Under the pieces are notes generated by a model that saw only the letters and a program-made list of their open reading frames with translations, was not told the origin of the DNA and did no database searches. A stretch of DNA of 64,000 nucleotides from Trebouxia sp. TZW2008 (lineage: Eukaryota > Chlorophyta > Trebouxiophyceae > Trebouxiales > Trebouxiaceae), in NCBI GenBank assembly GCA_002118135.1, contig BDIU01000382.1, forward strand, positions 23,791 through 87,790, read 5' to 3'. The first letter of the stretch is position 1. Every line of letters starts with the position of its first letter. Positions 1 through 64,000 of the stretch are shown piece after piece. The translations under genes were made by a program, and so were the position numbers.

Positions 1-2130
1 AAAGACAGGCAGGAGGACTAATGTCTTGACAGCTCTGCCCAGTAATAGCAACAGAAGATACGCAGCATTTGGGTTGTCCAGCTGCACAACAGATTTATGC
101 CCTGAAAAGGCAGTGCTTACAACCCAATCTGCATTTGTCCTTGTGCTGTTGGGGCAGTTGCTGGCAACACAGGAGACACAGGAAGAAGGGCAGCAGGACT
201 GTGGTCAATAAAGCCCTGCCCAAGGGCAGCCTCACAGTTGTGCATTGCCTGAGTTGTCCAGCCGCACAATTTGCACGGTGCTTTCTGTCTGCCAAAAGTG
301 CTGGCCCCAAAGGCAGGTACAACATTATACCTTCTGCTGATGTGCCCTTGCTGGCAAGAGGCAAACAAACACAGGCAGAAGGGCAGCAGGACTGTATTCA
401 CCACAGCCCTGCCCAGGAACAGGGCTACTGGGCGAACAGGGCGAGATGATGTGCAGCATCTAGGCTGGCCAGCTGCTGCAACTTTGCAGAATATGTTTGG
501 CCTGCCAAAAAATCCAATCTCAACACAAGGTGCAATGCTGTACCTTTTGCTGGTGTTGCCACTTCTGGCAGAAGAACACCAAACACAGAAAGAACAGCAG
601 CAGGACTATGTTTGCAACTGCTCTGCCTAACCCCAAGGCAAGAAGATCTGCTGCATGACTTGGGTTGTCCAGCTGCACACCCTGCAAAGTGCATTCTGCC
701 TGCCAGAATTGGCGCACCACAGCTAAGGTACGATTTTGCACCTTATGCTGGGGTCACCATTTCTGGCAGACAGAAACAGACACAGGAAGAAGGGCAGCAG
801 GCTTACAGTCACAACAGCAATGTCTAGGAACAGGACAAAAGGAAGCGCTGCGTCTTGATTGGCCGGCTGCTGCATTCCTGCAGAGTGTGTTCAGCCTGCC
901 AGAAGAAACAGTCTCAGCACAAGGTGCAATGCTGTGCCTGTTGCTGGGGTTGCCACTTCTGGCAGCAGGAATTACCGCACAGGGGCAAACAACAGGAGGA
1001 GAGCATTTGTTGCAGACCTGCCCAGGAACAGAGTAAGAGCATGTACAGCATCTAGATTGTCCAGCTGCTGAAATCCTGGACAGTGTGTTCAGTCTGCCAC
1101 AAGCCTGGCCGCACGCAACATGGACAATGTTGTACCTACTGCTGGGGGCACAACTTCTGGCAGAAGGATACAAGGGCAGCAGAATGTGAAATGACTGTCA
1201 GCATTGTTCAGGAACTGGGCAAGGGAATGTGCAAGATCTAGGTTGTGCAGCTGCTGGAATCCTGCAGAGTGTGTTCAGCCTGCCAGAAGCGACAATGACA
1301 GCACAAGGTGCAATTCTGTACCTTTTGCTTGGAGTGCCACTTCTGGCAGCAGAAATTACCGCACAGGCCCAAACAACAGAAGGACACCATTTGTTACAGA
1401 CCCGCTCACAAACAAGGCAAAAGCAGGTGCAGCATCAGAGATGTCCAGCTGCAGACCCTGCAGTGTGCTATCTGCCTGCCAGAATTGGCGCACCACAGCT
1501 AAGGTACAATTTTGCACCTTATGCTGGGGTCACCATCTCTGGCAAACAAAACGGGACACAGGGAAAGGGGCAGCAACACACTTGCGACAGCACTGTTCAG
1601 GCATAGGGCAAAGGGATGTGCACCGAGTGAGCTTTGAACAGACAGAATCCCTGTTGTGGCAATGTCTGGGGGCACAAAGCAATGCCTGGATTTTGCAAGT
1701 GTCAACACATGTTGCCATCTGGATTGCTCAGCTGCTGACCCTGCAGAGCATGTTCTGTCTGGTAGAGGTGATGTCGTAGCAGAAGATACAATCCTGTGCC
1801 TTTTGCTGCAGGCATCCTTTTTGTCAGAAGTAAACAGACACAGGGAGAAGTGCCGCAAGACCACATTGGCAACAGCATTGTGTAGGAGCAGGGCAAACTG
1901 CCTGTGCAATACCTGGGCTGTCCAGCTGCAGACCTTGCAGAATGCATGCTACCTCACAAAGAAATCCCCCACCACTGCAGGTACATCTTTGTACCAGCTG
2001 CTGTGGGAAAGGTTTCTGTTTCAAGTAAACAGACACAGGAAGAAGGGCAGCAGGACTCATTCATAACAGCCCGACCAAGAAACAGGGCAGGAAAATGAGC
2101 ATCACCCCAGTTGTCAGCTGCTGACCATAC
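1..2130 (-). repeat. Array of about 11 degenerate copies of the next MRF exon (MA3-3 C-terminal part)
   Basis: A unit of roughly 180-285 bp recurs with a shared core near 76, 257, 464, 664, 859, 1055, 1241, 1441, 1725, 1918 and 2108. Read on the minus strand, each core is an acceptor (TGCAG) followed by sequence resembling the expected continuation of MA3-3. The copy near 590-690 reads GVQLDNPSHAADLLALGL then GRAVANIV; the copy near 1 reads LDNPNAAYLLLL then GRAV; the copy near 1440 reads GLQLDISDAA. The MA3 family has LDVPDA and LARAVVDD at these places. Every copy seen departs from consensus or breaks frame, so the authentic exon probably lies just outside the left edge. The plus-strand reading is also open for long stretches, but I take this as a shadow. 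Confidence 0.75.
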
Positions 2131-5100
2131 AGAGCATGTTCTGTCTGCCCAAGAAGATCCACTCTGAAAAGGTACTTTGGACTTTTGCACATTTTGCAGG
2201 CCATGACTTGGAACCCTGGAACACTGTGCAGCATTTGCAGCTTGCACTCAAAAGCTCAGCAGAAATTACCAGCAAGAGCTTGATGTCAGCACACTCAGAG
2301 CATTGCATATGGCCACTTGTGCTGACGTCTAGACTGAGAATGATGGGGACCAATATTGCATCAAGCACAACGGGTGTGGCTGCTGCTCTCTCTGTTAGAA
2401 AGTAAGCGGTGACTGAATTGCACGCCATGGCTTGCAATCTCAGTAAGCAGTGCAGCATTCACAGCTTGCAACCTGAATGCTCAGCAGAGACACCCAAAAC
2501 CATCATGGTGAAAAAGCGCTTTGAGTGCTGCGTGTGACCAATTGTGCTGAGAACAATGAACCCATTCACTGCATCAAGCACAAGGGCTGTGTCTGCTGCA
2601 CTTGTTCTCAGAAACTTAGCAGTGACTATATTGCAGGCCACGGCTGAGATCTCAGAAAACAGTGTAGCGGTCACAGCTTGCACCCTGAAAGCCCAGCGGA
2701 GACACCCGGAACCATCATGGTGAGGAAGCGCGCTGAGTACTGCATGTGACCAATTATGCTGAGAACAATGAAAACAGTCTGTGCATCTAGCATGAGAGCT
2801 GTGCCTGCTCAAGCACTGAGAGCTGTGCCTGCTCAAGCACACGTTGAACGCGTAAGCTGTGGCTATCTTGCAGGCCATGGCTTACAATCTCAGCAAGCAG
2901 TGCAATGTTCACACTTGACGTACTTTTATGCTAAAAAGGATCTGCAAGCATGACCTCAATGTTAGGGCACTGACAACATTGCATACGACCAACTCAGATG
3001 AGAAAGTAAGGAGCAGTCACTGCATCAAGCATGACCTCAATGCCTTAGGGCACTGACAACATTGCATATGATTAATTCAGATGAGAACGGTAGGAGCAGT
3101 CACTGCATCAAGCATGGGAGCTGCGTTTGCTGCACAGATGATGCAAGCCTTGAGCTGTGACTATAATGTAGGCCGTGACTCAAAGCCTTGACCTACTGTG
3201 CAGCTTTCACAACTAGCACTGTGCAGAGATGCTCAGCAGTGCCGCTCACCACCATCCTGTTTTCAGGCCTGGGGCGCTTTGTAAGTTGCAAGTGATCATT
3301 GCAATGCTGGGGATATGGGACAGTCACTGCATGAAGCACGAGAGCTGTATCTGCTGCGCGGCCTGTCAAGGCTCATTGAGCTGTGACTATGTTGTGGGCC
3401 ATGGATCAATCCCCGACATGCTGTGCAGCATTCACAACGAGCGCTGTGCAGAGATGCTCAGCAGCACCGCTCACTACTATCCTGTTTGGAGGCCTGGGGC
3501 GCTTTGTAAGTTGCAAGTGGCCTTTGCAATTCTGGGGATATGGGACAGTCACTGCATAAAGCACAAGAGCTGCATCTGCTGCACGGCCTATCAAGGTGCA
3601 TAGAGCTATGATTATGTTGTAGGCCATGGCTCAAAAGCTTGACATGCTGTGCAGCATTCACAACTAGCGCTGTGCAGAGATGCTCAGCAGCACCGCTCAC
3701 CATCATGCTGTTTTGAGGCCTAGGGCGCTTTGCAAGTAGCAAGTGAACGTTGCAATGCTCGGGATACAGACAGTCACTGCATGAAACATGAGAGCTGCAT
3801 TTGCTGCGCAGCGCTTTGAGCTTGCGAGCTGTGACATGGCTTGCAACCTTGACAGACTATTCAGCATTGCCAGCTATAGCTAGTGCTCTGCATGCTGAAT
3901 ATGAACTGCCAGCAGTGTCACGATGTCAGGCTCCTCATTGCATTGCATACGACCGAATGACACAAGGTCTGGGATTGAGCATGATAGGGGTGGTGACTTC
4001 ATCAAGCATGAGGGCTATCTTTGCTGCACAGACCTCAAAGGTGTATGAGCTGTGACCACTTTGCAGACTGAAATCCTTGCCAGACTGAGCAGAATCCACA
4101 GCTGGGCTCTGCTGAGCAGCGCTGCCCAACATCGGCCTGGGAACCAAGGCATTCCCCAAAAGGTGTGGGACCAGTTGAGATGAGTCCTGGGTTTGAGCAT
4201 GATGGGGGCATCATTACTACATCAAGCACGAGCGCTGTGTCTGCTGCAGAGGTATCAGATTCCCAAGCTGTGAACCCTGGGTAGGCCATGGCTCAAAACC
4301 CTGACATGCTATGCAGCATTCACAGCTAGCACTCCAGACACTCAGCAGCAACTGCCACCAGAACTCAGATTCAGCAGCATGGCATACGATCTGTTGTACA
4401 ACATGTGCTCAAGTTTGGGTTTGAGCATAATGGGGGCAGTCACTGCAGCAAGCATGAGTTACAGCTTTGGGTAAACAAGACATTGAGATGGCAGTCATTG
4501 CATCATGCATGAGGGTTGTGTCTGATGCACAGCCTATCAGCATTGTGAGCTGTGACTGCACAGCAGGCTCCAATACGTGCTCAGCTGGGCCTGCTGAGCC
4601 TGTCTAGCATGCCTGGTGAGTGAATGCAAACCAAGTGCGCTGGAGTCCACAGGGAGAACATGAAGCAGTCACTGCATCAAGCATGACGGCTGCGTCTGCT
4701 GCACAGCCTGTCGGCATCGTGAGCTGTGACTGATTGCCAAGCCATGGCCCAATATCTTGGCACGCTATGCAGCACCCACAACCAGATTCTGCTCAGCAGA
4801 AACGGCCAGCATGATCCTGAGACCAGTGTTCTTTTAGCAAACGGTTGCTTGTGACAACTTTGTCTGAGAATGATGGAAACTGTCTCTGCATCCAGAATGA
4901 GGGGTATGTTTGCTGCACCGCTTGCAAAGACATTGAGTTGTGACTATATTGCAGGCACTGGCTCACTATCTCAGAAACTGGTGCAGCATTCACACCTAGT
5001 ACTCTGCATTGTGCACGTAGACATGGCCAAAATAAGGGTATGAGAATGATGGAAACAGTGTCTGCATCCAGCATGAGGGGCATGTCTGCTGCACCGCTTG

Positions 5101-7260
5101 CAAAGACATCGAGCTGTGACTATGTTGCAGGCACTGGCTCACCATCTCAGAAAGCGGTGCAGCATTCACGCCTGATACTCTGCATGCTCGGCAGCAACTG
5201 TCAGCATGACCTAACTAGCATATGACCAGTTGTGCTGCAGTATTGGTCTGAAACAATGGAGGCAAACACTGCATGATCCCAGTATCAGAGAGCACAGAGT
5301 ATTGTGAATGCCCAGTTGATCTGATGTCTGGGATGAGAATGATATGTTGGAGGCAGACACTGCATGAAGCACAAAGGTTGTATCTGCAGCGCAGTTTGTA
5401 CAGCTTCTGGAGGCCAGCGCTCAAAGGCCTGACAAACTGTGCAGCATTCACAGCTGACACCCTGAAAATTGAGCAGCAACTGCCAACACAATTTGAAAAT
5501 GAGCGCACTGAGGTGATTGCAGATGATTGCTCCAGGCAAAGGCCACATTAAAAAGAAATGGGGCCAGACGCTACATCAAGCACAAGTTCTGCATCTGCTG
5601 CTCAGCTGTCAAGGTCGCAAGCTCCAGCCCTTGAGGCAATTGCTCAGAAACCTGAAAGGCTGTGCAGCATTTGCAGGTAGATCTCTTGAAGCTCAGCAGA
5701 CAGCTCGCAAAGCTGCAGCACAATCTCAGCTGCAGCCAACCTCAGATGCACTCAACTTACTAGCTGAGGCGTATGTTTGCTTGCAATTTACGTCACGGAA
5801 CACCAACAAATTTGGCAGAAAGTGGCAGCATGGACCTGATCACAACATGACGCTATGCGCAGGGCAGAGCATCAACTGTGCTGGCTGTGGTGCTGAGATC
5901 AATGAGGGGAGTCAATACACTAAGCATGAGGGCCGCTTCTGTTGCACAGATGTCAAAACTATAAGCTGTGATCAGGTTGCTGGCCATGGCTTAGGGCCTC
6001 GACAAGCTGTGCAGCATTTGCAGCTGGCACTCTGAGAGTTTAGCAGAAAGTGGCAGCATGAGCTCAATTACAACAAGATGCTCTCGGCAGGGCAAAGCAG
6101 CAGTTGTGCTGGCTGTGGTGCTGAGATCGATGAGGGGAGTCACTACACTAAGCATGAGGGCTGCGTTTGCTGCACAGGAGTGGAAGCCATAAGCTGTGAC
6201 CAGTTTGCTGGCCATGGCTTAGGACTTTGACAAGCTGTGCAGCATTTGCAGCCAGCACTCTGAAGCTTAGCAGAAAGTGGCAGCATGAGCTCGATTACAA
6301 CAAGATGCTCTCGGCAGGGCAAAGCAGCAGTTGTGCTGGCTGTGGTGCTGAGATCGATGAGGGGAGTCACTACACTAAGCATGAGGGCTGCGTTTGCTGC
6401 ACAGAAGTGGAAGCCATAAACTGTGATCAGTTTGCTAGCCATGGCTCAGGACCTTGACAAGCTGTGCAGCATCTACAGCTCAAAATCTGTGCTGTGAGCA
6501 GAAATGCTCAGCTTCATGCTGGTTTCAGGGCGCTCTAGGCATTATATGCGATCAGTTATGCTCAAGTCTCGCACGGGAAAATGTGGGATACATGCTGCGT
6601 CCGAAATTGAAAATTGAGGCTGTTTTTGCTGCACTGGTTTTGAGCGCTTTGTAGTCACGAGGACACTTTGATCAAAGCCTGTCATAGCATAAAGAGTGCA
6701 GACTGGAAATGCTGCAAAGCCTTTCATGTGGCCTGCAAAGTGATCACAGCTTGTGCCTTGCCCGAGGCTGTGCAGCATTCACAGCTGGCACAACTGCACG
6801 CTGAGAACAGACGCTCAACATCATGCTAGTAAAAGCACGCTTTAAGCATGGCATGTGATCAGGTGATGCTCAAGTCCAGCCTAGACAACATATGGAACTC
6901 TTGCTACATTTGAACTTGAGGCCGTCTTTGCTCACAGCTGTGGACAGATGCAAGCGGATGGGCGTTGCCATGAGTAGGTTTGAACAGCAGCTGTCGTAGC
7001 ATCCAGAGTTGAGGCTGTGAATGCTGCACAGCATGACACAGGACACAGATTGTGGCCCGCAGAAGTGTTCACAAACTGTGCCCCTACAAAGCTGTGCAGC
7101 GTTTACAGCCGTTCTCCAGAGACTGAGCAGAGAATTTCAACATCTATCTGGTATTCCTGTGCTTTCAGCGTTGTGTTAGACCAAGTTCAGACATCGACTT
7201 ACTGCAGAGACTTGGACGCTGCAAGTGCTGCAAAACTCCTGTGACCATTTTGTACAGCTG
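2130..7260. repeat. Family of about 20 diverged tandem repeats, 200-280 bp, inside the MRF intron
   Basis: Successive units share, on the plus strand, a GTGCAGCATT(C/T) block, a GCATCAAGCATGAGG-like block, GAGCTGTGAC and GGCCATGGCT. The clearest units are near 3230-3660 and 5820-6460, where neighbouring copies are very similar. They fill most of the intron following the exon at 9301-9435. The minus strand shows no recognisable MA3 coding sequence. They are probably an old, decayed version of the exon-edge arrays seen elsewhere, or a plain intron satellite. Confidence 0.6.
4580..4625 (+). mobile_element. Short retroposon tail, copy 1
   Basis: GCTGGGCCTGCTGAGCCTG followed by a TCTAGC-like segment and a short GAGTGAATG-type end. 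It matches the retroposon segments at 30745-30805 (same orientation) and 53940-54000 (opposite orientation). It lies inside the repeat-filled MRF intron. Confidence 0.5.
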
Positions 7261-9100
7261 GTCCTTGCAGTGCTGAGCACAAAACGTCTGTTATCAGGAC
7301 TGCATCAGTGCAATTATGCCAGCCTTCAGTTATAGAACAGCAGCTTTTAGAAGGCTGCTGCGCATTCAAGGCTAAATGCCCTGACAGCAGTTGCTTGTAC
7401 AAGACAGACAAAACAACACAACTCCTAAGCTGGGGGGAGAAAGTTTATGGTTCAATTTGTGACCAGGTTTTGTAGCCGTTTTCAAAGGTGGCACATATTC
7501 ATCCTGTCTATCCCATTGATCCACATCCGAGCAGAAAACCATTTGCAGGCACAGCGCATAATAAATTTGCATCAAGACAAGTTTTGCTACTGCTTGTCAT
7601 AAAGCTCCAGGAACCAGCCTGGACAGCCAGCATATGATATCGCATCAACTGAACTGACATGAGACCAATTCAGCTCTTGAGACATCAAATGTCAGCTGCT
7701 TAGAATGCTACCTGGTGCAGGTGCATAAGCCGCAAAAACATGCATGCTTTCTTTTATTGTGAAACCTGTTGTTTGTAGGGCACAGAAGAACAAACGTGGT
7801 TTCCATGTTTCAAATGCACCAAACTTTGTGTTGCAACAAGGAATTGACAATGTTCTTAGGACCAGAAATTTTGCGTCGTATATCTCAACAGGGACACGAA
7901 TGAGAGCTTGGGATCTGAAGAGGTAATTATCAACTTTCTGTCACAAGTTCATTTGTGTTAGGGTTTAGCCCAAGCCCTAAGCCCAATTCTGTGCATCTTG
8001 ATTGTTGCACTTGTATGACTGAAGTTTTGTTCCGTTTTGTTAAAGAAATTTTCTCAAAACAGAACTGAATGATGCTGATCATCTTAGCAACTCAAGTCTT
8101 ATGCTTGCCATCCAACTCTGCATAAACACTCTCCATAGAATGTGATGCTTAGACCATCTGGCAGTAGAGTGTTACTTGACTTTCTCATTTATTTTCTCAT
8201 GCTGTTTCACATTGTCACAGGCTCTTCTCAATCTAGCAAGAAGATGACTGTGCATATACGATCTGCTTTTGCGCTCATGCCACTGCTGCTGTGTGGAACG
8301 CACATCAACGACATTACTTTCATCTCAATGTGCGTTTTAGCCCATCTATCATGTGAACTAGTGTGTTCAGTTGCAGCACGTGACCCTGACGTGGGCTTTT
8401 GCTCCGACACCCATGTTGGCACAATCAGGCACAATGTGTCACATGGTAACGACAACAGTTTGCAACAGCTGCCGTTTGCAGACTGATGTCCTTACTTCAT
8501 GGCAGGCTGTGCCTCATTGTGTCAACTATGTGTTTGGCAAAGTGGACAATGCAGCTGATGTATGAAGCATGAGAGTGCAGGAACAGTGCTGACCCCTGTT
8601 ATTTGTAGTCAGTAGGAAAAGGCTTCACTTTTGTTGTCCTTGTCCTGGACTGCCACAGGCTTCAGCTGTAATGCCAAACAGCAAAGTTTTTCTGTTCTTA
8701 CTTTTTCTTATTCTTCTTATCTTCATTTATCTTCATTCATCTTGTCTTGTCTTGTACTGTGGTTCGATGAAAGAGCACAAACGGTCAGCACAGCACCACA
8801 TTGCCGTTCAAACCATGAAGTTCAGCAAGCGTGCTTAGTCTTGTGCCAACTCAAGTTGACAGATGGCAGCAGGACCTGGTATGAACAGCATTGCAAACAG
8901 ACTTTCTGGCTGAACTTTCACTTGCTGACAGTTCAAAAAGGCAATCTTTGCTTGCAAGAGCTGCAACCTTTTGCTGTGTTGCCTTGAACCTACAGAAGGT
9001 AAGCAGCGTGAAAGTGTCACAGAAAGCTAAAGCCTTGCATCATTTGATATGAACAGACTTTGCAGTAAAGGAATTGCAGGGCAGCACTCTGAGGGTTACT
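7260..9100. other. Intron remainder without recognisable gene
   Basis: This AT-richer part of the MRF intron lacks the repeat periodicity of its left neighbour. A plus-strand open stretch at 7744-7926 ends at a GTAATT and reads fairly protein-like (KNKRGFHVSNAPNFVLQQGI), but it matches no family I know and has no partner exon. A pyrimidine-rich tract lies at about 8695-8755. I support no gene here. Confidence 0.4.
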
Positions 9101-9104
9101 CACC

Positions 9105-9185
9105 TCTGTGGATTGGAGCAAACGTGTGGAGCCCTGGACATCTTGGTCCATGAATTTGACACCGGGTGCAAAATGGTAGGGAGGC
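9105..9185 (-). repeat. Echo of the 3' part and donor of the MRF exon at 9301-9435
   Basis: The segment repeats the TCACCTCTGTG...TTGGAGCA...GTGTG pattern found over the donor end of the true exon at 9301-9360, about 190 bp further downstream on the minus strand. It carries stops and indels relative to the exon. Confidence 0.65.
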
Positions 9186-9300
9186 CGATTAGTCCTTGCC
9201 TGTGTGAACTGTCACCGGCAACTAGAGCCTCTTGTCATGCAATTTCAGCAGAACTTTGGGATACAGCAAACCCCAGGGCAGCTGGGCTTGATTGGCTTAC

Positions 9301-12300
9301 CTCTGTGAATTGGAGCAGGCGTGTGAAGCCCTTGGCCATTTGGTCCTGGGAAATGGTCGTAGGGTACAAATTGGACAGCAGGGCCGAGATCAGTTCCCGC
9401 TCCCTATCCTTGCGGTCCATTGCTGTCTGAACTGCCTGCAAGACAGCACCATTGATTTAAACTTGGCAGCCTAATTTTGTTTTTACTACTACTGAGCCTG
9501 CAATCAATACCAGGGGGATTGTCGTTGAATTTTGACAAATAAATGCTATCATAAAGCTGTACAATGTCTTGTCAGGATTTCAACAGTTGAACATCAGTTG
9601 TCCTCACCGTAATGCTCAGAACAAGCCAGCCTGGCAAATAGGACTTGCGCCAAAGACACACAGCAGATGCGCTGGAAAGTGTAATCAACTGTTACTATTA
9701 TTACGACAGTGCCTATGACTATTGAATGAGCTATGGAACAAATGGTATATGAGCTTTTAGCCTAACTCAGCTCAACAGTCCAGCGTGAACCATTGGCGCT
9801 GTATAAGGGTGCAGACACGAGATGTGGCTGTATCTGCGCTACGTTGACAGATGCGTGCTCCAAAGATCAGGCAAATGCAAAGCGTTGGGGGGAGTAGCTA
9901 TTCAGATTTGTTCGTTTGCGTCAAGCCAAGGTTTGGTCCACAAGGGCTTTGACACATTTCACCATACTCCAGTTCCAATCTGTTGTCATGTCGGTGCTGT
10001 TGTATGGTGCAGAGACATGGACTCTGCTCAACAAGCATTGTGCAGCTATGTCTGTCTTTTTAATGAGTTATTTGAGACACATTTGTGGCATTTCTTTGAG
10101 AGACTGTGTTTCAAATGCAGCCATACTGTCAATGTGTCAAAACTTGTTCCATGGACTTCCAACTGAGGAGTAAGAGGCTTAGGTGGTATGGACATGTCTG
10201 CAGGCTGCTAGACACTAGGTTGCCTAAGGTCGTGTTGTTTGGTCAAGTCAAGGGATCAAAACCTCCAGGTCGCCCAAGGACGACCTGAAATTACATTGTT
10301 TTGTCTGACTTGCAACAGTTGAACATCAGGCGTCCATACCGCAACGCTCAAGACAAGCCTGCCTGGCAAGATAGAACTTGTGCCACACATACCTAGCAGT
10401 ATATGCTGGAATGTGTAACGATTATTATTATAAATTCGGCTCATTACCAATGATTCCAGTAACCTGTCACCACTGCTATTCTGGATTGTTGCTGGTGTTG
10501 GAGTTGCTATACCACAATACTGCTATATTGTTGCCGTATTTGCCTCCTTCTGTGCTGTAACAAGCAGCAATGAGCTAGCGTACCATTCAATTCAGTGTCA
10601 AGTTGCAAGCCAGAGCTTTGGAAGCTACTGCAGACTGAATTGAATGCTACGCTAGCTAGGTGCTGTTTGTCACAAAGCAGAGCTTGACAGACAACGCAAC
10701 AATATAGCGGTGTGACTCAGTCTCAAGTTGAAAGCCAAAACCTTGGGAAGGCGCTGCAGGTTGGACAGAATGCAAAGCTAGCCAGCTGCTGTTCGTGACA
10801 GTGCAGAGCTTGACAGACACTGCAACAACATATCAGTCTTACTGAGTCTCAAGTTGAAAGCCAAAACCTTTGGATCACACAGCAGATTGGACAAACTGCG
10901 ACGCTAGCTAGTTGCTGCTTGCCACAATGCAATTTTTGGCAGACACTGCAACAACACAGCAGTGTAACCTTGTACGCAACTCAACACTTTGCTCACATGC
11001 AGTGCAAGAGTCAGCGGAAATCTTGAACTCTACAGTAACTCCCAATACCCCTCAACAAACTGCAGTTGAAATCACTGCAATGGTTTTGCCTCTGCATGGC
11101 AAACCCTGGCCAATCATAGGGTGAAATGGATACAGAGCAACAAATCAAAGCTCGTGCTCACATGCTGAGAGGACTCATAGAACCAGTATGTGTGCCCTGA
11201 GCCTCTGCATTGGAGCAATCTTGAAGCAATCTTGAAGCAATCTCAAGACAAAGCTGACGTGAAATGCAGCCCCCTTAACAAGCTTCCATGACCAAAAGCA
11301 ATCAGCGTGCCGACAACAATCCTTGCGGGAACGAATGTGGCTTAAAGCTCATGGCTGCATCATTCAGACTGTGAATTGGTGACAAGCTGCATCAAAACAT
11401 GGACAGCACATATGGGCAGAAGATGCTCAGAACAACACGCAGATTGGGTTGTTCTGATCAAGCCTGATGCCAGACATGCTGTCCTGTATTAACTGCATCC
11501 CGACACCGAGTTCATGACACAAGCCATGCTTGCCTCTCCTCAAGCTTACTAGGACAGCATATCTTGGTAGAGCATGGTTGGACAACATGATTGTGTCAAA
11601 TCTGCCTTCATGTAGTCATGCTGTCCTGCACTGACTGCATCCGAGCACTAATTTCATGAAATAAGTCATGCTTGCCACTTCTCAATGGCTTACATCATAC
11701 AGCATACTTAGGCAGGAAACAATTTAAGCAACATGACTGTTGGGTTATTCAAGAACCATCTCTACCTAGTTATGCTGCTCCATCTTAAGCGCATACTTGC
11801 GTCAAATCTTAGTAATCCTTGTGGCGGTCAATAAAGATCAAGTCTCAATAAGGCATGCGTCGCAACATGAATGGCGGCAGAGTGCAAAGGACACAGGACT
11901 AAGCAAGGCAGGCTTGCAGCATCATGACTGTTTGGTTGCTTGGACAGCTGCAGCTCCATGATGCCTAATTACGCGATGCTGTGTTCACTGAATCCTGGCG
12001 CCAATCCTGGTGACTCTTGTGGCAGTCAGGGATGCCCAAGTTCCACTAAACCATAGGCCAAATCGTGAACTGATGGTGAAGTGCATTGGACACAGGACAG
12101 CATGCTTGAGCAAGGGGGACTTGGGACAACAAGACTGTTTGGTTGCTTGGACAGCTCCGCTCTATGATGCCTATTTATGCGATCCTGTGTTCTTTACATG
12201 CTGACAACAACCCTTGCAAGTTTTGCGGCCGTTAGTCAGGCTCAAGAGTCAACGAAGCATAGACCATATCATGAATTGGTGGTAGAGTGCATTGGACACA

Positions 12301-15300
12301 GGACAGCGTACTTGAGCAGGGGTTGGAACAGCACGACTGTTTGGGTACTCCAACGCTGACGTGCCCGACTACGCTAGCCTGTGTTCAGTGCATCCTGGCA
12401 CCTGTTCATTTTCAAAGTCATTTCTGCAACTTCTCAATGATCATCTGATGCATTCATGTATTCACATTCAGTCAGATCATACTGTTGTGCATTGTGGTAG
12501 GATGCATGAAAACCAGGACAGCATCTCATGATTTTTGGGATTTACCAATCAACTCAGTCCCTAGTAAAGCTGTCATGTTCCAACTGCATCCTGGCACCAA
12601 TCCTGGTGATTCTTGTGGCAGTCAAGAAGGCTGATCTCAGTGAGGCGTGGGCCGAACCATGAATTGGCGGTAGACTGCAGTATGTACAGGACAGCATACT
12701 TGAGCAAAGAAGAGTTGAAACAACACGACTGTTTGGTTGCTCCAACTCTGTCCTGCCTGACTGCGATATCCTGTGTTCACTGCATTCTGGCACCAAACCT
12801 GGCGACTCTTGTGGCAGTCAGGAAGGCTCAAGATTCAATGAGGCATGGGACACATTATGAATCGGCAGTAGAGTGCAGTACATACAGGACAGCCTACTGA
12901 AGCAAGGAAGAGCTGGAACAACACGACTGTCTGGTTGCTCCCACTCATCCCTGTCCAACTACGCTGTCCTGTGTTCACTGCATTCTGGCACCAATTTTGG
13001 TGACTCTTGTGGCAGTCAGGAAGGCTCAAGTTTTTTCAATGTGGCATGGGACACATTATGAATTGGCAGTAGAGTGCAGTGCATACAGGACAGCTTACTG
13101 AAGCAAGGAAGAACTGAAGCAACACGACTGTTTGGTTGCTCCAACTCCAATTGCCCAACTACGCTATCCTGTGTTCACTGCATCCTGGCACCTGTTCATG
13201 TTCTGAGGCATGTCTGCCACTTGTCAAAGACCATGTGATGCATTCATGTGTTCACATGCAGTGCACATATTGTTGTGAATTAGTCGCAGGATGCGTGAAA
13301 CACAGGAAAGCATATCTGGGCAGAGGATGATCAGAACAACAGGCATATCGGTTGTTCCAACACAGCCAATTTCCAGTCAAGCTGTCCTGTATCAACTGCA
13401 TCCTGGCACCTGTCCTGATGATTTTTGTGGCAGGAAATAAGGCTCCATTCACAATCAAGCATATATCATGTTGCACGTTGGTGTCAGGACGCAGTGAACA
13501 CAGGACAGCATTTCTGGACAGGATGAGGTCTGAACAACACCATTTTTTGGGTTGTTTCAGACCAGACCCTACCCCAGTTATGCAGTCCTGTGTTGCCTGC
13601 ATCCTGCCACCAGTCTGAGGCCTCAGTCATGCTTGCAAAATCCATGTGATGCATTTGTGTGTTTGCATGCAGCTGTGTGATCATACTGTTGTGGTTCAGT
13701 GGTGGAATGCAGTGAGCGCAGGACAGCATAGCTTGGCCGGGCGTGGTTTGAACAACTCGCATGTTGGGTTCCAGACCAGGCGCTACCCAGTTATGCTGTC
13801 CTGTAAACACTGTATTCTGGTACAGTTTGTGGTAAAGTTCACGTGGGCCATCTGACATGTCGTGTGATACAATCATTGCTGGTGGCTCAGACACAGTAAA
13901 CACAGGACAGCATATCGTGATACAGACATGTCTGAACAGCATGGCTGCGTTGTCTCAGGCCAGCGCTACCCAGTTATGCTGTCCTGTAATGACTGTATCC
14001 TGGCACCAGTTTGTGGTACAGTGCATGTGTGCCTTTTGACTTGTCTTGTGCTACAATTGTTGTTAGTGGCTCAGACACCGTGAACACAGGACAGCATATC
14101 CTGATAGAGCAAGCGCCTGAACAACACGCATGTTGGGTTGTTCCAGACTCTCTACTCAGTTATGCTGTCCTGCATCAACTGCATCCTGAAACCAGTTCAC
14201 GGTATAAGTCATGCATGCCAGTTCTCATGTGTTATGACAGAATGATCTCAGACAATGTATTTCGTTGTTTGTGTGCAGGGATCATGCATATATGGGCTAC
14301 TGAGCAACGGTCAGCATGAATACAACAGCAAATTGTCTCATATCAGCAAACAAATCGTGGACATTGAGGCTGCTTCCCAGCATTTATTCAAATGTTGATC
14401 AGTGACAGCATTTGGACTGTTGCATAAAACGCAAGCCAGGCATTGTTGCTGCAGCTCTGGCAATAAGCTTCTGACAGTGGTGCAACTTCACAGCAACCCT
14501 GGGCAAAGTGACCCACTGTCTGTGAAGTGTGTACACCCAGTTTGATTGTATTTCACCTGTTTTACAAAGATGTGTGCCATATGTGGTTGCTGCAATTCCT
14601 GAAGTGTGTTCACCACCTCCTTCAGGTCACTGGAGCTCAGGTACTCTTTGACGGTGGCCACCGCTGCAGCCTTGTAGGTGACAGCTTCCGCATCTGTTTT
14701 TGAGGGGCTTGTCGACCCATTTAGATCAGTACCTGCAACCATGCAATCACAAGTTGGCATATTGTGAAGTTGAGTTTATGCTTGTACTGACGTGCTAAGG
14801 ATGACGGTGAAAATTTTGTTTGGCATGAGCCGTGATATGTTTCTTGAGCTGTCAGTTGTGCCCTGACGGTGGCCACCGCCGCAGGCTTGTAGGCGACAGC
14901 TTTTGCATCTGTCCTTGACGAGCTTGTTGAACCGTTTGTATCAGTACCTGCAAACATGCAATTACAGGTCAGCATGTTGTGCAGTGGCTTTTATGTTTCC
15001 TCTGCCGTGCTGAGGTTGACGGTGAAAATCTTGTTTGGCATGAGCCGTGTTGTGCTCTTTCAGTCGACGGCTGTGCCTTGACAGTTGCCGCCGCTGCAGC
15101 TTTGTAGATGACAGCCTTTGTATCAGTCCTTCACGGGCTGGCTGACGCTGACCCATTTAAATTAGTGCCTGCAATCACCTCAAAGCAAGTGAATCTCTTG
15201 AATGCGCAAACCCATGCTGAGAATAAGACACAATCAACTACTTGACTTGAGCCAGGAGTTAGGCTTGTGACGAGGGATGTGCCTTGACGGTGGCCACCGC

Positions 15301-18300
15301 TGCAGCCTTGTATGTGACAGCCTTTGCATCACTCCTTGAGGGGTTTGTTGATGCTGATCCATCTCGATGGTGCCTGCAGCCATGCAACCACAACTTGCTG
15401 TATTGTGTTCTTGATACTACTTTCTGCTGTTGTGCTGAGAAAGATAGCAGAAGAATAGTTTGGAACAGGTCTTGTGAGCCTCCTTGAGATGAGGGCTAAT
15501 TATTGACGGTGGCCACTGCTGCAGCCTTGTAGCTGACAGCCTTTGCATCTGTTCTTACAATATATCACTCACCCTCCCTCTTTGACATTGTTGTCTGCAG
15601 CCATCAAATGGCGAGACGCCCTTCTGTGGATTTGATATTGCGGCCTCTTGGTACTTAGAGTCGCAAACATGTCTATCACAGGCTGTGTGGATCTCTCGAA
15701 TGTCACAGAAACCTACACGTTGACAGTGGCCACTGCTGCTTCCTGGAGGATGGTAGCGTCTGCATCTGTATTGCAGACACGACCACGTCCCCCTTGAAGC
15801 AACAGTGACTGTGCCAACGCTGCTGTTGCAAGGAGAGTAATCATCATAGCAGGACGCGTGGACACATTTAAACCTGTTTGTGGCCAACAAGTCAGAATCT
15901 GCATCAGGGGAAACAGGACTAAGTCTTGACAGTGGTCACCGCTTTTTCCTGGTGAGTACTAGCATCTGCATCTGTATTTCAGAGACTAGTATCCACCTGG
16001 AAGCAGCAGTGACTGTACTGTTGAGGCTGCTATACGTATAAAATTTGTCATCGCAGGACATGGGGACATATGTCAAGCAATGCATGACACAAACCAGGAT
16101 CATCATTTGCATCGTGGGCGTGTTTGTCAGAGGCAGAGGGCTACGCCTCAATGGTGGCCACCGCTGCTTCCTGGTGAGTACCAGTGCCTGCAGAAAGTGG
16201 CAGCCACCAGGGAGCAACAGTGACTGTATCGATGATGCTGTTGCAAGCAGAAACAGTCATCGTAGAAGGATATGTTAAAAAAAAGTCAAGCTATACATTT
16301 TTCAAACCAGGGTCATCATGGTGGGCGTGCTTGTCACAGAAGCAGAGGGCTACACCTTGACAATGGCCCCCGCTGCTTCCTGGTGAGTACTAGCGTCTGA
16401 ATTGGATTGCAAGGACTGTAATTCACCAGGGAGCAGCAGTGACTGCACTATTGAGGCTGCAAGATGCAGAAGTCATCATCACGGCAGGACATGTGGACAC
16501 ATATCAATCTGCGTGCAACTGGCAGACGCAGCAAAGCGCCTTCAAACAACCATGTTGAAAGCTTGTGGTCAGTAGAGCACAGTCTAGTTTCACATCATAT
16601 AGGTCTCATGGCAAGGCAGTCAGGCCAGCAGGTGAAACACAAAGTCATGCAGGCTTTGCAGCCAAACCTCCTCATCGCCTGCTTACATGAGGAACGTAGC
16701 AGCTTGCAGCATATGAGAAAGCAAGCAGAAGGTGTGGATACAAAGCTTGCATGACATTAGACCTGACTCGCTGACATCGACTTCTGCAAAACAAAAAAAA
16801 GGGTGTCAAGTTGCGGATCTTCTGACTTTCAGCATTTGAGCCAAATTTAGATTGATGGCTAGTATGATAATATAAGATATTTGATTGCTAGTTTGTTGAT
16901 CTGCTAGCACAAGAGTGCTGCAGCTGTAGGGCAAAAGTGATGAAGAAGCATTACAACTGCTACAAATGAAGAAGATGAGAGCGCATGCGGATCAAAGCCC
17001 TGAATACAATTGCATGAAGAAGATGCAAGGGCATGTGGAAAGAGAGCAGACTTGAAGCAGAAGTGTCCCAGTCAGCATGCAGCCACCCGTCTGCCACAGC
17101 TGTGGTAACTTGCATGTTAAAATGCTCACAGGGACTGCCAATGAAGAAGATGACAGCAACAAAAATATAAGGAGACAGTACAAGAAGATGAGCAGACCTG
17201 AGGAGGCAATACCCCAGTCAGCATACATTGAACCGTCTGCCACAGTTGCCTGTGGAAAACTCTGCAGATGAAGAAGATGAAAGCACAAGATGAAGAAGAT
17301 TCCAGTACACGACGGAGAGGATGAAGGCTAAAGAAGAAGAAAAAAGGGGCAGCACTGTCCCAATCAATTCAGCCAACCACCTGCCTTAGCTGTTTTGCAG
17401 TTGCATGACTGCAGAAAGAAAGCAGAAGAAGAAAAGCAGACCTGAGGCAGAAGTGTCCCAGTCAGCATCCAGCCAGCCGTCCGCCACAGCTGTGGCAACC
17501 TGCTTGTGAAAGATGTCTCGGGCTTGCGGCGTGTCCAGGCATGTGTCATCTAGGTTTATATTGACCCTCTGGAAACCCTGAGCAACAGGCACACTCAAGT
17601 CATACACCTTGTCATAGCCATTGTCTTACAAAAAGGTTGGCTGTGAGATAGCCATGCAGCATGGATTGTGCTTGGCTGTGGGGTAACACATGATGTGAAC
17701 GGCTCAACATGCATGTCTCACCAAACAATATAACCAGGCACAGTCAAGTCAAAAGACCCGTGTCACTACGCTTCTGTTGCAGATCTGATATAGTTAGGAT
17801 AGCTGCATATGTGGGTTTTAGGTGGAACAACACATGATGTGAAAGGCTCAGCCATGCATGTCTCACTTGACGGTGTGATCAGGCGTACAAACTGAAACAG
17901 GACAAGGTTCTTCTTTGAAGACTGCTGCCATGCAGAAGAACCTTCCCCTGCCGTAGTTCACATGCCTGCTTATGCTTCTTGATGAGATGCTGACGGCTGA
18001 GCCTTTCACAACATGTGCTGGCATGCTTTCTCAGCTGCTGACTTTGCACGTCCAGAACACTGTCAGCTGACTGCACATCAGAAGTGATGCGCACTCCTGA
18101 AAGCGTACACTCCAGCCAATAGAACAGGATGCAAAGGAAGAGCCAGACAGAGAAACCAGAAGCCCATGCTAGCCAGCCCTGAGCTACTTTATTTTGCAGC
18201 AGGGTCTGGAGCACAATCCCAGCCGTAATGCATGAGGTCTAAACTACAGTTTCGGTTTGCACACCAATCTGTCCAACAGGCATTGCTTGCTAGAGGTATC

Positions 18301-21300
18301 ATTGAAACTGGCATGGCAATCAAGTTTCAATCATACCTCTAGCAAGCAATGCCTGTTGGACAGATTGGTGTGCAAGCCGAAACTGTAGTTTGTTGTCTCT
18401 CACCCTTGAGGTTTGGCTGGAACTCAGATCACCAGAACCAGACAACTGCTTGAGTAGAGTGACCAGGCTCTCTTCAGTCTGTATGTATGGCATGAGCTGC
18501 AGCACGTAACTTGCTTGACAATCTCATGATAAAAGCAAAAAGAATGTATTCTAGAAAGAAAATGTTACCCTTGAGATTTGACTTGAACTTAGATCACCAG
18601 ATCCAGACAACTGCTTAAGTAGTGTCACCAGGCTGTCTTCTGTCTGAGTGTCTTGCATGAGCCGCAGCAGCGCTTGCTTGACAACTTCGTGATGGAAGAA
18701 GGGCACTGCCAGTTTGCGTAAGCAGCAGCGGGCTTCAGACACATCCTTGCTGGTTAGATACTCCTGCATGTCAGACAGCAAATGGCTTCAGACATCTTTG
18801 CAGGACAGACACTCCTGGAGTTAATTCACTGCAAGAACACACAGCTGCAGCAGCGCTTGCTTGACGACTTCGTGATGGCACATGGGCACTGCCAATTTGC
18901 GCAGGCAGCAGCGGGCTTTAGACACATCCTTGCTGGACAGATGTTCATGCGTTCCCAAAAGATGCATCAACTAAGTCGTAATACTATGAGATGAATCTGT
19001 GCTTGCCTCATTAGCATGTGCAGGACTGTTTCTCACGACGAGGCGTCTGCAGCAACTTGGAATTTGTGGGCATTTATGTTCAAGTATCATGTGGAGTTGG
19101 TTTGCAAGGTTGCCTGCATGCAGTCTCTGCATGAAATGACCTGCAGGGATTTGCAGATGGCTTCTTTGGTGTGGTCCAAGGTCACTCTATCAGTGCCGCC
19201 CCACGCTTTCAACAGCTTCTCAGCAGGCTGCTTTTGCCTTTCCAGTGTTTTTCTCAATACAGTTTTGGATGCATGTGGAACCTATTTCTGGGCAGGCCTT
19301 TTCTTTTGCAACCTACTTGTAGGCATTTGCGGATGGCTTCTTTGGTGTGGTCCAGGGTGACTCTGTCAGTGCCTCCCCATGCTCTCAACAGCCTCTCAGC
19401 AGTACTTTGTTATTGCATTTCCCAGAATGTTTGAGAGCAGTTTTGCATGCATTTCAGACGCTTTAAGGACAAAAGTTACCTGCAAGCATTTGCGGATGGC
19501 TTCTTTGGTGTGGTCCAGGGTGACTCTGTCAGTGCCTCCCCACGCTCTCAAAAGTCTCTCGGCAGGATGCCGCGCCGCAAGGTGCCGCTCTGCTTTGAGC
19601 TTGACTGCTGATGCACTGCTGTTGGGAGCTGCAGAAACACCCAAAAAGGTATTGTCAATGACAAACGTTCACTGTGGGCAAAACAGCAAATGCTGGGGCT
19701 GACCCCAACATCGACACTGTGTCAAGCAAAACATCAGTTGCATGACGCAAAGCTTTGTTGTTGCGCATGCCCTCAACAGCCTCTCAGCAGGATGCTGCGC
19801 CGCAAGGTGTCGCTCTGCTTTGAGCTTGACCACTGCTCCGCTACTGTTGGGTGCTGCAGTCACGCTCTCAAGTCATCAATTGCTGCAGTGCAACCGATTG
19901 CAGCTGCAGAATTCTGCCACGATAATTCATTGAGGCATTTAAGTATTCAACATGAGCTTAGAAACAGGATGCTGCGCTGCAAGGTGCCGCTCTGCTCCAC
20001 TGCTGTTGATTAATCTGACAGCTATGCCTGTGCGAACGAGGTAGGTAACAGGCAGTGCTATTGGGGACTGCAAAGAGGCATTTACATGATGATGATGAGG
20101 AGTTTGGGTTGCATGCATGCTGTTTATAAGCTGTTAACGCTGCTCTGCATTGAGTTTCACCGTTGCTGCACAACTGTTGGGGGCTGCAAAGAAAGATTCA
20201 TATCATATCGCCATACTCAGCACACACACAAAGGGCACCTTGCCCAACAGTCAATGAGTCTGCATCACACGCTGGACTTTTACAAGAGCCTTGTATGCCG
20301 GCCTGTTGCAAAAGCCATGGCGTGTGATGCAGGTTCTCCTTGCCAGCTTGAGGCCAAGACGCCGTTTCCACATGCAAGCATGCGCTTCAGCCACTATGTC
20401 AATCTGGACCTGAGGCTGTTTATAGCTGAACTCACTGTTCGCTGTGCGGTGCAGCATTGACAGCGTCTAAGCGCAAGCATAGCCCTACTTGCACAGTGAA
20501 TACAAAGAGCAACCGTCAGTGACTCTGCCTCACGCTGCTGACCTGAACAAGAGCCTGAAGTAAAAGGCCAGGGCGTGTGATGCAGGGTCTCCTTGCCAGC
20601 TCAAGGCCAGGACGCCGTATTTCACATACAAGCCTGTTCCAGCTAAGATAAATGGTTGAGGTGCTGTGCAGCATTGACAGGTTCTATGGAGATACACAGG
20701 ACTCCTTGCTTATTGGATACAAAGGGCAACATCCTCAGCGGTCAGTGACTCTGCGTCACACCCTTGCTGTTTACAAGAGCCTTGCATGCCAGCCTGTTGC
20801 AAAGGCCAAGGTGTGTGATGCAGGGTCTCCTTGCCAGCCTGAGGCCAAGACGCGGCTTTCCACATGCAAGCATCCGCTTCAGCCAGTGTGTTGATCTGAA
20901 CCTGAGGCTGTCTATAGGCGAGATTGCTCTTTACTATGCTGTGCAGCATTGACAGCTTAAATGAGCTGACATAGGATTACTTGCACAGTGGACACAAACG
21001 GCAACTTGCCCAGCAGTTGGTGACTCTGCATCACACAACCCCCTCTTCACAAGAGCCTTGTATGCCAGCCTGTTGTAAAGGCCAAGGCGTGTGATGCAGG
21101 ACATCCTTGCCAGCTTGAGGTCAAGAAGGCAGTTTTCCACATGCAAGCATACACTTCAGCCAGTGTGTTGATCTGAAGCTGAGGCTGTCTGTAGCTGAGA
21201 TTGCTGTCAGCTGTGCAACATTGACAGCACCTATGAGCAAGCGTTGAGCTGCTTGTACATTGGACACGACGGGCAATGCGCTCAGCAGTCAGTGACTCTG

Positions 21301-24300
21301 CATTAGACGCAGGACCTCAACAAGAGCCTTGTATGCCAGCCTGTTGCAAAGGCCACGGCATGTGATGCAGGATAGCTCTGCCAGCTTGATGCCAGGACGC
21401 CGTGTTCCACATACAAGCCTGTTTCAGCTGAGATAACTGGTTGAGGTGCTGTGCAGCATTGACAGCTTCTATGGATATACAAAGGACTCCTTCCATAGTG
21501 GACACAAAGGGCAACTCGCCCAGCCGTCGTTGACTCTGACCCACACCCTTCCTCTTCACAAGAGCCTTGTATGCCAGCCTGTTGCCAAGGCCAAGGTGTG
21601 TGATGCAGGGTCATCTTGCCAGCTTGAGGCCAAGACAGCCCCTTTGCACATGCAAGCGCCTTTCTGGAATAAGCTCTTGGTATATGCAAGCCCTTGAGGG
21701 ATGCAAGCCCTTGTCACATGGAAGCCCTCATAACATATAGCCCTTTCCACATGCAGCCAATCTGTCACATGCTGGCCTTAACATTATCGCATCACGATGT
21801 ACTGTGCTGTACTATTGTGAAACTGTGTAAGTTGGCCAGCGCTGGGAATCTGTTGCCTCAAATGCTGCAATACATGATGCAATGGACAACAGTCACAAGC
21901 CAAGCCCACAACTGAATATAGGACCATTGCAGACACATTCAGTATGTGCCTTCACATTATGTGCAAAAGCATGTGCTGATGCAGAGTGTCTTGCACTGAA
22001 ACGCGTTTCTGCAACAACTACACTAGAGAGCGTGCAGTGAGGCTCTGTAGCAAGCTAGCCACATGGACATAAGACTCAAACCCTACACATGCTGCTGCTG
22101 GGACCCACACTCTGCTAGTCTGCTTTCTCACTGCTGTTTGCTGAACGAAGAACAGCCAGAACACACCTAGCAGAGTTTCAGGGTCTTGCAGCGACATCTG
22201 TTGCAGGCAAATCATGCCGCAGCTGGTCAACATGCAAGCAGTGTGAAGGACAGGCTAGCGAGCTGGCTGCTAGGGCCTAGAGCTCACACCCTACACATGC
22301 TGCTGCTCAGACCCATACTCTGCCATTCTGCTTTCCAGCTTCTGATTGCTGAATGAAGAGCAGCACAGAAGCACCAAGCAGATGGAAGAGGTTCAGGGTC
22401 TTGCAGCAGCATGCATTGCAGGCAACCCATGCGGCAGCTGGTCAACATGTAAGCTGTGTCAAGGACAGGATAGCAAAACATGTTGGGACGCCCCAATTCC
22501 GCGGAATTTTATGTAACGATTCTCTGCATCAGCTGCGGCCGCACACAACAGGGTTCGCTCAGGTTCTTCGCAACCCTTAGGGCGCACGTGGGAGCCACGG
22601 GGTATGGTGTGCTGCTGGTCGGGCGTCCAACTAGCCACATGAACTTAGGGCTCAAAAACTACACATGATGCTGCTGGGACCCATTCTCTGCTATTCTGCT
22701 GTCTCACTGCTTTTTGCTGAACGAAGAGCAGCAAAGCAGGAGACGGCAGAGGTTCAGGGTCTTGCAGCAGCATGTGTTGCAGCCGATCAACATGTAAGCA
22801 GTGTGAAGGAAAGGCTAGCAAGCTGGCAGCGAGGGCTTGGCGCTTATACTCTACATATGTTGCTGCTAAACCCCATACTCTGCTACTCTGCCATCTCACT
22901 GCTGTTTGCTGAACGAAGAGCAGCGAACAAGGGGATGGCACAGGTGCAGGGTCTTGCAGCAGCATGTGTTGCAGGCAAACCATGCGGCAGCTGGGCAACA
23001 TGCACGCAGCGTGACGGACAGGATTGCAAGCTGGCTACTAAGGCTTAGGGCTCGGACCCTACACATGCTGCTGCTCAGACCCATACTCTGCTTTCTCACT
23101 GCTGTTTGCTGAATGAACAACAGCCAGAACGCACCTAGAAGAGGTTCAGGGTCTTGCAGCAGCATGCGTTGCAGGCAAAACATGCGGCAGCTGATCAACA
23201 TGCTGCTGCTGAGACCCATACTCTGCCATTCCGCGTTCCAGCTTCTGTTTACTGGTTATTGGGCATTACAAGCAGTAGGAGAGTACAAGTAAGCAGGCAG
23301 AGCTTGATGTCATGTGAAGACCCACAGCCTTGCAGATTGTGCAATGCACAACAGGCATGGTTGTGATGACCACGAATGTCAGCGGGCTCTGCCTTGGTTA
23401 TTCTCTGCACTGTAAACCACCAGAAGTGCATCTGGTTCAGGCAAAGTCAGCCAGGCGAGAGATCAACAGTGAGAGCCAGGCAAAGCCTGCTGACATCACG
23501 ACTGTCACAATCATGCTTGTTGTGCACACAACTTGCGAGACTCTGATAATTGCTGATGTCAGCAGGCCCTGCTTTGGTCATTCCCTGCTCTGTATGCCAC
23601 CAGACATGCATCTGATTCATGCAAAGTATGGTATGTGCAAAGTTGGCAATGCAATTGGCAACGCGTATTATGGACAACTATCCTGGCGCTAGCTTTTGCA
23701 AGGACTCTGTGTGCAGAGTATCTGGTTAGCAAGCCCTGGGACGCTGTTGCTTTGCTATGTCTCTACCAGCATTGTGGTCCATTGGAAGCATTGCCAAGCC
23801 AGGCTCGTATGCTTCCCGTCAGGTTTCCTGTCACATTTGCAGTGAGGGTAGCCTGAAGAAAGGCATGACGCGACAAGCTTGGCAGAATGTGTGATGGACA
23901 CATGCGCTGAAGCGGGCTTTTGCACTCAAACTTGGCCATATGCAAAGCATCGGATGACATGCTTGAGCTAGAGCCTATTCCCCGCACAAACAAGGCTGTT
24001 AGATGATTCGACCAGCACAAGTCTGACTGTCAGACACAGGAGTGAAGCAAACAAGTCTGACTGTCAGACATAGGACTGGAGCAAACGCTTGATGGCAAGG
24101 CCAGGTGCGCTACATACCCCATGAGTGTGGCATCCCCTGCACATCATTCCTATGACAAGCCTCGACTAGCATGTACCATATAAGACAGTTGTCGACATAC
24201 CATGCTCGCATGTTGTGTTTAAGCAGTCTGGGAAAAGCTGCCTCTGTATGCAGCCTGAGCTGTGAGGGTCGACAGAAGACCGCAAGACAATTTGTGCTAT

Positions 24301-27300
24301 AGGGCTGGGGGCAAGGTGCCCTCCCAACTGCCCTGTGCTAGATGTTGCCTGACTGTCGTACTTATCACACCACAGCAATGGGGTGCCATGTGCTGTGTCA
24401 CCTGGTTGTCAAATCCACTCACAACAACTGCAATGTGTTGTGGACTCATTAGGCGTTATGCAACATAAGTTGATCAGCTTACCACAAGATAGCTTGTGCA
24501 GGAGGACTGGGGCCAAGATGTCAACTGCCCTTGCCAGAAACAGCCCTAGATCAGTCTCAGCTGAGGCACTAGGCACATCCAGCTTCCCTCAAGCATGCTT
24601 TACGGTTATATGTGTAATGCCATGTAGTGTGGGACGCATTCAATGGTGCCGTGGTGACCAGCTTTCACAAAAGCGTCACCAACATGAGTGATGAGACTGA
24701 CCGCAAGACAGCTTGTGCAGGAAGGCTGGGGGCAGAATGTCATCCACAACTGCCCTTGCCAGGAATAGCCCTAGATCATCCTCAGCACTAGGCACATCCA
24801 GCTTGAGATCATCCACGCTGCTCAGCAGATTCTTGAAGCCCTTCTGCATCTGATCTGCTTGGATGATCTCATGGTACAGGCTTGACAACAAATTTGCTGC
24901 CATCTCATGTTCCCTGCATACACAATGCAGCACAAAACAGTCACTGTCTGTGCCCAGCATTGGAGAGCAGCTCACTGGCATGAAGTCTTGGTGTGAATCT
25001 ACTTACAACAATTCTGTCTGTCTGGATGATTCCATGGCATAGGCTTGACAACAACTTTGCTGCCATCTCATGTTCCCTGTATACACAATGCGTCAGAAAG
25101 CAGTGTACGCATGCTAGGAGAAGCTAGCCTGCTCAGCAGGTTCCTCAAGCTTGGCTGCAGAGTGCTGCTGGCTTTATGCAATGTGCAGAGGCACCAGTTC
25201 TGTGTGATGTTTCCCGCTGTGTAGCATACATCAAGCAAAACTTGGCCCCTCAGCACTTTATATGAAGCAAGCAGTGTTGCACCACAAGAGAAGAGCAAAG
25301 ACACAGTCTGACAGATTTTGTGAGCTTGTGTGCAGGTTCAACACAAGACGCTGTCCTTGATTGCTGATTGCTGCTTGCTTTATGCAATGGCAGGAGAACA
25401 CAGTAACCACACAGAACTGTTCAGAGTAATGTTACCTGCTGTGTAACAGACAACGAGCAAATCTGCGCATTGCAAGAAGCAAGCGGTGTTGCACCATGAG
25501 AGAGCTACCAAGGCGCTGTGTGACAATTTCATTAAGGTTGTGCGCGGTTACCTTCTGATTGCTGCTTGCTTCATGCAATGTGCAGAGGAGCACAGTTTTG
25601 TGTCATGTTTTCAAATTGGAAAAACATGGCAAGCAAAACTGAACTGCGCTGTGCGTGGCAGGAAGCAAGCAGTGACGCATCATCAGAGAACCACAAGGAC
25701 TGACACAATTTGCACAAGATGCTGTCCTTGGCAGTTGAATGCTGCTTGCTTCAGGCAATGTACAGACGCGCACTGCGTGAGATCTCCTGCTGTGGGTTAG
25801 ACAACAAGCAGAAGTAGACCACTCTGTGCGGTGTATGAAACAAGCAATGACGCACCATGAGAGAATCACAAGAACGCAGCCTGACACGTTGTGTGAGCTT
25901 GTGTGCGCTTTCCATACAAGTTGTTGTGCTTGGCAGCTGAATGCTGCTTGTCGTATGTGATTTGCAGAGGCGCTCAATTCTGTATGATGTTTCCCGCTGT
26001 GTGACAATTAACAAGCAAAACCCAACCCCTCTGCGCGTGTTCTGATCTGGATTCCTGCTGTATGGAGGTGCCATTTTTGTACATGGTGACTTGACAGTTG
26101 CTGATGTAGGTGCCAGGTCTGTAGATGGTGGCTTGACAGATGCTGACTTACATGCCAGGCAAGTGTGGGTTGATGATGCGATCACCTGTCATTCTTGTCC
26201 ATGGCCAGAGTGACCACTTTCTTCACAAAGAAATGGTGGAATGGCGGCTCCCCAAGCTCCTGGAACAACAGACCAAACTGCTATAACGACGTCAAAGCCG
26301 ATTGTGAAATATTGTTTGCAGGTGTTTCTATACGTCGTCACACGCATCATTACTCACTGTCATGCTTGCTGGGTGGGTGTCGTGTTACCAAGCCTGTTCC
26401 GCAAACTTTGTGACTGTGCCAACAGCATCATGGACAGGGCAACCAAATGCGAGCGCAATGCAACACTGCTTTCCCAACAGCAATCAGAGTGCTGATCAAG
26501 CATGGCTGCGCAGCAGCCTGCAACTCCACAAAGCAGTTGAATGCACAAAGCAGAGTATCGTCTGAGCTTGAAAGCCTGCTTCACAGCACAACAACAATGT
26601 GCTGTTTCAGCACTCATACAGATGCTATGCATGTCATTGCAACATGACTTAATACAATGCTGCATTTCCTGACGCTACATAACTTCTTAAACAAGCGCCA
26701 TGTGATGCACTGCTGTATGAGCTATCAGACAGCTGCAATGTCAAGACCAATTCATGCTCACCTGCAGGGTGGTGGCGGCATCTTGAATGTCCCCATTGAC
26801 GTAGTACTCATCCAGTATGGCTAGCACCTGCATGACATGAAAAGCCTTACATAGCTTGCTTTGGAGAAAAAGTTGACCTATGGGTTTTTGTTATTAGTGA
26901 AGTGGGCACTGCAAGACACAGTTTGATGACGATGTGCTTGAGCCGCAGAGCAAGTCAGCACAACAATCTTCAACGCATCTGGCAGTTGGAAGCTGTTGTG
27001 CAGCACTGACTTACAGCTGTACACTACATTACAGTTTGGAGTTCACTGAATGTGTCAGTGAACTCCGAACTGGTGTCAAAGCGCAAAGCACCTACCGCTT
27101 GCTTGTAGGCCTTGATTTGCTCCACCTTGCGTGAGTGAAAGGCCAGGGCACGTCGCTCCTCCCCTGAGTCATAATTGGGGTCATTCCTGTCCATTTTGTC
27201 TGCCTCTGGTGACTCCTGCATAGCAGAACACATGCAACATCTCAGTCTGCCTGTCTCAAACGGTAAGCGACAGAGTGCAAGTGGCAAGATGCAATGCTTC

Positions 27301-30300
27301 AGCAGACCTGTCCATTCTGCCAGCACTTGGTGACTCCTGCAACGCACATTGCATGCAACATCAAGTTGCGCTTGTGGAACACAAAACTTGACATGATAAA
27401 GCAGCAAGATGCTTGGAGTAACTTTTGTTCCCACAGTGTGCTTCCAATGACTTCTGCAAAGGACGAAGTGTGCAACATCAAGGCCCGCCTGCAAAGCACT
27501 GTCGCCAGAGCGCTGTCTACTTACCAGAGCTTGACTGCAATTTTCAGAATAACTTCTGCTACACGTCAGCTATTTGTCAGCAAGTCAATACCTATTGCAC
27601 CCGAGTGTGTCCCAGCAATAGGACCATACTGGTTTTGCAGAAGACGCTGGCTTGCTGACAGACAGACAGCTTCATGGCAAAACTTGTCTACCTTCAAATT
27701 TCTCTTGCAGCCATCAAGCTGCATTGAGGCTGTAGTGATGCAATAGAAATCACTGCTGAGTGTTTGTTGAGACAGCCTCTGCTATGTGCCATCTATTGGT
27801 CAACAAGCCAATGCCTATTGCATGCCAGTATGTTTCAACAACAGGGCCAAACTGGTTTTGCAGAAGACACTGGTTTGCTGACACCAAAAAAAAAGGCAGA
27901 GATTGCCCAAAGAAGGACTAGCAAACTGCAATGCAGCTAAAATCAAGCAACTCAATATCTGCATGTGCGTTCAAAACCAAATTGGCTGTGGACTTGCTCT
28001 CGTGAGGAATGTGATCCATGCATGTATGAGCTGTTTTGCATACGCTCAGCTAGGATGTAAGCAGGCAAGAAAAACACATTCAGAATGCAGTATCAAAGGC
28101 AATACCCACGTGCAGCATGCTTCGAGTTCATGTATCAGCTCTTGGAGGGTACGAAAAAACTGTGTCACTTGTCTGTCCAACTATTGCTCGTCGTACTGAC
28201 TTGATGGAAGCAAACAATTGTGGGGTCCCTGGCTATTGAAACAGGTTACTGAAGGGTCTAGGCCCTGATGCAAGGCTCACGTCCAAAATGGTACTTGCCG
28301 TCATGTTTGTGTTTACTGTGTTTTGTGCCAGTGGTAGTACAATCATGACACACTATGCTGCATAGTGCAGTGATGAAATTCCCTGATGTAGCAAAATAGA
28401 AGCGTCAAATCTACGGATTTTGGTGGGCTTACATTGTCGTAAGAGCTGCCCCATGTGAACTTGCCACCAGCCCCGCCCTTCTTCGTCTTGCCAGTGCCCT
28501 TTCTTGACTGGGAGGACCTGCATGGTTGGACATGATTGCTCGCCATGATGCTGTGATACTGAACATCACAAGACAATGCAACGCTCTGACACATTTTGGC
28601 CCAAAAGGCATGTTTCTACAGCATATTTGTGCACAGTGAACAGGGAGAGGAACACCTGTTACCTACCTCGCGATCGCGCAGGCACAGGTATCGATCAATC
28701 AATCACAAGAAGTTGTGCATGGCTTTCTGGTATAGCATGCCAGCTTAACATGAATGTTGGTGAGGCCTTGGTGACTACCAGGTTGATACGCTACGCAAGC
28801 AGTTCTGCTCAGACTTGTGTCTGATTGCTGCATGCATATCTGATACTTGCTGAAGCAAAGCGCAACCCTCTAACCCCATGACACCTCATTGCTGCCAGTG
28901 CAGATGCAGGGTCGGCCGCAAGTTTCACATCCACATCTGCATGAGTGCTCACTTGTGGTGGTTGTGACCTGGTAAATCAGCTGATCCAGAGCCTGCTGAC
29001 TTCAAGCCTTTGTTGGGTGACTTGCTGCCGCTGCTGTTGGCTCTAGATAGTTCCCTTGAGCGGGCTGGCGATAGCCTGGTTGCTGCTGGAGACACTGCAC
29101 CCACATGAACAGAGTTGCATTCAAAGGTCACAAACAGCATGATGAATCACGAGAAAAGCAGAAGACCCTTGCTGATGACCCAAGACAGCTCCCTTGAGGG
29201 GGCTGGTGATAACCTTTTTGCTGTTGGAGATGCTGCACCCACACACGCAGAGTCACATTGCAGGGCATGGTGCTATTGCAACCCACAGTTCATTTTGCTC
29301 AATGCACAGCGTGAATATCAACAGCGCCAAGGTCTAGTTGCTGTTGGCCCTAGCTTCCTTGAGCGAGCTGGTGATAGCCTTGTTGCTGTCGGAAACACTG
29401 CACCCAGAGCAATATCACAGTCAGTGTCCACAAGAAAAGCATGGCGTGTCTCAGCAGAGAAAAAAGAAACTAGATGCCGTTTGGAATGTTGCAAACATAT
29501 GGGCAAAGCTTCATTGCAGGGCACAGGTGACATTGCTGAAAGCAGCTTGGATGTAAGAAGAACAGGTAAGGAGTGGTTGCTATTGGGCCTTGACAGCTTG
29601 CGTGAGCTGGCTGGTGATAGCCATGTTGCAGTTGATGAAGATGCAGCCACACAAGCAAAGCTGCACCCACACAAGCAAAGCTAGTTTTAGTCAGAAGTTG
29701 TTGTCAACTGGATTAAGCCTAGGAGAGAAGCTTCCTCATTGGATAGCTTTCTGGAACGGGCTGGTCATGGCATTTTTGCATATGGAATCGTTGCACCCAC
29801 ACGGGCAAAGCTGCATATGATGCTTCCTTACAAAACATGCTGTTTGCAAAGCAAGAACCTGATTGCTTGTGCATCACAGATAGGGCTATGATGTCAAACT
29901 GGCTGCTGGAGATGCGACACCCACATGCACAGACGTACAGTTGACATCACAGCGTGGGCATGTTGACAATTCAAACAACTGCAAGAAAAGTATTGCTGTT
30001 TTGCAGCGAGTTGTGTACCCACATGAGCATCCTATCATTTGGTAGTCAAATTGTTACGCATAGCATATTGGGCAAAAAGCTAAACAGGCTCGGCAACAGC
30101 TAGCGAAGTATAAGGTCTCTGAGGTTGCTGCGTCACTGTTGCTGCAGCAGCACCAAACTTGCAATGGGCAACACTCAGCTATTGAGATGTTGACGATCAC
30201 AGGCGCATGCCGGAGCAGGTAATGAGAACTTGCTTCTTAAAAGAAGTCACAGGTGGCAAGATTGCTTGAGACTTTTAAACATGCATTAAGAATGCATGCA

Positions 30301-30963
30301 ATGAGGCGTTTGGTCTGGCTTTTGGCCTATTTGCAATACATCTGAGCTAACCCAGACAGCACTGTTGACGATTGCATCTGCATTTCAGATGTCCAGGCAA
30401 CATTGCAGATGCAATTGTTCACATTGCTGTCTGAGGTGCACTGTAGATGTGTGGCTGGTTTGGACCAATTGCCATGCTGTAGGTTTCATACTGATGATCA
30501 AGGCAAGGTGCTCATAGACCCACTGGCTTGTTGCACTTTGCATTGTGTTGCAAGTTGCTAGTCCTGCATTGACATGTACACCCACAAGACTGCATGCGAG
30601 TTGCAAATGGTGAACCAGACCAAATTCTGCTGCCTGATCGGGTGTATCAACAAGACTGTCAAAGATTTGTGCACGTTTTAGATGTTTTAGGTCAGGCACA
30701 GGATCCAAATGGTTGGAGACCGTTCATTGCTCCAGTACATACCTAGCTGGGCCTGCTGAGCCTGTCGAGCGTACGTTTAGACTGAATGAAATGAATTAAT
30801 GTAATGTCACAAATTGCTGACCTGGCGAGGTTTGCTTGGCAGCTAAAGCTGCATCCAAAGCGGCGCGCTGTGCTTCTGTCAGGAAGCTGCTTGACAATCC
30901 TGAGTCTGAGTGATGCCCATTAGCTTCTTCCTCTAGTGCTGCAAGCTCAGCTTTGGTGCGCAT
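9301..30963 (-). CDS. MRF: PDCD4/MRF-like MA3-domain translation regulatory factor (3' end outside window)
   Basis: Placed exons on the minus strand, in coding order: 30963-30822, 29094-28953, 28517-28433, 27215-27096, 26827-26762, 26259-26186, 24913-24702, 19628-19480, 18763-18569, 17577-17442, 14732-14557, 9435-9301. All phases agree and give 544 codons with no stop. The N-terminal part has FLTEAQRAALDAAL, a basic KTKKGGAGGKFTWG stretch and DRNDPNYDSGEE, a linker typical of plant MRF and animal PDCD4. MA3-1 (about residues 157-278) contains ELGEPPFHHFFVKK and ARAVVDDILPPAF. MA3-2 (about 318-440) contains VPFFHHEVVKQ and DGWLDADW, and is preceded by AERLLRAWGG. MA3-3 begins with VKEYLSSSDLKEVV and DRKDRERELISALL. 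The family binds eIF4A and restrains or tunes cap-dependent translation in the cytosol; plant members have four MA3 domains. The rest of MA3-3 and MA3-4 must lie left of position 1, because 1-2130 holds only degenerate copies of the next exon. The ATG at 30963 has an in-frame stop shortly upstream; a 5' exon near 31777 is possible. Confidence 0.9.
9588..9705 (+). mobile_element. LINE 3'-end fragment, copy 1
   Basis: The segment is clearly related to 10312-10437: both have CAACAGTTGAACATCA, GCTCA(G/A)(A)ACAAGCC(A/T)GCCTGGCAA and GCTGGAA(A)(G/T)TGTAA, followed by an ATTATTA-rich end. It looks like an independent 5'-truncated insertion of the same non-LTR element. Confidence 0.6.
9822..10437 (+). 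mobile_element. 5'-truncated, frameshifted non-LTR retrotransposon (LINE) ORF2 C-terminus
   Basis: Pieces in different plus frames match the C-terminal region of LINE ORF2 proteins: VLLYGAETWTLLNKH near 9990-10035, then KRLRWYGHVCRLLDTRLPK near 10170-10225, GSKPPGRPR near 10255, and NAQDKPAWQDRTCATHT near 10340-10390. The order is that of an intact element, but frameshifts separate the parts and the reverse transcriptase core is missing, so the copy is dead. It ends in a short ATTATTATTA tail. It lies in the MRF intron between exons 14557-14732 and 9301-9435. Confidence 0.85.
10570..10985. repeat. Three tandem copies of a roughly 130-bp intronic unit
   Basis: The block TCAAGTTGAAAGCCAAAACCTT and the block GAGCTTGACAGACACTGCAACAA recur three times (starting near 10597, 10722 and 10850) with the GCTAGC(T/C)AG(C/T)TGCTG segment between them. 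No coding content is visible. Confidence 0.7.
10573..10657. repeat. 24-nt inverted repeat with 37-nt loop
   Basis: Arms 10573-10596 and 10634-10657 are complementary with one mismatch and contain AGCTAGCGTA and its complement at the outer ends. The hairpin sits at the start of the tandem array 10570-10985. Confidence 0.8.
11160..14240. repeat. Long-period tandem repeat family, about 14 degenerate units, in MRF intron
   Basis: Units of about 200-290 bp share ACTGTTTGGTTG(C/T)(T/C), a TATGC(T/G)(G/A)TCCTGT block, TGCAT(C/T)CTGGCACCA and AACACAGGACAGCAT. Units near 12600-13130 are the most alike. The array fills the intron between MRF exons 14557-14732 and 9301-9435. I found no coding similarity on either strand. 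Confidence 0.75.
14800..16450 (-). repeat. About eight echoes of the 5' part and acceptor of MRF exon 14557-14732
   Basis: The plus-strand block GACGGTGGCCACCGCTGCAG followed by CTTGTAGGTGACAGC and an ACCTGCAA(A/T)CATGCAA acceptor end recurs near 14865, 15070, 15285, 15505, 15720, 15930, 16145 and 16355. On the minus strand this is the acceptor plus the beginning of the exon (TDAEAVTYKAAAVATV); copies stop near the VATVK codons, so the second half of the exon is absent. Farther copies are more diverged. The authentic exon lies at the downstream end of the array. Confidence 0.85.
16990..17400 (-). repeat. Three echoes of the 3' part and donor of MRF exon 17442-17577
   Basis: The plus-strand pattern CAGAAGTGTCCCAGTCAGCAT followed by GCCACCCGTCTGCCACAGCTGTGG recurs near 17055-17110, 17200-17255 and 17350-17395. 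On the minus strand it is the end of the exon (VADGWLDADW) plus its donor region. Interspersed GATGAAGAAGAT runs give the intron a GAA-rich look. Confidence 0.75.
17670..17900. repeat. Two-copy intronic tandem repeat, about 150 bp
   Basis: The block ACACATGATGTGAA(C/A)GGCTCA followed by CATGCATGTCTCAC appears at about 17686-17722 and 17830-17865, in the intron between MRF exons 18569-18763 and 17442-17577. Confidence 0.6.
18241..18391. repeat. Near-perfect 69-bp inverted repeat with 13-nt loop (foldback)
   Basis: Arm 18241-18309 and arm 18323-18391 are reverse complements with two mismatches by my count. The spacer 18310-18322 is 13 nt. As RNA from either strand it would form one long uninterrupted hairpin. 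It lies in an MRF intron, immediately downstream of an echo of exon 18569-18763. It could be a small-RNA precursor or a fresh inverted duplication. Confidence 0.9.
18392..18505 (-). repeat. Echo of the 3' part and donor of MRF exon 18569-18763
   Basis: The minus strand repeats the exon end with few changes (SLVTLLKQLSGSGDLSSSQ, then SRV at a GTGAGA donor). It lies about 170 bp downstream of the real exon and lacks the exon's first half. Confidence 0.8.
18782..18975 (-). repeat. Echo of the 5' part and acceptor of MRF exon 18569-18763
   Basis: The plus strand repeats TTGCTTGACGACTTCGTGAT, GGGCACTGCCAATTTGCGCA and GCAGCAGCGGGCTTTAGACA, as in the true exon about 190 bp away. On the minus strand this is the first part of MA3-2 around KDVSEARCCLRKLAVP and FHHEVV, with changes that break the frame. 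Confidence 0.75.
19150..19450 (-). repeat. Two echoes of the 3' part and donor of MRF exon 19480-19628
   Basis: The block GGATGGCTTCTTTGGTGTGG followed by TCCA(A/G)GGT(C/G)ACTCT and CAGTGCC(G/T)CCCCA(C/T)GCT recurs near 19155-19210 and 19328-19385. On the minus strand this is the AWGG...VTLDHTKEAIRK end of the exon and its donor side. Confidence 0.8.
19740..20200 (-). repeat. Three echoes of the 5' part and acceptor of MRF exon 19480-19628
   Basis: The block AGGATGCTGCGCCGCAAGGT followed by GCTCTGCTTTGAGCTTGAC and CTGTTGGG(T/A)GCTGCAG recurs near 19788-19860, 19965-20010 and 20135-20190, each less complete. On the minus strand this is the acceptor and the first part of the exon (VKLKAERHLAA, HPAERLL). 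Confidence 0.75.
20220..21700. repeat. Tandem repeat family, about 250-270 bp, in MRF intron
   Basis: Blocks TGTGATGCAGG(G/T)TC and CAAGAGCCTTGTATGCC(A/G)GC, then GTTGCAAA(A/G)GCCA and GTGCAGCATTGACAGC, recur about six times. There is no clear coding match. The array lies between MRF exons 24702-24913 and 19480-19628. Confidence 0.7.
22030..23230. repeat. Tandem repeat family, about 200-230 bp, in MRF intron
   Basis: Units share CCCTACACATGCTGCTGCT, a GACCCA(T/C)(A/T)CTCTGC block, CTGTTTGCTGAACGAAGA and GGGTCTTGCAGCAGCATG. Clear units start near 22080, 22295, 22660, 22850 and 23055. No protein match was found. Confidence 0.75.
23280..23650. repeat. Two-copy tandem repeat, about 190 bp
   Basis: Segments at about 23345-23450 and 23540-23630 share GATGTCAGC(G/A)GGC and CTCTG(C/T)A(T/C)TGTAxACCACCAGA-like sequence and GCATCTG(A/G)TTCA(T/G)GCAAAG. 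They are intronic and no coding sequence is recognised. Confidence 0.55.
24250..24640 (-). repeat. Two echoes of the 3' part and donor of MRF exon 24702-24913
   Basis: The pattern ACCGCAAGACA(A/G), then TTTGTGC...GGCTGGGG(G/C)(C/A)A and CAACTGCCCTTGCCAG, recurs near 24275-24345 and 24480-24590. On the minus strand this is LFLARAVVDDILPP and the donor end of MA3-1. The first half of the exon is not repeated on this side. Confidence 0.8.
24990..25090 (-). repeat. Echo of the 5' part and acceptor of MRF exon 24702-24913
   Basis: CTGGATGATTCCATGGCATA followed by GGCTTGACAACAACTTTGCT, GCCATCTCATGTTCCCTG and the acceptor TATACACAATGC repeats the exon start (EHEMAANLLSSLYH) about 160 bp upstream in the minus sense. 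Confidence 0.8.
25090..26150. repeat. Tandem repeat family, about 190-240 bp, in MRF intron
   Basis: Units share GCTGCTTGCTT(C/T)ATGCAATG, TGTGTGATGTTTCCCGCTGTGT, ACAA(C/G)AAGCAAAA and GCACCATGAGAGA(A/G). About five units are seen. The last segment (26085-26160) contains two short copies resembling the donor end of exon 26186-26259. Confidence 0.65.
27032..27072. repeat. 18-nt inverted repeat, 5-nt loop
   Basis: Arms 27032-27049 and 27055-27072 are complementary with one mismatch (GAGTTCACTGA / TCAGTGAACTC core). On the minus strand the hairpin begins 24 nt past the donor of MRF exon 27096-27215, close enough to affect splicing. Confidence 0.8.
27290..27890. repeat. Echo of MRF exon 27096-27215 acceptor side, and a two-copy intron repeat
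   Basis: At 27305-27345 the plus strand repeats CTGTCCATT(T/C)TG(T/C)C and TGGTGACTCCTGCA, which is the acceptor and first codons (ESPEADKMDR) of the exon at 27215. Farther on, 27585-27660 and 27800-27880 are two copies about 230 bp apart sharing ATGCCTATTGCA-like sequence and CTGGTTTTGCAGAAGAC. Confidence 0.6.
29110..29980 (-). repeat. Four to five echoes of the 5' part and acceptor of MRF exon 28953-29094
   Basis: The pattern TCCCTTGAG(C/G)G(G/A)GCTGG(C/T)GATA followed by TTGCTG(C/T)TGGAGA(C/T)(G/A)CTGCACCCACA recurs near 29185-29250, 29345-29410, 29590-29660, 29740-29810 and weakly 29895-29930. On the minus strand this is an acceptor plus VSPAATRLSPARSREL. The rest of the exon is not repeated. 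Confidence 0.85.
29980..30744. other. MRF first intron, remainder
   Basis: The stretch between the echo array and the first placed exon. No open reading frame with recognisable similarity and no clear repeat was seen. Confidence 0.4.
30745..30805 (+). mobile_element. Short retroposon tail, copy 2
   Basis: GCTGGGCCTGCTGAGCCTG, then TCGAGCGTACGT and an ATGAAATGAATTAATG tail. It is the same unit as 4580-4625 and as the insertion at 53940-54000, and ends about 17 nt downstream (minus sense) of the donor of the first placed MRF exon. Confidence 0.6.
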
Positions 30964-31399
30964 GCTCTAGTAGATCTACTGACTTGTGACTGTAGGCTAG
31001 TGATGAAGGCCACAAACCTGCATATGCAGCGCATAGTGTCGAAGACTTGCTTGCTGCAGCGAGACTTGATATGTGGTCTGGGCAGACGTGGGTGTCATGA
31101 GGCTGAGGTGTGGAAGCTTTTGCTGCCCAGATGAGACTGTTACTAGCATCGTAGACTTGATAACGTGTTCCTGGAAATCTCAAAATTGGGCAAGCAATAT
31201 GCCCGAATGAGGCTTCAACCTGGACACCTGCCTGTCTGGTTTGAGCTCGAAATATCAACTTTGTAAAAGATGTGAATGCTGGCAAACACGTATTGTAAGT
31301 GAAATGCACTGAGTCTGACGGCAAGAGATCGTGCCGCAACCAAATAGGTCTAAACAAAGTGTTCGTATTGGGGCCGGCCACATGACATAGTTTACAAAG

Positions 31400-32105
31400 T
31401 TGCTTGGTGATGGCGCATGTCTTTGCGAGCTGACATCGAGATGCGCAAGACTTCCGATGTCGAAAGTCATCAAGTCATGCAGCACCGGCATCGCAAAGCA
31501 GAGCGGCTGATCCGACGAAAGCTGCGTTGACCAACATATACAGAGCACACCCTTAGCGCCCAAAAGCTGCTGACCGTGAAGCCTACGAAATAAAAGCATG
31601 AGCACTCGCGGGCGGCGATGTACCTGCAATGCTTGCTTGTGATCGATAAACCGCGACCTTTCCGCAGGCGATCCCGATGGGCGCTCTGAAGTAAAAGCTC
31701 TGCTTTGTCCAAATACGGGTCCGCTTCACAACACCACTTCCAAACGCAGAGCTTCCGGAACCACGCTTTTCAGGCATGTTGACTGTACCAGACGTAAATC
31801 TAGCTCTCCGTGAAACACGGAGGTTCGCATTCCGTACACTCCTCAACTTGCTTCGCCAATGCACCTTGAGCGCAAAGTTGCACACTGTCTCCGCTCGCAT
31901 CACTCACGATCACACAGGTATCTGTAAGCATTGCGTGTCAGTCACAGATATAGTTAGCAGCCTACAGCCCGAAGTGTCGGAACTCGCTGTCGTGAGACAA
32001 GCGAGTCATCACTTGAAGTGATCTTGGCAGACTCTCCCTGTTTTGTGCCTTGTCTGGATTACTTTCTGTAGAGCGAGCTCCTGAACGCTACTGACACAGC
32101 CTCAA
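31400..32105. promoter_or_regulatory. CpG-rich divergent promoter region between MRF and AP-1 sigma
   Basis: CpG dinucleotides, rare in the surrounding introns, are frequent here. The region separates the minus-strand MRF 5' end from the plus-strand ATG at 32106, so the two genes probably share a bidirectional promoter. No TATA-like element is convincing. Confidence 0.45.
31626..31777 (-). CDS. Possible first exon of MRF or of an unknown short gene
   Basis: An ATG-initiated minus-strand stretch in a CpG-rich region starts MPEKRGSGSSAFGSG and ends at a good donor (CAG/GTACAT at 31625). It sits where the minus-strand gene should begin, opposite the AP-1 sigma start. Its end phase (1) does not decide whether it joins the MRF exon at 30963, whose own ATG would be sufficient. 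A second open stretch, 31381-30947, contains GTRYQVYDASNSLIWAAK, faintly like a LURP-one strand, but I cannot connect it. I do not recognise the protein. Confidence 0.3.
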
Positions 32106-34287
32106 TGGTAAAGTTCACGCATATTGCGTTGTCAGTCTTGCCTGCAAGTTGCTTGAGCCAGAGCATGCCCATAATCTTACTTTGTATGTTTGGTGTTTCA
32201 CCATTTTTCTGGACATTGCAGGCTGTGCAGTTTGTGCTGCTCTTGAGTCGCCAGGGCAAAGTTCGTTTGTCCAAATGGTACTCCACATACACACAGAAGG
32301 AGCGAGCTAAGGTATGCTAGGCAGATGCACGAGTGGAAATGCAGGCCAGCATGAACAGCCTCATGCTGAGTAGCATTGCTCCTGGAGAGCTTGAGATTGC
32401 TGAATCTGCTCCTTTATCATACAGGTCATACGAGATGTGACCCCCATGGTTCTAAGTAGAGCCTTGAAACTTTGCAACTTTTTGGACTGGAAAGACATCA
32501 GGGTCAGTCATTCACCTCAGCATTGCCTCTGTTGTCACCACAAGCCTTGTACATTATCTCATTGCAGCTTGTATCAAAGCAAGCATGGCCTGGCGCATCA
32601 TGCGCTCAGATGCCATCATTGGGATCCAGCCCAAATTCCAGTGCAAATGGCTTCAGTTGAAAGTCTCCGCTGCACACCGTATGCACCTAGCACAATCGTC
32701 AGACTTACCTGCAGGCATGTAAGATTAAATCATGACATGTCCGGGTGCTGCGCAGGTGGTATACAAGCGGTATGCTAGCCTTTATTTTGTAATGGGCATT
32801 GATAGCAGTGACAACGAGCTGATCACACTGGAGCTGGTGCACCATTTTGTTGAGGTGCTAGACAGATACTTTGGCAATGTCTGCGAGCTAGACCTGATCT
32901 TCAATTTCCATAAGGTAAGGCTTGTGTACATTGCCTACAACTGGTTGCATTGGCATGCCATCTGCATTTTGTTGTGGCTTGCGGCAGAAGCTAAGGCTTG
33001 CCTGCAAGGCATCGCTGGCTGTGCAGCATGTAATGATTTGCTCATCTTGTCATGGATGGAATGGCACTGAACACTTGCCCACTGCTCACAACAAGCCAGC
33101 CTGGCAACACAAGACTTCTGCTGCACACACCCACATCTGTGCTGGATTGGTCGACCTTTCATTATTGTCAATAGAGTTTCAGCAATAGCACAAGAGCATA
33201 CCACTCACATTGCCTTTATAGCTGTTGGGTACTGCTGAGGGTCATATGTTTCCCATTGCCGCATCAGCATCAATAGAGACTTCAATGCGACTGATGCACA
33301 CGACGTCATTGCATTTAAGAAGTCTGCAGTGTGTACGGTCTCTGACACAAGCGGAACAAACTGCACTAGCTTTGTGGCACCCCACTGGCCCTTTTGCTTC
33401 AATCCAAACTGCTGCATCAAGTGAAACTATGCATGGCTGAGATCTTGACTGAGAAAGCAGTGGTGCTCAGGGGCAAGGACCGCAAGAGTGTGAACAGATT
33501 GAGGCTGTGCTCCTCTTGATTTTGTTCACATCTCCGCCTTCTCCTTGCCAATGGCCTTATTGCTTTTTTTGTCAAAGGCGCTCAGCTGTGCATGTTTCAT
33601 GCGATACAGCTCATTGCGCTGCCATGCATTGGCTCTGCAATCTGCACACTGCCTGGCACCTTGTATCCCATTAGCTGTGTACAATAAGAATTCACAGTGG
33701 ATCAGACAACAACAAGAGAGTGCTTTGCACTTGTGTTCAATGTCATTGTGAGCATAGGCAATAACCCTCAAAAACGATTTTGACACTCACTACCAAGCAA
33801 AAGCCAGGCTTACTTGACGGCGTATGTTTGAGCCAAACTCCACAATATTGCGTGGTAGACTGCTGTCAAATATGGGATTTGCAGTCCTTCTTTTCAACTT
33901 GACATAAGCATGCAGGCGTATTTCATGCTTGATGAGATGCTGCTAGCCGGAGAGTTGCAAGAACCCAGCAAAAAGGTCAGAATTCTATCATGTTGGAGTG
34001 ACTGCAGCAGTATTGTCCATATGTCATTTGTTTGCAATGGTCTGCAGTGAAAAAGCATCTGATAAAGGTGCTATGCATTCAGGCATATAGTCAAAGTCTT
34101 TGTAAAGTAGAGCTGCATCAGCTGTGATGTGCTGCTGCATGCTGTGCATCCTTCTGGGAGCCTCAAGTGCTATCTCACCAGCTGCAGCAAACCTTTGCAG
34201 GCTATCACAAGGGTGATCGAGGCACAGGATCAGCTTGTAGAAAGCGCTAAGCTAGGGACAGACAAGCCCCCAGGAGCCAAGTCTTGA
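32106..34287 (+). CDS. AP1S: AP-1 clathrin adaptor complex, small (sigma) subunit
   Basis: Exons: 32106-32108, 32222-32311, 32425-32502, 32756-32914, 33916-33975, 34201-34287 (stop TGA at 34285). They give 158 aa, the normal length for the family. The longin-type fold is read throughout: [89 protein letters not shown], ending [13 protein letters not shown]. The KYRYASLYF/FNFHKAY pattern separates AP-1/AP-2 sigma from zeta-COP; the C-terminal IEAQDQLVE favours AP-1. The protein would sit in the trans-Golgi/endosome clathrin coat and recognise dileucine signals. Exon 1 is only the start codon followed directly by GTAAAG. Introns contain a LINE-tail fragment but none of the exon-edge echoes seen in neighbouring genes. 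Confidence 0.95.
33085..33150 (+). mobile_element. LINE 3'-end fragment, copy 3, in AP-1 sigma intron 4
   Basis: ACAACAAGCCAGCCTGGCAA, then ACTTCTGC and CACACCCACATCTGTGCTGGA, resembles 9632-9680 and 10352-10415. Diverged and non-coding. Confidence 0.45.
33215..33690 (-). other. Antisense protein-like stretches inside AP-1 sigma intron 4
   Basis: Two minus-strand open stretches look coding. One at 33690-33527 contains [20 protein letters not shown] and AIGKEKAEM. One at 33420-33215 contains [15 protein letters not shown] and [19 protein letters not shown]. Both end at potential donors (AT/GTGAAC and AT/GTGAGT). They would form a nested antisense gene, but I could not find a consistent phase between them or any further exon, and I recognise no family. 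They may also be remnants. Confidence 0.25.
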
Positions 34288-34791
34288 TAACATCGCCTCT
34301 CTCAGTGTGAAAGTGTCTGCCATAATACCAAGTCTTCGGACCACACGCTATTTTCACGGTTTTCAGGACCATGCTTTTACAATGCAACACGACCTCAAAG
34401 CTGCTGTTCACAGAGCAGTGATTAAGTGTATGTAAGGCCGTCCATGCACTTTGTTGCGCATCTCATGTCAAGCTTGTTGCTGTTAATATGGTCTATAGAA
34501 GGGCTAGCTACGTTGAGCACCACCAGACTCCGATTCAATTTGTTCATGTTTACAGGCAATTTCAATGTTTGCTGCTACATGCCTCTGACAATATGTAAAT
34601 AATATCATGCTTCAAACTAAATTCTCCTAACATTTTCTATTGGGTAAGAGCTACCCAGCTGTTCATTTGGTATTGCACATCTTGCAACTTGCCTCACAGC
34701 TCGAGCTGACTTGAGCTATGTGCGCACTTCATTCAGTCAAGAAACCCTTTTGATTGCCCCTGTAGCCCTCACTTTGAGATGTCACTTGAGC
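34288..34791. other. Convergent intergenic region
   Basis: Lies between the AP-1 sigma stop and the SUVH stop, so it should hold both 3' UTRs. A TGTAA-type signal occurs several times (for example TATGTAAATAATA near 34593), but I cannot choose a polyadenylation site. No coding content was seen. Confidence 0.4.
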
Positions 34792-37700
34792 TCATCCAGC
34801 ATCAGAACGTGTGTCATCGATCATGATATCAGCATGCTTCATTGAGGCATAAGGCGACGCTGACTTGGCAGCTCCAGTCCATTTCTTACGGCCTTTGCCA
34901 GCAAGCCTCCTCCTGATTGCAGGGCCAGCACACATTGCAGACCCACAGTTGCAGTGACCCTGCAGGTTGCTCTCCAAGAAGTTTGTGCCATAGTCGAACC
35001 TGCATTGCAAATGAATCAGTTCTCGGATCCATAATCTACTAATCAAGCAAAGCTCAACGAGTGTTGCAACATGCACAAGTGTGCTCATTGTGGTGGCTGT
35101 CACCCCTGAAGGAACAATTGCAACCACCTGAGTGCCAGAACTGAATGAAGGCATTTAGAGCAGCATACCAACACGGCAGATATGCATGCTCAGCAGCTGA
35201 GGCAGTAACAGCCATCTGAAGCCTTTTATCGTCAACACTAGATTCTGCAAATGCGCCATACTTGCAGTCAGTCAAACGAAACGGTAGCTGGTGTCACGTA
35301 ACACACAGCATACAGTCATATGCTAGTGAGTAAGATTCTCACGTCAGTTCTGTCATGGGGGGGATGTTCTGCCCAGCAAACAGGCAGACCTGGGTCTGCA
35401 TGAAGTCATGATGAGCGGACAGCAGCGGCTGTGCATATAAGCTGGGCTCACAACTATGGTTGATGAAGCGCGCTGCGTTGCCTTCATGTTTAGCATCCAA
35501 GATGAACTCTACCTCCCTGCAGGGCAGCAAACCCATCAATGGTGATTTTCCACTTCGCTGTTGCTCGTGACATGTTGATCTGGCATGTGGCGCAGGCAAA
35601 CAACATCATGCAGGCTGCAACGATGTGCCTGTAAGCGGCAGGCAGGCAGTAAAGCCAGCTCTCTTTGTCATTCTGGACAGCACAGTGAACCACATATTTG
35701 CATGACACCAACTGACTAATCCAGACTTCCAGTGATACCTGTCAGCAGCAGGCAGCAAAGGCAACTCTTCATCTCCTTCCTGGTAAGGTCGTGGCATCAG
35801 GTCAAAGGTGTACTCCATGTCATCATCAGCGACTGTGCTAGCCGCTCTGATTCTGCCAGTGTAATTCATGACGAAAGCGCCATTAGGGATGGTGTCCCAG
35901 CTGCGCAGACCCCAGCCCTTGTTAGCTGTCTGAAACACCTCCAAGCGATATGGGCAACCCTACATACCAATGAGTAATTGTTCGATGCGAGAACAGCGCT
36001 TGTTCTGCCAGGGTAGTTCACGACAAAAGCCACATTGGGTATGGTCATCCAGCTGCATAGGCCCCAACCCTTGTTGGCTGTCTGGAAGACCTCCAGCCGA
36101 TATGGGCAACCCTGCACACATTCAGTCACCCAATCAGGCAGCCCTGCATGTCGCGTCCCAAAAAGATAATTTGGCGACTGAAACAAGCTGAGACTGGTGT
36201 CCTATGTTGTCTCAACAGGGCCTAGCCTTTGTTATCTGTCCGAAATACCTCCAAGCAGTTTGGGCAGCTTTACAAATGATCACTCCATTGGTGAAAAAGC
36301 AAGCGAGCCAATGATCAATCATATCAAACAAGCAAGCAAGCAGGCAAGCTATCAGGCAGCTCTGCATGTCACAAGATAGGCAATGAGTCGCTAAATGAAG
36401 CAATCCATCAGACAAGTGATGACCAGTGTATATGTTGACGCAACAATATTGGCCAAATCATTTGGGCAATGTCGTCATTAAACATGGGGTCTTGGCACAC
36501 CTGTTGGCTGGCTGCTTGAGGGCAGGCAGAGCCCTGAGGGCAGTTGGCCCAGGGCCCACACTCATACAGCACTGGTTGCAGCCTCTGGGAAATGGCATGC
36601 TTGATCTTGCCTCCTATGTCTGTACAGAACAAGCAGTTGTTTAGGACACTTCAAGCTGAATCTCAGGCACACAATGGGTACAACAGCAGTTGGCTTGTGA
36701 CCAAGACTCAGTAGACGCCGTTGGCCCACACTCATACAGCACTGGCTGCAGCCTTCAAGAAATGGCATGCTTGATCTTGCCTCCTATGTCTGCACCAAAA
36801 ATAACTTAAATTGAGCTGAGAGGCATCCAAAACTGGGCTTCAGGCATATACACCACACAAGGGCAGGCAGTGCCATGATGGCAGTCGGCCCAGGGCCCAC
36901 ACGTGTATAGCACTGGCTGCAAGCTCCTTGAAATGGCAGGCTTGATCTTGCCTCCCATGTCTGCACGTGATAAGAGCTTGTTTAGGTGCAAGAACAACAC
37001 AAGCTAAATCTCAGTCATACAGTGAGTATGGCACCGGTTGGCTCCTGACTTGCACTTTCAATGCATCATAGGTAGCTTGAGTACCTGAACAGTGGACCAG
37101 CGCCCACACTCACCAGCAACGGTTGCAGAGTTATGGAAACAACGTGCTTAATTTCCATTCACATTTGTATGTATTGCAGGGGCAAGTCTGAGGGCTTACT
37201 GCGATCATGCTATGGGAGCAAGCCACCATTCAGGTACTCCAGGTACAGGTGAGGCTGCGCCTTTAATTCCTTGGCTTTATTGCAGCCATGAAGGGATGCA
37301 TCCACGGCATAACAGGGCAATTGAAGGCCCTACTGCCGTTATGCAGAAGGAGCAATGCAAAGGCGTAGTGTGATTGTAACAGGGCAATTGAGAGGCTTAC
37401 TACGGTCATGATATGGGAGCAAGCCACCATTCAGGTACTCTAGGTACAGATGAGGCTGCCCCTTGAATTCCTTAGGTAGCGTTGGCACTGCCGGCTGTGG
37501 TACAGCAGGGCACGCAACAGAACCGGTGATATAGGTGAGAGTCTTCTTGTGAGCAGCTCGCGCACTGCAACACGGATTTCTGGTGAGTGCCAGGATAAGA
37601 GTTGGGTCAGCCTTTTGACATGCAATAATGCTCAATAGAGATCACCAATGTAGCAAGCACGTTCTCTGCTTCTTGTCAGCACAGCAAACATCCTCACATT

Positions 37701-40700
37701 TGAAGTATTAGATCATTGCCTCAGAACCGGCTCAATGATCAGCTGTACATTTGAGAGTTGAACCAAGTGTTCCACCTGAGTCACATGGCTGATCATGTGA
37801 CAGTTGTGTGAATGGTCATATGACCAAACATCTGCCTGGTCATGCGACTGGTCACATGATTGCTGACCTGTCACTGATGTGGTGGGTGACAGGGTTGCCC
37901 TTCATATCCCGCTCCCTCAGAATGTGGCTGGCCTCACTGAACGGTGTGATTGCCTCATTCACTTCATTCACCCCTACAACCTGCATATGCTACAAAGCAC
38001 AGTTATTACCATGCAGTACAGTAAACTCACTTTGTAACGACTGCTTTGGTCACCAAGAAATTTGTCCTTACATCGAGTCGTCGCCACTCAGAGGGACTAC
38101 TGCAGTCGGAATGCAGTGATTGGTCACCAATGGCGTCGTCCTTACATCAGGATTGTCCTTACACCGAGTGTCCTTGCAGAGAGAGTTTACTGTAACCTGA
38201 TCACTTGCAGTTGCCTGCCCCTGCTCTAGCTGAGTGCAGCTGAATGGACATGAGTACTGTTCTGGCAAAGCTTGATTGTCTAAGCAAGCACTCTAGCGTC
38301 AGTGTGGAGACAGGGCAATTTGAGGCAGCAAAGTGCCACGCTGCGTGATTGCACAGCTGAAATACCGTTCTTCTTGGACATGATAACAACAAACAGTCCA
38401 GAAAATGCGGATTGGTTTTGGCTCTTCGCCATAGGAGATATGAATGTCATGAACGCCCGGTCAAGTCATGCTATAATTGAAGATTCACAGTGTGCTTGAG
38501 ATCAAAGACACTCAACAACTTGCTACTTTACACTCCTCTGCAATAGCTCAAGCTTGATGAGAGAATGCACACAACTTTTGCACATAAGTTTTCCAGAAAG
38601 CGCTCACTGTATTGGGCTCTGCACCACATGAGATGTCCACATCATACACACCCAGTCTAGTCAGCGCTGACAACCCCTTAGGCGCTGATTTGCCGCCAAA
38701 ATCTACACGCTCTGTGGCTATGTCACCCTGATTGGGCCGCCGCCTGAGCAGATACTTGTACACCAGGAACCCGCCTTTGCCCTTTTCCAGCCAGTACTTC
38801 ACCTAAAACAAATGATGCAGTATCGTAATGGAGTGTAATGTACCTTCATGAACCCCTGCAATGAAGGATTGTTCAGCATGGACTGTGTAGATCAGGTCAC
38901 ATTGAGGCTGCCCAATGCACATAGGGTCACCACACTTTACAAGTCAATATACATGACTTGACCACAGTCTGCAAGCCAACTCATACCCAAGAACACATCA
39001 TGCAAGCAGTCAGGCAGCATCTCACTACATTGTGGAGGCCATCATAGATGTAGATGTTTGTCCACAATGCATCAGTTGACAACATTGTGCGACTTGCCAC
39101 GCCTTATTCAATCAATTTGTGTAAGCTGTAAACAGCACCTCACCACATTGTACAAGCCATCATAGATGTAGACACAGCCACATATGGCGTCCTTTTCCAC
39201 ATTCTTGCGGGTGATCCTGACGGGAATGCCCAATTGGATGTTCCCCACCTACGATAACAAGAATCTTTGAGTCAGGCCCAAACAGTGTGACTCAGTGCAC
39301 TACAGCCGTGGGTGATAGGAGATCTCTGCTTGCGCAAACAATGCAGATGACAGGTTGTTTTCATGCCATTGCTTGGGCCACACAGTCAGATTCAACAGAC
39401 AGGCTCAAAGAGTCTGACTGAGTGCTTTACGGCCGTCAGTGATAGGAGGTAACCTCTGCTTGCGCAAACAAGGCAGATGACGCAGATGTTTCTCACTATT
39501 TGCCAGACCGTACAGTCAGCTCCAAACAGACAGACTGGAATCACTACAGGTCAGTGGTAGACAGACTGGCATCACTACAGTGCGACTGGAATCACTACAG
39601 GTCAGTGGTAGGAGGAAATCTCTGCTTGCACAAGCAAGATAGATAACAGGCGTGTTCCATGCGTTTGTTTAGGCCATACAGCCAGATCCATTTGAGAGGC
39701 TCATGCATTGTGGCTCACTACACTACAGCTGTCAGCAATTGATTGCAACTTGTGCTTGCTCAAATGCAAGACAGGTAGCAGGCCTATGGCATATATAAGC
39801 TTTGAAACAAGGCTTGATACATGCAGTCAGCACAAGTGTGCTTTGCTTGTTGGGGTTTGACCGCTGCGCGATGCTTTGCAAGAAAGTCGTCATTGCAGCG
39901 TCAATGCATGCTACAGAACTAGTTGGCTGCACGCACTCAGAGGGACAAATATCAGCTGAGGCAAAGCACTCACCAAGGCCAGATTTCCAGCAACCAGCTT
40001 TTGGTCGCCTGTCTGCTTCCTGTTACCCAGCAAATCATTGCCACCCTGCCCTGCATTCAGTTTGACTGAATTATCTCTGCTGTGCTTTTTTATACGGGCC
40101 ACAGAGGCAGACACTATTTGCATCGAATGAATGTTAACCTGTGTTGGGCACTGCTTTCAAGGGGACATGCCTGTGCTATCGTCCTCATGTACAGGAGTGT
40201 GCTTTGCTATGATGTGCTGCCGCTGCATACCATCACGCTGATACTACTTTGCGCTTTGCCACAGTGGTAAAGCATGTCAGGGCATTGCGCACACACGTGA
40301 ATCAACACAACAAGCACAGGGCATGTGCAACCTGTACTCAGCATCATGTCGTGCCAAGTTACATACATATGATCATATCAACTACAGAAAGAAATGTTGC
40401 GCAGCTTCAGGCACCACAGCACTCTTTGAGTGCAGCACATTTGGCTTTGCATAGACATTGACAGGCACTGCAACTAATTGTTGAAAGCCTTTTGGCTGCA
40501 ACCACACACCCGTGTAAATCAGCTCATGCCCATCATCTGAATCATCTTCATACCCACCACACACCATGATGCTGGTGGCATACTGCATTTGCAAAAAGGA
40601 AATATAGTTCACAAGGCACTCTTGCATGACAAAGTGCTCAAATGCCAGGCTGTGACATTGCATTATCATATAAGGTTAGCTGCGTATGTTGCGGACTAGA

Positions 40701-43233
40701 AGACTACCGTCTCCAGGCTGATTGTTGTCATTGAATGTGGCCAGCCAAAGGCATCAAGCACTTATCATGCGTGTACAGCTGGAGGTCATACTCCATGCCA
40801 GAGGCTGGTTGGATTTGCACGTGTCAATGAATCCATACTTGCACATGAGTTCTTTTCAAGCAGTACGTTGTTGCTTGTGTGCATGCAACCGTCATGCAGA
40901 CTTTTTGACAATTAGCATTGGTGCTCTATGACCGATCTCAGATTTGCTGCGTTTGTGCATGTACCGTCAGAAACATGCAAGAAGCAGCAACCACAATGAT
41001 TTGAGATCAAGAACAGCATTTGTTGCCAACAAGGAAGCGCCACATTCACCAAGGTCTCGGCCAGGCTAATGCTTCCAACTGACCTGGGGGCATCCGCTGA
41101 CATTGGGCTTTGTAATGCAGTCAATGCCACCCAATGGTGAGAAATGCATCCCAAGCACACCCATCTCTGCTCTCAGGTAAAACCTGGGCAACATGAGCAC
41201 ATGATTTGCCAGGTGTACTCACTTATGCTGTCGTGCTGAGGCAACCCACTGAATCCCATGTGCATCATGAAGACAGGTTGCAGGTTGTAGGAGCCTGACA
41301 AGCATACAAAAGTGTAAGCAGCGCAACAAATCTTGTGATCAACCATGCTGGAGATCTGACCTGTCTCCAATGGCAATGCCAGACACATGGCCAGCAACCT
41401 TCTCAGTGTTGATCAGCTCCCCTGCATCTTTCATCATCTTGCGAGCCACGGTGTCAGGCCTCTTGCTGAGTGACTTGCCTCCAGCACCCACCCCATTGCC
41501 GTCAGCGTACCTTTTATCTTCAATCACCCTTGCCTGCAACCAGTAGCGAGCCTCTTTCATCATCTTGCAAGCGAAGGTGTCACGTTGCTTGGTCACGTTT
41601 TACCTCCAGCACCCCACCCGCTCCCATCAGGAGACCCCTCAATCACCCTTGCCTGCACCACGGTTATTGCTGTAGTGCGCGTGTCTCATCATCTTATGCG
41701 TTCAGGTGTCAGGCCTTTTGTTGAGCCACTTGCCTCCAGCACCCTTGCCATTGCCATCAACATACAGTTGGTCTTCAATCACCCTATAGATATCAACAGC
41801 TGCCATACTTACAGTCTCGGCAATACAGCTTGACATCTGACCTGCTTGGGTCTGAATGGCATGATGTGATGCAAACGGCCAACAGAGCTGCCACAACAAG
41901 ATTGACAGCACACGTCCCATCATTCAGCACTTCAAATTTGCAGTGCCCAAGGCTCACCTGCCGATAGAACTTGTTATAGTGAGTCCTGGCCTTAATCACT
42001 TTGGCGACATCACTTGCCTCAATTATCTCCTCTTCATTGACATGCAACCCCAGTCTTCTGTAAGGCTCTTCCCCTGTGTTAGCAAAGCACGTCAAGGCCA
42101 CGTGGTATGGGCAGCAAGCTTGTGGGCTGTGTGCAATGTCATGTTTGCTGCTTCAGCATTAACCCTGTCCTGTTGGGACTTTGAGCAAAAGATTTGGCAT
42201 CACCTCCTGTCCTCGTCAAACATGCCAGCTTGATGTACAGAGGCAACAATAGGGCTAGCCATGGGCAAGTAAGCGTGTGCAAAGCAAATGTGGCCATAGC
42301 AAGCATGACAACAGGGGCTTTAAAGCCTGTACAGTGAACGCAACAGCAATCAATTGATGTTGCATCTAGTCAAAGCATTTGTGCATATTGACATTGGCAG
42401 CGTGAGCTTTGCCCATCAGTTTGCATATGCTGTGCCTACTAGCATATAGCATATTACAGGTGTGACCAAGCGAAGCTCATCAGGGAAGGCGTAGCCACAC
42501 GACGGTGCACACATGACGGGTGCAGAACTACACCTGGCGCATGTTCACACACTTGTGAAGCCTGTGGTTGAGGAGGCAGGTCCAGCAGAGATGCTGTCCT
42601 GCTGTCGCTGCTGCCGCTGTTGCCCTTGACCTTTTTCTGAGCAGCACTGCCCGCAGCTGCTCGCTTTCTGCTTTTTGATGGCTGCTGTGCAGCATCTGAC
42701 GCATCAGCACTAGCCTGCTTGTTGTTCTGTTTGAATGCGGTTTTGCGCTGCTTCCTGGGCTGTTGAGTCTTGACTGCAGCTGCCTGGCCAGTCTCCTTGC
42801 AAACTTTCTGCCTTTTGTTGGCAGGCACACTAGGAACAGGTGCAATGTCTGCTGGGGACTGTGCATTCTTTGAGCTGTCTGACGCAGAAGTGCCTGTAGG
42901 GGACTGGACGCTGCATACTGGCAGCTTTTGTGCACCTCTGCGCGTCTTTGCACTGCGTACATCAGGCCTGATGCGCTTTCTGCAAGTGATTTTCTGTCTC
43001 ACCACCCTGGTCCGTGCAGCAGCAACAGGCGCTACAGCTGCTGCAGGCTGTGTTGATGACTGCTGCAATACGCATGCCTCTGCTTCATGCTCAGTGCTAT
43101 TTGTAGCACATGTGTCAGTGCACAGGCCATGATTTTCACGCTGACGACGGTCCTCTTGGTCAACTGCTTGTTGATCTGACACCCCTGTGAGCTCGCACAA
43201 CGCAGAGGTCGCAAAATGCCCTGACACTGACAT
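34792..43233 (-). CDS. SUVH: SUVH-type histone H3K9 methyltransferase (SRA, pre-SET, SET, post-SET)
   Basis: Fourteen exons with matching phases: 43233-42534, 42073-41958, 41533-41361, 41183-41084, 40582-40510, 40050-39974, 39248-39144, 38802-38608, 37980-37868, 37564-37401, 36613-36501, 35959-35739, 35516-35343, 34999-34792; 843 aa. Residues 1-233 are a basic, low-complexity tail. The SRA region (about 318-505) has VAGHVSGIAIGDRFYLRAEM, CGGYEDDSDDGHELIYTG, GQGGNDLLGNRKQTGDQKL, IYDGLYNV and KYWLEKGKGG. The SET domain (about 646-785) has FQTANKGWGLRSWDTIP, GNAARFINHSCEP and ELTFDYG; post-SET has CNCGSAMC. Known family role: binding methylated CpG or CHG DNA through SRA and methylating H3 lysine 9 in the nucleus to keep transposons silent. 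Catalytic NHSC and the FDYG tyrosine are present. The pre-SET part (about 560-645) has far fewer cysteines than the usual nine. Several introns contain exon-edge echoes. Confidence 0.93.
35965..36270 (-). repeat. Echoes of the 5' part and acceptor of SUVH exon 35739-35959
   Basis: 36018-36115 repeats the exon start nearly completely (LEVFQTANKGWGLCSW, TIPNVAFVVNYPGR) behind an acceptor, and 35975-36020 plus 36205-36270 are shorter, more decayed copies. All lie upstream of the real exon in the minus sense. Confidence 0.85.
36640..37170 (-). repeat. Two to three echoes of the 5' part and acceptor of SUVH exon 36501-36613
   Basis: CACTGGCTGCA(G/A)(C/G)CT, GAAATGGCA(T/G)GCTTGATCTT and GCCTCC(T/C)ATGTCTGCAC recur at 36725-36795 and 36880-36965, and weakly at 37095-37160. 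On the minus strand this is the acceptor plus GGKIKPAISRSLQPVLYTCG. The 36880 copy stays open through CGPWADCHHGTACPC. Confidence 0.85.
37185..37290 (-). repeat. Echo of the 3' part and donor of SUVH exon 37401-37564
   Basis: GGGCTTACTGCGATCATGCT followed by ATGGGAGCAAGCCACCATTC and AGGTACTCCAGGTACAGGTG repeats 37390-37460 about 200 bp downstream in the minus sense (LYLEYLNGGLLPYHDR and donor). Confidence 0.85.
38370..38480 (-). repeat. Echo of the 3' part and donor of SUVH exon 38608-38802
   Basis: CAGAAAATGCGGATTGG, GCTCTTCGCCATAGGAGATA and GTCATGAACGCCCGGTC align with 38595-38660 (RLGVYDVDISCGAEP end of the exon). It is diverged and frame-broken. Confidence 0.65.
39015..39075 (-). repeat. 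Echo of the 3' part and donor of SUVH exon 39144-39248
   Basis: CTCACTACATTGTGGAGGCC followed by ATCATAGATGTAGATG repeats the donor end of the SRA exon (VYIYDGLYNVV) about 120 bp downstream in the minus sense. Confidence 0.75.
39290..39740. repeat. Tandem repeat in SUVH intron, about 125-165 bp units
   Basis: Units share CACTACAG(C/T)CGT(G/C)(G/A)GTGATAGGAG, then ATCTCTGCTTGCGCAAACAA and GCAGATGAC. Four units are seen, plus a short direct repeat (GACTGGAATCACTACAGGTC) at 39535-39610. Non-coding. Confidence 0.65.
41210..41320 (-). repeat. Probable decayed echo near SUVH exon 41084-41183
   Basis: An acceptor followed by FMMHMGFSGLPQHDSI-like sequence resembles, weakly, the start of the exon (AEMGVLGMHFSPLGGIDCI). 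It lies upstream of the exon in the minus sense, as expected for a 5'-part echo, but the similarity is low. Confidence 0.35.
41535..41800 (-). repeat. Two to three echoes of the 5' part and acceptor of SUVH exon 41361-41533
   Basis: GTGTCAGGCCT(C/T)TTG(C/T)TGAG, ACTTGCCTCCAGCACCC and TCTTCAATCACCCTTGCCTG recur in 41575-41660 and 41705-41785. On the minus strand this is the acceptor and RVIEDKRYADGNGVGAGGKS with variations. Confidence 0.85.
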
Positions 43234-44431
43234 GCTGATTCACAACTGTATGCTAGCGAGGGTGAGCCACTGGACTCGTCGCAGCGCGGAAGTGCGGGAG
43301 ACGATCTAGCCACACTTGATCACTTGCATCGATTCAACGCTTAGATGTGACCATGCGTGATTGCTGGCAGAAACCAACTCGCATCGTTTCAAATCTTGTG
43401 ACAAAACGCGTGGTGACAAGTCTGGCTTCAAGCGCACGGCCGAGCTGCTTCTTGGTCATTGTTCAAACTGCATGGAGGAGGGGAAGGAATATGACACTTG
43501 TGGCAGCATATGAAATGTTTTACGTGATGAAGTGGCCATCAAGCCAGCAACACCACCTGTAGTTGTGTCATACCCAATGAACATGATCTCACACTCATCA
43601 AGTCTGCCCTGCCTGAAAATGTGTAAAATTGTCGGGGGGCAGCGATTTCAGCCAACTACAACGCAGTTGTCAATATTGTGATGAACATCGCAGTGACCGA
43701 CAACTGTTTTGTGCATGATATTATGCATCTGCCAGTGATGTGGCCATTATTCGGAAACATCTGTCAAAAAGGCCTGTATGCCTGTCAAGACTGCCAGCAG
43801 CTCAAACTTGCTGCTGTGAATGTGCCAAGGCTCCCAGCAGGCCTAGGTGGCAGCACCTGAGCCGACATTCTAGCTTAATAATTGACACATTGGACAGGCG
43901 CTTTGTTGTTTACACAAAAGGTAAAGTGTCCGAAGCCTTGAACTAACTTGTGAGTCAATCCAAAGTGCAGTCATGTCCATCAGAACAGGCAGCACTCCAT
44001 CATATCAATTTTTTCACTGAATTACTGATCATCATTGCAGCAGCTGTCACAGGAAAATAAGCTGCACCTGATGCCAGCCTTTAGGAGGCTAAGTGAGACT
44101 TCCAAAACTTGAGCCACATCAAAACGTCTGGCAGCAAATCTATATATGGGTACAACCTGTCCTAGCGCATGAAAAATATGAAATTACTGACTCGTTCAAT
44201 ACTTTTGCGTGGTAAGCCACCATAAGTGGTTGCAAAGCGAATCTAACCTGATCACTGTCTTGTACAGCTGCTGCACTTGAATCTGCTTACATCAAATCTA
44301 TAAGACTCCGCCAACAACTCATGCACTCATGGCTGCATGCAATTGCTGCACAGTCATCATGGGCCATGTGACAGGACGTCTATTGACTACAACAGCGCTA
44401 CACTGTAATTGACTTTGCCTACTGGACAGGG
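43234..44431. other. Intergenic region between SUVH start and LURP-one gene 1
   Basis: Contains the SUVH promoter (moderate CpG content 43240-43460) and the 3' flank of the LURP-one-related gene. Open stretches are short and show no family signature. No repeat array was seen. Confidence 0.4.
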
Positions 44432-45720
44432 CTAACTTGAAGCAGCAATTGCAGCACTGCTGCTGCTAGACGCGACACCAGTAGTATAGATAGATTGGTC
44501 TTGTTGACGGTATATGTCCAGAATGATGATCACACAGGCCATAAAGGCTTGGTCCACGCTTGGGTTCAGAGTGACTTTGTAGGCACCCCTCTCCAGGAAG
44601 CTGTAGTCTTTTGCCCGCACTTTTTCCACCTGCAACATCCATTGCACACTTTGAGCAACAGAAGAGTAGCAGGCACGCTTTGTGTACCAGATGATGAGTT
44701 GTTATGCTGCGTGAGAGAAGACGCACATTATGCATACCGTCAGATGTTGCATGTCGCGCCGTGTATACCAGAATATTAGTTGCCATGCCAAATGAGACAT
44801 AATGCACACCATGTACCCTGTCACTTACTGCATAACAAAACCAACTGCAGGTTTGTGACATGCGAATAGTACTAAAACAATAGCAGCTGATGTGTATGTG
44901 AAGGCAAGCAGATATGACTGTCATACATTGTGCGCAACACTGCTGTGACAATTCACCCACCTGTCCAATGCTCTGACCCTGGTATAGCAAGCAGATATGA
45001 CAGTCATACATTGTGCGCAACATTGCTGTGACAATTCACCCACCTGTCCAATGCTCTGACCCTGATATATGACGTTCCAGGTCATCTTTCCAAAGAAGCC
45101 AGCCCATCTCTTAGAGGCCACAACAACCAGTGCATCATTGCTATGCGCCAACTTGACTTCAACGCCATACCGTCCACTCCATGACCTACGAGATACTGAG
45201 GCTACGGCATCTGCGTCATTGACTTCAGCTTTTGGGTAGATGATGCAAACCTTCTGCATCATTCCCTGCATGTCACTCAGCAGAGTCACTGCCTGTGCTC
45301 AGAATGCTGTTGGTCATACTGTTGGCTGTTTGTGCACAAAGGCAGCATGTAACGCGTGCGGCATTTACTGTTTGCACACAAGGATGGCATGTTCTGCATA
45401 TAATGCTGACAGTTATAAAAGATATTTACCTTGCTTAGGAAATTGCAAACTGGTTTTCCCTCAGCAGTCTTCATGACCCTGCTGACTTTCATAGTCTTGG
45501 CATTCTTTTCTTGTGTGAAAGCAAGCTGCCCCTGACTGTCAAGGACCGTTACTGGGATCCCCCGCCGAATGCAAGATTTGCCATCTTGCACAAAAAGGGT
45601 GCTCGGGTAAGGAGAGCAGAAGTTGCTGCCCAAAAGGGCTGGCAGGGGTTGCTGATGATACATCTGCTGTTGGTCTTCAGAATACTGTGTCACTTTGCCG
45701 TTGACACTGGAGCTGCTCAT
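44432..45720 (-). CDS. LURP-one-related protein 1 (tubby C-terminal-like fold)
   Basis: Three phase-0 exons: 45720-45430, 45265-45044, 44629-44432; 236 aa. Exon 1 has a Q-rich leader and then SNFCSPYPSTLFVQD, VTVLDSQGQLAF and VMKTAEGKPVCNF, which follow the family pattern of a CSPxP start, DxxGxxxF strand and DxxGxPxC turn. Exon 2 ends WNVIYQGQSIGQ. Exon 3 has DYSFLERGAYKVTLNPSVDQ followed by the final hydrophobic helix (AFMACVIIILDIYR), which closes the barrel in this family. Plant members include LURP1, needed for basal defence against an oomycete; the fold is shared with phospholipid scramblases and Tubby. No molecular role can be read here. It is the most 3' of three tandem paralogues. 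The donor of exon 2 is duplicated by an 83-bp repeat. Confidence 0.85.
44908..45073 (-). repeat. Recent 83-bp direct duplication over the donor of LURP-one gene 1 exon 2
   Basis: GCAGATATGAC(T/A)GTCATACA through CACCTGTCCAATGCTCTGAC occurs at 44908-44990 and 44991-45073 with only a few differences. Each copy contains the exon end (QSIGQ) and a GTGGGTGAATT donor. It is the youngest exon-edge echo in the window. Confidence 0.9.
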
Positions 45721-45779
45721 TTACACTCGCACTTGCAAAGATCACTCCGGCCTTGTACCAGCAAAGATAAAGTGTAGTC

Positions 45780-46080
45780 CTAACGCGGTGAAGGCAAGCA
45801 AACCTTCGAAATAGACACTGTGCTAATGGCAATCAGCGATAGTTGCGTACTTGCAGCGAAAAAGATTGCCGCAAGACCTTCTACAGAAGTCTGTGTTTAG
45901 TCAGCGTTTATCTGTGCACAGGGAATAGCAGCAAATGGTAGCTGCGCCTCTGCAGGCTAGCGGCGTATGCTTGCTGGTTTATTTGCCGGAATCGGGCTGC
46001 GTTGCTCGCCTTGAAGACCTGAATGTCCGCCCTAGCCTAAGGATTTGGTAAGTTTCGTATAAAGCGCTCGAGTCGCTTCC
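45780..46080. promoter_or_regulatory. CpG-richer 5' flank of LURP-one gene 1
   Basis: A short CpG-enriched stretch lies just upstream of the ATG at 45720, as found at other gene starts in this window. No specific element was identified. Confidence 0.35.
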
Positions 46081-46081
46081 T

Positions 46082-46471
46082 TTGGCTTCAGGACGACTGC
46101 CCCAGATGACTGATGCTGCAATTGACACAGCAGTTGCAGGTGTGCAACAGGTCGATAGGGCAGACAAAATTTGTGCTCAATGTGGCTCTGGGTCGATTGC
46201 TGATGAGTTTCATCTCGTGTTTGAATGCCATCTTCTACAGCCGCTGAGGCAGCAGTATGCTTCTCTTATCACACCTCAGACTGACACCATGAGACCATGT
46301 TTTGCTCAAAGGGACCGTATGCAGGTGTTCAAGCTAAATCTTGACTGCCTTCATTTCTTCGATAATGGATCAGTTTTTGAGACACGCGATCAAACTTGTT
46401 GGCTGGCCAAAGCGTGTAGTCTCTCTCCCCCCCCGGAGGGGCAGACCGAGCTAATTGAGGGCAGAATATAG
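46082..46471 (+). pseudogene. Retrotransposon-derived fragment with C-terminal zinc-binding motif (non-LTR type)
   Basis: An open plus-strand stretch contains KICAQCGSGSIADEFHLVFE then CHLLQPLRQQYASL. The CxxC...(D/E)xxHxxxxC spacing followed by LRxxY is typical of the zinc-binding motif found at the end of LINE-type ORF2 proteins and related reverse-transcriptase pseudogenes in plants and algae. Upstream polymerase sequence is absent and the start codon is probably accidental. It sits between two LURP-one-related genes and may be linked to their duplication. Confidence 0.6.
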
Positions 46472-46479
46472 ACACAAGG

Positions 46480-47116
46480 GCACACAGCAGCAGCCAACAA
46501 TGACTGCAGCCTGATGGACAAACGGGAAAATGCGAGCCGGGGCCTTGAAGCCTTCAGACGCTGGTGCAAGATCAGGCTGTTGCAGATTGGCTCAGGTGCT
46601 CATCATCGTCAATAGCTGGGTCTGATTTGCAGAGTGTCTTGAGCATGCGCTTGTTCTTTGCAGCAGAAGCATGTGAGGTCGTTTGCATCCTAGAGCTCAG
46701 GCAGTCCTGCATGCACACTTTAAAATGTACATGGACCAGAGCCACACTAGCAGTGTGCAATGGCATTGGGCAGTCCTCTTTATGAAAGGACTGATCAATA
46801 AATATGCACCACATGTGTACAGATTGTTGCGCATGGGACCTTGCTGACACTTTTCAATTGCTAAGAGCTGATCAACTGTAATGCTCAGTAGCATGCAGTG
46901 GCTGACATCAGCCCTTAACCTCAGGATAATCAGCATTTCAGTTTGGTTGATACAGCACTTGCTGCGTTTCATACAAAAGATATGACGGCATTGCAAACAG
47001 ATAGGGCATGCAATGTGGAGGCACCTAGTAAATGATCTAGTGTCAGACACCCTCACTGACGCATAATACAATGAGCCACACAAAAATTTCCTTGCAAGAG
47101 TAGATTGTCTTCCACG
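46480..47116. other. Intergenic region downstream of LURP-one gene 2
   Basis: No supported coding or repeat feature. It should contain the 3' UTR of the gene ending at 47117. Confidence 0.4.
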
Positions 47117-48335
47117 TTAATGCCGCCAATGACACGGATGTAGGAAGGAGTCCAAGATGGTGAAAAGACAGAGGATGAAAGCATGATCATAGCCTGGATT
47201 CACCATGACCTCAATGCTGTATCTTGCGGAATAGTTGAACCAAGACACTTGATTCCTGACAATCTGCATGCGTATCAAAATAGTCAGAGAATGGCTGCTG
47301 AGTGGTGTCAGCAAATTGTAACTCAGCCTGGTCACAGAGTCAATGTGACCATCATTGCAACTTTTGAATTTTGCAATGTTCATATGTGGATTTGCTTGTT
47401 GGGAGCAGCTTGAGCATGAGGGTCATGCAAAAGCAGACCCAGGCGTTTGTTTGATAAACGGCTACAGCTGTCACGCATGGTTGGCAAATCATTTTTGAAT
47501 ACAAGGGCAGTGTTAGTGCAAACACATTCACGTGGTATGTTGTGAGGAGCAGGAGGTCACAGATTTGAGAAGGGGCCCTCAGCAGATTTGGCGTTTCATT
47601 GCAAACTCACAAAGCATGGAGGCTGCATTGGCAGCCCCTCATAGCAGACATTTCAGAATGGAAAAGTTTGCTATCGCACCTTTGCCACAGCTTGACCTTG
47701 AAAGGTGAGCTCGCAGTCGTCTTTGCCAAAGAAGCTAGCCCAGAACCCACTGCTCGACAGCTTCAAGGCAATTTCAGCACCTTTGCTTCCTGTCAGAATT
47801 GCTTTGATGCCATCAGCATGGCTTGGTTTGCCCTTGTCAAAAACTCCCACGATGGATGCATCATCTTTCTGAGCACCCTTGTACAGAGTCCATCTGCTGC
47901 CACCGCTGAACATCTGCATGAGCCACCTTTTTTTTCAGTTCTAGAGAAATTGCCAATTGTCAAAATGTTGTTGCCAAGCCAGGGATATTGTTGTGTGTGA
48001 GTTTGAATTTGCCAAATTCACAGAAACAAGCGAGATGCACAGACCGGTTGCTGTGATGCACATCAGCACATGCTTTGCAAAAGACTGTTCCTCACGAATT
48101 ACACAGAACAGTGAGGATTTACCGTTGCCTGCATGTTGCAAACAGTTTTGCCAATGTCATTCTTTAGCACTCTGCAATCTCTGAGACTCCATGTGGTTTT
48201 GTCCAGAGAAAATGCCAGATTGCCACTTGCATCAACCAGGGACAGCCCAGGCTGCGTGCCAGAAGAGGGTGCGACTGCTACATGAAACTTGGTTTCTTGA
48301 TCTGAACAGTACTGCTCTCCCAGGACTGCTGTCAT
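47117..48335 (-). CDS. LURP-one-related protein 2
   Basis: Three phase-0 exons: 48335-48123, 47913-47680, 47263-47117; 197 aa. The start is fixed by an in-frame TAG six codons upstream. Exon 1 lacks a Q-rich leader and reads LGEQYCSDQETKFHVAV, LSLVDASGNLAFSLDKTTW, SLRDCRVLKNDIGKTVCNM, a good match to the family core. Exon 2 has GGSRWTLYKGA and DDCELTFQGQAVAK. Exon 3 ends with ARYSIEVMVNPGYDHAFILC and a hydrophobic helix. Exon borders match genes 1 and 3 exactly in position and phase, showing tandem duplication. The CSPxP motif is altered to CSDQE. Confidence 0.83.
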
Positions 48336-49637
48336 TAGCTGCTTTGTCAGCTAACTTCAGCGGCTGCAGGAGTGTCGTCAACGCCACGATCCAAGCTGAC
48401 ACCTCTAAAGGCCGCAGAGTATGTGATACGACCTCTCCTGGAGGCTACCAAAGAGCAAACGCCTGGAACCTCTGTGAACGGAATGCTGCAGACGATATCT
48501 TTAGGCTGTCACTGCTGTGTGCATGTACGAAGCTGTCACTGCTGGCGGCAAACACCTGCTGCAATTGGGCTATGCCGGAGCAGTGCACGCACGACGAGCT
48601 AGGCGTCACAGATTCGGTCGGCAACGTCAACACTATGCCAAAATATCTTGGATCGATCCACACCTCTTTTGCTATGGCAGCTGCTGAGACCAAGAGGCGA
48701 AGGCTGCTGGTATGCCGATGCACCTCGTAATCAGCGTCTCGCGCAATGCTAGCTGTGTCGAGGAGACAGAATGGGATTGCGCTTTAGGGCAGATCGAAAG
48801 GAAGGTGCAAGTAGCTCTCTCCAGATTTACAAATTAGTCAGGTCTGACTGATTGCCTAGTTGTCACTGAAGCCGCGGCGCCTCATGAGATCTGAGCTGCT
48901 GAAACACATAAAGCTGAAGTGCTGTGCAGTCTGAAGCAAAAAGCCCAGACAGCCAATAACAATGGCAAATAACAAATTTAGCACATGTGAGTTACTACTG
49001 TAGCTGAAGGCTTGCACACTGTACAAAGTCCGCGACTGCAAACATGTGTCTAGGTTTTCAAGGTCTCCAAAACTGACGTCAATAGACCTGTGCTCTTTGG
49101 AGGCTTCAGGATTCAACTGACATCACATGCATGCACCTAACAGCACAGCTCAGCAAAGCATAGCAATAACTGCCTCTGCTGTGAGAATCTGCTGTAACAG
49201 CTTGCCGACAGGTAATCATACCGGACAGTAAAAGAAACTGCTTATAACTGATCAGCTAGAGTCACTCTGTGTCTGAATCGCGGTATCGTTGTGCCTGGCA
49301 GAAACTGAGCAAGTGTACTGTATGAAAACTAACATGTCAGTCACTTGACAGCACTGCAGTGCAGCATTGCTGCAGTTGCCAGCATTGCATCTCTGATATT
49401 GAAGCCACATTCATTATACTGAACAGCAAGCTGCGCTGCACAATGAAGATGACCTCCATGCACAAGGCTTATCACACTAGTGTGATATTGACAGTACTGT
49501 CAATATGCATACCAAAGAGGCTGTGCAGGGATGCCTTGTTGTCATTGAGAAAACGAAAAGTCTACGCTGTCAGGCGTCATAGAGGGAGCCTCTCTCTCAA
49601 GAGGCAGCCCAGGAGTTGACGTTAAGGCTGATGCTGA
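48336..49637. other. Intergenic region between LURP-one genes 2 and 3, CpG-rich near 48.4-48.8 kb
   Basis: The CpG-rich part upstream of 48335 is probably the promoter of gene 2. A minus-strand open stretch 49116-48856 includes a plausible transmembrane segment (VLNLLFAIVIGCLGFLLQ), but I have no other support for a gene. Two overlapping perfect palindromes lie at 49471-49506. Confidence 0.4.
49471..49506. repeat. Two overlapping perfect palindromes (16 bp and 22 bp)
   Basis: 49471-49486 is a perfect 16-bp palindrome (ATCACACTAGTGTGAT) and 49485-49506 a perfect 22-bp palindrome centred on CAGTACTG. They share two bases and lie about 130 bp downstream (minus sense) of the LURP-one gene 3 stop, so they may affect transcript 3'-end formation or bind dimeric proteins. 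Confidence 0.85.
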
Positions 49638-51758
49638 TCAAGCACCCTCGCGCTCCTGCTCGCGGTATTCATTCAGTATGACGACAATACACAGAATGAA
49701 GGCATGGTCAAAGCCTGGGCTGAGGGTCACTCTATAGCTCTGCTTGTCCAGAAAGATTGCCTCTCCTGAGCGCATTCTTGTTGCCTACATGGCACAACAA
49801 TGAGTTCAAAGTCAATCATCAAACACAGATTCTGCAGCATATGTGATATGCTACAACACTGTTCAGCTTGAGGCGTCCTGCAATGCTACCTGCGTTGAAC
49901 AGCATGCAAGGACTAAAGCAGCAAAATACGTTTGCAAGTATGACTGGACAAACATGATTGGCCTTCATGGCTGACTGTAGAACAGTGTAATGCTATAATG
50001 GGGATTGTACTAGAGAAGTCGGTGTCGCAAGCTCGACATTTCTGCTGAGCATGTAGGCACAATGTACAGGCAGGCAGGCTTGGTCAACAAGCACGGCAAT
50101 GCCACAGATCTGCTGCAGGCAGATTCAAAATAATAAATGTTTATGCCACCTTCATGATACATCCAAGATGATGCGCATTACTGACGTGCTAGACGCTGAA
50201 CTCTATATGCATTAAATGCCAGCGCTTACTTGTCCAATGACTTGCCCTCTGTAGGTGATGTCATGCTCCCTTCTGCCAGCCACAATGCCCTTGGCTTTCA
50301 AAGAGAACACAACCTCATCGCTGCCTGTAAGCCTGGCTTGCACCCCATGGTGCATGCTGAACATCTCCTTGTTGACTGTTCCAAGAATGGCTGAGTCACT
50401 CACTGTGCCGCCTCTGCAGATGACCCATTTTTTGTGAAGGCTAATCATCTGCAGCACACTTTCAGGGTGAGTACATGCTTGCATTGTGATTGCAACAAGA
50501 TAGCAGCACGTATGATTGATGCTGAACTGGATGCATGCGAAGCTGCTTAGAGTGAGCCCTGACCCATTTCTGGTGAAGGCTGATGATCTGCAGCAGGCAT
50601 GCAGGTTTGACATATTACATGTATATACAGGCTTGCAGTGGGGTTACAGCAGCACAGCAGCATGCATGGTTGGTTCTGAATTGTTGGGATATGAAGCTGC
50701 ACAGTCTGAGCGCACATGGCCCATTTCTTGTGAAGGCCAGTCATCTGCAGCAAGTTTGCATGTCACTCAGAGCACAGCCCTTGTACAACAATCCCATGAC
50801 ACACAGCCACTCGCAAGGACAATGCAGTTGAGGCACTGTGACCAAGTCAGAAGCATCTGCAGTCGTCACATCAAGAGACACTGTCTGTCCGATGCTGAAG
50901 CCATGTCATGTTGGGCTGCACAATGCTGATGCACATGCACTGATCACAGACAAACAGCTGCCTTCTGAAACATGTGTCGACAGCTGACATCATACTGAGA
51001 CTGTGGGCAGCAAGGCTTGCACAAGATAGCAGGGATGGTCACCTTAGCTTGCATGCAAACAGCGATATAAAAAAGCTTGCGTGGCGAGGTAAGACGTCTG
51101 CCACACACACCTAGCAGTATATGCTGGAAAGTGTAATGAGTATCTTTTCTTTGTTATCATGCAAACAGCTGCCTTGACACAACATGTGCCATCAGTGAGG
51201 CTGCTGAAGCTTGATGCAATCTGAGACCATGTGATCATCACTGAGGCAGGGTTGCATATGGCAGAAAATGTCACCTTGGCTTGCATGGCACAAACAGCAT
51301 TCCCTGCGGCATCTTTTAGAACCCTGCTGTGTCTCATGCTTAGAGCTTTGCTGTCCACTCTATACGCCAGCTGTCCCTGACCATCCAGGATGTTTGAATC
51401 ATCGCCGCTCCAGCTCAGCAAGGTGTCTTTGACAAAGAAGGTGGTGGGGTACGGTGAGCAATATGCAGGCCCGACGATTGCTTGTGACTGCATGTTCTGT
51501 TGGCCAGGCATTTGCTGGCCTGGTGCAAACTGCTGCTGATGCTGTGGTTGTTGCTGATATGGCGCTTGCTGCTGATACTGCGGTTGCTGCTGATAGTGAG
51601 GCTGCGAACTGCTCTGGAACTGCTGCTGTGGGGGACCATTGTACTGATACCCTTGTTGTCTGCATGCAACAGTGATCAAATTAGCTGCACACTGAGCAGA
51701 TCCGACAAACGCAAGTGTATCCGAAGCTTGAGGCTTACGGCTGTGCGTAGTAGGACAT
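49638..51758 (-). CDS. LURP-one-related protein 3 with Q-rich N-terminus
   Basis: Four exons: 51758-51739 (20 nt), 51659-51275, 50448-50230, 49784-49638; 256 aa. The short first exon MSYYAQP joins in phase to QQGYQYNGPPQQQF and a long glutamine-rich leader of about 60 residues, then the family core: VGPAYCSPYPTTFFVKDTLL, SWSGDDSNILDGQGQLAYRV, ALSMRHSRVLKDAAGNAVC, MISLHKKWVICRGG, REHDITYRGQVIGQ, and the final DKQSYRVTLSPGFDHAFILC helix. This is the most canonical of the three paralogues and the only one with the extra 20-nt exon. The glutamine-rich stretch resembles leaders seen in many animal and plant scramblase-fold proteins. Introns hold echoes of exons 2 and 3 and a LINE tail. Confidence 0.88.
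50535..50760 (-). repeat. Two echoes of the 5' part and acceptor of LURP-one gene 3 exon 50230-50448
   Basis: CCCATTT(C/T)(T/)TGTGAAGGC followed by (T/C)(G/A)(A/G)T(G/C)ATCTGCAGCA recurs at about 50565-50600 and 50720-50755, copying the acceptor and MISLHKKW codons at 50425-50455. Similarly, 51035-51060 resembles the donor end of the preceding exon (51270-51300). Confidence 0.8.
51065..51145 (+). mobile_element. LINE 3'-end fragment, copy 4, in LURP-one gene 3 intron
   Basis: CTGCCACACACACCTAGCAG then TATATGCTGGAAAGTGTAAT is almost identical to 10382-10420. It is a very short 3' piece of the same LINE family. Confidence 0.7.
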
Positions 51759-52596
51759 AGTCAGGCTATCTGAGCTGTCTATAGCTGGTGTAGTTGGCTA
51801 GACACGGAGGAGTACAACGAAGTGTGGCGCTTCTTTCGCTGATCGCGATGGCTACTTTCTGCCGGTGAATTCAACTGCTTGTTGTTTTCCAGGCGATGGT
51901 CGGGACGCATATACAGAAAGGTCAGTAGATCGATCGCGATCGTCGGCGGAGCCTTGAGAAGCTGATCACGGCTTCTGAAGCCTACCCGTTATGTCATGCA
52001 CGTGTCCTTATCCGCTGGTTCACTTTTACTAATGTCATACGAGATACAACTAAACCTCGAGACAGCATCTGGACAGGGAATTTGTTTGCATGCAAGCACT
52101 AGCGCATCCAAATAAGCGCTTGCTGAGCACCATGCCCTCAAAGTGCCAGCTACGTGGACGCAGCTTTGCTTGTGCTTTGTCCAAGACGCGCTTTGGTACA
52201 TGACTCCTGCTATCCTCACGCCATGCATGCAACTCATGCGAAAAGGTTGTGCAGAGTACTGCAAGCTAAGATCTAGACATTCAGCATTGTTAAAAACAAA
52301 TCAAATGCATGAAATGGCTTGTGTCTTAAATTCAACATGTATACTGACAGCGTTTAATGAACACAATAAAAGTCAAAATGCCAACCTCGGTTGAATTGGT
52401 GGATGACATGTACACGCAGGCAATTGCCAGAAATCTCAAATCTACGTCAGACCTGGCATTGTCATGTGGTCATTCTGTATGCGTCAAATCTGCCCTTGAC
52501 GTTTTCTTCTCTAGCTTCTGTAGCCACTCCTGCTGGCGAGCGGGACAGCAGTCTCCATGGCTACTTGACTACGTAGTATACTCACGCCTTCAAGAA
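51759..52596. other. Intergenic: LURP-one gene 3 promoter and aldo/keto reductase 3' flank
   Basis: CpG-rich between about 51780 and 51980, including GATCGATCGCGATCGTCGG-like sequence, fitting a promoter for the gene starting at 51758. The rest shows no coding or repeat feature. Confidence 0.4.
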
Positions 52597-55500
52597 TTAC
52601 CAATTCTCAAATGGCAATCCAGTAGCAACCTGAACATTCTCGCTTGCATCGTCCAGGGCTTTGACCTGATCAGGGGTGAGGCGCCACCCTAGGGCACCAG
52701 CTGCACTTTGGGCATGCTCGTAGCTCTTTACACCTGCAGCAGCAAAGCAGTCAGCAATGCAACAGCAGACCGCATAGGCCTGCAAGTACACCACAGCAAG
52801 ACCTTTTGGCTTGATCATAGCTTTCCACACCTGCAACTGTACAATGATGAGTGACTTGTCTGTCGTGTACTGCAGTGGCCTGGCTAGACTGATCTGTCTA
52901 GGAGCTTGACTATATTCAAGCTCTTGGCCAGGATAACATGACTGAGTAAACTTGACAGCAACTTACATGAGTATGCCAAGCATGCTCATAGCTGTTCAGC
53001 CAAGGACCATTTGTCAGGTCACAGAAGCTTACCAACAATGGGGATTGCTCCCTTGCAAATGGTCCAGTTGATAGCAACTTGAACCTGGCTTTTATCTCCG
53101 TGAGCACTGCCAATATCTTCAAGCAAGCTGAAGAGAGGCTCTAGGGACTTCAGCTTGTCATCGCTGAAGATAGCCAGTCGAGGTCCCCCTGGTTTCTTAC
53201 CACCTGCCCGATATTTGCCTGCACGTCAAACCTTAGTGAGCCCCTTCTGTAACAGCAAGAGCAGCGGTTTCAATACTCCAGACCAATCATCAATGACATC
53301 ATGGGGAGGTGTTTTATGCAAAGCAAGGAAAGGCTATGGGGATTTGAGCTTTTTGACACTGAAGATAGCCAACCTGGGTCCTATTTGCCACCAGCTCTGT
53401 ACTTTCCTGCAGAAAGAAGTCAGCATGAGACTGAACAAAAAGCTGTAGTACAGACGACGACAGCATTCCTGATATAAACACGATGATCTGGTGACCTCAA
53501 TAGGCTGCAGGGCTATGTGAGCTGAACAAAGCCTTTAGGGACTTGAGCTTTTCATCGCTGAGGATGGTCAGACGAGGTCCTCCTGGCGTGTTGCCACCAG
53601 CCCTGTACGTTCCTGCAGAGAGAAGTCAGCATGAACTCAACAAAAAGCTGTAGTACAGATGACAACAGCAGTCCTGATAAGAACACAATGATCTGGTGAC
53701 CTGGCTGCAGGGCTGTGTGATCTGAACAAAGGCTCTAGGGACTTGAGCTTTTCATCACTGAAGATTGTCAGACGAGGCCCTCCTGGATTCTTGCCACCCG
53801 CCCGGTACTTGCCTGCACAGCACAGTCATGTTACAATGAAATGCCGCTGCGCATCAAAATGTAGCAATGTTCATTTGTAGACTGTGGCAGCAAGGCATAT
53901 CCAAGCTGAACAGAGGCTCTAGGGACTTTAGCTTGTCATTTCATTTATTCATTCATTGTAAATGCGGGCTAGGCAGGCTCAGCAGGCCCATCTAGATACG
54001 TTTAGCTTGTCATCACTGAATATAGCCAACCTGGGTCCACCTGGTTGCTTGCCGCCTGCCCTAAGCTTGCCTGCACAGCAGATCTATTCCGCCCTTGAGC
54101 TAAGTGCACAAGCGGCAAGTAATGATGTGTGGACCATAATCTAGCTGTGTCATTGGACAGCTTTGCCTTGCGTCCTCACATCATGTATCTGCTGTACAAG
54201 ACATCAAGCTGTTTGACACAGGAGAAGAACAGCATTCTAGAAGGACCAAGGTGAATCAAGATCATGGGATAGCAGTTGCATGCAAGCTGAACAGAGGCTC
54301 TCAAGACTTCAGCTTGTCATCACTGAATATGGCCATCCGAGGACCTCCTAGTTTCTTTCCTGCTGCCCTATACTTCCCTGCACAGCGTGATGTTTAAGCC
54401 CTTTGACTTAGGGAAGGATACAGCACTCACAAAATATTGGCTCATCAAAACTCAGCCTTTGTGTACAGGGCAAGTGTGATTACCAATGAGCAGGCCCTGT
54501 GCAATGGACATGTCTATAATGATACCTTGTCAATGCAATCAATTTGTGTAAGACCTTGTACTACACTCAGTCCTGTAACAACAATCAAGAACATAATGAG
54601 GCCTTGCCAGTAAGCAGGCCCGGTGCAAGAGGTGAGCAGGCATTGACACTGAAACCAAGCTCCTTGGCCTTAGCCAGCAGCACCCTCCTTCTCATGCTCA
54701 GACTGCTTGATCCTTGTGCAAAGTGTAATTGTTCCTCAAAGCTGGACCAGTGCATAGGAACTTTGTAAGGGGCCCATGTACTACCCTGTGGGCCTCCAGG
54801 AACAGACAAGAATGCATTGGTCCCTTACCAGTGAGCAGGCCTTGTGCAAGGGGCGAGTAGGCAATGACACTGACACCCAGCTCCTTGGCTTTTGCCAGCA
54901 AGCCCTCCTTCTCATGCTTGCGATAGAGAAGACTGTACTGAATCTGGTCACTGGCTAACAACCCTCCAGCATCCTGTGTCATACAAACAACAGTTTATGA
55001 TGCAATCTGTTATGTCACAGTGAGCAGGCCCTGTGCAAGGGGCAAGTAGGCAATGACGCTGACACCTAGCTCCTTGGCCTGAGCTAATAGACCCTCCTTC
55101 TCATGCTTGCGGTAGAGCAAGCTGTACTGGATCCAATCACTTACTAGCAATCCTCCAGCGTCCTGCATGACAGCAGCGGACACCTAAACTAAGATGTGTA
55201 GCATACTAAGTACCAAATGGGGTCTGGATTGTGTAAGCAAGAAAGCACACTGGCAATCCCTCCTTCTCATGCTTGCGGTACGGCAAACTGTACTGTATTC
55301 GATCACCGGCTGCCAACTCCTACGTCATGTCGACAGCTGCCTGTTTTGATGTGCGTGGTTGCCAGCAAGTCTGCAGCACTTCTGAAGGCACTAAATGTAG
55401 AAAGCAGGAGATGAAGATAATGCACGAGTAGTAAGGGGAGGAAGACATTCTCTCAGCTGTACAACAGTAAGGGCTGTACTGGCAGGCTTGGTTTCTGTGT

Positions 55501-58500
55501 TTGCACTACAGTAGGCTGTACTGGACTTGGTTGCTAGCTGACCAACCTCCAGCATCCTGTGAGACACGGAGATGCAGCTCAAGTACAGTGTAGCATGTTA
55601 TCAAGAACGTCCAAAAGGGTTGAACAGCCAGAAAGCAGTGAAGGCTGCACTGACATGACTGTCTGCTGAAAATGCAGCAGCTGTACTGAATCTTACCTCT
55701 GGCGAGCAACCCTCCAGCACTCTGTGAGACACGGGGATGCAACTCTTGTAACACTGCAGCAAACTAGCAAAAGGCAGGATGGGGGCAGTTTTGAACAAGG
55801 CAGCTGCAGCTAAAATACTGGGCTTGCTAGCTGTTCATATTTGAGTGCTTTGCTGTAGCACTTGTTGGTGTCAGAACCAACAGGAGTTGATCCAGTCGAC
55901 AACAGAGGCTGTGTGAAAAGGGAAGAGAAAGGTCACAAGCAGCAGCCAAACTCACCTGCATGACATCGTGAGCTCTCTGCAATCTCTTCACATTGTAGTT
56001 GGACACCCCAACAGCTTTTGCCAGACCCTGTTTCTGGCACTCGACCAAGCCTTTGCAGAAAGCATCATTGGCCCAGGAGTTGACTATGGGAAAACCAGGC
56101 CAATGTATCTGGTACAAGTCCACACTCTTCTGATTTAACCTATCAAGGCTGCCCTGATAACACCAGAGCAAGTAGCTTAAGACAATGAAAGCTTTTGCCA
56201 GGCCCTGTTCTTGGTACTCAAGCAGGCCTTTGCAGAAAGCGTCGTTGGTCCAGGAATTGACTAAAGCCATGCCAATGTATTTGGTACAACTCCACATCTT
56301 TTTGGGTCAACCTACCAAGGCTGCCCTGAAAACACCAAATTTGTACTCACAGACAGCAACTGCCAGGCCTTGCGTTTGGCGCTTGACTTCTGCCAGACCC
56401 TGTTTCTGGCACTCAACCAAGCCCTTGCAGAAAGCATCATTTGGCCAGGAGTCGACTATAGGAAAGCCAGGCCAGTGTATCTAATACCAATCTACACTCT
56501 TCTGGTTCAATCTATCAAGACTGCCCTGCAAGCACCAAAGTGTGTTGGACAGAATCAAGTGCACATAATGATATCACGAGGAGGAACTTACACATGGTAT
56601 GCAAACTCAAAGCAGAGCCGAGGACACAAAGTAGGTAGGACGTCGGTACTTGACTGAGTCGATCAAGGGTGAAGCTTGGGATGTCAGTGGTGGGTCAATG
56701 CTGGACAGCATTTTGGGGCATAGGAATTGTTGAGCATACATAATGATTGTTCAAAGCCTGCATCCCTGACAGCCAATCACTGCCTATGCATTGATCCAAC
56801 AACCAACTTTGTGGTACCACTATAATAGTGGTTGAAGCAGTTGCCCACGCCGGCTGCTTCTGCTAACAGAGGCTCCCATCATGCAGTCTACTGTGAAAGG
56901 TTTGTTCTGCTTTTCATCCAGGTATTTTCTTTTGCTAAAGCTGTTTCAGTGCAAGCCTGGACCTTCTTCAGAAGTTTTGCTACCAGAGAAAACAAACTTG
57001 TCTTCTCGTACCTTCAGGGCTTTGACAGGAGCATTCTGGGTGAGCCTCCAGGGCAGGGGCGCATACTTGGTGGCAATCTTGACATCGGTTTTTGTTTCTC
57101 GCTGGAAGTCAGCTAGAAACTTTTCTGACTTGCCCCGCCCATACACCTCTGTACACACCAATCAACTTGTTACAAGATGGAAAATCTGAGGCAAGCTTGG
57201 TGACTGACAGTTGCAGCATATTTAATTGCAGTTCTGACATCCGTTTTGGCCTTCTGTTGATAGTCATCCAGGAGGTTCCCTGACTTGCCTCGCCCATGCA
57301 CCTCTGCACACAACAGGCACTGGATGTTTGCCTGCTTCTGAGGCAGGACATCTGAGCCAAAGAAAGTCAAGGCATCATGGCGTCACCATGTTCAAGCCTG
57401 TGCAATGACAGGGTTTGTTGTGGCATTCAATGCTCAGCTGTTGGCAAGATGCTGTCTGAAGCGCTCATTGCTGTTGCCAACAAGGTGGTAACTTCATGGT
57501 AAACTGCTGTGTGTGGTGTATTGATCATATTTTGGGTCCAAACATAGCTTGCAAAGCATGTCATTAAGACATCTGCTTGCAAAACATGCCAAAACCTTGA
57601 TGACATGCATGTACTGCATGCTGCTGTGAAGCAAGCTTCTTCTTTGTGTCACGGCATCAATAGCCTACAACAGCAGTTGCTGATGACAGTGCTGATGTAC
57701 AATATAGTTGGGGCGTCAGATTGAGGCGCTAAAACACATGTCCTTTGAGCAAGCAAGACTGACTCAAGCATGACTGAGGAGGACAAAATCCAGCAAGTCA
57801 GTTGAGGCAGAGGTGTGCTGCACTCCATTGTTGGTTTGCTTGAGTGGGACGTGTTCAGAACACTTTTGCAAGGACCTCATTGTGAGTTGAAATTTTACAT
57901 TCTTTCGCAACCAAGTTAATGCAAAAGTGCTCTGTATGTATCTCACTTGACCAAATCAGCTGTGTCAACAAATGCAGCAGCAGTGTGTGCTCGCCATCTG
58001 CAACAACAAATACAGCAGCAGTGTGTGCTTACCAGCTGTGTCAATGAAGTTGAGCCCTGAATCTACAATGCCCTGGTATGCCTTCCTGCAGTGCCAATCA
58101 CAACATCAGCCAAAAGTCATTGGCAGGACCTGGCAAGCTGTTCATATAAAGCAGCCCTCAAGTGGCAGCCCTGCCTGATCTCATCTTCGCCATAACCACC
58201 ATATGTGTCAAACCCCCAAAATGATACATCTCCCCATTGCCATGCCCCGATAGCCAGAGAGTTCACCTTTACGCCTACATGAACAAGCTGCGTTAATGCC
58301 GGCTTCAGCTGATGCTGCATAGCTTCTGTCTTATGAAACAAGGGGCGTAACCTCCCGCTGGCGCGACTACAACATGACGGACCTGTCTTTCCTAGCTCTA
58401 CTTGATCATCCTGAACAGGTTGCTTTGTGGACGTCGATGCTGCACTGCGGACGTGCAAGGACCGCCTGGATGCCGCTCGGCGCATGCTGGGTGCAAATGA

Positions 58501-58566
58501 GCTCCTGCACTGCCCAAACGGAGCAGTGACATGGGGTTGCAACATGCTCAAATGTGCATGCGCCAT
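52597..58566 (-). CDS. Aldo/keto reductase, plastid-type (At1g06690-like)
   Basis: Eight exons with matching phases: 58566-58383, 58274-58130, 58085-58033, 57148-57012, 56153-55956, 54973-54829, 53218-53033, 52733-52597; 394 aa. The first ~45 residues are Ser/Arg/Ala-rich with few acids, like a chloroplast transit peptide. Then come [29 protein letters not shown] (catalytic Asp and Tyr of the family), [14 protein letters not shown] (catalytic Lys), [10 protein letters not shown] (catalytic His), [33 protein letters not shown] and [12 protein letters not shown], ending [15 protein letters not shown]. All four catalytic residues are present, so an NADPH-dependent carbonyl reductase is expected; the substrate cannot be told. 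Introns contain large exon-edge arrays, including six copies of the start of exon 7 and several of exons 4, 5 and 6. Confidence 0.93.
53330..54380 (-). repeat. Five echoes of the 5' part and acceptor of reductase exon 53033-53218
   Basis: Copies lie at about 53335-53407, 53530-53613, 53730-53813, 53915-54073 and 54296-54379. Each keeps a CTGCA(G) or GTGCAG acceptor followed by the exon's first 85-95 nt ([27 protein letters not shown]). The 53530 and 53730 copies are open; 53335 has a stop and indel; 54296 has a stop; 53915 is open except for a 61-bp insertion. Homology stops inside the exon near LFSL, so no copy has the second half or a donor. Confidence 0.92.
53940..54000 (-). mobile_element. 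61-bp retroposon insertion with 13-bp target-site duplication
   Basis: The insert interrupts an exon echo and is flanked by perfect copies of TTTAGCTTGTCAT at 53927-53939 and 54001-54013. In the minus sense it runs GGGCCTGCTGAGCCTG, then CCTAGCCCGC and ends in an ATGAATGAATAAATGAA-type tail. It matches the segments at 4580-4625 and 30745-30805. The tail and duplication indicate target-primed reverse transcription of a very short (or heavily 5'-truncated) element. Confidence 0.88.
54590..54740 (-). repeat. Echo of the 3' part and donor side of reductase exon 54829-54973
   Basis: GTGAGCAGGC, TGACACTGAAACCAAGCTCC, TTGGCCTTAGCCAGCAGCAC and CTTCTCATGCT repeat 54830-54920 ([20 protein letters not shown]). 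It is downstream of the real exon in the minus sense. Confidence 0.8.
55015..55340 (-). repeat. Full-length and partial echoes of reductase exon 54829-54973
   Basis: 55022-55165 copies the whole exon in frame ([34 protein letters not shown]) with an intact acceptor, but the donor GTAAGG has become GTGACA. 55255-55325 is a shorter copy (CTTCTCATGCTTGCGGTA). The first is the only nearly complete exon duplicate in the window. Confidence 0.85.
55490..55760 (-). repeat. Two echoes of the 5' part and acceptor of reductase exon 54829-54973
   Basis: GTACTG(G/A)A(C/T)TTGGTTGCTAGC-like sequence, ACCAACCTCCAGCATCCTGT and GAGACACG(G)AGATGCA recur near 55515-55575 and 55680-55740. In the minus sense they are an acceptor plus DAGGLLA and IQYS codons. 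Confidence 0.7.
56175..56545 (-). repeat. Two echoes of reductase exon 55956-56153
   Basis: 56180-56340 and 56385-56535 each repeat GGCAGCCTTG-type acceptor ends and most of the exon ([34 protein letters not shown]). Stops and a shortened 3' part distinguish them from the true exon. Both lie upstream of it. Confidence 0.85.
57230..57370 (-). repeat. Echo of the 5' part and acceptor of reductase exon 57012-57148
   Basis: The minus strand reads [20 protein letters not shown] then [11 protein letters not shown] behind an acceptor at about 57305, matching [20 protein letters not shown] of the true exon. The second half is absent. Confidence 0.85.
57970..58040 (-). repeat. Short direct duplication downstream of reductase exon 58033-58085
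   Basis: CAACAAATGCAGCAGCAGTG and CAACAAATACAGCAGCAGTG, each followed by TGTGCTCGCC or TGTGCTTACC, lie about 40 bp apart; the second contains the true donor of the exon. Confidence 0.7.
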
Positions 58567-59616
58567 TTTCCTTTCGATCAGCTTCGAAATAGTCTAGCTG
58601 TTGTTGTGGCTGAACCAGTGGGAAATGGTGGCCAATTTGGCTTCAACACACAGGTATCTTTGTCCAGTTCGTACTGTGTGTCAGGGCGTGGACTCGCGAG
58701 TTTGCCCGACTTTGCAGGCATGCAGTTTACGTGGTGCATTTGAGGCTCAAATCGCTCGACCATGCATAATGGCTGGGGTGCGGACCAAGTACCCTGGTTT
58801 GTTTGAGAGCTGCGGTTATAACATGCGCGCTTTTTTTGCGCAACATGATCATTGGGGGTGTTTCACTATGTCATAGAGTGCCTGAATTTCATGGACATAT
58901 AGTCATTGCCACAGTGTGGCACATGTGATCAGCCCTGTTGGCTGGCTAATGCAAAATCGCCTTCTCGTGGCTTTCTCGGGCCTTCTCGGGATGACGTGAT
59001 CGGTCACGTGGGATGGCCATCTCAGGCGGTCTCAGAAGACGAACGGACAAGCTTGCTTCTGTGCCACAATCCACCTCGGTATGCTCTAAATTCCTCCAAA
59101 ATCTGGATGCACCAATATGGCAAGGGACTCATTTTCCAATCCACCTAAAACATGAAATAGCAAGAAAGATCACGAAGGGTATCTCATTTAGGACACCCAA
59201 TGCGACAACTTGCAAGAGGGCTCCTCGAAGGCCATGACTCACATTTATCTGGGCTTAGCGATTGACATTCTTTCACAGTCGCCTCGATACCTACACGCTG
59301 CTATCAGCTCCCAAACAGAGCATTTGATATATATTCCCTACCAAAAAAGGGGGGACATATGTGGGACATGTCATCAAGCCACATACGCAAGCCTGGGCTG
59401 CACATCTACAATCCAAAGTACAATGCGTCTGTGGCTATGCTATGCAATGTGTCTGCTGCCGCTTGCATTCACATAATGCGAGCAAAATCTTGCATCGCAT
59501 GGTTTCCAGAGGAGTCGCATTTAGGGTACAAGGTAATGTCAAATACAGGTAAGCCTTTGAAGTTTGTCAAACTAATTCAAACTGCACAGTAATGTACACA
59601 CGTCCACAACCCACAG
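58567..59616. other. Intergenic: reductase promoter and kinase 3' flank
   Basis: CpG content is raised at 58640-59150. A short ACGTGA(TCGG)TCACGT inverted repeat lies near 58993. Plus-strand open stretches up to 90 codons show no family similarity. No gene supported. Confidence 0.4.
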
Positions 59617-61592
59617 TCAATACAATGATGCTTGTGCCGAAGCTGCAGTGGCAAAGTTTCCAGCCAACAAACGATCAGCAAAGGATGTGAACGCTACATC
59701 AGCACAATTTGTAGCTGTCTTGATAAGCATGCCAAGCTGCCATAGATCTGTTTTGCATGTGTAAGGTTGTATTCTGTGCTTCACTCCATCTGGCAACAGC
59801 TTCCCCTCCCACCATACTATTTGATTTGCTCTTCCGGCTAGTTCCCAATCAATCAGAAGCCAGCCGTTATTGACTCTCACAACATTGTCCAGGCGGATGT
59901 CACGATGCACAAAGCCATGCTCATGAATGTTCTCTAGCACTGTCAAGATACACGAAACTAGGCTGCGCAATTGTGCTGGCCCAGCAATGCGGACAAGAGC
60001 CCCAACAGGCTCAAGTCTCAGTTTGATGGAGCAGCTCCTGCTTCTCCAAAACGCTTTCCTTTGTTTTGACATGGGATGTTTCAGCTTCATTTGCTCGCTG
60101 TTCACCTGCACACGCGGAGCTAAGAACATGTCTGATGCCATGCAATTGATTGTGGTGACTTTTGAAGATGTCATGTGCTGTGCATGAGACCATTGACAAT
60201 TAGAAAATGTAACGCGGCTTGGAATGCACATTCATACATCATTGCGCATGAGGGTTGCTGACCTCTAAAAATTTGCATTGTACAGTTCCAGGCAGTTGAA
60301 GATGTTGCAGCAAGCCGTACACGTCCAAGAGCTCCTGGACAAGCTGCCCTGGAATTGTAAACTGCTTCTCCACACCTTTGAAGCCAAGGGTAATCTCTAC
60401 TTCGCTTTGCTGGTGACCAGCTGCGTCAGCTGCAAACAATTTGCAAATTTGAACAGGTGCAACCATTTTTTCAAGCCATCTTGTGGGTGCCGGGCGGTTT
60501 GAGGCGCTATTGACATGAGCTCATTTGCATACCAGATAAGTAAATGAAAGTTTCCAAATTGAAAATCATTTCAGGTTTCATTCGTTGTCATAGGTATGCT
60601 GCATTTGCAGAACAGCTACTGAGAGTCAAATGTATCCTTATCAAGAAATGCGGTAAGATCAGTCTTTACCTGGATAGGGTGAGGGCCTCTTGAATGGAAC
60701 CAACAGCCGAGCTGGAGGAGGCGGCGGTAGCAAGGACAGTACATGCACAGTCCTAAGCCATCTGATCAAATTGATGAACAACTTCATGATGCGCTGCCGC
60801 CCCACCAAAGTCCACCATCTGCAACTTCCACTTAGGTGACGTCAAGCATTTCATCGTACACCAGCTTGTCTTTTGCAACTGCAAAACGCTTTGCATGACT
60901 CACCACAAACTCTGGTATGAGTGGCTCCAGCCGAGAGTCTTGACCCAGGTTGAGCGCAAAGACGCTAACAGCATCTGCAGCTGTAGCAAACAAGATCAAG
61001 TATCCCAACTCGCCATATACTGCAGCATTTGCACCCTTGTGCTTAGCTACAACCTCTTGGACAGCTTGTGCCATAAGCTCCCGCTTAGGTTTGTCCTCCC
61101 CGCCAACCACCAATACATTGTCTACATGCAGCATGTAATCGCGGCGCTTGTCAGCTATGGTAATGCTGGCATCTTCTGTGTCCCTGCATAACGATACGCT
61201 TCAATTGAACCTACCAATTCTGCCTTAAGGCAAAGCACTTGAAGAACAGCATCACACCTGCTTTCAGAGATGTTTAAGCCCAGCTGACGTCCAATGAATT
61301 CAGGTAAAGCATACCCAACATTTGACCAAAGTTGGGTATAGAGAAGCTCAGAAGGAGAACCTGTAGGCCAAGGTATCTGCAACGCTTTCACCAATGTTGA
61401 AGCCAGCAGAGGAGCTGAAGCAAAAGTCTCCTCAACAAACAGGTCTGGGTACATTTGATGTACACTCTGATATGTTGATGATGGCAGAGGCACGTGCGTT
61501 GCAAGTGGTGACTCTAGCAGCTTTGTAAGTTGCGGAACGCTGAGTTGCCTTGGGAAAGTTGCTTCATCAAAGGATGCAAACAAAGCGTCCAT
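59617..61592 (-). CDS. Restriction-endonuclease-like plus kinase-like protein (Crinkler-type architecture)
   Basis: Five exons with matching phases: 61592-61258, 61183-60904, 60793-60670, 60429-60263, 60105-59617; 464 aa. An in-frame TGA just before the ATG fixes the start. Residues ~112-190 (ITIADKRRDYMLHVDNVLVV, GGEDKPKRELMAQAVQEV) carry the D...(E/D)xK pattern of PD-(D/E)XK nucleases, specifically the version found in Crinkler/RHS-type effectors. Exon 5 holds a C-lobe: HEHGFVHRDIRLDNVV (HRD 369-371, Asn 376), LLIDWELAG (metal-binding Asp 388, DWE for DFG) and TDLWQLGMLI. No glycine loop or N-lobe lysine is evident, so kinase activity is uncertain. Such fusions are known from oomycetes, fungi and some algae, where they are described as secreted or nuclear effectors or host/element conflict proteins; the role here is inference. 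Introns are short (74-240 nt) and free of the echoes seen in neighbouring genes. Confidence 0.75.
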
Positions 61593-62266
61593 GATGGCTC
61601 AACTATGATCTGCCAAAGTCTGTCTGGTGCCTGCATATGGGACAATTCTGGACGGGGGTCATACTCTGGACACTGTCGACAGCAAGGCAGCAACTTGAAG
61701 TTCATCATGTCATGCGCTAATTGAGTCTTGCCGTATGCACCCACGTGAGCATGCATGGCATTTATACCTTCTGTGTGCTGGGACTGGAATTGGTTTATTC
61801 CAACACGTTTTTCCAATATGAAAGCGGTTCAAAGAGAAGCGTATGCAATGCAGTTTCACAAAGCTTCATTACTCACGAGCTTAGAATGAAGCTGCAAGCA
61901 CAGTTGCAAAGGAAAAGACAATACACAAGTACTCACCGGGCTGCTATAGGATTTGCTTGACTGCTATAAGTTGAAGAGCATTGAATGTTGCTGACAATAT
62001 TCAACAGAAAAGCCTCGTGCAGACAGCTATGTTTGTATTTGCAAGCAAGACACGGAGGCAGCATTGAGCCAATTCAGCGCACATTCAATAATGTGAAACA
62101 CACACAGACGCAGCTGTAGAGTGCACAACCCTATGGATCAGGCTAGGAGACCACAGTGCATGGCCACCTATTGGGGTGTGCTCAACAATAGACAGGACAT
62201 GCCCTGGCTACTGCTGTCTTAAACATGCAAGTCAATTCTCATGATGAAGCAAAAGCTGAGCCTGAC
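61593..62266. other. Region upstream of the nuclease/kinase gene
   Basis: Probably promoter. A minus-strand stretch near 61760-61600 (HVGAYGKTQLAHDMMNFKLL) is open but not recognised; its GKT is reminiscent of a P-loop but lacks the rest of the motif. Confidence 0.3.
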
Positions 62267-62462
62267 CTGATGGGCCGTCAGGTAGAAGGGTGCGCAATGT
62301 TTTCAAAACCTCCAAAGGAGGACCATCAAAGAAAAGTGGCCTGTCTGCTGCTGGTAGCTGCAGCAACCTGCCCTTCAAGACTGGCTTATCTGAAGCACTG
62401 AGCCCTGTGACAGCTCCATCTGGGATCTGAAGCTGGTCCAGCAGTGTCAGCCATTCAGCCAT
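62267..62462 (-). CDS. Unrecognised exon-like stretch
   Basis: A minus-strand stretch starting MAEWLTLLDQLQIPDGAVTG and continuing PVLKGRLLQLPAADRPLFFD ends at a CAG/GTCAGG donor. Composition and periodicity look like real coding sequence. The open frame extends upstream through GLKRN to a possible acceptor (TTCGCAG), so it may be an internal exon. It could belong to a second gene or to an upstream part of the nuclease/kinase gene, but I found no in-phase partner. Confidence 0.3.
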
Positions 62463-63916
62463 ATTGCGTTTTAGTCCTGCGAAGGGAGCGAAGAAGTTGC
62501 AAAAGGGCCGTGTGCACATGCTGACAGATTATTGCTCATGGACTCTGTTGCAGGTGACAACCCTGAGAAATGTGCAAAAACTTTGAGCAATCTGCTGCAA
62601 AAAGTTACTATAGGCAAGCTCGTTTCAGAACAGAACAGCAGAGCATTGACAGGGCAGATTGTGTTGCAGGCTGTCCTCGCTTGCCACCAGAATGTTCCAC
62701 AGAAAAAGACATGTGCCAGGATGCCCAGACGCATAGTTATAGTCTCAGTGCTACCCAAGAGGAGTGACAAACCTTGGTTTGCGCACTGCGGCCAGTGGGC
62801 ACTCAGTGGCCAAGGCCTGTGGCAGCACGAAACGCTGACTTCAGCTCTGAATACTTCGACCAGCTGCAGAGCAGTCAGTGTTGATAAAGTGTAAGAGCAT
62901 GATGACTCCTGAAGCTTGCTTGGCACATGTGTCACTTGATCACCGTCGATACAGGTCCTCTGCAACAAAAACCCAGCTATCGTTTTTTCTTGGGCCAAAT
63001 CAGCCCGATGCAGGCGCAAGCAGCGAGCCACAAACAGCAAACAAGCAAAATGCCCAAGTACAGCTGCAATAGTCAACACAGAACTCAGCACAGCACATCC
63101 CTTTCACACCGACAAGCTGCTTCCTACACGGGCCTATGATGGTCAAAGTCACGCCCTAGCAAACATGACAATTTCAACCCTGTCCGCCAGCATTGACTGT
63201 TAGCTGATTGCTGTACACCAGCGATTTGCGCTGTGCAAAGTTCAAATCCTGGCTGCAAGTGTGTATGCATTGTGATATGTTACACAGGCAAAGTTGCAGC
63301 AGGAAGCAACAGCTGTGTAACACACCTGGATGTGCAAAAGAAGCGCCTTGTGTGTTCCACACAGCTGTTGTCGCTGCTGCTCTGTTGCCAAGTCAACAGC
63401 TTGCAGCCTGTTTTGTTCAGTGTATCTTATGCCTTGCTCTGCAATTGCAGATCTCGTTTGAGGGTAAGACTGCTCAAAGCTGTGTTCAGCAAGCAGAAAC
63501 CCAGGATTCATAGTGCTACGCCCAAAATTATTACCAAGACTTCAAAGCTGCTATAACTGAAGCCCTGACAAAATGAGCATCACCTGTTCCCGCTGCACAA
63601 TAGCCTGTCAGCGGGTGCTTTCTGACTGCACTTTGCCTTCCTGCACGCAGTCTCTCTTTACAGCTTCAGCTGCCTCGAACATTGAGCCACAGAAGCCACC
63701 GCGTGCCGTGCGGTCTTCCTATAGTATTGTAGCTCCAAAGAAGTCAAGCTCACGCAGAGAGTGAGCGCACAGGAGAGCGGTACGTACCCTGTACAAGCAC
63801 GCCAGGTCAGACTTTACCGTAGGTCTAATCTGGCTGAAGAAAGAGAGCGCACAAATCGTTGCACAAGCGGGGCTTCCGGAGCTACCACGTGCCCGTTCTG
63901 GTTGTGCAGCAAATCA
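62463..63916. other. Unassigned region, CpG-rich right part
   Basis: Long open stretches on both strands at 62470-63090 oppose each other and neither shows a family signature. The minus one begins with a hydrophobic leader (MLSSVLTIAAVLGHFACLLF), but I cannot tell it from chance. 63640-63910 is CpG-rich and is likely the promoter of the gene starting at 63917. Confidence 0.35.
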
Positions 63917-64000
63917 ATGGAGCTCTCTCTCTCTAATAGCAAGGTCAAAACTGACCCAGAAGTGGCTGCTGCAGTGGCTCAGGCCTTTATCAAATCATCT
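63917..64000 (+). CDS. Possible start of a plus-strand gene, truncated by window end
   Basis: An ATG downstream of a CpG-rich segment opens a frame (MELSLSNSKVKTDPEVAAAV, then AQAFIKSS) that is uninterrupted to the last base. The amphipathic, Ala/Lys-containing sequence looks coding. The product cannot be named from 28 residues. Confidence 0.35.
   Translation, partial: MELSLSNSKVKTDPEVAAAVAQAFIKSS

What the first reader, a model, noticed from the sequence alone, without database searches (positions are those of the whole stretch)
1..58100. Exon-edge echo arrays: introns filled with polar copies of their own splice junctions
In about 20 exons of five genes (MRF, SUVH, LURP-one 1 and 3, aldo/keto reductase) the introns contain tandem partial copies of the neighbouring exon, and the copies follow one rule. 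On the downstream side of an exon they contain its 3' part plus donor (MRF exons at 24702, 19480, 18569, 17442, 9301; SUVH 37401, 38608, 39144; LURP-one gene 1 45044; reductase 54829). On the upstream side they contain its 5' part plus acceptor (MRF 28953, 27096, 24913 end, 19628 end, 18763 end, 14732 end; SUVH 35959, 36613, 41533; LURP-one gene 3 50448; reductase 57148, 56153, 54973, 53218). Breakpoints fall inside the exon, the authentic exon stays single, and copies decay with distance. This suggests that introns in this genome grow by repeated local tandem duplication centred on splice junctions, leaving several competing splice sites at each intron end. I know of isolated exon duplications, but not of such a systematic, polar pattern.
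Basis: partly seen in the sequence, partly recalled or inferred. Interest (0 to 1): 0.92.

Follow-up and report, generated by a model that had tools for sequence, protein, structure and literature searches.

The report
Intron-filling tandem duplications in Trebouxia-like alga
Many introns of this lichen-alga-like genome hold decayed copies of the edge of the neighbouring exon; the striking one-sided pattern is what ordinary head-to-tail duplication of about 170 bases must leave behind, and the real news is how common such duplications are in the stretches sampled.

Summary
In 13 genes outside the window, chosen by Pfam family and not by echoes, 16 of 98 splice junctions have one. The polar rule holds in 61 of 61 echo alignments kept. 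The rule is not a new phenomenon: a head-to-tail duplication across an acceptor can only leave 'acceptor + 5' part' upstream of the intact exon, and one across a donor '3' part + donor' downstream. The same process shows in all 20 arbitrary 10-kb pieces: 192 direct against 1 inverted match, none after shuffling, about 14% of bases. Unit length has a median of 170 bp. Exon edges need no special targeting once short ancestral introns and slower decay of exon-containing pairs are assumed. Echo changes fall equally on codon positions 1 and 2, so echoes look non-coding. Short database contigs for two genes match the authentic exons and skip the echoes. Open: almost no young pairs, and a third of units with an unalignable remainder.

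The parts
57012..57148 (-). aldo/keto reductase exon; acceptor echo upstream
   Evidence: present in P0001
57216..57303 (-). echo: acceptor + 88 bp of 5' part of exon 57012-57148, 73% identical
55956..56153 (-). aldo/keto reductase exon with two upstream echoes
56185..56325 (-). echo of exon 55956-56153, acceptor + 141 bp
56387..56525 (-). echo of exon 55956-56153, acceptor + 139 bp, holds a stop codon
54829..54973 (-). aldo/keto reductase exon inside an array of 189-bp offset
55498..55556 (-). acceptor echo of exon 54829-54973 (a further one at 55681-55721)
55019..55162 (-). near-whole copy of exon 54829-54973, the one window unit seen to contain an entire exon; donor altered
54602..54698 (-). 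donor echo of exon 54829-54973 (GT now GC)
53033..53218 (-). aldo/keto reductase exon with four upstream echoes
53520..53612 (-). echo 1 of exon 53033-53218
53722..53812 (-). echo 2 of exon 53033-53218
53992..54070 (-). echo 3 of exon 53033-53218
54279..54377 (-). echo 4 of exon 53033-53218, with an in-frame stop
50560..50587 (-). echo of LURP-one exon with acceptor edge at 50448 (second echo 50712-50744)
44961..44986 (-). donor echo of LURP-one exon with donor edge at 45044 (83-bp unit, 96%, the most similar pair listed in the window)
41543..41652 (-). acceptor echo of SUVH-like exon 41361-41533
39026..39054 (-). donor echo of exon 39144-39248 (SRA piece)
38397..38468 (-). weak donor echo of exon 38608-38796
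37200..37272 (-). donor echo of exon 37401-37564
36723..36783 (-). acceptor echo of exon 36501-36613 (second, AG lost, 36860-36954)
36003..36111 (-). acceptor echo of SET-like exon 35739-35959 (second, AG lost, 36221-36269)
29170..29232 (-). acceptor echo of exon 28953-29094 (second 29335-29397)
27307..27336 (-). acceptor echo of exon 27096-27215
25012..25076 (-). acceptor echo of MA3 exon 24702-24913
24483..24585 (-). donor echo of MA3 exon 24702-24913 (second 24281-24335)
19766..19853 (-). acceptor echo of exon 19480-19628 (second 20139-20183)
19317..19402 (-). donor echo of exon 19480-19628 (second 19141-19231)
18843..18946 (-). acceptor echo of MA3 exon 18569-18763 (AG lost)
18404..18528 (-). 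donor echo of MA3 exon 18569-18763
17198..17248 (-). donor echo of MA3-like exon with donor edge at 17442 (second 17052-17121)
14864..14947 (-). acceptor echo of MA3 exon 14614-14732 (further 15084-15168, 15289-15373)
9104..9149 (-). donor echo of MA3 exon 9301-9435
2190..6876 (.). region of direct-repeat arrays (units about 176-228 bp among others) away from the listed exons
20226..23254 (.). direct-repeat arrays (about 200-250-bp units) between exons 19480-19628 and 24702-24913

Best explanation
The genome has been subject to frequent head-to-tail tandem duplication of short segments (offset median 170 bp, middle half 132-225 bp) in all stretches sampled, nearly always in direct orientation. 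When a duplicated segment lies across an acceptor, the copy that stays joined to the rest of the exon is the downstream one, so the leftover copy is upstream and consists of intron + acceptor + 5' part. When it lies across a donor, the leftover copy is downstream and consists of 3' part + donor + intron. Duplications wholly inside coding sequence are presumably lost by selection. Ancestral introns were probably short compared with the unit, so most intron duplications touch an exon edge. Exon-containing pairs also stay recognisable longer, because the authentic exon is held constant while two intron copies both drift. The echoes are non-coding, decay close to neutrally and are skipped in the two contig matches seen here. 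Shown: orientation, locality, polarity, occurrence in every sampled piece, equal codon positions 1 and 2 in echo-lineage changes. Inferred: ancestral intron length, the selection step and the molecular mechanism of duplication (replication slippage, template switching and nick repair are all open).
For: Direct:inverted 192:1 in 20 arbitrary 10-kb pieces, each with at least one, 0:0 after dinucleotide shuffling. Between loci, matches are balanced in orientation (104 direct, 114 inverted). Offsets of 198 nearest pairs in 343 kb. Polarity 61 of 61. 85 of 198 pairs align over at least 90% of the offset, i.e. are complete head-to-tail units. All 61 echoes match their own locus; 3 of 61 also match a paralogous gene (TCP1 to TCP1, kinesin to kinesin). 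Placement: 20 of 25 duplications in 49 anchored introns touch a junction; expected 11.6 from present intron lengths, but 15.2 to 21.6 with assumed ancestral introns of 292 bp (median of duplication-free introns) or 200 bp and an assumed 1-1.9-fold longer detection time (P 0.036 to 0.89). Echo-private changes 78/72/128 by codon position against 8/2/25 for changes shared by all echoes (mixed 4/1/9); single-echo junctions 50/51/115. P0001 (343 aa, longest contig 1595 bp) is 100% identical without gaps to the four joined exons; P0122 (531 aa, contig 1806 bp) matches the eight-exon TCP1-zeta model at 473 of 474 without gaps.
Against: The intron side of the units has decayed more than the exon side predicts. 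Only 23 of 37 exon-echo pairs and 9 of 23 echo-echo pairs show a homologous spacer, where simulation at rates of 0.10-0.14 expects 92-100% (76-97% at 0.17). Pairs away from predicted exons show the same shortfall (46 of 70 contiguous or with a homologous spacer) and pairs touching predicted exons 27 of 51 (difference p 0.19), so it is not clearly exon-specific, but it is unexplained. Third codon positions exceed a uniform expectation in the echo-private class (chi-square p 4e-5), which I attribute to changes in the authentic exon between successive copying events. Without the two assumed corrections, junction placement is in excess (20 observed, 11.6 expected).
Confidence: 0.85

Rival explanations
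1. A splice-junction-centred copying mechanism (for example RNA-templated or spliceosome/transcription-coupled) that preferentially duplicates exon edges.
For: 20 of 25 intron duplications touch a junction against 11.6 expected from present intron lengths; homology often ends a few bases past the AG/GT.
Against: The excess can be accounted for by shorter ancestral introns and slower decay of exon-containing pairs, both assumed. The unit-end problem also occurs away from predicted exons (24 of 70). A non-tandem junction copier would put acceptor copies in the downstream intron too: 0 of 43.
Confidence: 0.07
2. Assembly artefact: pieces of diverged haplotypes or strains laid side by side around shared exons.
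For: Exon parts are similar while intron parts are often not; among 198 nearest pairs none reaches 97% identity.
Against: Allelic exons should differ as the 'shared' class does (8/2/25); echo-private changes hit positions 1 and 2 alike (78/72) and 14 of 563 differing codons are stops. Arrays reach three to nearly five copies, and 85 of 198 units align in full. The window has no N.
Confidence: 0.05
3. Echoes are functional alternative exons or splice decoys maintained by selection.
For: AG/GT kept in 54 of 61 echoes, many with good site scores; some echoes differ mostly at third positions.
Against: With a neutral echo rate near 0.115 (first and second positions) and an invariant authentic site, about 78% retention is expected without selection (inference), against 89% seen. 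14 differing codons are stops. Short contigs for two genes with eight echo-bearing junctions show authentic sites only.
Confidence: 0.04

Closest known systems
Internal gene duplication / tandem genomic duplication in intron evolution (Rogers 1989; Gao and Lynch 2009; Hellsten 2011, as cited in PMC4974935, passages seen; the originals recalled only)
   Same: Head-to-tail duplication of a segment that may span an exon-intron boundary; PMC4974935 also mentions an 83-bp tandem duplication inside an intron that left the exon structure unchanged.
   Different: There the interest is one event that creates a new intron; here many events, often several per intron, lengthen existing introns, and no new intron was demonstrated.
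Minisatellite-like intronic arrays (recalled)
   Same: Direct tandem units of up to a few hundred bases, locus-specific.
   Different: Low copy number, diverged units, source often a coding-exon edge.
Introners (intron-generating transposable elements; PMC9860276, start of abstract seen in search listings)
   Same: Repeated sequence that fills introns and carries splice sites.
   Different: Echoes derive from their own neighbouring exon and are local and direct, not a dispersed family.
Tandem exon duplication with mutually exclusive exons (recalled)
   Same: Copies of exon sequence inside introns with splice sites.
   Different: Echoes are partial, decayed and absent from the two contig matches; one near-whole exon copy was found in the window (55019-55162).

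Membership tests
Local tandem (internal gene) duplication | copies in direct orientation and next to their source | tested here: met
   192 direct to 1 inverted; offset median 170 bp over 198 pairs
Local tandem (internal gene) duplication | leftover copies ordered as head-to-tail duplication demands | tested here: met
   61 of 61 kept; one whole-exon alignment set aside; one unresolved weak match in a separate search
Local tandem (internal gene) duplication | homology through the whole unit, exon and intron side alike | tested here: inconclusive
   85 of 198 pairs complete; 23 of 37 exon-echo spacers homologous
Tandem genomic duplication intron gain (Rogers model) | a new intron arises at a site where relatives have none | not testable with these tools
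   the genome search says that no relatives of this genome are held; protein alignment only
Introners | same element in many unrelated introns | tested here: not met
   61 of 61 echoes match their own locus; 3 of 61 match another locus, each within the same gene family
Mutually exclusive exons | whole exon with both splice sites, used in transcripts | tested here: not met
   no kept alignment has the both-edge signature where both edges are known; the two contig matches lack echo sequence

The most novel reading that the evidence does not exclude
In Trebouxia, a burst of about 170-bp tandem duplications, now largely finished or strongly suppressed, was the main engine of intron growth. Exon-edge echoes are dated fossils of that burst, with each echo's neutral exon part giving a clock that is anchored to a conserved exon. 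Of 198 nearest pairs, 73 lie below 75% identity, 57 at 75-80%, 36 at 80-85, 27 at 85-90, 4 at 90-95, 1 at 95-97 and none above, which a steady process would not give unless young copies were collapsed in assembly.
Probability: 0.25. Interest if true: 0.6.

Novelty: new member of a known kind. Interest (0 to 1): 0.42.

Why it matters
If the density holds in other Trebouxia assemblies, introns in this lichen alga may have lengthened largely by a simple local mutation process. Each echo pairs a neutral copy with a constrained original, so exon-edge echoes give an internal clock for intron growth and a natural test of how splicing ignores decoy sites. It also warns gene finders: my own ab initio model called several echoes as exons. 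I found no report of it for Trebouxia in two searches, of which I saw only the listings (12 of 6,979 papers listed, 10 of 19 listed), nor the word 'tandem' in the main text of PMC12712428.

Tried and rejected
Considered and rejected: coding constraint on echoes (third-position excess; dropped after polarising changes); haplotype artefact; junction-targeted copying; dispersed copy-paste (0 of 43 acceptor echoes downstream). Tried without result: Rfam on the window (0 families); a nucleosome-size unit (offsets are broad, 100-240 bp; neither shown nor excluded). Breakpoint microhomology was not analysed, because only 32 pairs at 88% or more were listed and most are incomplete. A first spacer test compared a sequence with itself where copies lay closer than the flank; it was discarded and redone, where one further pair had too short a spacer to test. 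No other eukaryote genome was compared, so I claim no excess over other species. The 20 pieces were arbitrary positions on contigs with aldo/keto reductase hits, not a random draw. Of 60 inferred introns, 49 were kept (residual at most 1 codon, score above 10) and 6 gaps gave none. The exon mask is ab initio and includes some echoes called as exons.
Full report
WHAT WAS CLAIMED.

SETTING. The window is C360:23791-87790 of a 68.5-Mb, 527-contig assembly with about 49% G+C. The spliced aldo/keto reductase is 100% identical to an 'lgn' protein and 79% to Trebouxia sp. C0010; TCP1-zeta is 92% identical to Trebouxia sp. A1-2. For Trebouxia sp. 'A48' PMC12712428 gives 69.1 Mb and contigs kept at 48-50% G+C (passages seen). 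I therefore take it as a Trebouxia or close kin (inference). SUVH is supported by SRA and SET pieces below cut-off, and LURP-one by PF04525 (one ORF above cut-off and one below). The reductase is supported by two exons above the cut-off of PF00248.

CHECK. Self-BLAST of the window gave 137 direct and 3 inverted matches. To test the rule on genes not chosen for echoes I used Pfam hits of the TCP1 and kinesin families, fetched 13 genes and inferred 60 introns from frame and profile continuity; 49 were kept. With 23 window exons this gives 144 junctions. One alignment was dropped because its other copy overlaps a known exon; it holds the whole exon 54829-54973. The two named donors missing from that list, 54829 and 38608, were found by a more sensitive alignment, the second weakly. 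Reversed-polarity searches in 20 window exons gave 9 hits, against 25 in the stated polarity. None of the 3 acceptor-downstream hits holds the acceptor. Of the 6 donor-upstream hits, one is the near-whole exon copy, four stop short of the donor, and one (exon 41361-41533) is a weak gapped match that includes it, a possible exception that I could not resolve.

WHY THE RULE IS EXPECTED. Duplicate a segment head to tail across an acceptor: the copy still joined to the rest of the exon is the second, so the orphan lies upstream and carries the acceptor and the 5' part. Across a donor it is the first, so the orphan lies downstream with the 3' part and the donor. No other arrangement can come from one tandem event that leaves the exon intact. 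The rule therefore says 'tandem', and nothing about splice-site targeting. It does argue strongly against copy-and-paste to nearby sites, which would also put acceptor copies downstream (0 of 43).

THE PROCESS IS GENERAL. In 20 arbitrary 10-kb pieces there are 192 direct and 1 inverted matches, at least one direct in every piece, and 14% of bases covered on average (1.5 to 32.5%); shuffled sequences give none. Matches between different loci show no orientation bias (104 direct, 114 inverted); of the 25 longest that were printed, 24 involve one dispersed 180-bp repeat. The echoes are not such a family: 61 of 61 match their own locus, and the 3 that match another locus do so within the same gene family. 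Nearest pairs (198 in 343 kb, window included) have offsets with a median of 170 bp, quartiles 132 and 225.

WHY EXON EDGES SEEM FAVOURED. In 49 anchored introns, 20 of 25 duplications touch a junction. Present intron lengths predict 11.6, an excess. But introns with duplications are long at least partly because of them. With assumed ancestral lengths of 292 bp (the median of duplication-free introns) or 200 bp, and exon-containing pairs assumed visible 1 to 1.9 times as long, the expectation is 15.2 to 21.6 (P 0.036 to 0.89). So targeting is not needed, though a modest preference is not excluded.

FATE OF THE ECHOES. Differences between exon and echo by codon position are 110/89/256 in the window and 62/49/122 outside. 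Polarised at the 17 junctions with two or more echoes, changes shared by all echoes, hence mostly in the exon lineage, are 8/2/25 (a further 4/1/9 differ among echoes), while echo-private ones are 78/72/128. Equal first and second positions argue against coding constraint; the third-position surplus (p 4e-5 against uniform) fits exon changes between successive duplications. 14 of 563 differing codons became stops. AG or GT survives in 54 of 61, somewhat above the 78% that a neutral rate of about 0.115 per site would leave (inference). The nearest echo is more similar than the second nearest in 11 of 17 cases (sign test 0.33), so decay with distance is not established.

SPLICING. P0001 (343 aa, longest contig 1595 bp) and P0122 (531 aa, contig 1806 bp) sit on contigs too short to contain these introns, so they should be spliced products (inference; the source label 'lgn' is not explained by the tool). 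P0001 equals my authentic-exon model without gaps; P0122 matches the L026 model at 473 of 474, no gaps (100% in the listing). The two genes have five (acceptors 57148, 56153, 54973, 53218; donor 54829) and three (L026) echo-bearing junctions.

WHAT REMAINS ODD. First, the remainder of the unit is often unrecognisable: 23 of 37 exon-echo and 9 of 23 echo-echo spacers are homologous where simulation expects 92-100% at rates of 0.10-0.14 and 76-97% at 0.17. Pairs in the arbitrary pieces behave alike: 46 of 70 away from predicted exons (34 contiguous, 12 with a homologous spacer) and 27 of 51 touching predicted exons (16 and 11), not significantly different (p 0.19). Large indels, nested events or choosing pairs for an intact block may explain it; this is not settled. 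Second, young pairs are missing: 1 of 198 above 95% and none above 97%, while short-unit repeats are often perfect (24 of 166 with 10-29-bp units at 97% or more, 0 of 50 with units of 60 bp or more). Either the process has stopped or near-identical units were collapsed in assembly.

VERDICT. A true pattern of local tandem duplication, present in every piece sampled, whose polar exon-edge look is a geometric and observational consequence. I file it as a dense instance of a known kind of event.

Noticed in passing
window 38015-38194: A dispersed repeat of about 180 bp in an intron of the SUVH-like gene; 40 further copies at 85-90% identity in both orientations are listed genome-wide, from 1002 first-look candidates of which 40 were scored. 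SINE- or MITE-like by size only; no Rfam hit in the window.
   Followed up: partly
all sampled loci, 343 kb: Among 198 nearest local direct pairs with 60 bp or more aligned, none reaches 97% identity, though shorter-unit tandem repeats often do.
   Followed up: partly
window 45289-51760: At least two LURP-one-related genes lie near each other on the minus strand (PF04525 at 51047-51760 and, below cut-off, 45289-45720).
   Followed up: no
L025-L037: The shortest anchored introns (e.g. 73, 75, 76, 87 bp) stand beside introns of 250-1100 bp; the shortest intron with a detected duplication is 309 bp.
   Followed up: partly
window 55019-55162, 53701-53812, 57205-57303: An ab initio model trained on this genome calls echoes as exons, so gene predictions here may include false exons.
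   Followed up: no
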